This document shows, in pieces, positions 1 to 64,000 of a stretch of 64,000 nt of DNA. Numbering within the stretch: the first letter of the stretch is position 1; each line of letters starts with the position of its first letter. The stretch covers positions 62,001 through 126,000 of the forward strand of contig OY979725.1 of assembly GCA_963855995.1 (NCBI GenBank). The letters are read 5' to 3'. The notes beneath the pieces are model-generated. The model did no database searches. It was not told the DNA's origin and saw nothing but the letters and a program-made list of their open reading frames with translations. The position numbers and the translations under genes were made by a program. The DNA comes from Muricea muricata (Eukaryota > Cnidaria > Anthozoa > Malacalcyonacea > Plexauridae).

Positions 1-121
1 AGCGGCTGGGTCCTGCTCTGAAGACATTTTGGTTAACTCAGACAAGATTGCAATTTTTCCATCACTTTGTCGTGAATTTCTTAAGCATAAAATGAAATGT
101 TGACCTCTTTTCTTATAATAC

Positions 122-948
122 ACCGGGTGTCTCAAAAAAAAAGTATCGGTGTTTAATTTAATGTAAAAACTACACAAGCTATGGCTTTCAAATAAGTTTT
201 ATGGTATTAAGAAAACGCTAACTTAAATTTTGGTATAGAGCGCTTGAACTTCATTCAATATTGAACGAGATATAAATGTTTTAAGCTGAGGTCCGGTTGA
301 AAATTGGCGAAAAAATTGACTAAATCGGCCTATTAACTTTATTCGAAGACATTTGCTCTTTTTCCGCGAGTACTGAAAATTTTGAAGAAGCTACCTTTAA
401 TCTCAAGGCGATTCGCCCTGGCCGCTTCGATTTCCTAATCTGGCGATTTGCAATTTGTTTCTTTAGGGTTATTTGAAGCAAAAAATCTGCAACGTCCCAC
501 ATGAGCACCAGGCAATGAATTGGAGACAGCTCCGCCAGGCAATTATTTTAGCGTGCCGAAGACTGCATGCACAAATAATCCAGAACTCTCTTGATGGCAT
601 GGTTAACGGAACACCACGTTGTGTATATGTTCAAGGGCAGCTTTTTCAGATGAATAAATGATCTAATGTGTAAATAATTTTTATCGTGCGTTGTGTTGAC
701 AAGAACAAAATTAAATTAAATTTTAATTTGATAGCCCGATTTATGGTAATTTTGAGTGTTTTCAAAATTGTTTCTTCGAAATGAAACTGTAATATCTCAT
801 TCAACATTGCTTAAATATCTTTACGTTATATATCAAAATTTAAGTTAGGCCATTTGGAATTCAGTGAAATCTATTTCAGCGAAACAGCTCGTCCAGTTTC
901 AACTGTATAACAAATCAAACATCGATACTTTTTTTGAGACACCTGGTA
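122..948 (+). mobile_element. Tc1/mariner-like element remnant
   Basis: Inverted ends read about GGTGTCTCAAAAAAA-GTATCG at 126-150 and, reversed, at 922-945, each close to a TA. Inside, a plus-strand frame shows the end of a mariner-type transposase: a GYLKQKICNVP stretch (467-500) and an I..AC..L motif ending in a C...G..F pattern by 660. Just upstream, the place of the catalytic DxFLWGYLK signature reads CNLFL-stop-GYLK. Asn (AAT) stands at the expected third catalytic Asp and TAG at the Trp. Most of the N-terminal half is missing, so the element is dead. Confidence 0.65.
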
Positions 949-1085
949 GATCACAAAAACAAGCAGAAAAAATGAATACACATTCATCAGATCAGATTGG
1001 AAAAGTTCCATGTTATCTCGATATATTTGGGCAAGCTAACACCCTACTACTGTATATTGGCAGCCAGTGATAAAAAAAATATTAC

Positions 1086-1189
1086 CTGAACAGCCCCCAT
1101 GCCATCTGGATCAATAGAATACACACCACTCCGAGTTGTTCCAGTTAGTAACAATTCCAGGCAATCTTTAGGAATTGCATAATCAGGAT
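1086..1189 (-). CDS. Fibrinogen-related domain 3, first exon only
   Basis: A 104-base exon, phase 1-0, reading IPKDCLELLLTGTTRSGVYS and then IDPDGMGAVQ before a GTAATA donor. It matches the first exon of fibrinogen domain 2 in length class, phase and content. The rest of the domain is not in the window, so the gene runs off its left edge. Between here and position 1 lies a mariner remnant. Confidence 0.75.
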
Positions 1190-4100
1190 CTAGGACTCAA
1201 ATAATATTGTGAGGATTAGACATGAAGTTGTCAAAAGCACGATTTACAACACCTGTTCAAAACACGTAAAAAGGCAAAAGCTGTAAGAACCCAGAAAACA
1301 CAAGAGGTTGACAAGTTGTTTGCACTGCTCCTACTGCGTTGTAACAAGTCTGATTCTCTCGTAAAATTGTTCCAAGTTGTCAACAAGTTGTTTCAAACGT
1401 TCAAAAAGGCAATGAATTGGCAGAAATTTGACATAACAAAAACATTTTTATAAATTCCCTATGCAAAGTTACCAAACAAATTGACAATATGTTAGTTGTG
1501 ATTAGTACATTATTTTCCCTTGCCAAGCAAGTTATAAAACTAAATAATTGGACATTGTTTACGTTTGCTCACCTTTCTCACAAGGAAATGTTCTGGATTG
1601 CTCACAGCTCATGTCTTCCCACAGTCCTTCACTTTGTATTCCTGAGCACAACATTGCAGGCTCATCTGGCTCGTTTTGTTTCCACTTATTAAAATCAACG
1701 TGCGTGCCATCAACCCAAGAGAATATAGACGAATCATTGAGGCGTCTTGAACCTGAAAGTTATCAAATCACATTCATTTTCTTCAGGTATGCTTATACAC
1801 AAAATATGGTTAAAAAATTAATGCTCAAGGGAAAAGGTCCCCTCTACAGTCCTTCCTCTATGGTACGTTGAGAAAGAAAGTATCACCTCCCCCCCTCCAC
1901 ATACACACGAACATGACCCTGACTGCTCTAACACCCACCTAACCAAATACTATCCGGATACGAGCTGTTCGGTATAGAAGCATGAATGAATTCCTTCACT
2001 ACGTCTTGTTCCATTTGAGAAGATATTTTCACGAGATCGTAACCCAGATCACGACAGTATCCCTGAGCAGCCGCATTGCTCAATCTCTCAGCATTATAAA
2101 TATAACACTGGCCTTTGAAGCAGGATTTTCCTAAACAAATAGCACAACTCTATATAAAGGTAAATAATCACACAAAAGATTCTCTTTCACTACCCGAAAC
2201 GATAGAACACCATTCGTCGTTTCTGGCGAAGGCTCTTTTTCGTCGAGAAGTTAGCAGTAGAAACAAGGACTTGCGGTCGAAACGTAAAATTCTGTTTTAT
2301 CGTTATATACAGTGAAAGAACCTTCAGAGTATCTTTCGCAACCGTACACTTACACGACATCGTTAGTTCGATATATTATCTCGCATATAATTGCTGCAGA
2401 AAAGCACATACTTTCGGTTCTAAATTGGGGATACATGTATAGGTTATCATATGAGAGGCGAGGTGATATCAGTTTTATCGCTCGAGGAGCGATAAAACTG
2501 ATATTACCGAGTCCCGAATGTGATAACCTATTTATAACATACTTGTGCCTTTATCTAGAGCAAAATCAGATTATATTTTCAAATTATTTATACTTCGAGT
2601 ACATTTCAAAATGAATTCAAAATTATTGTTTAAAACACGCTAAACAGGTAGAAATTACAAAAACAAACCAAAAACTAACTTATCTTTTAATAGCTGCAAA
2701 TTTCTTTGTGTTATTTCCCTTGTATTATTTTATATTTTTTGCTCTATCGTCTACCGATTCAATGTCCTTCAGTCGGACGTCATCTTTGTTTTGAGCGAGA
2801 CAAAAAACGATATCGCGGGACAAAAAACGATATCACGGGACAAAAAATGATTTCACAGGACATACGTGTTATCGCCCAGATAAAGGCACAAGTATGTGAT
2901 AATTATCATTTATATACACGGAGCGAGGGGGATTCGGTGAAATATTTCCTGAAGTGCTGATATTTCCCGAGGGCTTTAGCCCGAGGGAAATATCATCACT
3001 GAAGGAAATATTTCACCGAATCCCCCTCGCTCCGGGTATATAAATGATATATTATACCGAAAATCAAAAACTTCCGTAAGAATAAACTTTTAAGTTCTTC
3101 AAGTTGAACATACCTTCGTGGATATGATGCCTAAAATACAAAATAGCCAGTTCTTTGTTTATTTTTTAACGAGAAGTACAGAAAATTCCTTTTAATTTTT
3201 TAAATATTTGTGTTTTCAACGTCCTTGTCCTCCAAAATACTTTATAATCCTTCGTGAAGTTCATCAAACTTTTCGCACATTCCGCCATTTTTGTTTATGA
3301 AAACTTGCCAATCTGTGCTTGCGTGTTCAAGCGTTGCCATGACAGCGTGAGATATTTACTGTATCTCACTTTAAAAGTGAGATACAGTGGTATCTCACTT
3401 TAAAAGTGAGATACAGTGAGAAATCACCTCATCACGTGGTAGAAATATGATATTTTGATTGGACAATTTGAATTTGAGGTATAATATTATCTGGTATTAA
3501 ATGATGTACATATGCAATAGCTCACTAGGCTTGCTGTGGGCTAGAATTGTTACGATAACTATTTACCTCTTTTACACAAAACATTTCTAGTTTCATTGCA
3601 ATTCTTAATCTTCCAGCTTCCATCCCTTTCTAAGACTGGGCAACCTGTATTCGAGTACGATGTTTCAAAGTTTTGAAATAAAACTTTGCTTCCGTCCGTC
3701 CAGACGGTGGAGTTACGCATTCCTGAAAAAACAATACAACGACAAAATACGTACCTCAAAAAATAAATCTTAGCTTTTTGATCACACAATTTATTATTTA
3801 AACCTAAGACAATATTACAAAACATCTTTAGCATGGCCGTAAGAACCACGGGGGCAGGGGGGGGGGGGGCTCGAGCCCCCTAACTTCAAAGGCAGGAGGG
3901 CTGAGCCCCCCTAAAAATGATCTTTGAGTCTCAAAGTAAATACACGTTTTAACGGTTTACAGTCTTACACATGTCTTAATCCAATGATTATGGTAACCCC
4001 GGCGAAAATTTGTTCATGAATTCATGAACTTTCATGCTCTGTTCTTCAAAAATTTTGCAGGCTGTTCATGAACAAGTTTTCATGAACTGTTCATAAAGCT

Positions 4101-7100
4101 CTTCATGAAATTTTGATGAACGTTTCATGAATAATCCATCAAATTTTCACCGGGGAAAACTAACCTCAAAAGTGCAGAAAAACATATTTGAGCATGCTAA
4201 GAATAGAAAAAGAATTCTGGGGGGTCCCCGCTCCCCCCTTGCAGCACATGCGTTGCACCTTCAGCGCTGGAAGAGCCCCCCTAACTTTTTTCATCTTCCT
4301 ACGGCCTTGAAGATAATGATTTATCTTACCCAGATGAACCTCATCAATATTTTCTTCAAGAAGTATTGTATTTGCAATATACTCGTTTTCACTTGCGCTG
4401 TGAATGGACACGAGATGTGCATAAAACGTGCGGCATTCTTCCTCTGCTGTTAACCAATGCCTCCTGCTCTTTAACAGATAGTAGCAAAAATTCTCGTTGC
4501 AGCTGACAACTACAAAAGAACAACAAAGAAAGTTTGCAAAAGAAAAAAAATGATAACATGCGAGAAAAGTTACAAATGACCTACCTTTGCTTGCTATACA
4601 TTTACTAACACAGAAAAAAGAATCATACTGCTCATGGGTGGACCTAGCACTACTAAAAAAAAGCTACTCCGACATCTTATAAACTCAAGATTCGAACGTT
4701 TAAAACAAAACAATTTTGACAATATTTAATTTCGACTCTATTACAAAGACGATGTCAAAATATCACCGCCAAATTGTTGTGCCGTTTTCAAACGCTCGAA
4801 TCTACAGTTTACAAGATGTTGTCTTTCGGAGAATGTTTTTCTGTGCTGTAACTTCCAGCAGTTCGTAATGCAAATTAATGCACTATAGTGGCTCTACGCG
4901 TGATATAGAGAGACCTACCGTATATTTCATCGAAAAAAAATGAATCCAAGAATACTAACCGCTCCTTGGTCGTATTTTTATTTCAACTCGGTTAAGAAAT
5001 TGATTGCTTGACCAATGATTAAACTTCATATTTCCTAAGGAATTCCCGGCTCCATATTCGCCATTTAAATTGCATGTTCCACAGTTCGCATGCCACCACC
5101 CACTTCCTCTTATTTTAGCGCAATTATCATCATCACGATTGTCATTATCTTTGTCATGGGTAGAGAATCTTTGCCCATTCTCCCAACGCAAACAATTACC
5201 TAAAACGGTAGAAATATATCACAGTTGCGAGCGAAGGTTGACGGTGCCAAACGCTTACCAATGCCTAAATCACCAGAGCTACATTGATAAAAGTAAAGTC
5301 AATAAAATTCAAGGATAGTTACCAACAGATTCCTGATATTCTGAAACGTGAGCTTGATATGCATCCTCTTCGTTGCTTATTTGAAATGATTTATACAGAA
5401 CAAATGCGTGATCACCATTAACCGAATTCACGTCAAGCAACAACTCGCGTTTGATAAGAGTAAGCCGATGAATGAAGTCATTCCCAAGCCAAAAATTGCG
5501 TTCAAGATCTCCAAATCCTTGTTTGTACGTGGCCCAGTCTCGCGCAAAACTTTCATTGGCATCAATACGCCTTTGAAACACAGTCCAACCTCCGCCATAA
5601 CTTTCTTGATCACAGTAAACCTAAAGAGAAGATTTCACGACAGTAAATAATTAACCAGGTACAAATTTCACTAAGGTACGTGGTGTTGGACCATTTTTTT
5701 GACTGATTATTAATCATTACCAACAAACGTTTGTATTCTTTCATAATCTCAAATAATGATATTTGGTTAGAAAATCAAACTTAAAGTTTGTATAAGCCAG
5801 GGCAAAATCTTTATCCCATTTACAGATATTGATTAAATATACCATTATTTTTTGTGTCTTCTTAATGAATCATTAATAAATTTATAACTATTTTCTTTAT
5901 ATCGAGTTTGGTTCTTGGACGCCAAAAGATAACATTTGTAGACTCGTAAAAACAACGCACAGGTTCGTACAAGTCTGCAAACGAGTTGATATGAATAAAT
6001 TGGTAGCATATCTTGTCCTATACATACCCTAATTGCACCATTTCCGTCAGGATCCATTGAATACTGGCCACTTTTTGTTTGTCCAGACAACAATAAGTCC
6101 AAACAACTCGTATAATCTACACAATACAAAACAATTGACGGTTATCAACAGGAGATACAATAAACAAGCGGGAAATTGTTGCAATGTAAATTATGATGAG
6201 TATTTCCTTCAATCGTACGTGAATATGTTGTGCAGTCTGTGTGTGTCCATAGCACCCCTAGAGTGTCTACATGTTCTCTGGTTATCACAGCTAGATATAT
6301 CACCTAATGTGATACAGTATACTACGTTTGTACTAACCATCCTTGCTTCAGCCAAAATACAATTACAATAGAGGGAGTTTAATCTGTCCCAGTCAAATGA
6401 TTTCTGAACGCACAGGGACCATTTTAGCGGCTGATATTCCAACTGTTAAAATTTCCTTGTAGAAAGAACCGATATTCCTATGCATAAAACCGGACATTCT
6501 GCAAAGCATCCACAACTCTTTTCCCACATAGTAGGGATCGAATTAACCCACATCTTAGAGGCGAAAGGCGTTAAGTTATCTTTCCTGTTAGTAGTAAGAT
6601 TCACCTGTATCCAGCTGTGCAGACTCAAAAATGATACCGCCTTGACGGAGGATTATTTACTTATCAAAATTACACATTAGATTACCTTCTGAAACAGTAA
6701 TAGTGCCAATTACGCGTTCGTTAGAAGTACTTGTACAATTACTGTACTCACTCTCTGCTACCTAAAAAATATTAAAGGTTAAATAAATTAAAGGACGAAG
6801 CAACAACTCAGTTAGGAATGTAAAAACAAAAGAACACCAATTTATTTTTCTAACTTCTATCACACAATTGCCCTACCAAATACATAAATTATTTAACTTT
6901 GAGACCAGTAATACTTTTATGCTCCGGTAACAAGAAGCATTTAATCTTAATTTATATAATCAACATACACAAACGTTACTTGAAACACTTGCAAGCATCA
7001 ACTGCTTGTCATTTTTACGATAATTCATCGTAGAATATTGAACTGAATCCATACTGTCCGAACTTACATATACTTTATGTACTCCAGGTATTATGGACGC

Positions 7101-10100
7101 CTGAACAGGGACATCAAAGTCATGGTACAAACAGTCGTAAGAAAAATGAGCAGCTAGGATGTGAACTTTATCAAACACACGAACGCATAAACTTTTCTTA
7201 CAACCAGGACATTCACAACTTTCGCAGTAACGGTATTTTCCTGGAAAAAATTACATCATTAACATAGTTGTTTCCAATATGACAATAATGATGATGATGA
7301 CAATATGTATCATGTACCTTTGACGTTAAAATCTTTTCCAGCAATAGCATTGTTGGTAAACACAACAAATTTTGGATTATCTAACAAAAGATGAAAACAT
7401 TGCTAATTTTACATTTTAATCATTTAATTCCCGCGAGAATGGATAGTTAATTATACGCACTGTAGACAGTATGTGATTAGTTATCATTTTACTCGTGTTA
7501 TCCTAAAACACATAAATACCTGGGTAGCAACCGTATATCTCAGCTCCCAAACATATACTATTAAGCCATGTCTTCACAACAAATCTTAAAGACAGCGCCA
7601 GGAAAGGCTTTTCAATCTTGTTACGAATAGGGGTACCTGGATTGACGTTGCCAAGGAATACCTAAAGAAAAAATGAACGCATCTTGTACCATTTCGGAAG
7701 ATCTAATATCATGTTCAATAACAGAGCATTGGCTGTAGAATTAGAGGAAGGAATATTATTGATAAGCTACAAACATTAATCTCTTTCTGCATCACAACCA
7801 GGAATTAGAAACTAGAATATTATTTTTATCGAAAACTTATTTCGATGACATTTCCATTTTCAAGTTCAAGAAGACACCACTATCAAGCAGCTCCTGTAAT
7901 TTTATCTCCTCTTCTTTATTCAAAAGTGAAATTACTAGTTAGAGATAACTCACCCTGTCATTCTCTCTTTCATACATGATCCACCTTCGCTTTCTATTTT
8001 TATACATGAGAGAATAAGTCTTGACAAAACACGGTAGATTGTTGTTCATGCATCCCTTAGTTGCAACGTTCGTCACTTTAACCATTTCCAGGAACTTCAC
8101 CTCTAGAAACTCGTCTGCTTTTGAGAATTCTGCACACCAGGTTATATCGTTGGAAAGCCGGCCAACAGCAGGAGGCGTCGAAGACTGCCATGATGATGCG
8201 TTTATCCTGTCATTTGATAGACGACCGCTGCTCATCCCCAATGGTGAACTACATGCTGCAAAATATTTACATGACAATAAACTTCACATAGAGGAGAGAA
8301 TGATAGCTATATGTCACAAATACATTTGCAAGCAGCTCTGTATGATCAGATAGCCTGGGGCAAGTTGCTCTTAGGCCTGGGTTAAATCGAAATTCAAAGC
8401 AAATTTCCATAAGAGCATACTGAAAACATGAGAATATTTTTTTTCATAAGTCTCGCCTGGATCCATCAAATGTTTTCTTTTCCCAAGTTCTAAAACTATG
8501 AGATGGATTGAAAAGAAAAAAAACAGTTTATGCTACTACAATTTATGCTACATCAGCTTTGAGCAACAGCCCCCTGGCTCTACGTCTACATTGAGATCAC
8601 CAAGCTGTACTCAAAATCTTTACAGAAATACAGCTCCATTCTTAATTAACAACTACCCCCACCCTCGTGGCTCTATGTCTATATTGAGATCAACAAGCTG
8701 TACTCAAAATCTTTACAGAAATACAGCTCCATTCTTAATTAACAACTGCCCCCACCCTCGTGGCTCTATGTTTATATTGAGATCAACAAACTGTACTCAC
8801 AATCTTCACAGAAGTACAGCTCCATTCGTAATGAACAACTACTACTGCTGCAGGAAACAAGGTTCAAACGCATTCTTCTGAAAAGTCCAAAATCATAAAG
8901 ACAATTTGAAACAGTGTCCAGTTCATTTGCTAGAGTGCGTTCATTATTTCCTTCAAATATCTAAAATTGAAATTGACAATAATAAAAAAAACTTGCTTAA
9001 AATCAATACCACCACGAATGTTGCCCGCTAACCTTTAACTGACCATCCTCCTCGTAATCCTTCCAAAAATCACTTTCATCGTAAAGCGTGACAAAGAACT
9101 CTTTGACATAATTTAAATCTGATCCTCCTTGAGTCGCAAAATGTGAGATACGCCTGGACTTAAAAAAATCGATCTCTAAGTAGTAGCCTAAAAAATGAGT
9201 TACAAACACGCCTGTTAGCGAAATAATAATTATAAATTGTTTTACATTGATAAGAATGTGAACGTCAAGGCGATAGCCACAATATTCATTTATTTCAGTC
9301 AGTTTTCAAAACTAAAAAATTTCAAACTTACCCAAATCCTCCACAATCCAGTACTTTGAAGGAACGTTTAGTCTTGCTTGATAGTCTTCATGACCAGAAA
9401 CTTTGTTTGGGCTATTGTTAAAGATCTGCTTCCACTTGATCATCGCGTCTTCCATGCCAAACCGCCCAGTATGACCTAGAATAGAGTGACAATTATCGTC
9501 GAGCAGGATAATGCTAAGAAATATTCATATAAAAGAAGGTAAAAGAGGACAGTTTATAACCCTGATGATGAAAGATCTTTCAAGTCTGTGTTGTGAAAGG
9601 TCTGCCATCCCGTCCAATGATGTAAAAGCTGCTAAGACTTGCATCATTAACAAACGTAGTATGTCAGGCGTGGAAAAACCCAATTAAAATCCCAGGTCAG
9701 GCAAAAGTTGAATATGTGTGGGTGAAGAGGAGGTGAAGTCACACACAACAAGGATGAACAAAAATCAATATGCATGAAGTGATGAAGTAGGTACTCGTGA
9801 GCGACGTTGTGCAATTAAGAAAAAGGAAATGAATAAGCTGGTAAAATAGTGAACAAGAGAAAAGACTGATGTCTTAAATTTCAACTGATTGTCCAGGAGT
9901 GGAGTCATATAATAAATCCTAGATACATACCTATCCCACCGGAGCGCAGCATCATTTTAGTTCCTTTTAAGCTCTCTGTACTTGTCCAAGAATTCCAAAA
10001 TACACTATCAAGTTGAAACTCTGCTGTAGGGTAGTATTTTCCGTTTAAATTGGAGATAACGTAATCAGGATACCACCAAGCACCATGACGATCTCGAGCA

Positions 10101-13100
10101 GTAGACATGAGACCTTTGTCCATTGTTGAAAATCGTTTAGAACGACCATCACTCATGGAATCACCAGCGGGCCCTTTAGCGTTACTCAGATAATATAGAT
10201 AGTTGCGCCTAGCAGAGGTCATTTTAAAGTTTGAATAAGTGACATAACTAGTTTCACCCGAAAACCGCTCAAGGTCGATGCGTAAGTCAGAATGAAAGAA
10301 ATTACTTATTCTGACAATGTTTTCATTGCCAAGCCAATGTTCCTGGAGTAGATCGCCAAAACCAATAGCATACTCATCCGAAGTGCGATAAAAGTCGACC
10401 GCTCCATCAATACGTCTTTGAAATACGCTCCAACCACCTCCGTCAGTTGTCTGATCGCAATAGACTGGGAAAGCTCCTTCATTCCCAGGATTTATCATAT
10501 AAACTCCATCTGTAGTCCGACCTGACATAAGAACGCCCAAACAGTCTTGTGGGATATTTTCTGTAGAAGAAAAAATCCGGATAAAATGACGAATTGGAAC
10601 ACGAATCAACTACACACAAAATCGCTTCTGCTTTCAGCAATCCATCACTATTAGTTACACGCTAACTCTTAAAGAGCCATGACCAGATCTAACTTTTCTC
10701 TTGTAGGACGTATTTAAATAAGCCATAATTGAAAGTAGTTTCGGTCAGTCTACTAATATGTTACAACCAAATGGAAACACGGTTTTAGAGTGGTAAAAAA
10801 ACTATCGACACATTAGAACTACAGCACCTTTGAAGCTGACTGGAACAGCAACTTTTTGAAAACGTGTTTGGTCGTAATCACGTTCTTCACCTAAAATAAT
10901 GTAACGCTTGTAGCTTTTATTTGTTTTTTACAAAATAATTTTTGAAAATAAATCAAATATTTTAGTTGTTTTAATTATACATAATTGTCCTTATGTTATT
11001 GGTGACTGTACGGATCAGTAATACTTTGAAAGAAGTGCAGTGATGTCCAGGATATAGACAGTAAATATTTCACTTTAAGATTTTTCACTGTACCCTTTTT
11101 ACACGAAAATAATTCTAGTCGAACACAAAGTCCGTATGGAGAGTTCCAGCTAAGAAAATCCATTTTCACAAACTGTGCCACAAATTCTCGATGAAAGCGA
11201 TTAATAACCATGCTATTTCGATCTTCATTCGCTTTGAATACCTTTAAATAAATGTTTAGTTAGTACGTGTTCTAAACAACATTATCAGCCATGTTTTCAC
11301 TTCAGACGCGTTGCACAACATTTATACTAAAATCATTCTGCAATAAAACTACTTCTGTTACAGATGATGTCCGTAGAGTTTTGTATTTTCATGAAAACAA
11401 TGTTGTCCATTCGAATTGTGTGATAATGAAGGATATATTAAAGGTTGTGACAAATTAAGATATAAACACAACTTAAAAACCCCACAACACCCAGCATCGT
11501 TAAAGTTTGAGTTCATTGGAAAAGTTATAGCTACTGAAGAAACGGAGATTAACAAAAATATAGTCTTAGAAGAGGTACAGAAGAGTTGTAATGTCTAAAC
11601 AATAATGAACATATATAGACAATTAGGGATAACAACACAAATCGCGAGGAAAGGGAATGGCTAGGCAACAAGGAGGAGGGAGGTACAAAAAGGCTAGAGA
11701 GTGTTGCATATAGTCTATTTACCTGTTGTATATAGTCTAGTTAGCTATCAAAGAATAAAAAGTCATATAACGTAATGAAATCGTGATATATAACTAGAAC
11801 ATTCATTGATAGGTAACTACAATTTCACAACTGCAAGCATTCACTGACCGTTCTATCGTCTCCTTCTTTCACGAATGTCCAGTTAAAAGAATCATTACTG
11901 AGTAGAACAGAGTAAGAAATGGGATAACCAAAGTGATAGCCATAAGGACTGCCTCGTCCCATGGTTCCTACACCACATATGGAGCTTATTTCAGCAAGAT
12001 CTACTTGTAAGTAAGGTCTATCGTCGCTGACTGCTGCACACCAACTTCGCGCGGTATTTCTCTGTGTATTTGCACGGGCAAAGTGTTTGTCATGCCAAAC
12101 GTTTAGTATCGAGGAGGAGTCAATTGAACTATCTGGTATAAAATCTGCCTCCATGCCGATAGGCTCAATCCCCATCATATCTGAAATACAATATTTTATT
12201 GCACTGTTGACATACATCAAAATATACAATAAATGTAACATAGAAAAAAATTACTCTAATTGTACTTCGAAACCCAGAAAAAGTTACATCGCGTTGATTT
12301 AGGACGCCTGTATATATATTTAACGTCCTTATATCCGAGAACGAAAGACTTACTATTCACAACACGAACGTAGCTCTTCCTCCTCGATTATTTTAGGACC
12401 TTGAGTAGAGGTTTGAGAAAAGACTGGCCTCGCAGTTTGAAAAAAAGACTGGTCAGCACAACAGTAGATTGCAATAGTATATAGATACATGTACTCTGAG
12501 AAACTGAGTAATAATTAGGCGCGGAATATTTAGTGTAGGTAAGGGAAACCACTCGAATTGGGTAAGCATCATGGTTCTGCTGCAAGAGCATTGCTATTAC
12601 AATAGGTTGTATCTTTGTATCTTGAATAAGTTACGATACACTTCGATGTCATACGATACGATACGATGCGATACCAAACGATACGATACGTCAAAAAGGA
12701 AAAATACAAACCTTCCATTGGCTGTTGACAAACAAACGCTTTTGGATTGCCATCGCAATCTATATCATTATATCCGGCAGAATCTACATTGTATACCACA
12801 CATTGTTCATTCATATTGTTGGGCTCATATGCTTGCCATTTGGCGAAAACCAAAGGAGAACCATCGACCCAACGAAAAGAAAGTAGATTATCTGGATGTC
12901 TTGCCAAACCCACATGAAAAGAAGAAATTCCTTCTCTAAGAGCAATATCAATCAGAACATTTAGTGTGTGTTGGTCTGGTATAACGGCTAAATCAGCTCG
13001 TATTGCTTCACAATATCTTCGTGCATCGTTCCAGGATGTACTCTGTTTCAGGACCATAAAGTCATGGCCATTAGAGTAGTATTTGAACACAAAGCGCGCT

Positions 13101-16100
13101 ATAAAAACAAAAAAACGACATTTTAAATTAACTTAACAATTGTAATTTTAGATTTGGCAAAGAAAAAGAACCGAATTTAATCTCTGTTTAATGCTTTCCA
13201 TGATTTTACCCATTTGGCCTCCCAATGGACCTTTCTATGTGCTACCTGACTTGATTCACAACCTTTGCATTTTGCATTGAAATCAGTTGAAATTTTATAT
13301 GCATCACTGTAACTCTGGTCTCTTCAACTGATTTCGATGCAAAATGCAAAGGTTCTGAATCCAGAAGAGTAGCATATAGAAAGAGCCATTGCTTGGCCAA
13401 GGGTAAAATCGTGGCAAGCTGAAACACAACTATAATACATTTCATGAACTCAAAACAAAGTTTTTCTCACAAAACATGCATCATTTGGTCAATTCCACAA
13501 AGTTTTAACGAGTTCCATCACAAAATGCACATTTTAAAAATTTCAACTACAATTCCGCATCAATTAACAATGAGGAAAAAAGTTACAACCACACATTTTT
13601 TTCATGGAGGAACACTTAATCATTTGTGCAAAGTTTCAAGTGGTTTCAAGACATTTTGCCAAGTTGAGGTGAAATTTTGACAGAGGTGAAATTTTGAAAA
13701 CTCACAAAAATGAGTTTGACTGGCTCAAAATGATTTTTTTTTTCATAAAAGGACGCATTCTTGATCATTTGTGCAAACTTTCAAGTGATTTCCAGCCATT
13801 TTGACAAGTTACCATATTTCACCCCATTTCCCAAAATACCAAATCATGGATTGGCAAAGCAGACAGAGGTGAAATTTTAAAAACTCGTAAAAATCAGTTT
13901 GACAGGCTCAAAATCATTTTTTTCATAAAAGGACGCATTCTTGATCATTTGTGCAAAGTTTCAAGTGATTTCAAGCCATTTTGACAAGTTACCATATTTC
14001 ACCCCAATTTCCTCAGATACCAAATCATGGATTGGCAGAACAGACAGAGGTGAAATTTTGAAAACTCGTAAAAATCAGTTTGACTGGCTAAAAATGATTT
14101 TTTTCATAAAAGGACGCATTCTTGATCATTTGTGCAAAGTTTCAAGTGATTTTAAGCCATTTTGGCAAGTTACCATATTTCACCCCAATTTCCTCAGATA
14201 CCAAATCATGGATTGGCAAAGCAGACAGAGGTGAAATTTTAAAAACTCGCAAAAATGAGTTTGACTGGCTCAAAATCATTTTTTTCATAAAAGGATGCAT
14301 TCTTGATCATTTGTGCAAAGTTTCAAGTGATTTCAAGCCATTTTGACAAGTTACCATATTTCAAAATTTGAAAAAAAATTTAACGATAAGCAATCCCTGG
14401 CAAAAATTTGTTCATGAAGTCATGAACTTTCATGATCTGTTCATGAAAAAAATCTAAGAAAAATTTGGGGAAAAATTTTGAAAAAAATTTTGGAAAAAAT
14501 CTTAAAAAAAAATTGACAAAAATATTGGGAAAAATTTTGAAAAAAAATGGGAAAAAATTTTGGGAAAAAATTTTGAAAAAAAATTTGAGAAAAAAGTTTG
14601 AAAAAAAATTTGGGAAAAAATTTTGAAAAAAAAATTTGGGGAAAATTTTGAACAAAAAATTTGGGAAAAAATTTGAAAAAAAATTTAACGATAAGCAATC
14701 CCTGGCGAAAATTTGTTCATGAAGTCATGAACTTTCATGATCTGTTCATGAAAAAAATTTAAGAAAAATTTTGAAAAAAATTTTGGAAAAAATCTTAAAA
14801 CAAAATTGACAAAAATATTGGGAAAAATTTTGAAAAAAAATGGGCAAAGCAGAGGTGAAATTTTAAAAACTCGCAAAAATGAGTTTGACTGGCTCAAAAT
14901 CCTTTTTTTTCATAAAAGGACGCATTCTTAATCATTTGTGCAAAGTTTTAAGCGATTTCAAGCTATTTTGGCAAGTTACCATATTTCACCCCAATTTCCC
15001 TAGATACCAAATCATGGATTGGCAAACAGACAGAGGTAAAATTTTGAAAACTCGCAAAAATGAGTTTGACTGGCTCAAAATGATTTTTTTCATAAAAGGA
15101 CGCATTCTTGATCATTTGCGCAGTTTCAAGTGATTTCAAGACATTTTGCCAAGTTACTATATTTCACCCCTGATACCAAATCTTGGATTGGGATAGGAGA
15201 CATAATGTTTATAAGCTATTAAATATTTGTTTTGTAATAAAAACCACTTCAAGCCATGCATTTTTTATTAAAATAACTACGTTCGTATATTTTACCAGTA
15301 AATTTTTTCCGCACTGATAACAAAATTACACAGTCTTGCTTTTACAAAACAAAAAAACATAAATGTCGAAATTAAAATGTGGAACCATCACGGCTACTGA
15401 ATAATCTCAATATGGCTACCTGTTATATACGTTCCCGTTCTAGTTTCCTTTTGTTGGCTCGTTTTTTGGATGTGTTTTTTGTATTTTTGATTTATTTTTA
15501 TTGTTTTTTAATGATTTCGATTTGTTCCCGAACAGATTTCATGACATTTATTTTAAAAAACCCTCGGAATTCAATAACGCCTGGTAAAAGGTCGAACGTC
15601 CAGACCAAACCAAATCAACTCATAATGGCAGATGACTTCAGCAATTTGGCATCTCAGAATTAGTAACCCTTGCCGCTCGGGGATAACAGATATATTGTTT
15701 CGACATTATAGACATAATGGTTTTTGTGTCTGAATGATAATATAGGAATGCAAATTACCTCTGCCAGATTCAACTGTTGATTTTTTCGTAAATTTTGGTA
15801 CATCATTTTTCATCCACATAGCCAGTGATATTTTTTCTTGACAATCAGTACTATTAACATCGCATTTTGAACTGGTATTGTAAAAAAGTTCAGTGTAGTG
15901 TCCCTCAATGGTGAGTTCAGGTTTCCTAACGTCAGGCTTCAAGTACTGTTCGTACTTCGGCTTGAGATCTCCTAAAATGTTTCAAATACAAGTACGTTGA
16001 TTTAATTTTCACACAACTATCTATATAGCAACGTGGCATAATTGATTAATTCATATTTGAATTAAGATAGCAAAGGCACCAGCTTTAACAAGGAAAAAAG

Positions 16101-19100
16101 TATTTCTACGATATCAATATAATGAACACCACTGAAGAAATTAATCGTTTTTCTCGTGTTGTATAACTCTAATCCCCAGCCAGCAGACAACGGTAACGCA
16201 ACGTTAATGAAACATGAGAAATTTAAGTTAGTTTTAAATTTATCACGAAGTTGACATCACCACACATTGACAAGGTTCGAAAATGAAAGTCGTACATCCT
16301 CACACGTAATATTTGCCATAAACACAGACTAACTTTCGTTAAGTGGCACAAATACAGCGATCTTTAAAGCTTCATCAATTTTTCCAATCTCTTCTGTTGT
16401 CCAACTAACTTGTTGTTTTCCCTTGTATCCAACAAGTATCCACGATTCATGATCATTTGTCAAGGAGTAGCGTAATTTAATGGCACCAATGGACTCCAAA
16501 AGTTGCAAGGTTTCATCTGAAGGCCTAAACACGTTTAAATGAGTGAGATGACTTAGAATGTTGCGCGTATAGCTATGTATTATTTACAACCGTACAAGGT
16601 AAGGTAGTGTATCTGATGTGACATGGGTGCAAATCTTGTAAATGGTTTGTGAAATAGTCTCATTTTATACATAAATTAGAAAATACATTTCATGTAAGAG
16701 AAGAAAATTAAGGTTAAACTTGTACAAATCACGGAAAAATATCACATATAGAAATTCCTTCACTCATTTCTTTTGTGTTTTCTTCATGAATTATTAACGA
16801 GTTTGACAAATATGACAGAAAAACGCTTACAGTTCGTTGACGCCTTGCGTAGCGATAACAACAACTGAATGGTCGGAAATATTCTTAAGGAAACTGTTAA
16901 GCTGTTCAGTATCTGTTGATGGGTGTAATGTAGTTGATGTTATGAACTCGCCAGTGATATGATTTGCCACAACAATGTTATAACCAGGTCCTGTATCAAT
17001 TACTTCTTTCCCATTTAACTACAAGAAAGTGAAGAACATTAACATTGGTCAGATATCATCGTATACATGCAATTTTCGTGAACATTGGCGATCAGAGTTC
17101 TGGTTTTTCTTTTCTAGTAACATTAAATACTTTTAAGACTAGCAGCCGTCTCGCTTTCTATCATGATAAAAGTGAGACTGCATGCTAACAGAATCGTACA
17201 ATAAAAAATAAAGATAAAGTCATTCAGTTGGGTGATCTGTACCGAGACCTGTATAAGTGTAACACCCAACAAGATACGACAATCGCTCAGCGATCTCATA
17301 GTAGACTACTGGAACGGCATTGATTAATCGAGATATTCATGCATTACTGGGCCTCTAGGAAAACAAATCAGAAAAGTAATAAAAGTTCAAACCTTAATGA
17401 ATGTTTGACGGGTCACCACTGCTCCTTCTTTGTTGAATACTGTACCGGAACGAGCGTGTACTTTAAGAAAACCTGCGATACAAAATCTGCTTAAATTGGG
17501 CTGCAGTTCTCAATCATTCTCTTTGTGCAATATCAATCATATTATATACCACAGCATATTTATCATGATATATTACCCCTGTAGGCACCATAAACTTCAA
17601 TTCTCATGCATGGTCTTTCAACCCAAGTCTCAGGTAACACTCTAAGAGATCGAGCAAGGAAAGGTTGCACGAAGTTCTTGTGCGAGCAGTGACAATTTGC
17701 GTTTCCAGGAAAGACCTAAAATCGCAGAGAGAAGGGCATTAATTTATGGAACATATTTATGATAATATAATGGACTGGGATCTTGGATGATGGAGGCATT
17801 TCTAGCATGGAGAAATAGACCTGAGGGATATATCTGATACACTTCGTACCTTAACTGTAGAATCTTCTTTATAAAAAGTCCAATGAACCTCGTCCAAAGT
17901 ACTGGATACTTTGTACTGACTGACATACTCCATGACGTCGATAAACTTTCCTTGTGTGGTAAGCGCATGGACTAAAGGAACAAAAATTGAAGCTTAGTTT
18001 TTGCTTAATCTTTTACATGATCTTCTCAACCATTCAGTGCATTTTTCTCACTAGCAAGTCAGCCATTTCAGTTAGGTGTAAGAAGGTCTGTAGCAGACAG
18101 AGTTCGGGGATAATTATCTTACATATGTCTCATGTTTGTTTGATATTTTCAAAGTAAATACATTTCTGCAATTTATATTTCCCAACATTACTTGTAGCTA
18201 CTGTTACAGCTATAGATATATGCTATTAAGAAACTTGCACTTTTTTATTAATATTTGCGGGCACGTAGAGTCATTAAAAAGCACCAGGATTAACAAGTAA
18301 ACAAGTTCGTTTCTACCTTGGAAATTCATAAAAAAATCAACTTGTAGGAACAACTGCTTTTGCATTGTGTTTCCACACCAAGCTCCAGGGAAATTTAATC
18401 TTCCTTCGTAGGCGGGATGTGGATCGTCAGGGTGATTAGAAGAGTTTAGCTGATCATCCATGATTATCCCCTCTTCAATTCCAACACTTGCACGTTCGTA
18501 TGCTGGAAAGAACGATACGTTGATGCGCAATTTAAGTTATATCTTGATATCATTCAGTTCTAAACATTGTTTATTAATGCAGAGGTTGGAAGGTTGTATT
18601 ATTACACTTCCCGAAGGGTAAGTGTCTTAAATCCACCCCTTCCATTGATATATATACATCTGGACTGCCAGCTCGGCTTTGAAAAGCGTTATCAAAGATG
18701 GCCGAAATATGAGAGTGTTTGCTCATGAAGTTGACTGCTGACCAGTATTTTTTGTATTATTTAAGAGCCAGCGATGTTCAATCACTCTCATATTCGTCAT
18801 TTTTCGTCAGTATTCGTCAGCCTTCGTGATTTTCAATGTTTTCAACTGATAACGCAAAATTCAAGCGAAAATATTGCGAGCAGGCAGTCCAGATGTATTT
18901 ATGTCAATGACCCCTTCGTCGTTCGTCAACGACAAATCGACTTTCCATCGCAACAACGCGGGCTCAGAGCAAGCGATACTTCATGTCAACAATGCACAAA
19001 AGCCTGTACGTCTGAACCTCTATGAATTGCCTAGTTACTGGCGTTTACTTTGAGATACGTGGTCATTATGTACATATATAGATGTCTTTGGTATTTTCTG

Positions 19101-22100
19101 GTTACTTTTCACACTGGACTGAAAGAGCCAGTGTCTTAAAATGGCCTTTTCTGTCTTCGTTTTTTTTCGTGGTCACAAGCATGACTCTCCATTTTGGACA
19201 GCGGGCTCATTTCCAATATGGCGGACGTCAAGGAGCTGCAATTTTCTTGTTTCATTTCTTTCTAAAGCTACACCTTATTTTTCCACCAGAATTATAACAT
19301 GAAATTTAAGGCCAATGTGTACTGTTATGATAAAAGCACCACAGAAGAAAAGTGCCATTGTATGAATTGTCATTTGCACAACTGTCAATAATTAACAATG
19401 AACTATGATATTCTTTGTTGAGACTGACAAAACATGGTTCTCAATTCTCATATGGCATCATTTTATTGACTAGTTGTTATGGCAATGTTCAGTTATCGAT
19501 TATGCAACAATACCTATTCTTCAAAAAAGGTCATTTAGCTGAAATGCAAGGACACTATGTTCAATATTCACAAGAACAAGATGTTTACTACTTCATGTTT
19601 GTAATGCTGCCACAGCATATTGGTGAAAACTACATGCATTCTAATAATGAAAGCACGAAAGATCATATATATACAAGAACAATCACTTTGTCTATTTTGT
19701 GTTTTGTCTTCTCTAGGGCCTACAGTAATTCTTTTTCGTAAGTGGTTCCCAACACCGTGGTAAAATAAAACATAACATAGCCACATAAACATAGCACACT
19801 ATTCCAGTACTTTGTCAAAGATGTCTTGTACACCATGATCACATCCATTCACCAATATAGAAATTGTGTAAATAAAATAACTGCCAGTCTTGTATTGAAA
19901 ACCTGTTTCACTTAAACAATTTTAACATCTTGACACCTTCACAAATAAAATGTCTTGACAAACCAGTTAACAACTAACAAACCTGACACAACAATGAAGT
20001 ATCTGTTACAATCAGTCACGAGAGACGTGACATAACTCTATCACTAATCTCAATAATACTTGCATAATTGAACTGCATAATTCATAAACAGTACTGTCTA
20101 TTTGGCAAATCTTACTTCTGTGTTTTTCTGTTATGAGCATTATCCAGATTTATATTAACAGGCATTGGCAATAAAAAATTTTATTGTTTCATGTGAAAGA
20201 GCATGAAAAAGTAGGCCGATTGGCTGTTTACTAAATACATAAGCGAGCATAGCTCAGTTATTATTCAGTCAAATTCAATAAAATTTTGCACATGGATACT
20301 ACATAACAAGATGCATCAAAAAACGTTTCTAATTTTGTTGCCAAAGTAACACTGCTGTCCCTAGGCCCTTGATACGAAATTTATATAACTTGTTGTATTG
20401 ATCCACCTGGACATTTTTTTTCGAACAATGATCTTCCCACTGAACTATAGGCAAGCATATGTATAGCAGACAGACCTCTGGTAACATGTTGTTATACCCA
20501 GTTCAAGTATACAGCTATTTTATAAAAATTCTGTGTGGGCCTGGGGATAACAGTGTTACCATAGCAACGGCGTTAAAAATGTTCTTGGATGTACGTTGCA
20601 ATGTAGTATCTGTGTACAAAAGTTTATTAAATTTGAGTTAATAATAACTGAGCTGTGCTTGTTTATGTATTTATTAAAATCAGCAGTTTATATTTTGTAA
20701 AAAGGTGTTCCCCTCCACAGATGGTGAACCAGCCCCCGTGTGGGAGAAAAGCCTGAAAAGGACCCTAAGTTCCGTAATTTCTTAGGGAAGTGTGAACGCC
20801 TGAGTAGGCCTCTTGTCTCATCTTTCATCTGACAGAAGTGACATATGCTACCCTTACAAATTATGTGATCATTATCAACAAATATAAAGTGGTTCCAAGA
20901 ATGCTAGATAACCTTACTAATAACTTAATACATGATAGGCTCTTGAAGGATCAAGAGGTTAACCCCACTAAAGTGCTCAAGAGGGAAGGGCAAAACCAGA
21001 GCTGAGTGTCACGGATTCCGTTGATCTCCAATATACGCAGCTAACTTAGACCCCGTTCACACGACACCGGCAGAGTTCGAAAACGGTATGAAATTCTTAC
21101 ATTTAGGGGTTGCGTTCACACGATGCCGGGATGAAATTGTGTGAAACCGTAATGCTAACCGTAAGAGTTTGAAAACGGTATACGTACCGTAAAAGTTTGA
21201 AACCGTAGTGAAATTCTACCGTCAGACTACCGTGTGAACGACTAACCGTAAGTGTTTCATTACGGATAATACAAAATAATGAAATTAACAAAAGTTTTTG
21301 TTGGATATTATATTCTGTCTATTTTAACCGGTTTGTACAGCACATTGTCACTAAATTTAAGCTTGTTACAAAAATGTTGGGTAGAAATTATTGTAATATC
21401 AGGTAGTATAACTAGGTAGTAATATCAGTTTTATTACTGGATACAAAAAAACGAAAAGGAAAAAAAAGAGAAGACAACGCCGATTCTCGACGAGGCCAGG
21501 ACGAACTTCTTCTTGGTGGCAGAGTTTTAGAAATAACCTTGTTGTGGAAGAGGAATGGCGAGAGAATTTCCGACTTTCAAAAACAACGTTTAATAAACTC
21601 TGCAATGAATTGCGACCATTTCTGCAGAAAAAACGTACTAGCATGCGAGTGCCATTGGATGTAAAAACACGACTAGCCATAACGCTATATTATTTATATC
21701 AGCAGCAATGGCTTAAACTTCAAATAAGAAAAACAAACTCAAATCCGACATTGATCCAGTTTCGTGTGAACGCAACACCAAAACGCGATATAACTCTACC
21801 GGTATGTGTGAACAGTTGAAAACGTAATGATTTTTTTTCCAGCAGAGTCACATACCGGCATCGTGTGAACGGGGTCTTAAACAAATTGCTTTCACGTTAA
21901 ACCAAGCTGGACGCTGAAAATAAACATAGTCGAATCCACTCTAATCATATCACCTCAAAACTGACCTTCCATTTCATGCAATTGAAACCGGAAAGACGTC
22001 CTTCTTCCCCAACTTGCAATGGTAAATCTCACAAAACGGGCGAGAATGTAGTATTCAAACTCTTGGTAACAATTTGATGTCAGCAGTGTCTATGAAAACA

Positions 22101-25100
22101 AAAATCAATTACCTTATTTACTAAATCCAAATCTACTAATTCTGAACGTACTGTATATGTTTGTTTATTTTTTGTTAGTTTTTACAAGATAATTGCACCA
22201 GCCCTCACTAGACCTAGCAACGTACGAGGAAACGTTCGTAAAACATGCAGGCGATAGAGCCTTATTTTCAGTTTTCTCGGTGCAGATAATGTAACTTTAC
22301 AGACTTAAACATGAGGGCTAAAGAAAGGGGTTGAACAGTCAAGAGAAACTCCGTCCGCAAGAGTCTACTGTAAGCGCTCTTTCTAAAGCTTCTAAATCCA
22401 GATTGTAATAGACAACTAATGTATGTTGCAAGCTATAGACTAAATATTACTTTTGTTTTTCCATATTTGTCTTTGAGTAGTTTCCAGTGTCTCTCGACTG
22501 TACCATAGCGCATGAACAGTATAGTATAGGAATCATCAGGAAAGTCTGCAGCCCCACGCAACTCAACACCTGCCAACGGAGTCGGTTGAACCAGATCCAC
22601 CTTGTTAAACGAGTTAAAATAGAATTATTCTGCCTTTACCCGTTCTCGATTATGCTTCTTCAAAACATAAATTATTGGTATGCAAGTTCGTCTCCTACGC
22701 AGCCATCACTATTAAGAACGACTGCGTAAGAGACTATATGCAAGTTGAATATTGTCGCGATTGCAGTTTGTCAAAGGTGAATACACCAATTCATCAATAT
22801 TCTACCTGTATATACTCTTTCGTTTTTTCCACAGCTGGTGTCCAGGACGTTGAATCTGGATTTCCTGAAATAACGCCGTCAAACGGCCGGTGGCGACTGT
22901 AGAAAAACAATCAGTTGTGTTTCCGTTACGGTGCAAAATAAAAAAATTAAGATTTCACAAGGTCAAAAATATACGCTTTCAAAACACTTGATTATAGCAA
23001 ATGTGACCTCAATTCAATTGTCTTAGATTCTTGTCTCATCCCGTGCATGACGAGATTGAGAAAGTATCGTAGACCTGTTGACGTCGTCAGACAATATCAT
23101 GCAATGTCGCTCAGGAGTCACGTTATTATACAATTCAAACTTACTGATCTAGCCACGAGGATGCTGTGATCCTCTTTTCTACATCAGCATAATCCCCATC
23201 AATAAGGTCAGCTGTTTGAAGTGAAGGATATCTTGTAAATATTACACAAAATAAACACGTAATGTGGAAACAGCACGTGAATTTGTTATGGCATAGCATA
23301 TTCGTAAGCTCGAATGTTAATCAGCGCAAATAAGTCGAACTATTTTAATAACTTAAACAGAACTAGCAAAAAGTTTATGTTTGTTGAATACATACAGGAA
23401 TTCGTAATTTAGTCAAATCAGAAATGTACAGAAACCATCAAAGGAATAAAGAGGTTAAGATCGCGTAGAAAGAAAGGATGAACAACGCACACCAAAAAGG
23501 CTCTTGTCTAGTGAATCACAAGGGAGAAAAACGGGGCGGACCGGGTTAAGATGCAGGAAAAGATAAAGAGTGATGCTGAATAAAATATTGATATAAACTT
23601 GTGATAGAGTAACGTACAGGACATTGATAAGAAATGGAAGAAAAAATTCGGATAAAGAAACTAGGCGATTAAACAGAGACCGACAAGGGAAAGAAGCCAC
23701 GCAATTCATAACCAAAACTGATCGAAAGGGACTCTTAATCGGGAGGATTTACTGCAATGATTACCAAACGGTTGTGGAAGTGCAATCTCACAATGCAGTC
23801 TATAACATGCATTGATGGCGATGTCAACTCAAAGTTAATGGGTTTTTCAATGTGCTTCAAATTAAGCACATCAACGTAAGTTTCACGCGCGTATTCCGGT
23901 TTCCTACAGGGAAGAACGATAGGGCAGGTTAGGCAATGCAGATCTTGTGGTGAAGCTAGAAAAAGTAGAGAAAAACGCACAAGGTCCTACACACAAGAAA
24001 AGGTAGGACGCTATTATTACTTTTCCACGTGTGCCTTTTGTACATCTTAGATGGAAGCAATTTGAGTTGTCAAATTAATATAAACCACATTTCGTACCTT
24101 CGAAGCCAAAAAATTCTGTCCTTAAGGCAATATGCCCCATCCAGGTTTTTGCTTGTACACGGAGAAGTCTTGCATTGATATAGGGATCAAACTCAGTTCT
24201 ATTTATACTGTTTTGGTCTGTGTTCCCACTAAAAACCTTAAGAAAGAGACAACAAAATAAGATCAGGGCTAGCAACTCAACTTGATTCATTTCCAAATTT
24301 CCAGACTTTCCTAGTAGATATAGCAGGATTGCAATTTGTTGAATGCATACAGTGTCTCAGACGAGCTCTCGGTATACAGGACGATGTTTATCCTATGTGA
24401 ACACAACTGTTTTCAGTGACTTTTAAATCTACACAGCCGAAAGGAAGTGGGTTCTCCATATGAACAAAGCAAAATGTTTTCGCCAGTAATTTTTTTTTCG
24501 TTGACCGATATAACTTTTCCTCACAAGCAGAGGCCCTTACTTTTATTATTCCTTGCTTCTTATAAAGATGAAATTCCACATCATCTTTTCCTTGTTTATA
24601 TGAAACGGTAAACTCTTTCACCCAATGACGATAATGTTTTCGGCCTTGTGTTGCCAAACCTGTAACTTTAACTGTTCGAAGAAAGTCCACTTGCAACCAT
24701 TGATTTTCACCTGACACCAAGGGAATCCAACTACCGCCCGATGTATCGGAAGTAAAGTAGTTTAACCGACTGGCACTAGACCCCAAAGCAGTCCAATATT
24801 GACTAGAGGCAGAGAGTTGAGGATTTGCAATTTGAAAATTTTCCATACCAAGTGCTTTCCGGTTGGGTACATTTTCACAAGAGTCTAAAAGGCATAATAA
24901 TAATTAGATATTTGATTGCAAATTGTACATCAGACCAAGCCATGTTTTTTTGGCCAAGTGAAGTCCCTTTACAAAAATAGGTACGCTTATGGCGTTCATG
25001 CGCCTGTGTGTGACATGTTGAGACAAACATTCAGTCAGCCTTTCGTTTCATAGAGATAGTAAATATAAGTTATTTACCTCCTCCCAGGGGAAATAAATGA

Positions 25101-28100
25101 TTTTATTATTTTAGGAATGTAATTATGTACTTGGTTTTAAAATTCCCAGTCAAAGTTGAATACTTTTTCCCAAATTCCCAAAGGTGTAAAGAGTAGGCGG
25201 ATATCATACAATCATACCAGTTTTAAATAATTTGAATATGAAGCTGCTACAGTAATAATTGCAAGTAAATTGTACTTTGCGTATCAATAGCATTTATTCA
25301 AAAACCGATCAGCTTTGTTTTCTCTTTGCTTTGAGAGATAATATTAATATACTATCTTATTGTAGCTGGGACATTTATATAATTTCCCAGGTACAATAAG
25401 TTAGTTTATGAGCAATATGTTTATGACAAGTTTCAGTCCTGCACTCCCCTGCAGAATTCAAAAGCTCCCATCAGCTTTTAAAGTGAATGAGCTAGATAAT
25501 AACAAAGAAAGATTTCACAAACACAAAGGTTATTATTTGTGGTAATTATTAACAACAGAGTGTGCTGGATAATACAAATGAACACAACGGAGCGTGTGCC
25601 AGCCATGGGCTGCCTATGATCATACCACAACATAGCAACACACTGCTTACCAGCTTTGTGTCTAAATTTCCTTGTATTAGATTGACTAAAATCTACAGTA
25701 ATAGTTTTTCTTGGATCAACTGTGTCACATAAAGTGGGCCCGACATTTTCCAATTTTATACAACCCAATAAATGTAAACTTCGGACAAGTAGAGCCAAAA
25801 TTGCACTTGTATTCCAGAAAATATCTTCAATTGTAGACATGTACTTTATTCTTGCAGAGTTATTATAACTGCCAATGTGAGCTCTGTGTTGTTCAATCAT
25901 TATACCCATTTCGAGTCTACTGAAGTGTTTTGTTTTGTTTGTTTGTTTGCCTCAACAAGCCAGTTTATAATGTTTGTTGTTGTTAAAGTGTATATGCAAC
26001 GAAAAATGAAAAAAATAAAATTTCGAAATTTGGAAAGAAATGGTCTTCCTTGATTAGGAAATTATATTATTAGCGAATAAAAGCGCTCTAAAAGTATTGA
26101 AAATGAACTAAAATGTGCGCCAAATACAGCTATTTTGAGTCTTGACCTGATGAAAGACTGGGAACGAAAATTCCAGGCTCGTGACGTATGCAGTGTGACA
26201 CAGCGCAGTGTTTACTTTAATAAAAACTACAAAATATCGCTGGTCGAAGGACTGTAGCTTGTATATTTCTTGTTAAAACCGCAAAAAATGTCTGATAGCG
26301 AAAGCTTTGAATCACAGACAGACACAGAACAGTCAACAGATAGTGAGGACGTTGCTGAGCAATCGTCGGTTGTACAGCCCTATCAGTTCGAGCCAGTTGC
26401 TTAGAGCGATTATGAGGAGGACGAAACAGACGAAGAAGGTATTCTGCGACAGACTCTAGAGGCAAGATTTACGAAAACAATAGCTGTTAGCTCATGGTAA
26501 GTAAGCTTAACAAGGCATTTAATGGTAAAGCGTTTGTCGTGCACATGTGGGCATTGTAGTGATGCTTTGTTGGACGATGCGAGGGAATACCGATGCTGTA
26601 AAGAGATTCTCGAATGTATGGCCATATTCACAAACGATGGACGCAGTAACCACAACATCAAGTGACTAGAAAGTAAAATGAATAAATTGCGCGCTAACAG
26701 AATATAGATACAACATATTTCGCCAATTTCGGCAACCTCAAGTGAGCGAAAGCATGATATACCCGAGGCGTGAACAAGCATGGAACTTTCTGTGATTAAA
26801 ATATGACGCGCAAACTGAGGTGCTTGTAGTCCTAGCTCTGGGTTTGTGACTTTGTAATATTTTGGGTTTATAGACACACCCAATGAATTTTGCTTTTTCG
26901 TTTACTTCGATTAAGAGATTAATATAATTTCATAGTTCGGACTGTATATATGCTAACTAAGCCTAAAGCCCTTTTTATGCGTCGAGCTATATAGTGGTGT
27001 CGAATACAATTCAGTCAACATGTTATTACTTTGTCTGAATTGCATTTGAAGCGACAAAATCCTGTGTATAAAAAAGGGTATATACCACGAAAATATTTAC
27101 AATATGTCACTGTTAGTATTCCCAAATAATGACATTTGAGTATCGTCATTTTGGTTAATGAATTTAAGCTAATCTATACAATTATACATTAGCGAGCACT
27201 ACATTGCTACTAGTACTACACAGCATTTATCATGGATTTCGGCGGCTCCTAAGCGATAAATATCGTTTTGTAGTGATGCTCTCGCATCCAGTTAGCCAAT
27301 GTATCGTATCAATTTATGTGGGTTTTGTTTAATTCATAAAAAAATCCAAATTTAACGCAGTTGAAGCTAAATTGTTTATAGTATTTACATATAAGAAGAG
27401 TGCGCTGTGTCACACTGCATAGGTCATCACGACCTTTTGGCCGCGCCAGGAATTTCATCAGCTAAATTTTTTATAGCCCAACTTTAAACTAAAAATTCAC
27501 ACACTTCTAGTTCGAATTTTGCAACAAGGTTGGTATCAAAATGAGCAGAAAAGATGAAATTTTTAGATGATGTAAAAATCCCAAAATCGAAATTTTCATT
27601 GCATATACACTTTAAGGTTTGTTTGACATTTGTTTGTTTTCATGTTGTGCTAGCTGCCAGGGGGGGGGTCATATCAATATGAGCAGAACACTCTGGTTCC
27701 TATGAGATCAATGCTAACAGCAATGACCTCAAAGCTTCTTTACAAACAAGAAAAGGATGTACAAAGAGAAATATATCCACATTAGAAAATAGAAATAAAT
27801 AGCATTCAATTCTTGAGTTTCACATAACGTCATAAATTTCACTCGATAGTCAGAGAAATAATATTTCACTTCATGTTTTGACCTTGTGTTGGCACAAAAT
27901 ACATATGTGCGATTTGGTGAGATTTGTTCACTCAGGTACGGCAAAATCATTAATACATTTTGGGTTGACTTCCACTCAGATTTATTGCAAAATGCCCTAG
28001 CTTATAGTGAAATAACCGGGCCCTGATGACAGAAGGCCACGTGCAGGAAAAATTTCCTGCCGTGCATATTTGAGTATAGTGATTTTAACTGTCTAAATTC

Positions 28101-31100
28101 TCACGTGAAACATACAGTAGAGTAAAACAAAACAACTATATCAACAATCCTGATCAACAGCTAAACAGGCACTGAACAACCGACCTCTGTCTCTGATAGT
28201 ACAAGTTCACATGCACGCAAAATTTCTAGTTGCCATATTTGTAAAATGATGTTCAAGGACATCACAGTAATGGCGATTTGAAAACTACAGTATAACACTA
28301 TAACTAGAGTAATAACTAAGGGCCTATATCAACAATCTTGACAACATACCTTAGTAAAATCCCAGGAAAACAAGAAATGAAAATGCTTTATATTGTTTAA
28401 TATACTTCGAACGAAAACATGCACGTGCTGTATGAAACGATAGTCTATGATGAAACTAGTGAACTGTATATAAATACCTGGAACGATAACTTGGCCGCCA
28501 TCTTTGAAGCCAAATTGAAGGCCGCCATGTACGTCACGCCGCGAAAATATGACCTATTTTCAAAAGCTCTTTTCGACCCTTTAACTTCGTGTTTTAGAGC
28601 CAGTTAGGTGCTAAATATTTTCTAGATAGATTGAAATTTCATGTACCTCAACTTTCTAGGACGTCCAGTAAGGTTTTAAAATATTTTTTGGCTGCTAAAA
28701 ATGAAAAACAGTTTCGGCGAAAACTTTGTCACGAAATTTCTTTTTTAAACAACTGATACCTTTCGAGTTTTAACAGTTAGATGGAAGAGGCTGCCAAGAA
28801 CTATTCGTAACCGAAGTTTAAAGCTTTAAAACTAATGCTATCTGACGAAAAATATAAGTTTTATACGTATTTTTAAATCAACCATACAAATACACCACTT
28901 TGAAAGCCTCGATTTACTCACGTTTTAGAAGGGCTACAGCAAAGACTAAAAGCTCAAAATAAACAACGATACCTGGAATTCAGCACAAGATAAGTTTTGG
29001 AAGTGTTTAAATGTTTTAAAGCAATATATTCTTGAGTTGAAGAGCGTAGTTTGCTTCGTAGTTTGCTTCGGCACGTTGAAACTTTTGTCATTTTCCAGAG
29101 TAAAAAACTGATACCCCTCAATTTTTTCCGTAACTAAGTGTAGAACAGTCAGGACTATCCAGAAAACCAGGATTGAATCTTTAAAATTGAAGTCTTGTGA
29201 TGAAAATTCTCATTTTTCATGTATATTTTCGCTCAAAAACAAACTTTTCACTCATCGTAACTTTCCCCAGTCCTTTCGAACAAGCCATTTTCCTCGCGCG
29301 GTTCCCGCCTTTTGCTTCAAATTTGGCTTCATCGGATCATAGGACGAAAATATAGGAGTTATCGTTCCAGTTGTATTAGAGTTCACTGGGTTAGGGTAAG
29401 CTTTAGGAATGCTATCAAGTTCTGGTAGTTGATTCGTTCTCGTTTTAAGAATCTTGAAAAACAGCCGCCATCTTGAAAACCTACCTCTCGTGCATCCCCT
29501 TTATGACCGATAGTCTATGATGAAACACACCACGGTAAACTGCATACGTCAGAAGTGAATCGTTACAACTTCGGAACATCATCGTTTACAAAACGTTCAA
29601 TAAAAAACGTTTGAGTGTCAGTGTTTATCTATAAGCTCGTGACGTCAAAATACGTCATATTTTTTGTGCCAGTCTGCCTGCCACCCAGAATTTTATCGGT
29701 CATGGCTTTATAGGATACCCTAAAGGTCGAAATGTCGAGAGGGCACTGGGTTTCTCACTCACCAAATTTAGCTAAAGAGGGAGCGCGTAGCGCGACAATC
29801 ATTACTCGCCCTTCGGGCTCGCGCTTTAGCTAAATTTGGTGAAGTAGATACAGTCCCAGTGAGTGAGAAACCCTGTGCTCTCTCAACATTTCAACCTTTA
29901 GGGTATCCTATAAAGCCATGACCGAAATTTATCGCTTACATAGCGTTACGTTGCTGTAGCAACGTAGACGCAAAAACCAAACATATTAACGTAACAGTCA
30001 TATTCGACACATTCTTATTACAGGGGTGTGTACAATTACCACTTTAGCGGAAAACGTCGGGGTTGTGGGGAAAATGGCCGCAGAGAGAAAGGGGAAAAAA
30101 GGAGGGAATGAGAAAGAGAACGAAGCGGAAAGAGAATGGAGCGGAAAGAAAAAAGAAGGGAAAAAGGCAATAAGAAGTGGAAAGGAAATTAGAAAAAGAA
30201 CGAGGAAAGAGAAGGAAGAAAATTGGAAAAAGGCAGAAGAGAAGGAACAAAGGGGAAGGAAAGGAAATGTAAAGAAAATAAGAGGTGAAACTGCGAAAAC
30301 AGAAAGATTGGAAAAAAGATGTAAAGGTGGGAAAATAATTAAAAAGAGAAATCACAAGAAAAACATGCTATCTAAACATGAATACAAGTGAAGTAATGAA
30401 GTAACTATATGGATAATGAAGGTTTTTAAAGTAGACAATTTACTTCACCAAAACCAGTGTATTGCCAACTTCTGTGTCATTAAGTATTTGCGTAGGAGTT
30501 CGAGCCACGGCAAGATTGGAGAAGTAACGTTCCAAAGTTTCAGGAGAGGGGGGATAACCCCTCTGGTAATTATATACGCCCCTGACTTTTTATTGATTTG
30601 ACATATCTTGCGTTTGGTTTAAAATCCCAGGGCCGGTTGTAAAAAAGATGGATACGCTACCCATTAAATAGTGATTCTTTTATAAAAAGCAAAAGTGGGT
30701 TATATTATTTACTAAACATGTTAAAAAAATTTGAGAAAAACACTATCCGGTGGTCTTACAACCGACTCACTCATTTACTCACCTGCATATCCTAGATAAC
30801 AACCAATAAACTCGACAGTGAGTGCTATGTGTCCTTTCCACGTCCGAGGATAGATACGGATATATCGAGCAACAATGGCAGGATTTACATACCTTTTTAC
30901 CACAGAATTCTTATTAGAATTCCCATCGAATATCTATACAGAATTCAAAACAAAATCAATATATTTTAAACATTCATTAATAATTCATAGGAATTTAGAA
31001 AACTCCATGCATTTGTTTGTGCCAAAGTGTTAAAAGTCTGCCATGCATATATGAAATTACGTTGTACACAAAACCATCAAGACTTTAGACACGAAAAAGA

Positions 31101-34100
31101 AGCCCTTAAAAAATACGAAAACAACAGCAATTTCGTAAAAATACGGCAAATTTCCCCCGAAAGTATTTCCTTCATTTTAATATTTTAATACATTCAATTT
31201 CCCACAGGACCTAACCTTTGGCGTTCAACATTTCAACTCGTAAAACTGAATGAGGTCAGCTTTACTCCCCTAGATATAATTTGATTTATAGTTCAATGTC
31301 TTACCTTAGTGGTACCGCGGTATGCGTAGTCGTAAAAGTCAACACCATCATTGCCATACGAAAGATAATAACTTTTTACCCATTGTTCGTGCTCATGATT
31401 TCCCCATCGACCCTGGGTCAAAATCTGCACAACTTTAGTAAAACGATTGAAGGCTATTTGCAACCATTGATTTTCTCCGTGAGCAACCCAACACGTGCCA
31501 GCTTGCCAATTTAATCTAGCATTGTTTGGCCCAAAAGGATCTCCGTGATTGAAAGAGTCTGAGATTTGAGCGCTCACGATCCTCCCATCCTGCATTCCGA
31601 GCGGTTGTGGATTTGCACATTCTGCAAGTTAAACCAACTGACTGATTTTATCATTCTTGGGCTGTTGGCTTATGGTCTGGTTAGCGGTAATAGTAACCTA
31701 TTTTTTTAGCTTTTGTATTTTGAAATCAAAAGTACGGCTGATTCAAACAACATTCATGAAGAAATATTTCCTAGGTTAAAAATCAATGGGCAGCGCCCAT
31801 TGAGATAACAAGAAATACTTTATCCTAGTGTCGCTATCTGAAATGTTTTCTGATATCACCAATTTGTTTGCTGCAGTGTCACGAATTATAGCATATTTGG
31901 ACAAGGTATTCAATTACAGTTGATGTTTATTGGATAGCATCACCACAAAAATCCACGTTCTTCAACATTCTAGAAGAATGCACTATCCATTAAGGTATTG
32001 AAGAATCAGTGGTGGGCAACTGGGACGTAACTAGGGCGCGGGGGGACTCCCTCCTTTTGTTGATACGTCCGTGGATAGCAAACAGGCGAAACCCACATAA
32101 TGCCCTGGCTAACCGTCGAATCCTTAACAGCTTGGTGTTTACAGAATTTTTTGGAACTTGGAAGGTCCCACTTGAAGCACACGATTTTTCTGACCGTCCT
32201 CTGATGTTATCCACTACACAGCAACTCTAATTGTGTATGTTTCAAATTATCATCATATTGTAAGATACCTTTGTAATAACCAACAAGCTCCAAGCGCAAA
32301 GCAGCATGTCCTTGCCAGGTTTCTGCGTAAATTCGAACAAAACGAGCCACAATTGGTTGAGTAAGTGGGTTACTAACCACAGAATAAGCATCAAAATTTC
32401 CAGAGAAAACCTTAAAATGCAAAAGAAGTTACGGCTGAAAAATTGAAATAGAATGACTGTAGTATACTATATGAACCATCCAGCAGCGTGTTTTCAGGGA
32501 CCTTAAAACAGCCCAGAAAAACTCAATCTTGAGTTTAGAAATTATACTTTCCCTCCAAAATTTCAGTATAGTTAAAATGAATAAAATTCGTCACGGGTAG
32601 GGATTATTTTTCAGTCGGAAACCCGAAAATTAAGGCTGGAAATTATTTCACAAGACAAGAAAAACTACGAATTATAGTGACAACCGTATACAATAACCAG
32701 GACGTGCTCTTTTTATTTCAAATAATATTATACCCCCCTGTCTCAACTACTTTTAGGGGGCAGACACCTGTGACTCGCTGCCCCACAATGATACTCGCTT
32801 GAGAAACCCTGTAATGTCTTTATTTTCTGGCGCTGTTATCAACATAGGCCTACACTCGTTGTAAAAATAAGGAACGGCATCTGATTCTCACACGTCAGAT
32901 ATATAAAAAGCTCGATTCTTACAGCAAGTTTGAAGCATGCAGGCTTCTCCTGGCGAGAGGAATTTGCAGAATAAGGAATGCGACTCTTATGCTTTAGTTC
33001 AGAGGTAATGTTTACCAGAACCAGTCCATTGTTATCTGTTCATGCACATCTGTTCATGTTCACGCATGCCTCGATCGTTACTTATGATTTTTTCTAGTGG
33101 TTTTCTGCAGTTTGTCATATTGTTATCAAACCAAAACGAGAACCTGTTATCTAAAAATACTCTAGTTACTGTGGTTCTACATTCTACAACTTCCACCCTC
33201 CCTCAAATGCCCCTGTCCTCGTATCAAACCATACCTTCGTCACACCATCTACGCGATAATCCTGCAGGAACTCGCTCTCGTATCCATATTTTACCGTGTA
33301 CGTTTTAATACACCAAAATGTTGACGCATAGTTTGGGCTGCCTTGTGTCCTGATTTCAACAATCGTAGCCATTAGAATCAAATCCACTTGCATCCATTTG
33401 GGCCCAGCGCCTTGTGCCATCCATCCAGCTTTTGTAATATGTTCATAGTTCAATCTGCCGTTGTTTAGCCTCCAATTTGGATGGCTTGAGGAAGCATTCA
33501 GCTGAGTCTCTGTTATTTCATAATTTTGCATACCAAGAGGTTTTGAACGACGATAACCTAGGGTGATTGGAAAATCAGCGTAATTTTTATACCTAATAAC
33601 TGACCCCTAATCGATTTAACCTGAATCTGTGTTTCAATTCAAACCCTAATCCAAATACTTTAATCTAAACCAGATAATCAAAGCCCGAATCATATCTCTA
33701 TCAAACTCTAATCCGCACCAGAATGATGATTCTTTCAAAACTCTACTCCAAACCCGAATCGTGACACGACCTGAACATTATGTCAAATACAAAGCCGAAT
33801 CCTAAAAGAGGTTTCCAAGACATATGTTGGTAGTAACTGTTTACCTTCGTCTCCGGAATAACAACCAATAAACTCCACCCTCAGTGCACGATATCCCACA
33901 TAATCCACTGGATGGAGGCGAACAAAACGAGCTACAACTGCGGGTGATAAGAAATTGCTCGCAATGATATCAGCATCCCAGTTTGCTTTGAATAGCTATG
34001 TGTAAATAATATTTAAAGAACAATTTATTTAACAACATACAATTACATTTCAGGTTCCTGAAGGGAGTGGAGGTGGTCCTAATCCTATCGACTATATTCT

Positions 34101-37100
34101 ATTCTTTAAGTGCATAAATCCAGTACTGGCGGCTATCTTGCTGAGATAGCCTGCTGCTATCCACTGGCTGGGTAGTGATTTTTTATCCTGTCTTAAAAAT
34201 GCTTTTAAATGCAATAAAACTTTAAAATGCTAAACACTAGATTTGACCATTCCAGTAAATCAACAATTTTAGGACGTTTGAAAAAGTCGCTATCCGGTGG
34301 ATAACTTTATCCACCTTTCGTACAACCGGCCCCTGAAATCTTAAGGCTATGAATCCCGGTCGCTGTGTACGGAATTCCATTTTCCCAGAAAAAAAAACTA
34401 GGCAATTCGTAGCACAGTCCAGCGTTGCTGGGATGTGGGGCTCTATGAAAAAATTAACACCTAAAGTTATCACAATATTGTAGCCTTCACGAAGCCTTTG
34501 ACTTTTTTCCTAACGTATAGGAAACGTTGTTTCCCATAGTGTTATGTCATGCTTCCAAGTGCAGCAAACTGGGAAACGTTTTTGACAGAGACCTTAACTT
34601 GCGTGAACCTTAAAGGCCACCGGAATCGGAACCATTGACGTTTGTGTCCCACGCATGTTGCATTACGCGTGTTCATTGTGCAGGCTATGGTCAGTCAATT
34701 GCATTTTCTGGTGAATACCAACGCTGAACTGGCTATTCCACCACCATTCCGACCAGTCAATTGCGTAAAAATAAGGGGGCTTGTTGGATTGCAGAGTAAC
34801 CCAACTGTTCATTCTCTATACTATGGCAAAAACTTCGATCAAACTCATTTTCAATTGTTCGCTACAACTGTATCATTGTTAATTGTTAGAAATTGATTGT
34901 TTTTACAGACCACTAACTCGGAAAAATCAACATGCTGCAGAATTATACAAACTGATCAAAGCTAAACCAACCTTATCTACTCCATTTGCAGCATAAAATT
35001 GAAAGTCTATTCCGTTTCCTCCATGAGAAACTTTGTATTTTGTGACCCGCCAGTTACCGTAACCTTGGGTCTGAATTCCAGTCAGAACAACAATCCACAG
35101 AAAATCGACTTGCAACCAGGACGAGCTCTCAGCATTCGAGGGAATCCAACAAAGAAACGGAGGTTTGACGTTAAGTCTTCCATTCTGAGCGAGATAATAC
35201 CCAGAGCTGTGGGTAGAAGATGATGACATTTGGGAATCCAAAATTCGAAAACTTTCCACACCTAAGACTCGTGGAGCGACGCATTCTATATAAAAAACCC
35301 CACAGAGAATTATAAGCCTGCTGAATTTGGCACACAAGTAGGTGGGTGGGTGGGTTCACCGGGTTTAATTTTGTGAGTAGAGTCTCTGTTTAGACCTGCA
35401 TGAAGTAAGAGGCACATGTGGTGCAAGTGTACCCTTTGCTCTGCTCACTTAGTTTTCAGTTCTGGCGGAACTGCGGTACCTTTGACACCGCATCCACAAA
35501 CTAGTACTGCAATTTTATCGAGTTAAAGTTGAGGATAAAAAGGTCGAGCAAGAAATGTTCACATGAAAGAGCAAATCCTGTCAAAGCTACAATAGATTCT
35601 GCTCATTCATGTAATTAGATAGGTTTGGAAAATCTGATTAAACCATGAAATGCGTTATAAGTCTGTGATAGAAAGTCTAACTGAAGCCCACTCAGAGGGG
35701 GGGGGAGGGTTCTTGACATCTTTTTTCAGTCGTTTTTGCTTGACACCCGCGATGCATTCTGGTAAAATGCTACCATCGTTCTCGTTACTGACTTACCATC
35801 TTCCCACGCTTGTACATATACTTCACAGAAAGTGAGGACTTCCTGTAGACGAGACACTATGGCCACATATCTTCCTCTCAAAGGTTGTTTACAAAAAATC
35901 GCACGAGTTGCTCCTTCATCAACACCTTGCCGCCCATCACACGTGGCGCCTCTTTCCTCTACAACCTTTTCACTTGGACTCACAAATATTTCAAAGTCTT
36001 TCAAGCGCCCTCCTCCCGTAGCCCTGTTTGTCACCGCAACTGCGTAAACGAGGGAGTTTTTGCCTAAATCCACTTTCCACCAGTGAAATGTTGGTGATGC
36101 AGAGGTATGTGTACATGTTAATGATTGTTGTGAAGTGTCTCTATTACCATCGACAGCTCTAGCAGCAACACGACCAAATCCAGTTCCATAATATTGTTTC
36201 GCTGGCTGTTGTAGGGCGTAGTTAACTACAAGAACGAAAACATTCAAACACTCTGTGCAGTTGGCCTCCACAAAAACCCACGAAACTTGATGTTTGCTTG
36301 CCATGCAATATTGCAATATTACTGTGCAGGTTACTCGCAGGAATTTGCAATCGCTTTGACAAGATGCTAGAGTTAATAGTGTGGTTTTAAAGCAGGGCTC
36401 AAATCAGTACAGACAGGCTTATGGTTTCTTTCTAAAACCTCGTCTGTTATGTCATGCAATTATACCAGTTGTGGTAATGACTTAGATCATTTAAATTCCT
36501 TATCATATTATACGTCATTATACGTGATATAAGTCTCTTACATGCTCAAAATCTTCTTGTATTGCTATAGTTACAATTAAGTTTGGATAACACTGTCAGA
36601 ACAAGTTCACACCTTCATGGTCAAAAAATTCCATTTCCCTTCCATGGACTTTAACCTCGCACAATGATAATCGTTTTTGTACTCCAGGAAGAACAATTTT
36701 GACTCCTGTCACTTCTTGCGGAGATTGACATAGATAGTTCTTTGTCTCGCCGTTGCTGGACAGCACTCCAGCTGTACAGAGAGTGGTTAACTCAACTGTA
36801 TCTTTTTTAAGTTTGATTTCAAAGTAATCAGAATACGGCCAGTAAGGATCAGCCCTGCTGGTTATTGTCGCCGAGGTTATGTAGATTTCATCCTGAAATT
36901 GCACCTCCCAGTATACGTCATCTCCGAGTTCTGTTTCAGAGCAACTGTTGTTTCCAAAATAAGGGTTAGAGTTGCCGTCTGTAAGTCGCGAGGCATCGCC
37001 ACTTTTTGATGTACTACTTTGGCTTGCCGTTCGTCCCAAAGCAAAGTTTTCTTAAAAAGATTCGTTAATAGCTCATTAAGAAAAGACAAAGGAAATGTCA

Positions 37101-37329
37101 TATGTACAAACATAAGTTGTGCTGCAAACATATGGGCGCAAACGTTTCATTGCTGAAGCAATTTTGGTAAAGGTCTGGTCGGAATATTTAAATGTTTTGA
37201 ACTATGTTACTCAATGTAACAAATATTACTTGTAAGATCGGCGCCATATCGGTCTTGGCACTTGTCCTCTTCCAACACTGAACAGCTGCGTACGAGAACA
37301 AGGACAAGCAACATCGCTTTTACAGCCAT
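1086..37329 (-). CDS. Giant modular secreted lectin gene (or tandem cluster), continues past the window start
   Basis: About 45 exons on the minus strand, read from 37,329 downwards, encode one run of extracellular modules: signal peptide, two F-type-lectin-like domains, discoidin domains, an ILEI-like domain, C-type lectin domains and fibrinogen-related domains. The exons join in frame from the signal peptide to 3,567, apart from one unresolved junction near 23,740, and give roughly 2,780 residues. Most module borders are phase-1 introns, and discoidin domains are split by an inner phase-0 intron, as expected for exon shuffling. Only one signal peptide was seen, which favours a single gene. 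Against this, an in-frame stop follows the C-type lectin exon at 3,559, and the C-type lectin and fibrinogen exons at 1,086-2,130 could belong to a second gene. No membrane segment was seen. A secreted recognition protein is inferred from the domains. Confidence 0.5.
1573..2130 (-). CDS. C-type lectin domain 3, two exons
   Basis: Exons 1,939-2,130 (CFKGQCYIYNAERLSN, YCRDLGYDLVKISSQME, SIWLG) and 1,573-1,752 (FSWVDGTHVDFNKWKQ, EPD, WEDMSCEQSRTFPCEKG), both phase 1-1. Layout and intron position equal those of C-type lectin domain 2. EPD replaces EPN, and W-E-D replaces WND, giving a partial calcium site. It precedes the fibrinogen exon at 1,086-1,189. Confidence 0.82.
2438..2533. repeat. Foldback hairpin
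   Basis: A near-perfect palindrome whose arms carry ATAGGTTATCA at the outside and GTTTTATCGCTC / GAGCGATAAAAC at the centre near 2,485. It lies in an intron of the modular lectin gene and is part of a nested foldback cluster that runs to about 3,420. Confidence 0.75.
2549..2897. repeat. Inverted repeat pair bounding a 350-bp segment
   Basis: The 20-mer ACATACTTGTGCCTTTATCT at 2,549-2,568 recurs inverted at 2,878-2,897. Its right arm touches the next hairpin. Between the arms is a short tandem GGGACAAAAAACGATATC-type repeat near 2,800-2,850. Confidence 0.65.
2905..3048. repeat. Foldback hairpin with arms of about 70 bp
   Basis: The arms run from ATCATTTATATAC and GGAGCGAGGGGGATTCGG on the left to the mirror CCGAATCCCCCTCGCTCC and GTATATAAATGAT on the right. 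The centre is CCGAGGGCTTTAGCCCGAGG near 2,977. Likely a MITE or half of a larger foldback element. Confidence 0.75.
3357..3420. repeat. Tandem pair of a perfect palindrome
   Basis: The palindromic unit GTATCTCACTTTAAAAGTGAGATAC occurs twice head to tail. Each unit can fold alone and the two can also pair with each other. Confidence 0.8.
3559..4509 (-). CDS. C-type lectin domain 2, two exons; possible gene end
   Basis: Exons 4,330-4,509 (CNENFCYYLLKSRRHWL, ECRTFYAHLVSIHSA) and 3,567-3,722 (HLGMRNSTVWTDGSKVLF, GCPVLERDGSWKIKNC, NVLCKRG). Four core cysteines and the WTDGS turn are present, but there is no EPN or QPD and no WND, so calcium-dependent sugar binding is unlikely. The last exon either splices at GTAAATAG (phase 1) or reads two more bases into K and stop at 3,559-3,561. 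In the second case the modular gene ends here. Confidence 0.8.
3996..4155. repeat. MITE with CCCCGG ends
   Basis: The inverted ends CCCCGGCGAAAATTTG and CAAATTTTCACCGGGG enclose about 160 bp rich in TTCATGAA and its variants. The left half matches short stretches inside the repeat field at 14,395-14,450 and 14,695-14,755 (TTTGTTCATGAAGTCATGAA), so the family has several copies here. G-rich tracts at 3,850-3,920 and 4,215-4,285 flank it. Confidence 0.7.
4960..6116 (-). CDS. Fibrinogen-related domain 2, three exons
   Basis: Exons 6,028-6,116, 5,323-5,620 and 4,960-5,199, phases 1-0, 0-1 and 1-1. The full globe is present: TSCLDLLLSGQTKSGQYSMD, VYCDQESYGGGWTVFQRR, FGDLERNFWLGNDFIHRLT, the calcium loop DKDNDNRDDDNCA, GSGWWHANC, NLNGEYG and an end at IKIRPRSG. 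Both disulphide pairs and the acidic calcium loop are intact, unlike domain 1. Fibrinogen-related proteins in invertebrates are often innate-immune lectins binding acetylated sugars; that role is inferred. Confidence 0.9.
6686..7380 (-). CDS. Unrecognised cysteine-containing module, three exons
   Basis: Exons 7,318-7,380 (phase 1-1), 7,068-7,240 (1-0) and 6,686-6,761 (0-1) give about 104 residues between discoidin domain 9 and a fibrinogen domain. It begins DNPKFVVFTNNAIAGKDF, has a dense cysteine patch YCESCECPGCKKSLC, then DKVHILAAHFSYDCLYHDF, a short strand HKVYVAESEYSNC, and ends GTITVSEG. Splice sites and frames are good. I do not recognise the domain; alternating hydrophobic strands suggest a small disulphide-linked beta fold. 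Confidence 0.6.
7520..8255 (-). CDS. F5/8-type C (discoidin) domain 9, two exons
   Basis: Exons 7,954-8,255 and 7,520-7,661, phases 1-0 and 0-1. First half: CSSPLGMSSGRLSNDRINAS, FLEVKFLEMVKVTNVATKG; second half: VFLGNVNPGTP, FLALSLRFVVKTWL, CLGAEIYGCYP. The start and end cysteines are present. The second exon resembles the last exon of domain 6 (VFPGNAN, PFLARSLR), suggesting that the two modules are copies. Confidence 0.85.
8575..8845. repeat. Three tandem 93-bp units that include the end of a coding exon
   Basis: TGGCTCTA recurs at 8,575, 8,668 and 8,761, a constant 93-bp period. The third unit contains the 3' end and splice donor of the last exon of discoidin domain 8 (minus strand, donor at 8,799-8,800). 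The two other units repeat the exon end (ATGGAGCTGTA-TTCTGTAAAGAT) inside the intron, but with TTGAGT in place of the GTGAGT donor. Confidence 0.85.
8801..9475 (-). CDS. F5/8-type C (discoidin) domain 8, three exons
   Basis: Exons 9,332-9,475 (GRFGMEDAMIKWKQI), 9,033-9,187 (YYLEIDFFKSRRISHFATQG) and 8,801-8,960 (IFEGNNERTL, FRRMRLNLVSCSSSSCSLR). Phases are 1-1, 1-0 and 0-1. The intron pattern equals that of domain 6. The end of the last exon, with its GTGAGT donor, has been duplicated twice into the following intron (see the tandem repeat at 8,575-8,845). Confidence 0.8.
9931..10560 (-). CDS. Fibrinogen-related domain 1, single exon
   Basis: A 210-codon exon, phase 1/1, covering the full fibrinogen C-terminal globe: QDCLGVLMSGRTTDGVY, FPVYCDQTTDGGGWSVFQRR, IGFGDLLQEHWLGNENI, then GAWWYPDYVISNLNGKY and a final MMLRSG. 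The first disulphide pair is present. The second pair is absent: the usual CA...C next to the calcium loop reads TARDRHGAWWYPDY. The acidic DxDND calcium loop is replaced by MDKGLMS. This copy probably lacks the normal calcium-dependent ligand pocket. Confidence 0.88.
10828..10890 (-). CDS. 21-codon linker exon
   Basis: A phase-1/1 exon bounded by ATTTTAG and AAAG/GTGCTG, reading GEERDYDQTRFQKVAV and on into the fibrinogen module. It has the same length and phase as the linker at 7,318-7,380, which also sits between a discoidin domain and the path to a fibrinogen domain. Support rests on splice sites and frame only. Confidence 0.5.
11094..12180 (-). CDS. F5/8-type C (discoidin) domain 7, two exons
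   Basis: Exons 11,849-12,180 and 11,094-11,241, phases 1-0 and 0-1. First half: IEPIGMEADFIPDSS, RPYLQVDLAEISSICGV, YSVLLSNDSFNW; second half: VFKANEDRNS, REFVAQFVKMDFLSW, LCVRLELFSC. The match to vertebrate-like discoidin (NDSFNWTFV) is good. It is followed by a 63-base linker exon. Confidence 0.85.
12636..12692. repeat. Degenerate GATAC microsatellite
   Basis: About ten copies of ACGATACGAT-type pentamers in the intron 20 bases beyond the donor of C-type lectin exon 12,712-13,098. Confidence 0.8.
12712..13098 (-). CDS. C-type lectin domain 1, single exon, mannose-type
   Basis: A 129-codon phase-1/1 exon holding a whole C-type lectin fold: a WNDARRYCEAIRADLAVI helix region, FHVGLARHPDN, FRWVDGSPLVFAKW, then the EPN tripeptide, NEQC, and YNDIDC near the end. 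EPN plus Glu plus Asn-Asp completes the calcium site 2 that prefers mannose-type sugars. The usual Trp of WND is a Tyr. Of the three C-type lectin domains here it is the only one with a complete site, so it is the best candidate for real calcium-dependent sugar binding. Confidence 0.88.
13217..13400. repeat. Foldback MITE
   Basis: The arms contain CAACCTTTGCATTTTGCAT and, inverted, ATGCAAAATGCAAAGGTT, with outer TTTCTATGTGCTACC and its mirror near 13,370-13,390. Length is about 184 bp; it lies in an intron. Confidence 0.7.
13597..15190. repeat. 181-bp satellite with an inserted A/T-rich homopolymer field
   Basis: The unit GATTGGCAAAGCAGACAGAG recurs at 13,849, 14,030 and 14,211, a 181-bp period; further divergent units lie at 13,597-13,850 and 14,850-15,190. 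Between 14,370 and 14,850 the array is broken by two copies of a block starting ACGATAAGCAATCCCTGG and continuing as AAATTTTGGGAAAAA-like simple sequence. The open frames seen here (PNFFSNFF-type) are artefacts of that repetition. Confidence 0.85.
15759..15971 (-). CDS. Unassigned 71-codon exon, perhaps part of a LamG/pentraxin-like jelly roll
   Basis: A phase-1/1 exon that reads cleanly between good splice sites (ATTTTAG acceptor, AGAG/GTAATT donor) directly after the ILEI-like domain. It contains two cysteines nine residues apart (KCDVNSTDC) followed by ISLAMWMKND, which resembles the 'FTVSFWMK' strand of concanavalin-like jelly rolls. One exon is too short for the whole fold, and no continuation was found in the repeat-rich 2.6 kb before the next exon. 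It may be a remnant or a linker. Confidence 0.5.
16334..17472 (-). CDS. ILEI/FAM3-like (PANDER fold) domain, three exons
   Basis: Exons 17,393-17,472, 16,831-17,018 and 16,334-16,524, phases 1-0, 0-2 and 2-1. The order of elements matches the ILEI family (FAM3C, and parts of POMGNT1, CEMIP and TMEM2): GTVFNKEGAVV, then GPGYNIVVANHITGEF, an acidic-aromatic 'substitute for FDT' stretch, SDHSVVVIATQGVNEL, a helix DETLQLLESIGA, and a WILVGYKGKQQVSW strand. In this family the fold binds sugars or acts as a secreted ligand. Its position between discoidin and C-type lectin domains is unusual. The assignment is from memory of the family and is quite sure at the fold level; the function is not known. 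Confidence 0.72.
17577..18502 (-). CDS. F5/8-type C (discoidin) domain 6, three exons
   Basis: Exons 18,317-18,502 (ASVGIEEGIIMDDQLNSS, YEGRLNF, LFLQVDFF), 17,850-17,971 (VHALTTQGKF, VSQYKVSS) and 17,577-17,715 (VFPGNANCHC, PFLARSLRVLPETW, CMRIEVYGAY). Phases are 1-1, 1-0 and 0-1. The extra inner intron after the LQVDF strand is also present in domain 8. It directly precedes the ILEI-like domain. Confidence 0.82.
18641..18908. repeat. MITE, about 268 bp
   Basis: Inverted ends of about 33 bp: CATTGATATATATACATCTG and GACTGCC at the left, and the mirror GGCAGTCCAGATGTATTTAT at the right. It lies in the intron between discoidin domains 5 and 6. Confidence 0.75.
18909..21048. other. Intronic stretch without recognised features
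   Basis: Lies between a MITE and the Harbinger remnant, inside the intron that separates discoidin domains 5 and 6. Short frames on both strands show no family resemblance, no consistent splice sites and no repeats that I could pair. Confidence 0.5.
21049..21876 (+). mobile_element. PIF/Harbinger element with internal deletion
   Basis: The ends GACCCCGTTCACACGA and TCGTGTGAACGGGGTC are inverted and flanked by TTA on both sides (21,046-21,048 and 21,877-21,879), the target duplication typical of PIF/Harbinger. From about 21,457 a plus-strand frame reads the start of a HARBI1-like transposase: RRRFSTRPGRTSSWW, EEWRENFRLSKTTFNKLC, ELRPFLQKK and DVKTRLAITLYYL. After that it runs into unrelated sequence and the right end, so the catalytic part is deleted. 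Confidence 0.82.
21966..23211 (-). CDS. F5/8-type C (discoidin) domain 5, four exons
   Basis: Exons 23,145-23,211 (GDYADVEKRITASSWLD), 22,806-22,896 (GVISGNPDSTSWTPA), 22,451-22,600 (VDLVQPTPLAGVELRG) and 21,966-22,089 (ILARFVRFTIASW). Phases are 1-2, 2-0, 0-0 and 0-1, and the frame is continuous through all four. The ITASSW and GV..VEL elements and the final RFVRF strand identify the fold. It is divided more finely than the other discoidin modules, so it probably has a separate origin rather than being a copy of its neighbours. An alternative 5' acceptor for the first exon exists about 18 bases upstream. Confidence 0.75.
23735..23955 (-). CDS. Unassigned exon between discoidin domains 4 and 5
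   Basis: After a good acceptor (pyrimidine tract then CTAG), a phase-1 frame stays open for about 73 codons to a stop at 23,735. It has three cysteines near its start (HCLTCP, LPC) and no domain I recognise. Several weak donors lie inside (GTGAGA, GTTTGG, GTAATC, GTAAAT), none clearly best. Either it splices on to the discoidin exon at 23,211 or the first gene ends here with the sequence VNPPD and stop. This is the one unresolved joint in the modular gene. Confidence 0.4.
24098..24884 (-). CDS. F5/8-type C (discoidin) domain 4, two exons
   Basis: Exons 24,541-24,884 (phase 1-0) and 24,098-24,236 (phase 0-1). Hallmarks are KALGMENFQIANPQLSASS, ENQWLQVDFLRTVKVTG, the VFSGNTDQNS start of the second exon, RLLRVQAKTWMGHIALR, and an end at FFGFEG. 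The closing cysteine is replaced by Phe in this copy, while the opening SCENV cysteine remains. Confidence 0.85.
24885..25982. other. Intronic stretch; one unexplained minus-strand frame
   Basis: A minus-strand frame of 143 codons (25,478-25,909) contains TITVDFSQSN, KQCVAMLWYD and a hydrophobic tail. It lacks splice support and is not recognised. It may be a piece of a transposase. The rest holds nothing visible. Confidence 0.3.
25983..27615 (+). mobile_element. TTAA-flanked element with long inverted ends carrying a dead P2RX7_C-like frame
   Basis: TTAAAGTGTATATGCAA at 25,983 and its mirror TTGCATATACACTTTAA ending at 27,615 bound 1,633 bp; TTAA at both ends is the target site of piggyBac-type elements. 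Inversion resumes further in: ATGCAGTGTGACACAGCGC near 26,187 and GCGCTGTGTCACACTGCAT near 27,401, so the ends are similar over roughly 220 bp. No transposase is visible, so it is a non-autonomous element or a captured gene. Confidence 0.65.
26288..26665 (+). pseudogene. P2RX7_C-like domain pseudogene inside the TTAA element
   Basis: One reading frame of 126 codons runs from ATG 26,288 to TGA 26,663-26,665, with two in-frame stops (TAG 26,402 and TAA 26,498). It begins acidic (MSDSESFESQTDTEQ), has YQFEP, and then a SCTCGHC...EYRCCKEILEC pattern. That pattern is typical of the P2X7-receptor C-terminal (P2RX7_C) domains that occur in hundreds of copies in cnidarian and other invertebrate genomes. 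The frame is otherwise intact, suggesting recent decay. Confidence 0.6.
28479..29372. mobile_element. Non-autonomous element with inverted ends
   Basis: CTGGAACGATAACT at the left and AGTTATCGTTCCAG at the right, with further inverted similarity inside (GAAGCCAAATTGAAGG and TTCAAATTTGGCTTC), enclose about 890 bp with no coding frame. A 19-bp direct repeat (CGATAGTCTATGATGAAAC) lies just outside, at about 28,438 and 29,509. Confidence 0.55.
29698..29925. repeat. Foldback MITE, about 228 bp
   Basis: Nearly the whole element is a palindrome: GGTCATGGCTTTATAGGATA with CCCTAAAGGT at the left and the mirror at the right; inner arms GGTTTCTCACTCAC and ACCAAATTTAGCTAAA close on a GCGCGTAGCGCG centre. 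Confidence 0.8.
30075..30360 (+). repeat. Homopurine tract
   Basis: About 285 bases made almost only of A and G on the plus strand (GGAAAAGAAGGG-like). The frames read on both strands here are composition artefacts. It lies in the 5.9-kb intron between discoidin domains 3 and 4. Confidence 0.8.
30630..30775. repeat. Dispersed repeat fragment, GGGCCGGTTGTA family, copy 1
   Basis: Starts CAGGGCCGGTTGTAAAAAAG and ends CACTATCCGGTGG; the same two boxes, in reverse order, occur at 34,270-34,340. Confidence 0.6.
30783..31621 (-). CDS. F5/8-type C (discoidin) domain 3, two exons
   Basis: Exons 31,305-31,621 and 30,783-30,933, phases 1-0 and 0-1. The first exon reads ECANPQPLGMQDGRI, ENQWLQIAF and QILTQGRWG; the second reads IFDGNSNKNSVV, VARYIRIYPRTW and ALTVEFIGCY. 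Both terminal cysteines are present. The next exon of the gene lies almost 6 kb away, at 24,884. Confidence 0.85.
32269..33557 (-). CDS. F5/8-type C (discoidin) domain 2, two exons
   Basis: Exons 33,235-33,557 and 32,269-32,410, phases 1-0 and 0-1. Visible hallmarks are PLGMQNYEITETQLNASS, WMQVDLILMATIVEIRTQG, and in the second half VFSGNFDAYS, VARFVRIYAETW and HAALRLELVGYY. The edge cysteines usual at the start and end of the domain are absent (GYRRSKPLG and LVGYYKG), unlike its neighbours. Confidence 0.85.
33845..35285 (-). CDS. F5/8-type C (discoidin) domain 1, two exons
   Basis: Exons 34,972-35,285 (phase 1 in, 0 out) and 33,845-33,995 (0 in, 1 out). The first half carries a Leu-Gly-Val-Glu start, the SSWLQVDF strand and TGIQTQG; the second carries VVARFVRLHP, YRALRVEFIGC and a final cysteine. 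The two cysteines that close the discoidin fold are present (ECVAPR and FIGCYS). This two-exon split with a phase-0 inner intron recurs in most discoidin modules here. The ligand is unknown; the family binds phospholipids, glycans or collagen. Confidence 0.85.
34250..34345. repeat. Dispersed repeat fragment, GGGCCGGTTGTA family, copy 2
   Basis: The minus strand reads GGGGCCGGTTGTACGAAAGG, GTGGATAA, GTTATCCACCGGATAGCG. This is the inverted relative of the copy at 30,630-30,775. It lies in the intron inside discoidin domain 1. Confidence 0.6.
34625..34810. repeat. Dispersed repeat shared with 50,625-50,800, copy 1
   Basis: The blocks GTTTGTGTCC, GCATTACGC, CAATTGCATTTTCTGG and CCAGTCAATTGCGTAA recur in the same order and orientation in an intron of BTBD7, about 16 kb away. 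The family is unidentified. Confidence 0.65.
35797..36225 (-). CDS. F-type lectin (fucolectin)-like domain 2
   Basis: A 429-base exon, phase 1/1. It starts VNYALQQPA, holds ARAVDGNRDT and a WWKVDLG strand, and ends LTFCEVYVQAWED, all usual for the fucolectin fold. A His lies about 28 residues before an Arg, close to the sugar-site spacing, but the Arg is followed by A-T rather than x-D. This is a second degenerate sugar motif. The two tandem copies are divergent, so the duplication is not recent. Confidence 0.8.
36613..37050 (-). CDS. F-type lectin (fucolectin)-like domain 1
   Basis: A single phase-1/1 exon of 438 bases. It opens with the family signature NFALGRTASQSST, continues with a DGN element and conserved cysteines, and ends with a LSLCEVKVHG strand typical of fucolectin/tachylectin-4/pentraxin-1 (FTP) domains. 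F-type lectins bind L-fucose through a conserved His and an R-x-D-x4-R/K motif. Here RAD is present, but no His lies at the expected distance upstream and the final basic residue is a Tyr. Fucose binding may therefore be lost or altered. Confidence 0.8.
37230..37329 (-). CDS. First coding exon: signal peptide
   Basis: The ATG at 37,329-37,327 opens a 33-codon exon with a short basic start (MAVKAM) and a hydrophobic LLVLVLV core, then a cysteine-containing stretch (DKCQDRYGADLT). This is a classical secretion signal. The exon ends in phase 1 at a GTAATA donor. A good acceptor (pyrimidine tract, then CTCAG) lies about 20 bases upstream of the ATG, so a 5' UTR intron is likely. Confidence 0.75.
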
Positions 37330-40151
37330 ACCGTGAAAGCCGGGCGGACTGAGAAATATGAAAAGAAAAGTTAACAATCATTCGAATTACGTTCTTTATA
37401 GGGTACGGATTTACCAGCTCTAATCTGTAAAACTTCTCGACAGGTTTTAACATGTATTTCACAAAGTACATTTAATTCGCTGAAGGAAGCTGCATGCACT
37501 TCTCATTTCTCAAAGTTTAAAAGATTGGCAATGTTAATGTATTATAACAAATATATAGTTAATATAATGATTATATCGCTATTGCTCTCCACTAGTCTTT
37601 TATAGCCTAGTATAGATAATATAACGTAGTTACCTTGGGCTCTGCTTGGAGCCAAGCATCCACAATTTTTTTTCAACTACTTTAATTAGCCCGCCATGAA
37701 CAACTTTTTACAGACTTCAATTTATAAAAAATGAAACTGAATTCTGGGCGAAAATGATAGACACAAATTTATCAAGATTCTGTTTCTCAATGCGCCAAGT
37801 AACAAAGCGTAAAACAATGATACACGAGTTGATTTTCAATGCCTATTGCAAGTGGGTAGTGGAAAAATGTTTTGGAAAACAGCCTCATTTGAGAGCAGGT
37901 TCTTTTTAATTAATAATACGCGATGCAAAGCAACGAACAAATATTAATAAAGCTTTAAAGAAAAAAATGGTAAATGAAAGCTAAATACACTGCACGATAC
38001 TGACTTGTGTGTAGAAAAACCGAGTAATGAACCATGAATAAAATGTTTTATCATTTGTCATTTGGTTTGCTACATGATAACGTTTCATTATAGAATCATG
38101 CATGTACCTGCAATGTTTTTACCTCAATTAATGCACATGATACATCTGCCTTAGTGGTCTGTTCTGGAATATTTAGACAGATTTTCACGCCATTCGCGTT
38201 GACATTGAACTACCACAAATCGTATATGCAGCTAACTCAATTAAGTTTTCAGCTTTTTTGCTCATATTTTAGTTTGGTTCTCCTATGTTTCGCTGGGCTA
38301 ACGATAGACTTGGGTCAAGCTCATCTCTCCATAGAGTCCGCGGGGAAGAATAAATATTACTTATTTAAAATGGTACCATATAGCGATATGAATACATTCA
38401 ATAGCATATTTATGCAGAAAACAAGGCTAACAACAGAGCAAATTAGGAAGCTTTATCAAAAATATTCATATTTCTTCAATTTTAGCAATACAGGCTTGTT
38501 AAATGTATCATGACTTCAAAGCGTTGTGGTTTCTGTCATTAAAATTTAATTAACGTCATTCACATGAGAACGATGCTCTTTTTGAACGATGTACTACACA
38601 ATAAAGACATCTTGATGCCTATGAGCAAGATATTTTCAAGCCGCAGTCTTAGATCGGTATTGAGAACGTTCAGGTAAGAGTAATAACCATCCCTGATATG
38701 ACTGAACGACTGGTACATCCTCCTCATGGTATACACATCCTAACATTATACAAACGGTGATTCTATACTATCGATGGTCGGATTCGAATCTGGAATTCCA
38801 GGGTTTTAGCACTTATGGTCTGGGGGCCGCTTCTACCCTCCCCTAACAGCTCGAATTCGAGCCATAAATGGTGGATATTAGGCGAAGGAGTCGATTGGAT
38901 GTTAATGTTGGCGACAACAACGCCCAATTCTCTCCCGGGCGCCAAATGTCCGAAGCCATCTTTTATAACAATACTTGGTCCATGCTCTCTTTTTTACCAT
39001 CCTAAGGCTAATCCTTCGAATTCCTGACTCCTTTTGAAACCTGCTAATGTAAATTGTTACGCTAACATGTAATCTCATATGGTACTTCTCAAAAACCCTA
39101 ATATAAGTGGTATAACGTATTTTTTCCAATATTTTATTATGGTATTTTTTGTAAAAATTTGTAGCTCATTCAATTAAAAACGGTAAATAATTTAAACCAC
39201 ATTGGACGAGTGTAATAGCCAACGTGGTCTGGTGATCAGGCAAAGTGGTGTAAGTAAACAACGCAGCTGAACGATCATTAATCAGTGGTAGGTTTCGGCA
39301 ATTCCGTTTTCCACTAAATCTTGATTTTTGAAAACTGAATTTTGCACAAATTTCAGGTTTCTACTTTTTACTGTTTTTGATTGACACGTATTTCCTAATC
39401 TTTTTCGCGTTCCTTACCCTTTTTCACGTTCAAAACACTTTGAAACATGAAATTTGGCAAAGGGAATTTAGTCGTGTTAAAGAGGCTCAAGGGAGAACTT
39501 CGCTTGCTCGTTTAGTAAGCTGTAATTAGAAACTTTGTAGATCTTGAAGTTGCTTTTGAGTGTAATTACACTTTTAAATGTATGTACAAATTTATTTTTG
39601 AATAAATCCAATTGAGTGAGTTATTTTTCCACTGTCGTACGAAGAGATAAAAAGCAATTAAACTGGGGACTATGAACTATTGAGCTGGAATGAGATAAAA
39701 ACTTACACTTTATTTAGTTTTCATCATTTTTACTGGTGGATAGCCCTGCTAACATTTCTTTAGTTTTGCAAAATAAATCCCACTGCAGAGAGGGGGGGGA
39801 GTGAATTATAACCGGAGTACAAACTGAATCGTAGCTTGAACTGATTGGGTTTTTGCGGAAAAAAATACTCTCATTGCTTCACTTGAAAACGCTTACACTT
39901 TATATTTTAATATATTAACAATAAATACAATATTTGATGTATTTTACATAAAGCTCTTTCATATAAAACAATACAAGGTATCACATTTTAGATAATATAT
40001 ATACATATAAAGATTTATTAAAAACACTGCTATGTACTAACACAAATCCATGAGATATGATAAGGTTTGTACGTCTATTGAAAACAATCAGGACCGATAC
40101 ATTAACCTGATCGCGTTCTATAAAGTAACATGGCCTCGCGAAATGTCATCT
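37330..40151. other. Intergenic region between the lectin and C7orf57-like genes
   Basis: Mostly AT-rich sequence with no recognised exon. One plus-strand frame from ATG 38,227 to TGA 38,514 (95 codons) begins with a hydrophobic stretch that could be a signal peptide (FSLVLLCFAGLTI) followed by a basic, aromatic tail; it has no known relative. Promoter elements of the lectin gene should lie near 37,330-37,700 but none was recognised. Confidence 0.3.
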
Positions 40152-43100
40152 TCAAATCTTGTCTGGATTACGAGATTGCGTCCTAGTAAAATCAAAATAT
40201 TTGTGTTAACCTATACTTTCAGAAGAGATAAATTGCAAGTGACAAAAGTTAAGTCCCAGCACGCTTACCCCATCCAATCAGCAGACACAGCAAAAGGGGA
40301 CTCTTTGTTTTCTTGTTTCATGAATCTTTTCCCCGGGACGAATCCCATCTCAGGACCGGTACCGCCAAGCCATATTGGATTGCCAGGAACTACATTTACA
40401 TCGGCGGGTTTCATGCCAGCAGGTGGACAGTTTGATGGCGATACTCTTTCCTCTTTTCGCATGTCTAGTGTTATGTTGACAATGCATTTACTAGGCTTTG
40501 CACTTAAATTAACGGTTAAGCTCTAACGGTTAAGACTGAAAACCGACCTGATAAAAACACAAGCTGCTTCCTCGATTTTATAGCGTTTAAAAACATTACA
40601 GCGTAGCATTTTCAGAAAGCCACGAGAACTAACAGTAAAAATTTGAACAAAACAATTTTCTGACTTGAGACCGACTCAAAATAGCAGCACTATGATTTTT
40701 TGCCCGCACCTGATTCATGATATGGAAACGGGTGTGATGTTTGTGGCGTAATATTGCAGTTCAACTCTAGTTTTTCGCACTGGTGTATTTAAAGGAAGAA
40801 ACAAAAATTAATATTTTCAACCACTTTCCAACATTTTCTGCTATTAAATTGCCCAAATTTTGAATTTTTGATCATCATAAATCATGAAATTAGAATGTCT
40901 CACTTAATTTAAAGCATATTTGAAATTTTTTTGATATGTACCAAACAATTTTGAGAATGAGGATTCAGCAAAAAAATTATTGTAACAAGTCAACACAACA
41001 TACATCTTCCATGAGAGCTTACAAATTGGTTTCCATTTCTGCTACCAGAATCAATCCTTAGAAGGCCTAAAAATAAAGAGAAAATTTATTACGAGACAAG
41101 AATGAAACAAAAGTTTTTGAAACAGGCAATTTTTACCTTCATGACCACCTTGCTTTGATAGTTTAACAAATTCAGAATCTGTGTCTCGAATATTTGATCT
41201 CCCAGTTGCCAGTGGACCATTTTTTGCTGTAGCAATACAGAAAATTCATTGAAAACAACCCGATAAACCCATAAAAGCAACTCTACCATAGTTCTAATTG
41301 ATGCAAATATTGATTAATTTGGAATTATATTATCACTTACTGCTCAGGGCAAAAACTGTTTGAGTGGATTTAGTAAATGAAAAATATGACCAAAGTACAA
41401 AACGTTGCTCAGGTATTTCTTAAATCCAAACGAGTGGACTAAAATATATCTTAAATAATTGGCACAACCAGAGATGGAACTGTCACAGATCACAATCTCT
41501 CCTTTCCATAGCCCATGATCCTGTTGGTCAAAGACTGCAGGATCTGGGTACGAGACTGGTCATTCTTCACATGACATCACTCATTGGAATAATTCCACAG
41601 ATCTAAGAGTAGACTGGATCAAGCTCCTATACTATACAAAAGTGAAGCCAATTTCAACCAGGGCAAAATTACTTCTGGTTACCATCTTGCAGGGTAAACA
41701 ATATGGAGATGTATTACGAAATGAGTCTACGAGGCAGGTTTATCGTAATTTTGAGGCAATGCCAAGCACTGTGCTGAATTGTTGCTTTGGGTATAAAAAG
41801 AACAAAATATTTTCTCTTTTTTCAAGGGATATTTTTGTAAACATTGTCAAAATATCCCAGCCAAAGAAATTGGCAAGTTGCATACTTGAAGTCTGTTTTT
41901 GGCACAACTCTCTGGCAACTGGACTTTGATGATGGTATTTTCACTAACCTCAATACTACAATGCTCTGAAAGAATATAAACAGATGTCAAATGGTTTGAA
42001 CGAAATGTAAGGAATCTGTTTGTAGCATTCATGTTTCTCAAACAAGCGGAAAATCTAGAAATTGTTGTATGTATGCAGCCCCAGCAACGATAAATGATTT
42101 AAGCTGAATTAGGAATTATACACTTTCTAAGGCAAAAGTTCTAATGGTTTATATTACATAGAGCCAAGAACATTAAGAGAAAGACATTTCAGGAAAAGTT
42201 TGTGGACCTGATGACCACAATGTTGTCAAAGAAGCCTTACATAGGATAAATTTATAGTAAAGTCCAGGTGGTTAATGGTGAGCAACGGAATGAAATTAAC
42301 CTGAGGACAAAGGAACTGTGACGTTAAATACCAAGCTCGTTTTTCCCTTCCTGGAGTTGGGAAGTATTTTTTAAATAAACGAACAACGACAGATGACATA
42401 TTTTGCAAATGTATTGTATTAAATGTGGAATCAATAACATTTTCATCTTTAGGGCTAATAAAATTATGTCAAAGCTAACAGAAAAAGCAATTTTCAGTAA
42501 AAATACCTGGTTATGCCTAATGTGTCAATGAACACTTATTGACCATTTCTATTGACCATAAAATTCAGAAAAATATCCCTCGAAAAGAGAGAAAATACCC
42601 AAAGCAACAATTCAGAGCAGCACTTGAAAATGCCTCAAAATTGCAAGAAACCCACCTCACTGACTCATTTTGTAATACAATTCCATATTGTTTTCCCTGG
42701 AATGTGATAACCGGAAGTAATGTTGCCCCAGTTGAAATTGGCTTCCCTTTTTTATAGAATAGAAGCTTGATCCAATCTACTATCAGATCATTGAATAATT
42801 CACACAGACAATCACAGCTAATCCATACTTTCACATTCATCAAAAGTAGAAAATCACTGGTCTACAGCAGTGAAATTCATCTTAAGTTTGCAAACTGGTC
42901 TGAAACTTACACTGTTCATCATGGTAATACCAATCTCCTCCTTTTCTTTCAGAAGACACAAGTTCAGCATTTCCAGTCGAATGATCCATTCGAAGTAACC
43001 CTAGACAGTGAAAAATAACGTCTTTCAGTGACAGCACTATGTGTCAAACAGGCATAGAAAGATGGCAGATGGGTTGGATCTTCCTCATTTCCAAATAAAA

Positions 43101-44209
43101 ATGGGGTTTCAACAATGAAGGAGCCCTTACAGCTCATGAAATACAGCAGTTTACATCCAAGCACTAAGTGCAAGCATTTTTGCGAGTTTTTTACGTTTGT
43201 AACGTGACATTTGGCCATTTGAAACGGAAGCCATTTAGATGCAAAACACCACGGTTCTGTAACAGTCGTGTTTCTCATGTTTTGATGCATGTTTTATCAT
43301 TTTTTAAAAAAACCCATTTTCATTGCATACAAGCTTGTTTAGGACTTCAAATCATACAACAGCATAAAACTTGTAAATAATCATGTCTTACATGTGAAAC
43401 AGACTCAGTTTTGATCATTTTAAACAGTATATGGCAAATGTTGCGTTTCAAAGGGCGAATGTCACGTTACAAAGGTAAAAAACTCACAAAAACGTTTGCT
43501 TAGTGCTTGGATGCAAATTGCTGTACTTCTAGATTAACCTGAAAGAACTTTGTATGAAGTTAGTTTACAAGTTACTTAAAAATTTACCTTTATGTCCACC
43601 TTCCCTGCATAACTTCACAAAACTTGTTTCATCTTTCCTCTGCAGATTCTTTTTACCAGTATCACTGCAGTCAGTTTCATCTGCTGGTCCACCCAGACAC
43701 GATATCTGTGAGAGTGCTGGTGGATCTACAGGTGGTCGGTTAGCCATGGGTTGAATATCGTTCGCAAAACCTGTGGGAATAAATCCTTGTTTATGTTGGT
43801 ATTTATATTGCAAGTATGCAAAGTTTACTTATGTGAAGTAAAATTTACATTAGCTTAGGCCTAATACACTAAATGGTAGCCAACAGCTTTGTAGCACCAA
43901 ATGGGAGCTTAGTGGGTAACTATGTGGGATATAATGGGCTTTACCTCATAAACAGTCAAGAAACTTTACGAAATAAAGAATACTAATCATGAAAAGACTA
44001 CTTTTAAAATCATAAATGTTATTGCTTAACCGCTAATTCTTCGTCCAGATGAAAAAAATCAGTTACATACACATTAAGGGTTTACACGTGTAAGCTGTGA
44101 ACCTGCAATACGCTACCATCACCGGTAAACCTGTAGATTTTGAAGTATTTTTTGCAGTGTTCCTTCAAAAAGAGTCAACCTTACCGCCTTCTTGACTTCT
44201 GTCATTCAT
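40152..44209 (-). CDS. C7orf57-like protein, seven exons
   Basis: Exons 44,185-44,209 (start), 43,588-43,770, 42,911-43,000, 41,137-41,226, 41,046-41,066, 40,269-40,464 and 40,152-40,182 (stop) join in frame to about 211 residues; all but the last intron are phase 1. Exon 2 has PPALSQISCLGG and FVKLCREGGHKG, and exon 3 GLLRMDHS and GGDWYYHDEQ. These recall human C7orf57, which has a PPASQIPGL segment, a DSEYVKLAKQGG motif followed by a double Leu, and DWYIHH. Here the FVKL..GGH.GLLR core occurs twice (exons 2-3 and 4-5). The C-terminus holds VPGNPIWLGG and ends near DWMG. C7orf57 has no established biochemical function. The small exon at 41,046 and the last exon are the weakest; a stronger GTAAGC donor at 41,021-41,022 would break the frame. 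Confidence 0.62.
41560..42850. mobile_element. Diverged inverted repeat pair, intron 3 of the C7orf57-like gene
   Basis: Segments 41,600-41,830 (plus) and 42,565-42,790 (minus) are clearly related but diverged. Read in the same direction both contain GATCAAGCT..TAT, CAACCAGGGCAAAA / CAACTGGGGCAACA, GTAAACAATATGGA and GAATTGTTGCTTTGGGTA. About 730 bp lie between them. Their translations look alike, but the exons of the host gene do not use them, so this is more likely an old foldback transposon than coding sequence. Confidence 0.6.
43139..43528. repeat. Foldback element, about 390 bp, intron 2 of the C7orf57-like gene
   Basis: Left arm TACAGCAGTTTACATCCAAG, CACTAAG, GAGTTTTTTACGTTTGTAAC and GTGACATT; the right arm is its mirror, ending in CTTGGATGCAAATTGCTGTA. 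Confidence 0.7.
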
Positions 44210-44597
44210 TCTTCAGTTCCAACAAACCTGTAAACAACGAGTATGTGCACGTTTTTGATTTGTGATAACAACTTGAGCGAAATTTTCATTTACTTGACAA
44301 CAAAACGCGCGAGAAAAGCCTCACTCAAAATATCCTAAGAACTCCCAAGATTATCCCTTCTTCTCTAACTTGTCCCTCACTTTCCTGCTCTTCCCAACCA
44401 CTGAGCTATATACCCCAGTGTCCCCAACTCTTTGTCGACACGTGGTCGATAAAATTAGCATAAAATGCAAAATAGCACAGCTCCGGAAATATACCATGGA
44501 AACGTTTCACAACACAAACATTTTAAAAGATTCATTTAATTTTAAGCGGATCAATATTTTGACTCTGACGAGCAGTTGCTCGTTTTGATTTGAAACA
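44210..44597. promoter_or_regulatory. Shared intergenic space of two divergent genes, candidate bidirectional promoter
   Basis: Only 388 bases separate the start codons of the C7orf57-like gene (minus) and the PP2D1-like gene (plus). Both transcription starts and 5' UTRs must lie here or overlap. No clear TATA box was seen. Confidence 0.5.
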
Positions 44598-46133
44598 ATG
44601 TTGAGAAGTCGCGAGATATGTTCGCAAAGTACGAAAAATGCTTTGCCAAATATACACAATAGAGACGGATCCACGTTTGCGGAACACGGAGAAGTTGAGA
44701 TATTCAAAGCGACGAATATATCAATTTCGTGTCTTAAATGTAGCAATTATGTTAACCTAACGGGCTTAGAAGATCATCGCGCATTTCACGAAGCATTGGC
44801 GTTATTCGAATATGATTTCGAAACGAAACCCAGCAACGAACAAGCGCTAAGTCGAAAACGTGCCAAATTGGTAAAAGATTTAAACCAACTTCCTGATATC
44901 AGTCGCTCTTCCTACTGCAGAAAGCTTGGGAAGATAGATCTGGCATACGAAGTCATAAAGTCTCATATCTACGGTAGATCGAATAAATTTAAATCATCTT
45001 TCATTGAGTATCATGATGTGATGATTAAGTCAGTCAGTGACAAGTTACATGATAGAGTTGCTCTGGGAGTTTGCGAATCAACAAATGAAAAGTGGAAGCC
45101 AGAAATGGAGGATGCCTACAGTTATAACACTGAAGTTTTACAAGGACAAATAGTCTCGTGTTTCGCAGTCTTTGACGGATACAGCGGTTCAACTGCTGCT
45201 AAACAATGTGCTAGTCAGTTTTATCAAGTGTTAAAAGAAGCCCTTCATGATTTTTACTTTGATCAATGCATTACTGATTCAAATTGCCAACTTCTTGATG
45301 GTTTTCAACAAGCTTTCCAGAATATGGATAAAGTGTTGCTTTATGGAGCCAATGAGACTTCACGTAATCGGTGGAGTGGCTGCTCTGCAGCCACATGTCT
45401 GCTCATAGGTGATACTTTACATGTTGCAAATGCGGGCAATGTTAAAGCAGTCCTAATCAAGGATGGTAATTTCTTTCAAACACTGACAGAAGACCACACT
45501 CCAGCCAATAAAAAAGAAAAACACAGGATCAAAGCCAACGGGGACGTCCACAAATGGTCAAAAACTGCGTGGGTCAATGGTGTTGTTATGACCACAAGAG
45601 GGCTTGGTAACCATGGGGATCCTGTCCTAAAGTCAAGCATTTTAAACATCCCAGCTATTCGTTGCGTTCCAGTAACAAACAGTCACATCATTTTGATTGC
45701 AACTCATGGCTTTTGGCAGGTTTTCAATGAGCATGAAGCGACGTTGTTAATCAAAGAATGGCTGAATCGAAATGACGAATTAGGAGCCCCTGAAGATCAT
45801 ATAAGTTCTGATTCCCACAATTGTAGTAATTCTATTAACGTTGTAGTCCAAAGTGAAGATGTCTTAACAGCAGAATCCCCAAATACAACTAGCCCGCTGG
45901 AAGAAAATGTAAATGCTTCCAGAACTGCAGAAAATGAAAGATATAAAAGTTCAAATGAACAAAAAACCAAAGAGGAAAAGCCATTTTCAAAGTTGCTAAG
46001 TGACCTGCTGATGAGATCCGATGCAAATGTTGTAGCTGTGGAAATAAGCAAGCATCTCATTAAAGCAGCATTGACTGGAGGTGCTAAAGAAAATATTACT
46101 GTAATGGTAGTTATGTCACCTCTAGCTAGCTAG
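44598..46133 (+). CDS. PP2D1: PP2C-like pseudophosphatase, PP2D1-like, intronless
   Basis: A single 511-codon frame. The start is supported by an in-frame TGA 12 bases upstream. The N-terminus has a C-x2-C-x11-H-x3-H pattern (Cys45, Cys48, His60, His64), like a zinc finger. The PP2C fold follows from about residue 150: MEDAY (170-174), FAVFDGYSG (189-197), SGCSAAT, LHVANAGN, TEDHTP, TTRGLGN and KENITVMVV near the end. Two metal ligands survive (Asp172 and Asp193). The GDS motif is GN-V, the SDG-I-W-D motif is THGFWQ, and the last DN is EN, so catalysis is probably lost. Length, N-terminal finger and dead site fit PP2D1 better than TAB1, which lacks the finger. Lack of introns may mean an old retrocopy. 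It stands head to head with the C7orf57-like gene. Confidence 0.72.
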   Translation: MLRSREICSQSTKNALPNIHNRDGSTFAEHGEVEIFKATNISISCLKCSNYVNLTGLEDHRAFHEALALFEYDFETKPSNEQALSRKRAKLVKDLNQLPDISRSSYCRKLGKIDLAYEVIKSHIYGRSNKFKSSFIEYHDVMIKSVSDKLHDRVALGVCESTNEKWKPEMEDAYSYNTEVLQGQIVSCFAVFDGYSGSTAAKQCASQFYQVLKEALHDFYFDQCITDSNCQLLDGFQQAFQNMDKVLLYGANETSRNRWSGCSAATCLLIGDTLHVANAGNVKAVLIKDGNFFQTLTEDHTPANKKEKHRIKANGDVHKWSKTAWVNGVVMTTRGLGNHGDPVLKSSILNIPAIRCVPVTNSHIILIATHGFWQVFNEHEATLLIKEWLNRNDELGAPEDHISSDSHNCSNSINVVVQSEDVLTAESPNTTSPLEENVNASRTAENERYKSSNEQKTKEEKPFSKLLSDLLMRSDANVVAVEISKHLIKAALTGGAKENITVMVVMSPLAS

Positions 46134-47537
46134 TTCTTCTAATAATAGTGAATTTGGTGATTTAGAAATGATTTAGAAGAAAAAAATGTGACCGAGATGG
46201 TTGTAATAATTTTTTGCCTCTGATATTGTGCCAGTCAGCCAGTGAGGCAGCAACAAATAATCTCTTCTTTGCAAATGCACTCATTCAAAACAGCTTGAAC
46301 AAACCGCAGTATGGCCACAAATTATTTATTTTAAATCATGCACATAGTTAGCTTGTATTCCGTGCCTATAAATGGAAATTGCGACTTTATCAATGTATTA
46401 ATCATGCATACTTTGGCTTAATCCCATAGGGGATTATGCGTTCATTATCTTTGCAAATCCATCCACAGAAATGTCAGGATCTCAGCAAATTAGTTCTGAC
46501 ATGAAAAAACGCATGAAGTCTTTACGTTTTTGAGCACTTCAAAGGAACAAAGCACAGAAGAAGAACACTCTCGTGTAAATTTGAAACTGGGAAATAAGCG
46601 ATAAATAAGTTGAAAGACAATATTTCTGGCAAAGCGACGCAAACTGCGCCTTCTGGATCTTTCGCAATCTATCTTTCGCATAAATTAGGATTGTTTATGT
46701 GACCCAGTCTTCCTCGCTCGGCCATCATGTCAAGCAGATTAATTTGGAAAATTTCTCACATTTCAGCTGTTCTTTAAATGTTTTATTTTCCGTTTGTTTT
46801 TAAAGGATTCAATAAGGTTATGCTTTAGTTTACATAATGGGGTAATTGTTCGCGTAGTTCCAATTTGGGGAAATATGGTTTTGTCTTTGTTCTATGAATC
46901 TATATACATGCAAGTTAGCATGTAAATATGGAATTCAATCATTCAATAAAAAAATTTTGCTTGGTAAGTACGTTCGCATGTTTTTGTTGCGTACCAACAC
47001 TCAGTTGTTTCAAGTTGAAAGATAAAAGTTAACTTAAAGTTAGGATTCTAGCTTAAAGAATATCCTATACGCAGAAAACTTTAAGTTTGTGGACAAAATA
47101 CCTCAACCTTGTTTACATCAATACAAATTTGTCATTTTGATAGCAATGTCAATAAAACATACCATATGAGTTTAGCGGCCCTTCTCACAACGTGATTTCA
47201 AAAAACAATGCTGTACATCATACTACGAAGTAAGCATTTTTATAGTTTCTGTTCACAGACCAATTATTTGATTTTTACCCAAGGTTATGGAGAGCTGGCT
47301 GACAGCCCTATGTCAACATGTCATCCTGTTATTGTCATGTTCAATTCTAGGTTGAATTCTGTAGTGAATGATTTGTTGGTGTGTAGAAGATAAACGCAAC
47401 AGATTTGCTCCATGAAGCTATGATCGACAACAGAAATTGGTAACAGTTCAACAAACTGAAATGAACGAATTGAATGAAATTGATCACATCTGATAATTTG
47501 AACAAATCTGATCATTTGTTCTATATTTGAACTTGTC
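46134..47537. other. Intergenic region between PP2D1-like and BTBD7
   Basis: Contains the 3' UTR of the PP2D1-like gene, with an AATAAA at about 46,945, and the 5' region of BTBD7. No other exon or repeat was recognised. Confidence 0.5.
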
Positions 47538-50500
47538 ATGGGTGGCATAAGTTCTCTTCACAGTTCACGGTCAGTAGAAAACATTTCACGAAAGCAAAGT
47601 AGGACTCGCTCAGAAGGGAAGAAAAGTGTCTCGAAGTTTGCAACACTTCGAAAGAAGTTTTCGCGCCATCGTTCAGGTCAGAAATCTCATAACTATGTAA
47701 AGCATATTAGAGAACTGACTCACTCATGGAATACACATCAAATAAATGCACTTGTTGAGGAATATGAGTCGCTGTCAGCCTTGAAAGATCTGTCGATACA
47801 AACAAATTTAGCAAGGCCACGAGTTCGCACTTTGAAAGAAGATCTCTTAGCATTGTATGAAGAACAATGCTTCACTGATGTTGTGCTAGAATTCAAGGGG
47901 GTTGAGTTTCATTGTCACAGATTTATATTATCACTACGGTCACCCTTCTTTCAAACACTGCTTGCAAAGCATCCTGCAAACAATGCAAGGGTGAAAGTGA
48001 ACATTAATAACCCTGAACTAACTGTGGATATATTTCAGATGATGATTCATTATTTATACACTGGGGATTTACCCACAATTGACACAGTGTTGGATAATTT
48101 GGAAATCTTAATGAAATTAGGAGATGAATTTGGAACCCCAAATGTCCTTGAACATGATATGAATATTTTGCTCAACACCAACAAATTCAGTGATGTTACT
48201 TTGGTATTTCAAGATGATTTTGCTGGAGTTAGTCAAAACAAAGAATTAGTTGGGGCAGAATCAACATTTGAGTTGCAGTGCCACAAAGCAATACTAGCAG
48301 CTCGATCACCATTTTTCCACTCCCTGCTCACAAAGCTAGCTAAGGAAAAGGACACATCCTACCCATTAAAGCTTGTTTTAGATGAGAAGATTATACCACG
48401 GCAGTATGGGAGAGTGCTTCTACAATGTATGTATTTAGATTGTATTGATGTCTCATCAGTAATAAGGTGGGCATCTAACAGTGATGAACGCAGCATTGAA
48501 GACCCACACAAATTGTTAACAGTACCAGAAGTAGCGATGGAAGTGTATGAGATTGCAAGATTCTTGGATTTTCCAACACTTGAACAAGGTATTTAAAACC
48601 ATTACATTTCCACCTTATTACACCACTTTCAATTCCCAGTATCACAAATATATATTAGTTTGTACATGAAAGTGTGCACTTGAACAATGATATAACCAGC
48701 CAGAGAAATTATTCCTTGACTCCCAACATACAGTAAGTGACGACATGCAGCCTTGCTCTACTTGAAGCCAGCGGATTCTTTTTTAGGTGCAGAGGATATT
48801 ATCATCCAAGAAGTTTCTCCAATGTCATTGTTGGCCACATTGGAATGGAGCAGTAAATCTCATGGTTCTCATTGGGTGTATCGACAAACAATGCACTATT
48901 TCCGCGAGGAGTTTCTCAATATTGTTCATTTGGATAGCTTTTTAAATTTACCAAAGCAATTTGTTATTGAAGCATTAAAGTCTGACTTCCTTCAGGTCTG
49001 TAAATAGATCTTTCTTATAATGATACTGAATGTGAAAAAAATACTGTTACCTGAAATTTGATTAGGTCAAGGCATTTTCAAATTTCTTGTAACATCCTAC
49101 ACCTGCATATGACCTCCTTATGAGAAAAATCTATTGTTGAAAGTCTAATAGTTTCAAAGTGTACACCCTAGAAAAACCAATTATTTGAGTTCAACACAAA
49201 ATGTGCAATTATGTGTATTCTGCCATGTTTATATAGGCAAGTGAACAAGATGTCCTTTTTGCTGTTATTAAATGGGGAGAAGCTCAAGTCTACAAGACCA
49301 TTTATCCCTCAGGTGATATCTAATGATAATGACAAAAATAATAATACTAAAAATAACAGAGTGACCAGTTGTGTGGTGTGGCAATATTTACCAACTGTTA
49401 CATTATTACTTGTACTCTTCTTTGACCTTCAAAATGGACTTATTTTTGTTTGAACTTATCTTGTACAATTAATGTACCAAAACATTGTAATTGAATTAGC
49501 TTATGATTAATTTTTTATCAACAGACAGCAAACTAGAGCACTACACAAGCTCACTAAAGCGTAGCATTCGTCGAAAAGAAACAGATGTGAAATCTTTAAA
49601 GCAAGTTCTTCATGGTGTGCTCCCTCTCATTCGCGTGCAACATATACTTCCCAAAGAATGCAACGTTCTCAAGGCAGCCATTCAACAAGGATTGCTCCAA
49701 AAAGAGATGCCACTGGACATTGGAGAAGGAGAAAGACAACAACGATCATCGTGGATCAGAATGCAGGACGATAGGAAATATGTAAAACCCAGACTGTTTG
49801 CAGCTTACGTTGACGAAGCCAAGGTGAGACCTTGCAGGCTTGGATTGGCTCGGGGAGGAGGGATTTCTGTTCAAAAAGTGTGTAGGATATTTTAGAAAGG
49901 CACATCTCACAACTTCCTGAAATTTTGTACTGTGTATTAGTTGAACAAATCTTTTCTAAGTCAGGGTTTTTTTATGGAATCTTGTATTGAATTTGAAGTC
50001 GCTCATTTCATATCAACTAATACACCCTGAACACTTTTAGGGGACAGCCAATTCAGACTCCCTGTAGTTCACCTGAACTCAATCTTCTCGGCAAAAAACG
50101 GACCCAAGAGAAAAACCCTGAAAGAAAGCCCACAAATCTTGAAGCAGCATTACTTCTTCTATTTTCAGGCGATCATGCGTGAACGAATGGTAGAAGAGAT
50201 GGAAGTCGTCCGTCTTCGAATGATCCGCCATTCCGACATGCCAGATATGGTGGCCAGTATCACCAGCCAGTACAGTACACCAGAGTACGAAGATGGTCCA
50301 CCATTTTTGATTGCAAACGAAGTACCATATCCTGATCCAACAACTGTCAAAGCTATGTTGAACAGAGAGAAGGAATTGAAGTCGTATAACCAAACACAAC
50401 GAGCGTATGCGTTGTCCTTAGGTAAGAATAGAAGTACTTATACCAAAATGGTTCGTGCGGTAGATGTATGTATTTAGATGTATCTATTTCCTGGCAAAGA

Positions 50501-51527
50501 GCCTTTGCTTAAAAACCGAATTCTGTAGTTTTACTGTTTCAGCTGTTGAAAGATCCTATATCTTCATAAGCTGTTGACTGCACTACCTACACCACAGTAT
50601 AGAAAATGGACAGTGTGGGCACTCAATTGAAGTTTGTGTGTCCACACATATCGCATTACGCATTCATTACCATTATACCAGCCACTCAATTGCATTTTCT
50701 GGCCAATCAGAAGAACGCTTAACTGACTGATAGCAGCCAGTAAACCGCATAATAATAGGGCGCCGTGTTGCACTTCTGAGTGGCCCGACCTTAAATTCCC
50801 CACACCTGTGCCTACAGTGGTAACGTTAGTTTCAGGCATTGTAATTGGTTACTTTTTTGTCTTTTCCCCTTGAAGGCCACAGAGTTGATACGGGTTGTGG
50901 ATTTTACTGACTTGATGCAAGTTTACCATAGCAACACGCCTGTTGGCGTCATCAAGCTATGAAATCAGACTTGGTGCAACTTGATAATTGCAGACCTACT
51001 GCAAGTTGTTGTAACATCTTTGTGCATAAGAAACTTTGACAATCTGCTCAACTTACATCAATCCTGTTGACTGACAAGTGATAACTTGCAGCAGACGTGT
51101 TGTCAAGGTAACAAGCCTGCAGCAAACTTGCTGCAAATTGCGCGTGTGGACGCAAAAGATGGGAGTGTGGTATATTGCATAGAAATCAGGCATACATACA
51201 TTCATACATCTGTTTCTGTATCCCCAGGTGATGGCAGAGCGGTGAATCATGAAGTAAGAAAACGTGTTGTGCGCGAGTTTGGTCTTCCCGATGTCGCTGT
51301 CGAGGTTCTCCGGCGTGCTCCGAAAAACACGACCGAAGACTTTCCGGGCAGTCAAGAATCTCTGCTGCTCAGCCAGTGTAGTTATGACAAGGTATGTAGG
51401 AGACCATCATTGCGGTGAAATGTGCTAGCATCAATTTAACATGATTATTTTCCCCCTTTAGCTGAGCAGCTCTTCTGACACTGAACCAGATGTAACACTG
51501 GCTGTTCAAACGAAGAAAACCAGATAG
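47538..51527 (+). CDS. BTBD7: BTB/POZ domain-containing protein 7, seven exons
   Basis: Exons 47,538-48,588, 48,787-48,995, 49,237-49,312, 49,525-49,823, 50,169-50,421, 51,228-51,391 and 51,462-51,527 join in frame to 705 residues. The start MGGISS is an N-myristoylation signal, as in the vertebrate MGANAS. A basic region with FATLRKKF and the signature NALVEEYESLSALKDLS are followed by BTB domain 1 (about 108-197) and BTB domain 2 (about 214-330). A BACK-like helical part spans exons 2-4, with WSSKSHGSHWVYRQ, IKWGE and IRVQHILP, then KYVKPRLFAAYVDEAK and VVRLRMIRHSDMPD. Vertebrate BTBD7 is over 1,100 residues with a long Pro/Ser-rich tail; here the protein stops soon after FPGSQESLLL. In vertebrates BTBD7 promotes epithelial remodelling and branching through Snail2 and E-cadherin control. 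Confidence 0.93.
50625..50800. repeat. Dispersed repeat shared with 34,625-34,810, copy 2
   Basis: Lies in intron 5 of BTBD7. It shares GTTTGTGTGTCC, GCATTACGC, CAATTGCATTTTCTGGCCAA and CAGCCAGTAAACCGCATAA with the other copy. Confidence 0.65.
50880..51145. repeat. CAAGTTGTTGCAA-type dispersed repeat
   Basis: Repeated short boxes (GCAAGTTGTTGTAAC, GCAGCAAACTTGCTGC, GTTGTCAAGGTAACAAGCC) in intron 5 of BTBD7. Related boxes occur at 1,305-1,420 (CAAGTTGTCAACAAGTTG) and 57,360-57,480 (TGCAACACATCTGTTGCAAC). Such AACTTGTTG repeats are common MITE families in marine invertebrates. Confidence 0.5.
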
Positions 51528-52656
51528 TTTTCTTGATAACCTCTTGGTATTAAACGAGGCTTGACTGAGAAAGGTTGCAACACACTGGTATTGTACCGAT
51601 TTGCGGGTCAAACGGTGTCATTTATATCACTGTAGCTGTATAGCCATAGTACCAGTCTTGCCAAGATACATTGGGGTGTTGAGAGTTTAAATACGCAAAG
51701 AACAAATATAGAAAATAAATCGTTTTGTGTGAAAAAGTAATATCAAGACTATATAAAGTATAATAGTAATTCGTGAAACGAATCAGAATCCTTAGGTACA
51801 GTGTAGGACAAAACTAAAGCAAAATCAAAGTGTGGTGAAGCCAAGTGGTGAAAATAAGGAGCGCACGTTGAGCGGGGTGATTTAAAAGGCTGTGCATAAT
51901 AATTGAAACTAATGTTTCTGGTAACAAATTACGTTGCATGTTCAGCACCAAAAGCCCCAAAGCTTTGCTTGTGATGACCTTAGTATTGGTCCTAACTAAA
52001 GTTCTTGTGTTATCACAGTTTTTAATATATTAATATATACATTTTAGAGTGCGATGTGTTGTTGCAAAATATATTAATTTATATAAATGTTATAAAAAAC
52101 GAAATAAAATATATATTATTCTTGTCTATTTTTTCATTGTTCATTATATATGGTTGGAACCTTAAATTGCGATTACGCGAAGTACGGCGCGATAACGACC
52201 GCTGACGAGATTATTGTGGAGTCAAGTTTTGCGAAAAGGCGGGAAAATCGAAATACAGATATATGAGAAATACAATTTTTCTGAAATATTCAAGGGAAAA
52301 GCTAGTTTCGTGAAGGTCTTTGAAGGGTTCATGACGGTTTGACAGTCGGGAGTTGTTAAAGAAACACAGGTGAGCGTTACTTTTTATTTATGTATTGGTT
52401 TCCAGGGTTTATTCATGACATTTGTAGGGCCTTGAGGTCCAAGAACTCAATATTCGATCGAGTTTGAAACTCAGTCTTCTCACCTAAGCGTTCTGCGGAG
52501 TTAAAGCGAAGTTGTTTACGTTAAATTTGTCCACTGATTAAGGGAAAGTCCTGAAACCCTGACTTATTCGCAATCAATCTCGCGCGAAACAGCGGACATA
52601 TTTGGCTCAGATAAATCTAACATGGCAGCCATAACGTTACATGCATGATATCAATA
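51528..52656. other. 3' region of BTBD7
   Basis: AT-rich. AATAAA-like signals occur near 51,713 and 52,101. Nothing else is recognised before the foldback MITE. Confidence 0.45.
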
Positions 52657-53041
52657 CTAATAGCAAAGAGTAGAGACTACAAAGAGGGACCACTTCATTC
52701 AAAAAAGCGTAAGGTGCTGTCGTCATGATACGCCATGGGCGCCATGTTCCTAGCCAGTGCCCTAAACAGAAGCATTTCCCCCCGGTATGAGAAGCCATTT
52801 GTAACATTTCCGGGGGTGACTTCCTCTGTTTAGGGCACTGGCTAAGAACATGGCGCCCATGACGAATATTGCATGCTCGTTCCCCCCGGAAATATAAACA
52901 AATGCCTACTAATACCGGGGGAAATGCTTCTGTTTAGGGTATTGGCTAGGAACATGGCGCCCATGACCTATCATGACGACAACACCTTACGCTTTTTTGA
53001 ATGAAGTGGTCCCTCTTTGTAGTCTCTACTCTTTGCTAATA
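52657..53041. repeat. Large foldback MITE, about 385 bp
   Basis: Left CTAATAGCAAAGAGTAGAGA and CTACAAAGAGGGACCACTTC, mirrored at the right with almost no mismatch. The inner CATGGGCGCCATGTTC box occurs three times, so the element is a palindrome with an extra internal duplication. It stands between BTBD7 and the LGR gene. Confidence 0.85.
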
Positions 53042-54098
53042 GCTCATCTAAAATATGATGCTCGCTTTTAAAAACAATTTTTCTGAAGTCGAAGATATCC
53101 TAGATAATAGTTTACTCGAACGACGTTTAACTACAATTCAAATTAACGACCTAACTGGAATTATTTTATACTATCGTCCATATAAAAATAATAGGGATTA
53201 TTTCTATGTCACCGTCCTAACCACATGGTTAGTTAAAATTGGTCAAAAGCTACCTTATACAACCGGCCGTACACTGAACGCGAAGCAATATGTTGCAGCA
53301 ACAATATCGTAAACAGTATTTGTTAAATCCTATTCGAATACAGAAATATACGTGTCTCCTTGAACTATTCTTTACTGTCCGCGCAGTGCTCGCAACGCTG
53401 CATGTTTAGAAAATTGCTTAAAACTAATTTCAAGGTTTCAATAATGTAATTAACTCATAATGACAAACGGTCAGCTCTTTGTATAGAATTTACATGGAAA
53501 CTTTTACTTTACAAATTATTATTGACATTATTAGGTGCATATTGCATAATATATGTGCTATGTACAGTTTACATTCCACGAACATGTATATTTAGAATAT
53601 TTACACAAAATAGTTTTGAAATAAATGTCGTTCACGTTTAAAATGTTCATCTAACTCACAATTTGAAAAAATTGTCCCCCTAAAATGATCAATAAATAAT
53701 TACTGTATATCAATGACCATTAACATTTTGATTTTCCTACATTATACATTATAACTGTAAAACTTAATTTAGTTGTTTCAGATGCATTTTTACACCAATA
53801 TTTTATTGGTTAACACATTTGATAAATGAGTGACAATACAGGTCCCCTATGAATACCAGCCTCGCAGCTTAATTGGCTATCTCTTTAAACAAAGTCATCA
53901 TCATCATCACGATTTTAACTACAGTTTTGGTTGTTTTGACCTAATAATATTGGTGAAAAAGGACAACCAATTTCAACTTGGCTATTTTGACAGAAACTCG
54001 TCATCTAAATTTATCTTCAAATTAGCTTAATTAACTTTCATGATGTATGAATTCTCCATCCACGGTTTAGTGACACTGCATGTTAAACTAAGTCCATT

Positions 54099-57000
54099 TC
54101 ATTGCAAATTCAATCCTTCCTGACTAAAGCGTACTAAATTTGGTTCGGACTTCGAAAACGTAGCTGATACGGGATTCTCTCTGGAGCCCCGTGTGTTTCC
54201 CAGGCTATGAAAGTGCCCCATGGCGTTCAAATCCACGGACGGTCTGGCAGACGGACTGAGCACATCATTTGTGCTTTGCATCGATCGCGCAGGAAAGTTG
54301 GATATATAATTAGTCAGAGATCCTCCACAAACAAAACAGTTTTTCAGAAGTACTGCTAGATCGCGACGAAACGGCTTCGTAATGATGGCGTACAAAAACG
54401 GGTTGAGCAGTCCGTTTAGTGGAAAGAAAAAGACCAGTAAATACTTGGACTGAGTAACGTTGATTAGAGATTGGCCAAGTAATGCAGATACACCAGTTAT
54501 AGCAATCGGAGCAAAGCACGCAAAGTCCGTGAAAACCAAAAGTGCCATTCGCCTCGCGACCCTGGAATCGTGTCCACGTGTCGGTGTTGAGTTGCTGGTC
54601 TTGAATACAGAGCGATATATTTGAGCGTATAGAGCGCAAATAAAGAGGAATCCCACGCCGTTTAAACCAAACACAAAGAACAAGTACAGGTCACCGCCAT
54701 TGTCCGTGTCAAATGGCAGACAAATTGCAACTTTACCATAACTACCAATACCCAGTATTGGTAGAATTGCTACTGTAATTGCGACAATCCATCCAATGAT
54801 CATACAGATGATAGCAGTACGCATGGTGAGTCTGTAGCGTGGATACATAGCGTAGACGATTGTCAAGTAACGTTCCACCGTGATCAAAGTCAATGAAAAG
54901 ACAGACAACTCACTTGAGAACATTGCCAGAAAACCAAGTGCTTTGCAACTAAAGCCGTATTGAAATCGCTCCACGTGCTGGTAGTATTCACCTTCTGTTA
55001 TTACAGACTCGATGACCAAAGACAATAAGTATATCGCCATTGTCATATCAGCTAGAGCAAGATTTGTGACCAAAAATCTTGAAACGTTATAATTCCTCGC
55101 CAAACATACGAAAACAACAAGAACAATGAAGTTACCACACAAGGCAAACGGCCCAATGATGAATGACGCAGCCGTCAACCAATCTGCGCCCATGATGTTT
55201 TCACATGGCTGAAATGCTGTGGGTCCTGGTGTGCAGTTTAGCGGCTTAGGCGGTGAAAGTGTAACGGGGTCTCCTGACGAGGGAACAGACGGTAGAGTGA
55301 TAACTCTTCTTTTGTTTACGTTATGATGAAACCCACTTGGGAGAGTAGCCTGATATCTTGTTGTCCTACTTGTTCGTTCACTTGCAAGCGTTAAGGATGA
55401 TACTATTGTTGGCTTTACTGTTGTTGCACCACGTGGGGCGAGGGTACGTGGTCCTGTCAAACCATTTTGAACTTTTTCAAACTTCAACTTGCAGCACAAA
55501 AACGATTTTTCCTTGGCAAGAGTTACTTCTTCAAGGTGTTTCGTGCGGGTAATAGTTCGTAGCCTGCTCACTCGATCAAGTCTTAAAGTCCTGAGATTTT
55601 CTAGACCTTCTGTAGGCAGATCCACAATGTCAACCCCGTTCAGGACCCTGAAAAAAAAAGCGGCAAAAGAGTTTAGTAGTGTAAGTTTTATGGTAAACCT
55701 GCTCGTATTTATGGTAAACCTGCTCGAATTTAACTTTCAAAAATGTTGGTAGTACACTTACAGAGTCTGCAGTTTCGTCATATTTTCAAAAGTACGAGAT
55801 TCGATGTTTGTTATAGGATTGTCAGCCATATTTCTAAGAATAAAATTATTATCAGTTACAAATATGTGGCAGAGTTAAGTAGCATATATCACGCAACTTA
55901 CAATCGTTTGATATTGTTGTTATCTGGAAACATGCCAGGTTTAAGTGACCTAAACTTGTTCCTGACCAAAGACCTAAAGTAGAAAAAACACAATAATGCG
56001 AAATAAATACAGCATATGTGGCATTGTCAGACAGTGTACGAGTAAGCTTAAGCGTTTTATAACTTCCACCTCAGATAATGTTTTTCATCTCAAGGAAAAA
56101 GCAATGACGAATAATATCAAAGGAGTTATCCGTCATATTTTATCTTAGTACAGGTACATTAAAAAATATCAGGACGCATTTTATTTCTCAGTAACATATC
56201 GACATATTCACTTAAAAATTAAAACAAACATCCAAACACCGTTCTGAGAAACAATTTTGAAACATACCTAGCAGAAAACGTTTTAAGAGATTTAATTGTT
56301 TGATTTTGTAAAGAAAATCAGAGAACCTCTAAAAACACGCCCTCTAAAACTACAAGTTTTGATATCCAGTCTCTAAATGCCCCCCCCCCCATCCATTCAG
56401 AGTGTGAGTTCGTCTCTATTTCCTCGGAACAAGAATAAAATATAGGACAACAAGTCCCAAAGTTTGTGCATGAACTTACAAGTATCTCAATTTTGGTAAT
56501 TTTACCAAATCCTTCGCCTTGAAGTCTTTAATATTACTTCGAGATATTATTCTAAATGAGATCATTTTATTGCTCTTAGTTTATTACATTTGCAAGCAGC
56601 AAAGATTATCGTAATATTTCTGGCACACTTACAAATCTCTGAGTTTTCGAGCAGAAAAAACAGGAAAGCTGCCAATCTGATGGTCACTTATTTCCCTAGA
56701 AAACAAAATATTTTTAGCTTACAGTGCTGTTGAAAGTCTCTCGTCCTTCCCAAGTTTGAGGCAATCTGCATATTGGGAGGACATATATGATATCGATAAG
56801 CATGAAATAAATGGTGACACACCACACATCTCTCAAGGTATTTCTAGTATAGGCATATCTGATGGGAATACCTTTAATACAAACACCTGTTTAATAGGAA
56901 CGCCTCTCTTTAAGAACACATACTTACAGAGACACAAGTCCTCGTAAATTATCAAATGCTCCTGGTTTGACAGTGAGTTTCCTAGGATTGACACTTGGCG

Positions 57001-60000
57001 AACGAATGTGTCTGAAGAAATAGTTTAGAGTTGATGAGAAATGTAACAAAATAACACCTTAAGGCAAGTTTTATTGTCAAGGAATACGTGAGATATAACT
57101 AATCAGAAGCATTTTATATACTTACATTACTTTGAGATGATCGTTACGTTGAAAACCTCCAATACTTGGAATTGAGCAATTAATCAATCGCCTGAAGAGG
57201 AAAAAATACCAAGTGTATAATGAAATGCAATGGATGCAGTAACATGTTATCAATGTCATTTATGATTCCTGCTTTGTCGCATCTTTTCCTTCTATTAATT
57301 CACTCTAATTAAAGTTAGCTGTACGCGCGATCTCGTGATTGAGCTAAACAGCCAAAAACAGGCACGTTGCAACACATCTGTTGCAACAGAATGCGTATCC
57401 ATGGTTTGCGACAGCTTACAAGTCAAGGCTTGTTATCAACACAACAGGCTTGCATGCTAAAAGTTGTAACAACTCTTCAAAACAAGCCCGATTTTCGCAG
57501 AATTGATGGAAGTGACAAGTTCCTTATTCAGTTGAACTTTTCATGTGCATTCCTATCTCTAGATGTTTAATCTGATATGATCACTTCCATCTATAGATCC
57601 TCAATTAATCCACTTCCCAGTAGAATCAGTACCATCTGCAAATGCATGAGACTAATTCATTTTCAACTTACAATGTAGTAACTTTCGTTGGCAAACTCAT
57701 GTTTTTCAACATCATTTCACTGATACGGGATGTTGTAACTTCTCTATTAATTAAGAAGAAAAAAAATGACATTATTATGCTAATGTAAAACGATTTATGC
57801 TAACATTCTGTGCACATCATCTCGTACAATATTTTGCAATAAACTTAATATGGCATCTCGAATTTGTTAAAAATTAAAACTAAAAGGCAATAAATCTTAA
57901 AGCGAAGATATATAAACTGTTTACTCTTAGCGAATGGCTGAAAATAATTTAGGTTCAGTATATCGAAGTTAACTGCTGTTTTGTTGATAACAAAACTATA
58001 TGTAGGGGAAAATAGATGTATCATGTAAGTCAAAATTCACGTGGCAAATGTAATTCATCGTCACATCTTATCTCAGGCCAGGTGTTTTTTCTCTTTTATA
58101 TTTAAATGTGAATATTAGGTTGTAATCTTGCTTGCAAAGATTACAATATCACACATAACTATGCGAATATTTCTAGATCTTTTGATTATTTCCATTGATT
58201 ATATCATCGCTTTATGACCTCGCAGATATTGTCTAATGAAAAAGTGCTGATTGAAGTAGATGCGTTGATAGATAGAACAAGTTAATTTCTTTTACATAGT
58301 TTCTGCATAAATTCAACAGGCGATATTACGCAAGGCTATTTTTGCTGCAATCTAATTTCCACGTTAAACGAAGACTGGAGTTGATGAGAGCTGCAATTAT
58401 TGCTCCCCTTTGATCCTTACACACTGTCATTGAGTCGGTGATAAAATGTTAATTAGAGTTGCTTAAAATTTTTGCTCTTTCTTTCCATAACTCTCACAAA
58501 TATCTCTTTCTGGTTTAAGCGGCCGGTGTTGACAACTCAGTATCTGCTATCTAGTCTATATCTACACAGTCACAAAGAAATCATTATATTTTGCCGAATA
58601 ACACTGCGTACAGCCGTGCACAAGTCTAGCCTTCCTCTGCCAACACATCGTGCCAATTCTTTTATTTCCCTTGCAAAAATTCGACCTGACACTGTTCCAG
58701 AGTCACATGTGAAATTCATGTGATCACATGTGAAATTCACGTGGACATTTTCACAGTGAATACGTAAAAAATGGCTTCATTAGGATGAACTTCTAAACGA
58801 TTATTTTCTTGATATCACAGTTTTGCGGCTGAAGTATTGCAAATCTCTTATAGAAAAATGGTTGGAATTGATAATGTATGCGTGTGTGTGTGTGAGAGAG
58901 AGAGAGTTCTGTCGGAGAAAAACCTAATATAACCTTGAAGCTTCCTTTTTTCATAAAGCTCATTACATCTATCAAAGTTGTCCGAACACAAAGAGACATT
59001 TGAAAGTGCTGAACACAATATTGCTAAAAGGTTTCATTATCTCTATAACTGAAGGATCAAAAAGCAAGCATTGAAGCATCGTACACTTTATATTGCGTAG
59101 TCCTGAGTAACGAGACAAACATTTCCCACATCTATGTAAGGTGTTCTCCTAAGACTGTTTTCCTGTTTCTTAGAGACTTACACATTCTAAAACTATTCCA
59201 AGATACAAATTAATTGTACCATTTATTCAGCATGACATGCACAAAAAAGATAACACCGTGCAGCTGTTCAACTAGTACATACAAACGTTTAATTTGCTCG
59301 TTGCAGTCTAATGAAACTGGTACCGTGTTATTCATATGGCTATTTCCTCACTTGATTGATATTGCTTAGTTTTATCAAAACAAATGTTTGTTTTTTCACC
59401 TTCGTTAATGGCATTCCTACGTGTGTTTTATTTGTAATTACATCAGTCGCAAATAAAAAATTTAGTCAAATTATGAATATTATCGACAACTATTCACGCG
59501 CTGACACATGAGATTGACATACAAAAATGAAGTGATATTAAGGAAGAAACATTTAGCCATTTGTATCCGCATCTGTCATGCATACCCTGTGCTTCTTTTT
59601 TCATTAACAAGTATTGCTCATAGATCCACAATATTAAGCTTAAATCCATTCTAAGAGGACTAGTTTATGCATGCATATGAAGACTGGTGTAATAGAGGGA
59701 AATGCCGACTCAAATCAGCCACTAATACTGATTTTAAACCTAAGTTTATACCTAAGTTTAGATCGACAGCAGTATTAAGAGATGCGCGAAAAGTTGTTCA
59801 GTACATTACACGGTCAAACGTTTCCTAATTACGATAATCACAAGATTTGAAGACCACGCACGTTCACATGTACGTCAGTACGTACAAAAACCAGCATGGG
59901 CGTCACAATAATTACTCTATATACTCTGATACCGGAGCAATTATCGTATTTTTCTAGTTCTAACAGCCGGAAAGGCGTATGTAATACGAATCAACGAAAT

Positions 60001-60909
60001 ATGTTAGTAAAGGTGACCTTACATATGTTGTAATGTATACTCTGTCAGCTGTGCATAATGTTGCTATCCAATTGACCAGAAATGTTGACGTTTTACTATA
60101 TTTGATAAAGTATGACACTCAAGCGAATTTCTTGACTTTTTGAACAGCAATATAACACCTAAGAAATCCTTACCTATACAAACTCAAAATTACTTTTGAG
60201 CAATCAAATTTCGTGCGCAAGTCATTTCTAATCTGTTCAAATATACGCACTCCCGTCCGCTGTGAACTTTTAAATTGCAGAATTGTTTCGATTGCTCTAA
60301 ACCATGCATAGGTAACCAAGCAATCTATATTAACAAAAAACGCCGTACTTCAAGCCGCTTCGTGACGTTAAGAGCGATTTCATATTTGTTCCTTTTTTTA
60401 TACAGCCTGTATAGTTCCAGGTTGCGCTAAATGTCACGCAAAAGAAGAGTGCATGTAGCAAAACAATCACATATTTGATATTAGTTCAACAGCGTGTCGG
60501 AAGACGCTCAGTATATAAAGAGCAATTATATCACAGTCACATTCGTTGTCTCAAAGCAGACGTGGCGTGCAAGTTTGCATCAATAAGCTGTTTTTGATTA
60601 ATTTGCTTACGCTATTTGATTACACATTAATTAATGCCCTACCTTAATGTCCTATTTTCCCGAAATAATTTCATATTAAGATAGAAATATAGGAAAATGA
60701 AGGCATATGTATACATTATATATGTGTACTTACAATATACTAATGTTTTCATCGATATCTTTCGGGAACTCTGCTATGTTTTTGCAACTCAGTTTCTGCA
60801 TTTCACATTTGCAGTCTGACGCACACTTCGAACTCGCCGTTTGTCCACAAAGGAAGAATATCAGAAAAAATAATGATGAAGAGGCCGCCAGAAACCTTGA
60901 CCCATGCAT
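54099..60909 (-). CDS. Leucine-rich-repeat glycoprotein-hormone-type GPCR (type A LGR), nine exons
   Basis: Exons 60,734-60,909, 57,672-57,743, 57,126-57,191, 56,928-57,011, 56,633-56,695, 56,480-56,551, 55,902-55,973, 55,762-55,833 and 54,099-55,647 join to 741 residues. Exon 1 gives a signal peptide and the cysteine-rich LRR cap (SKCASDCKCEMQKLSC); the start has an in-frame TGA nine bases upstream. Exons 2-8 are 63-84 bases, each one leucine-rich repeat, all phase 2. The last exon holds the hinge with FLCCKLKFE, the CTPGPTAFQPCENIMG border and seven membrane segments (about 383-658): LALADMTM, ELSVFSLTLITVERYLTIVY, FTDFACFAPI and NPFLY. These match FSHR, LHCGR and TSHR closely. Such receptors bind cystine-knot hormones and signal mainly through Gs. 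No YDY-type sulphation motif is visible in the hinge. A poly(A) signal is likely at 53,812-53,817. Confidence 0.93.
57744..60733. other. First coding intron of the LGR gene
   Basis: A 3-kb AT-rich intron separating the signal-peptide/LRR-cap exon from the first repeat exon. It has a short GT/GA run at 58,880-58,905 and no recognised exon, repeat or mobile element. Confidence 0.6.
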
Positions 60910-61538
60910 GTTACTTCAAAAACAAGTTCTTCGCGATGTTCCTGATCTTTTCGAATCTCAAATCATATATGCGTTGAGCAGATTCAGGACAAAAACACAG
61001 CTTGCAGCAGACAAACTCCAAGACACGTTATTTGTCTTCCGATCGTCTTCTGACGAGAGCAAACCTAGAAAGCTGAAATAATAACAGTCTGTTCAACTAA
61101 TATGTATTACTTGTTTAAGAACTTGGTTGTGTTCATTCTGTTGTGTATACTCTTTAATAGGATGACGCGATTAAAGAGCAAATATAGATTACTCGGGCAC
61201 ATGTTTTGGCATGAATACACGGTCACAAGCTCGATTGGAATATTTAAAAAGTTAGCCTCTACAAGCTGGTATATAAATGTCTAATTCAACCCGATAAAAT
61301 CGGATTAATGTAACATCATACAATGATATTTATAATTCATAAATTCGAAATATTCACACAAGAAGTGCACGCGAGACTTTCTACGGAAAGCCAAAAGCAT
61401 GAGACAGTCACTTCTACAGCGGAAACAACATTATGTCAATATATTATTTCAGAATAAAATTTCACTTCAAATCCTAAACCCTACCAGATGTTGCAGATCG
61501 TTTAGTATTTAGTATTATATCAACCTGTATCGACTTAC

Positions 61539-61620
61539 CTTCAAGCTGTCGTCCAGTTGACTATTCTATATATTTCACCGACGGCAACAACGCCAACAGG
61601 TCAAAACACGTTCAAATTCG
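61539..61620 (-). other. Possible 5' UTR exon of the LGR gene
   Basis: On the minus strand a strong donor (TTGAAG/GTAAGTCG) occurs at 61,537-61,538, about 630 bases upstream of the LGR start codon, and no coding frame fits around it. It may be the end of a non-coding first exon. The upstream limit given here is a guess. Confidence 0.25.
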
Positions 61621-62429
61621 CCACCAACTCGATCAATTCACACTAACCAATTCACCAAAAGGCCCAGAGTGGCTTCTACTGTTTCTACAACGATGTATAC
61701 TCAATCTTAAAACACAATTGCGAGTTAAAACGATTGTATAGAAGTTCAATTTTGATATTTTTCAACAACAGTGTGTTACAGTCAGTTTCCGAATCTCTCG
61801 AAATATTGGAGCAAGTACAAAGATAGATTTAGCACTACCCTATGACGTATTACGAAACACACCATCCGGTTTACCACAAATAATTGTATCAGGTTTCAAA
61901 GAGGTTGGCAGTGATTCAGCTATTGTGAGGTCGTGCCGCTTTTGTCAGTATAAATAACTATTGCCACTCACACAATAATACATATTTGGTCGTGGTTGTA
62001 CACAAAACATGTGTGCTGCATTAATACGTGTTTAAATCATAATGCACAATAAACGCCAACGCAAAACTAAAAAAATTCTTTGATGAGAACTTTTGGCGAA
62101 GACTGAAGGACAACCCAAGGCTCATCGAATTCAATTTCTTGTTTCCTGGTAAATTTCACTCAGAATTTTACCTTAATTTTCTAAGGAAATCACTTCCCGT
62201 CTTCGATCATCATCACCTCGATTTAGTTCTTCAAAACTCAACGCAAAACTAATGATGCTGCATCGCGTGAAGAAACTTCTAGCGTAAATATGTGATATTT
62301 GATTGAAAAAAAAATGCTTATTTACGTATAAATTTATTTTCCTCTCCGAATATCATTTATCGACACGTTCATCAGAAAGAAATGGAAGCTCTGATACTGT
62401 ACACATCAACATTCATGCCCGAAATGTGT

Positions 62430-62555
62430 TAGGCCTATAAGACGTCCAACTTTCCATGTGCCGAACCTAATGTAAATGAGCTAAAACAAAGAGTTTAGTT
62501 CATTTGCATTACATTCGGCACATGAAAACTTCGACGTCTGAAATAGGCCTTAGAC
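62430..62555. repeat. Foldback hairpin, about 125 bp
   Basis: TAGGCCTATAAGACGTC, CATGTGCCGAA and AATGTAAATGAGCTAAA at the left, mirrored by TTTAGTTCATTTGCATTACA, TTCGGCACATG and AATAGGCCTTA at the right. Confidence 0.75.
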
Positions 62556-62845
62556 AGATAGTTTACATAATGCCTGCTCCCCGTCATCGTACTTTTCTAC
62601 AAACTTATACCTAAATTTCATTTCAAAGTTTCGTGTTTACTTTGCGATGAATATGTGTAAACATTGCCTGTATTTAAAGAGTTATACCATGCTCACCTAC
62701 GGCTGTTTAATACCAGGAACCAAAACGTATAAATAGGATCTCAATTCGGAGGTAAAATCCTTTGTTCAGTTCTTGCCTTCTTAAAATGACTGCTTGCTGG
62801 AGATATCAAAATGCGATAGTAATTAAGCGCGATAAAGCTTTTACA

Positions 62846-62953
<108 letters not shown>

Positions 62954-63015
62954 GTGCTAGTTTTGGTTAGCGAAATACAAAAGAGTGCTCAATGACATGT
63001 AGACAGAGCGAAATG

Positions 63016-63148
63016 TATAATTGTGCAAAATACCTCAAAAACTTACCACTACAGTCTGTTTCATCCAAAGGGAATCTTTGTCTACCACCTGAAGATTCCC
63101 TTTGGATGAAACAGACTGTAGTGGTAAGTTTTTGAGGTATTTTGCACA

Positions 63149-63154
<6 letters not shown>
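63016..63154. repeat. Near-perfect 139-bp hairpin
   Basis: Two arms of about 62 bp (left contains CTCAAAAACTTACCACTACA and CATCCAAAGGGAATCTT) mirror each other across a loop of about 14 bases, TGTCTACCACCTG. It stands between two TA microsatellites. See findings. Confidence 0.9.
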
Positions 63155-63182
<28 letters not shown>

Positions 63183-63199
63183 CGCGTTAAAGTTTTTTT

Positions 63200-64000
63200 T
63201 TCTATGTGTATATCAATTAATATAGTTATACATTTCTGCATAATTCTGGGCGAGCTTTTAATAGCTTCTCTTCAAGGATCCGATTGAACGAAAGTTCGAG
63301 TGTTTTTTGAAACAAGGAATTTTAAGATCGAAAGGATGCTTATATTATTCTTAGCTTTGGCACAAAGCCGGTCTTTGTACTAGATTGCCATCTATGGCTT
63401 CGCTTATATTGGACTCTGGAAACTGTTGAGATTAACAATGATTTTAGAGTGGTGTTTTTCATGTTGATATTGTTTTTTCAGCGGCAGCCTCACACAACTG
63501 TAGGAGCTAGCGGAACTCAAACTGGAACAATGAAAAGTGAACTATAAATCAACGGTTTCTGCCCATTTTCCCTCGCTAGTTTTACAGGAAAAGCACAAAA
63601 GTAAATTTCGTACTCTGAGATAGTCAAGTATATTATATGTATATATACCATCTGCTGAAAGATAGAAAGAAAGATAAATCACTAATGATTACATTAGATG
63701 TTAGAACTAACCTGGCTGTTCCAAGAACAATTTGGCGATAACTTCCTTTTCAAACGATCCTATAAGAGCATTGATCAAGATCAGTAAATAGAGCCGTGCA
63801 CGAATTACGCTCTGTTGCTGGAACATTACCTTATCTTTCAGGCTACAAAGTCCCAACAAATATAAAATCGCCGAATAAATCATAAAATCTTTTACGATTC
63901 TTGAGGGAATTCCGCACGGTGTCCGCACCGATGATACTGTGCGTTCGATCAAGATTATTTCAGAATTTCATCAATAGTTTATAAATCATACAGTGGAAAT
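63200..64000. other. Right edge, no confident gene
   Basis: On the minus strand a frame near 63,950-63,850 reads DRTHSIIGADTVRNSLKNRK before a stop in the 63,840s, and a good donor (GCCAG/GTTAGT) lies at about 63,709-63,710. It may be the edge of a gene or of a mobile element beyond the window, but no family was recognised. Confidence 0.25.

Follow-up and report, generated by a model that had tools for sequence, protein, structure and literature searches.

The window, the whole stretch of 64,000 nucleotides that we analysed (G000:C10:62001-126000), carries on its minus strand a long series of lectin-type exons (Table 1). A chain of 39 exons, built by hand from position 37,329 to position 1,086, encodes 2,746 amino acids without a stop, and all of its junctions are in phase. 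From the 5' end, the signal peptide is followed by a pair of F-type-lectin-like modules, a run of six discoidins, one ILEI module and exon X1; next come a C-type lectin, a discoidin, a fibrinogen-related module, two discoidins, a second fibrinogen-related module, another pair of C-type lectins and the beginning of a third fibrinogen-related module. The totals for the window are thus 9 discoidin, 3 C-type lectin, 3 fibrinogen (the final one truncated by the window edge), 2 F-type-lectin-like and 1 ILEI module. An earlier note on this DNA had proposed a single in-frame lectin chain of about 40 exons with a signal peptide and five folds, and the chain and its Pfam and PDB matches agree with that proposal. 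In the Pfam domain search that the note had suggested as a check, the modules matched their families, D8 falling just below the cut-off.

Table 1. Lectin-type modules and accompanying exons of the window, in 5' to 3' order of the gene (window coordinates).
Feature	Coordinates	Exons	Strand	Matches and remarks
Exon 1, start codon and signal peptide (MAVKAMLLVLVLVRSCSV...)	37230..37329		-	most hydrophobic among candidates listed; cleavage site deduced
F-type-lectin-like module 1 (FTP1)	36613..37050		-	PDB FBP32 E 6.7e-20; PF22633/PF00754; paralog copies
F-type-lectin-like module 2 (FTP2)	35797..36225		-	PDB FBP32 E 2.5e-27; eel lectin 1k12 4e-13
Discoidin D1	33845..35285	35285-34972, 33995-33845	-	PF00754 2.6e-17
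Discoidin D2	32269..33557	33557-33235, 32410-32269	-	PF00754 9.4e-15
Discoidin D3	30783..31621	31621-31305, 30933-30783	-	PF00754 4.9e-22; PDB factor V/VIII, neuropilin
Discoidin D4	24098..24884	24884-24541, 24236-24098	-	PF00754 5.1e-21
Discoidin D5	21966..23211	23211-23145, 22896-22806, 22600-22451, 22089-21966	-	PF00754 6.1e-12; same 4 exons in both paralogs
Discoidin D6	17577..18502	18502-18317, 17971-17850, 17715-17577	-	PF00754 2.8e-12; copies 55-60% identical
ILEI/FAM3-like	16334..17472	17472-17393, 17018-16831, 16524-16334	-	PF15711 4.1e-14; FAM3C 2e-4
Exon X1, unnamed domain after ILEI	15759..15971		-	also in P13 (40%, E 4e-13) and P1 (33%, E 5e-5)
C-type lectin CL1	12712..13098		-	PF00059 8.7e-16
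Discoidin D7	11094..12180	12180-11849, 11241-11094	-	PF00754 4.6e-19
Fibrinogen-related FR1	9931..10560	single exon	-	PF00147 2e-49
Discoidin D8	8801..9475	9475-9332, 9187-9033, 8960-8801	-	PF00754 7.9e-6, under gathering score
Discoidin D9	7520..8255	8255-7954, 7661-7520	-	PF00754 5.9e-14
Module Y, unnamed domain, 104 aa	6686..7380	7380-7318, 7240-7068, 6761-6686	-	paralog matches, splice phases
Fibrinogen-related FR2	4960..6116	6116-6028, 5620-5323, 5199-4960	-	PF00147 3.3e-54; ficolin-2 5.5e-43
C-type lectin CL2	3567..4509	4509-4330, 3722-3567	-	PF00059 3.6e-14
C-type lectin CL3	1573..2130	2130-1939, 1752-1573	-	PF00059 1.7e-15
First exon of FR3 (fibrinogen-related)	1086..1189		-	gene continues past window edge

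Codon usage was nearly uninformative for gene finding (mean log-odds about 0.1), which is why we located the exons through homology and splice sites, with E-values and splice scores that derive from simple models. Splice scores were weak at some junctions of the window model, and the phase 1 donor of exon 1 had a weak score of -0.6. This exon has a counterpart in P1, one of two paralogs of the gene (see below), where a similar signal-peptide exon shares the motif C-x-D-x-x-GADL (E 0.003). Profiles made from the window's own modules gave, within the window but outside 1,071-37,051, a best match of only E 0.41, and a Pfam scan of the introns 30,782-24,885, 21,965-18,503 and 16,333-13,099 and of the stretch 37,330-40,000 revealed no additional module. 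A candidate linker exon near 10,890-10,820 (GEERDYDQTRFQKVAVPVSFK) was excluded, as it has no good match in the paralogs. The neighbours in the window are ordinary: a PP2C phosphatase (44589-46130, plus strand), a BTB protein (47502-48593, plus strand) and an exon of a rhodopsin-type GPCR (54102-55736, minus strand). A mismatch-free run of 50 TA units occupies 62852-62951.

The first 39-exon model had missed module Y, which lies in the 7,519-6,117 intron between D9 and FR2. It is a conserved cysteine-bearing domain (KYRYCESCECPGCKKSLCVRVF...) whose middle exon is 62% identical in P1 (E 1e-27) and 60% identical in the second paralog, P13 (E 3.6e-22); its splice phases close the exon chain and the frame stays open once it is spliced in. 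With module Y, the window part of the gene comprises 42 exons and 2,850 amino acids without a stop. Exon X1 has no Pfam match. The intron between X1 and CL1 is largely filled by a 181-bp repeat (3.8 copies) and by AAAAATTTGG-type repeats (13679-14363 and 14445-14848), and measures only about 134 bp in P13. As for D8, its second and third exons are present in both paralogs and its first one (D8a) was found in neither. A 93-bp tandem repeat (8575-8842, 2.9 copies, 93% matches) spans the end of D8c and its donor and runs into the intron, so that part of the end of this exon seems to be duplicated.

Introns interrupt the window model in phase 1 at 19 of its 19 module borders, and because all of these borders share the same phase, border phase alone cannot decide between one gene and several. 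The earlier note had singled out three junctions; all three are indeed in phase 1, but position 23,145, given there as the start of the exon that follows 24,098, is the end of that exon, which starts at 23,211. FR2 is followed by a stop at 4,957 and by an ATTAAA at 4,730. We rejected FR2 as a natural C-terminus, since a stop one codon past its phase 1 GTTAGT donor is inherent to that donor; reading on at the borders meets a stop within 9 codons in 13 of 19 cases.

We then looked at the folds and at their binding-site residues. The three C-type lectin modules of the window all exceed the Lectin_C cut-off in Pfam, both fibrinogen modules tested (FR1 and FR2) match Fibrinogen_C, as do FR3 and FR4 in a genome search, and the ILEI module reaches 53.3 bits with PF15711 (gathering score 27). 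Eight of the nine discoidin modules lie above the gathering score of F5_F8_type_C (PF00754), D8 having 26.5 bits against 28.2. Kinship with the F-type lectin fold is indicated by PDB matches of both FTP modules to the fucolectin FBP32 and of FTP2 also to the eel lectin. The fucose motif of F-type lectins is given as H-X24-R-X-D-X4-(R/K) in PMC5712786. In our alignment, FTP1 has neither the His nor the final basic residue of this motif. FTP2 retains three basic positions of the fucose site, the His among them, but departs from the full motif in the acidic residue and in the spacing.

In C-type lectins, Ca2+ and sugar are bound through EPN or QPD, plus WND. CL1 carries EPN and YND in the window copy, with KPD and EPS in the paralogs; the CL3 motif reads EPD, EPG or QPV across the copies, and CL2 has none. 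CL4 and CL5, which lie beyond the window, were called solely by our own profile, CL5 weakly. FR2 retains the cysteines and acidic residues of ficolin-2, and FR1 is without the second cysteine pair. In several modules the canonical sugar motifs are thus only partly present, and they vary from copy to copy, so that the "sites for different sugars" announced in the earlier note are borne out only in part. Altogether, the folds are evident, the binding sites less so, and the pattern of divergence does not prove sugar binding.

The position 1,086, which had been taken as the 3' end of the gene, is the window edge: the frame continues, and the gene runs on to about G000:C10:46774. Past the edge come the rest of FR3, CL4, CL5, FR4, a LamG-like exon, a MAM domain, an EGF-like exon, a laminin-G (LamG) domain, nine FN3 domains and a channel. 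The LamG-like and EGF-like exons are our own reading, Pfam finding no LamG family in the former, and the number of about nine FN3 domains is our own count from open frames; the MAM and laminin-G domains were identified downstream of the lectin array. One further unnamed exon, before the FN3 series, has no Pfam match and makes up, with X1 and Y, the stretches of the whole gene that could be assigned to no nameable family. The joined model of the window copy has 69 exons, no stop and no phase break, the three exons of module Y coming in addition, and encodes about 5,371 amino acids, an approximate value as its boundaries differ from those of the hand model at a few exons (e.g. I1 and D8b). Over the whole gene we counted 21 lectin-type modules (2 F-type-like, 9 discoidin, 1 ILEI, 5 C-type lectin and 4 fibrinogen).

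The final exons encode two hydrophobic helices on either side of FWWAYVTMTTVGFGDKT; after some 150 further residues comes another helix, and the protein closes with a basic tail. The layout is thus S1 - M1 - pore loop - M2 - S2 - M3 - basic tail. Hydropathy peaks above 1.6 in the window copy correspond to the signal peptide and to three segments of the channel part near the C-terminus; P13 and P1 each show one extra peak (1.61), at a long distance before the channel. The protein had been described as secreted, a description at odds with the three transmembrane segments into which its frame runs on. Past the end of the channel, at window coordinates -16633 to -17016 (G000:C10:44984-45367), we read another FN3-like open frame that probably belongs to the next gene.

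The selectivity filter reads TTVGFGD in the window copy and TTVGYGD in P13 and P1. The pore of the window copy scores 46.3 bits with PF07885 (cut-off 22.5) and 50.6 bits with PF00520 (cut-off 25), Ion_trans and Ion_trans_2 match six of the six aligned channel members (E up to 1), and Kv channels match in the PDB. Lig_chan matches five of these six members at E up to 1, the best at 1.2e-7, but its score for the window copy, 26.4 bits, is below the gathering cut-off of 30.8, and the locus is not among the 19 matches of a Lig_chan genome search. Aligned with GluA2, the pore gave P 4.6e-4 and a probability of 33%. S1 and S2 have no Pfam match; in hhalign against GluA2 each gave less than 1%, within shuffled controls (up to 7.2%), and their sole match among PDB profiles was a weak one to the amino-acid-binding protein AncQR (E 0.13). 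A glutamate-receptor-type binding domain formed by S1 and S2 was thus not established in four tests, with no match in Pfam and GluA2 scores within controls. Hydropathy and the order of the parts give the topology S1 - M1 - P - M2 - S2 - M3. The modelled channel would therefore have the topology of an ionotropic glutamate receptor, although we do not file it as one, and its pore resembles those of K+ channels. Classical K+ channels (Kv, Kir, K2P) have a cytosolic N-terminus and a pore loop that enters from outside. Here, in contrast, a signal peptide and thousands of extracellular-type residues precede M1 in the predicted topology.

The ILEI module was found at three loci only in the genome, all on contig C10: the window, P1 (1.18-1.24 Mb) and P13 (13.18-13.23 Mb). 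Both paralogs show the same module order on one strand, from the F-type modules through the last channel exon, apart from exons that were not found. When 69 query exons were searched as a chain, 68 were placed in P13 and 67 in P1, or 67 and 66 once the placements that were spurious by position (signal peptide in P13, tail exon in P1) had been removed; this search found D8a in neither paralog, no CL5b in P1 and no signal-peptide exon in P13. The splice model of P13 has 67 exons and 5,128 amino acids, leaving out the signal peptide, the tail exon and two additional FN3 domains that this copy possesses, and that of P1 has 69 exons and 5,075 amino acids without the tail exon. Neither contains a stop or a phase break; a simplified rerun of the chain gave one phase break in P1. 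Junction phase is equal at 65 of the 67 junctions common to at least two models, the discordant ones being FR3-CL4 in P1 and the border beside the missing D8a. The whole-gene exon chain scored 277 in the window copy, whereas chains from randomly frame-shifted anchors averaged 159 and never exceeded 193 (60 trials). The paralogs are the fairer test, because the window anchors came from our own exon model, and they scored 274 and 253, compared with frame-shift maxima of 192 and 195 (60 trials each).

At 36 of the 37 module borders, the shortest intron across the copies does not exceed 611 bp (lengths were estimated from match ends, and the SP-FTP1, FR1-D8 and CL5-FR4 borders rest on fewer than three copies). 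The exception is D9-FR2, with 1,403 bp, and this intron contains the conserved three-exon module Y. Introns this short would hardly accommodate a gene end, a promoter and a new signal-peptide exon. The best match in P13 is the module at the same position for 36 of the 37 window modules, and that in P1 for 31 of 37; across the six comparisons between copies these position-specific best matches range from 31 to 36 of 37. Since modules match by position and not by neighbour, the array must be older than the copies. A recent tandem duplication of modules was rejected, the nine discoidin modules being only 15-42% identical. Identity between copies is 59-63% in the channel, 42-65% in FN3, 27-60% in the lectin-type modules, 31-42% in LamG and 21-35% in X1, a pattern that fits what would be expected of a conserved output combined with a changing set of ligands.

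Further copies of the channel are present in the genome. Its first exon gave 15 full or near-full-length matches, 12 of them on one 13.9-Mb contig (G000:C10), plus two fragments. FN3 or fibrinogen matches lie upstream, within 8 kb on the same strand, at a minimum of ten of these 15 loci, namely the three large copies and seven others whose upstream regions are known from matches alone. We examined the pore region of five more copies. In two of them the parts could be joined into a legible filter, in which TTVG is followed by YGD, with one doubtful residue at the join in one case; for the other three the two halves were not both found in the stretch examined. At 314-352 kb and 534-540 kb of G000:C10, fibrinogen matches stand about 5 kb upstream of a channel, perhaps a short form of the receptor. 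Genome-wide, discoidin gave at least 153 matches and fibrinogen at least 156, and clusters of such exons also occur on contigs without channel matches (for example C8, C12 and C15 for discoidin, C1 and C5 for fibrinogen).

Taken together, these results make it probable that the window holds the 5' half of a single gene, encoding a giant receptor-channel with a recognition ectodomain. The protein would likely lie in the membrane with its N-terminus outside and its C-terminus inside, like bacterial GluR0, and form a K+-selective tetramer. The array, carried on the FN3 stalk, would probably sense glycans or other ligands on surfaces as a long multivalent structure, and its binding residues, and with them perhaps its specificity, would probably vary from copy to copy. 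It is possible, although we hold this with some reserve, that ligand binding, or tension on the tethered array, opens or closes the pore; with the same reserve, contact with a microbe, a symbiont, prey, matrix or a neighbouring cell might change the membrane potential. More tentatively, the protein may define an animal receptor class of its own, a K+ channel that is either lectin-gated or else tethered by lectins and gated by force, and that would turn recognition of cell-surface glycans into hyperpolarisation within one molecule. In such a channel the pore subunit itself would carry the FN3 stalk and the 21 lectin-type modules, which belong to five folds, and the paralogs would differ in their binding loops.

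The main alternative as regards function is that the ectodomain serves above all as a mechanical tether or an adhesive anchor, by which the channel would be positioned or stretched, with recognition of sugars in second place. Nine discoidin and nine FN3 modules, amounting to thousands of residues, would provide a suitable length, and the sugar motifs vary between copies. Nectin has six discoidin domains and works in adhesion (PMC10057474), and the pedal disc of sea anemones upregulates an EGF-like repeat/discoidin I-like protein with five galactose-binding-like domains (PMC6626399). We consider a mainly mechanical role less likely, however, as the variety of lectin folds and the divergence of binding loops suggest changing ligands and not a passive rope.

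Much less probable is a block of neighbouring genes, duplicated as a unit, in which the FN3-channel part would be a gene of its own beside at least one gene for a secreted lectin. Such duplication would likewise preserve the order, and the uniform phase 1 of the window borders cannot prove that the parts are joined. Signal-peptide-like start codons do occur on the minus strand of the window (six: two in exon 1, two in D2a, one out of frame in FTP2 and one at 19,792), but their number is uninformative because the plus-strand control gave four. Two weak signal-peptide-like frames lie in introns, that at 19,792 in the D5-D6 intron of the window and another in the D9-FR2 intron of P1; the latter has no counterpart in the corresponding intron of the window or of P13. 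Moreover, each border is too short in at least one copy for a gene end and a new start, the long D9-FR2 intron holds conserved coding exons, and the intron between FN3 and the channel measures only 419, 346 and 358 bp in the three copies. The "two or three adjacent genes" of the earlier note, as well as secretion, are thus unlikely, because frame, order and short introns continue into the channel and modules match by position. Its other suggestion, a single polypeptide of many lectin-type modules, is upheld by the order kept in three copies, the concordant phases and the short introns.

The giant soluble multi-specific pattern receptor that the earlier note favoured is very improbable. A signal peptide and lectin modules are present, and alternative ends inside the gene are possible, as at the stop and ATTAAA that follow FR2, but conserved order and frame reach the three transmembrane segments. 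Finally, a decaying or artefactual locus, to which the low score of D8, the cysteine pair lost from FR1 and the repeats within several introns might point, is scarcely credible, since open frames and phases persist in three diverged copies, with most modules 27-63% identical, which implies long purifying selection.

If the reading as a receptor-channel is correct, recognition of glycans or surfaces and electrical signalling would be joined in one polypeptide, channels with a K+ filter and a GluR0-like topology would exist in an animal as a family, and the protein would be a testable candidate for sensing contact with microbes, symbionts, prey or the animal's own kind. It also suggests that some "immune lectin" modules in such genomes may belong to channels. 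The discharge of stinging cells is tuned by as yet unidentified sugar receptors, for which the protein would be a candidate if the animal is a cnidarian. We know of no channel with such a glycan-recognition array on its own subunit. The architecture was likewise not found in titles or abstract openings of the open-access literature, for the most part looked for before the channel part was recognised.

Several known systems share part of this design. Polycystin-1 and related receptor-channels also couple a giant ectodomain, in which a C-type lectin domain may occur, to a channel part in the membrane; polycystin-1 has 11 transmembrane segments and GAIN/PLAT domains. The present gene differs in its modules, in its pore class and in having three transmembrane segments rather than 11, and no Pfam family of polycystin type (GAIN/PLAT) was found in the stretches scanned. 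The closest likeness in topology is to GluR0-type receptors, which have an extracellular N-terminus followed by M1, a K+-filter pore loop, M2, an extracellular segment and M3, as predicted here; the rotifer receptor with a K+ filter is called AvGluR1. GluR0 is a bacterial glutamate receptor with a K+ filter (PMC2950845, PMC12226733), a combination that a 2010 paper reports to have found in bacteria only (PMC2950845), and reference titles point to a K+-filter glutamate receptor in a rotifer (PMC12226733). What sets the present gene apart from these is the lack of a ligand-binding domain detectable by Pfam, the giant lectin/FN3 ectodomain and the 15 copies of the channel exon in the genome. In mosaic F-type lectins such as Drosophila CG9095, F-type domains occur together with C-type lectin domains within a membrane protein (PMC5712786), but the modules are far fewer, and the accessible part of that paper does not mention an ion channel. 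Nectin, with its tandem discoidin domains (PMC10057474), and the sea-star protein Sfp1, a very large multidomain protein of 3,853 amino acids (PMC9382459), are both adhesive and secreted, and no channel is described for either in the accessible parts of these papers, whereas the frame of the present gene ends in a channel.
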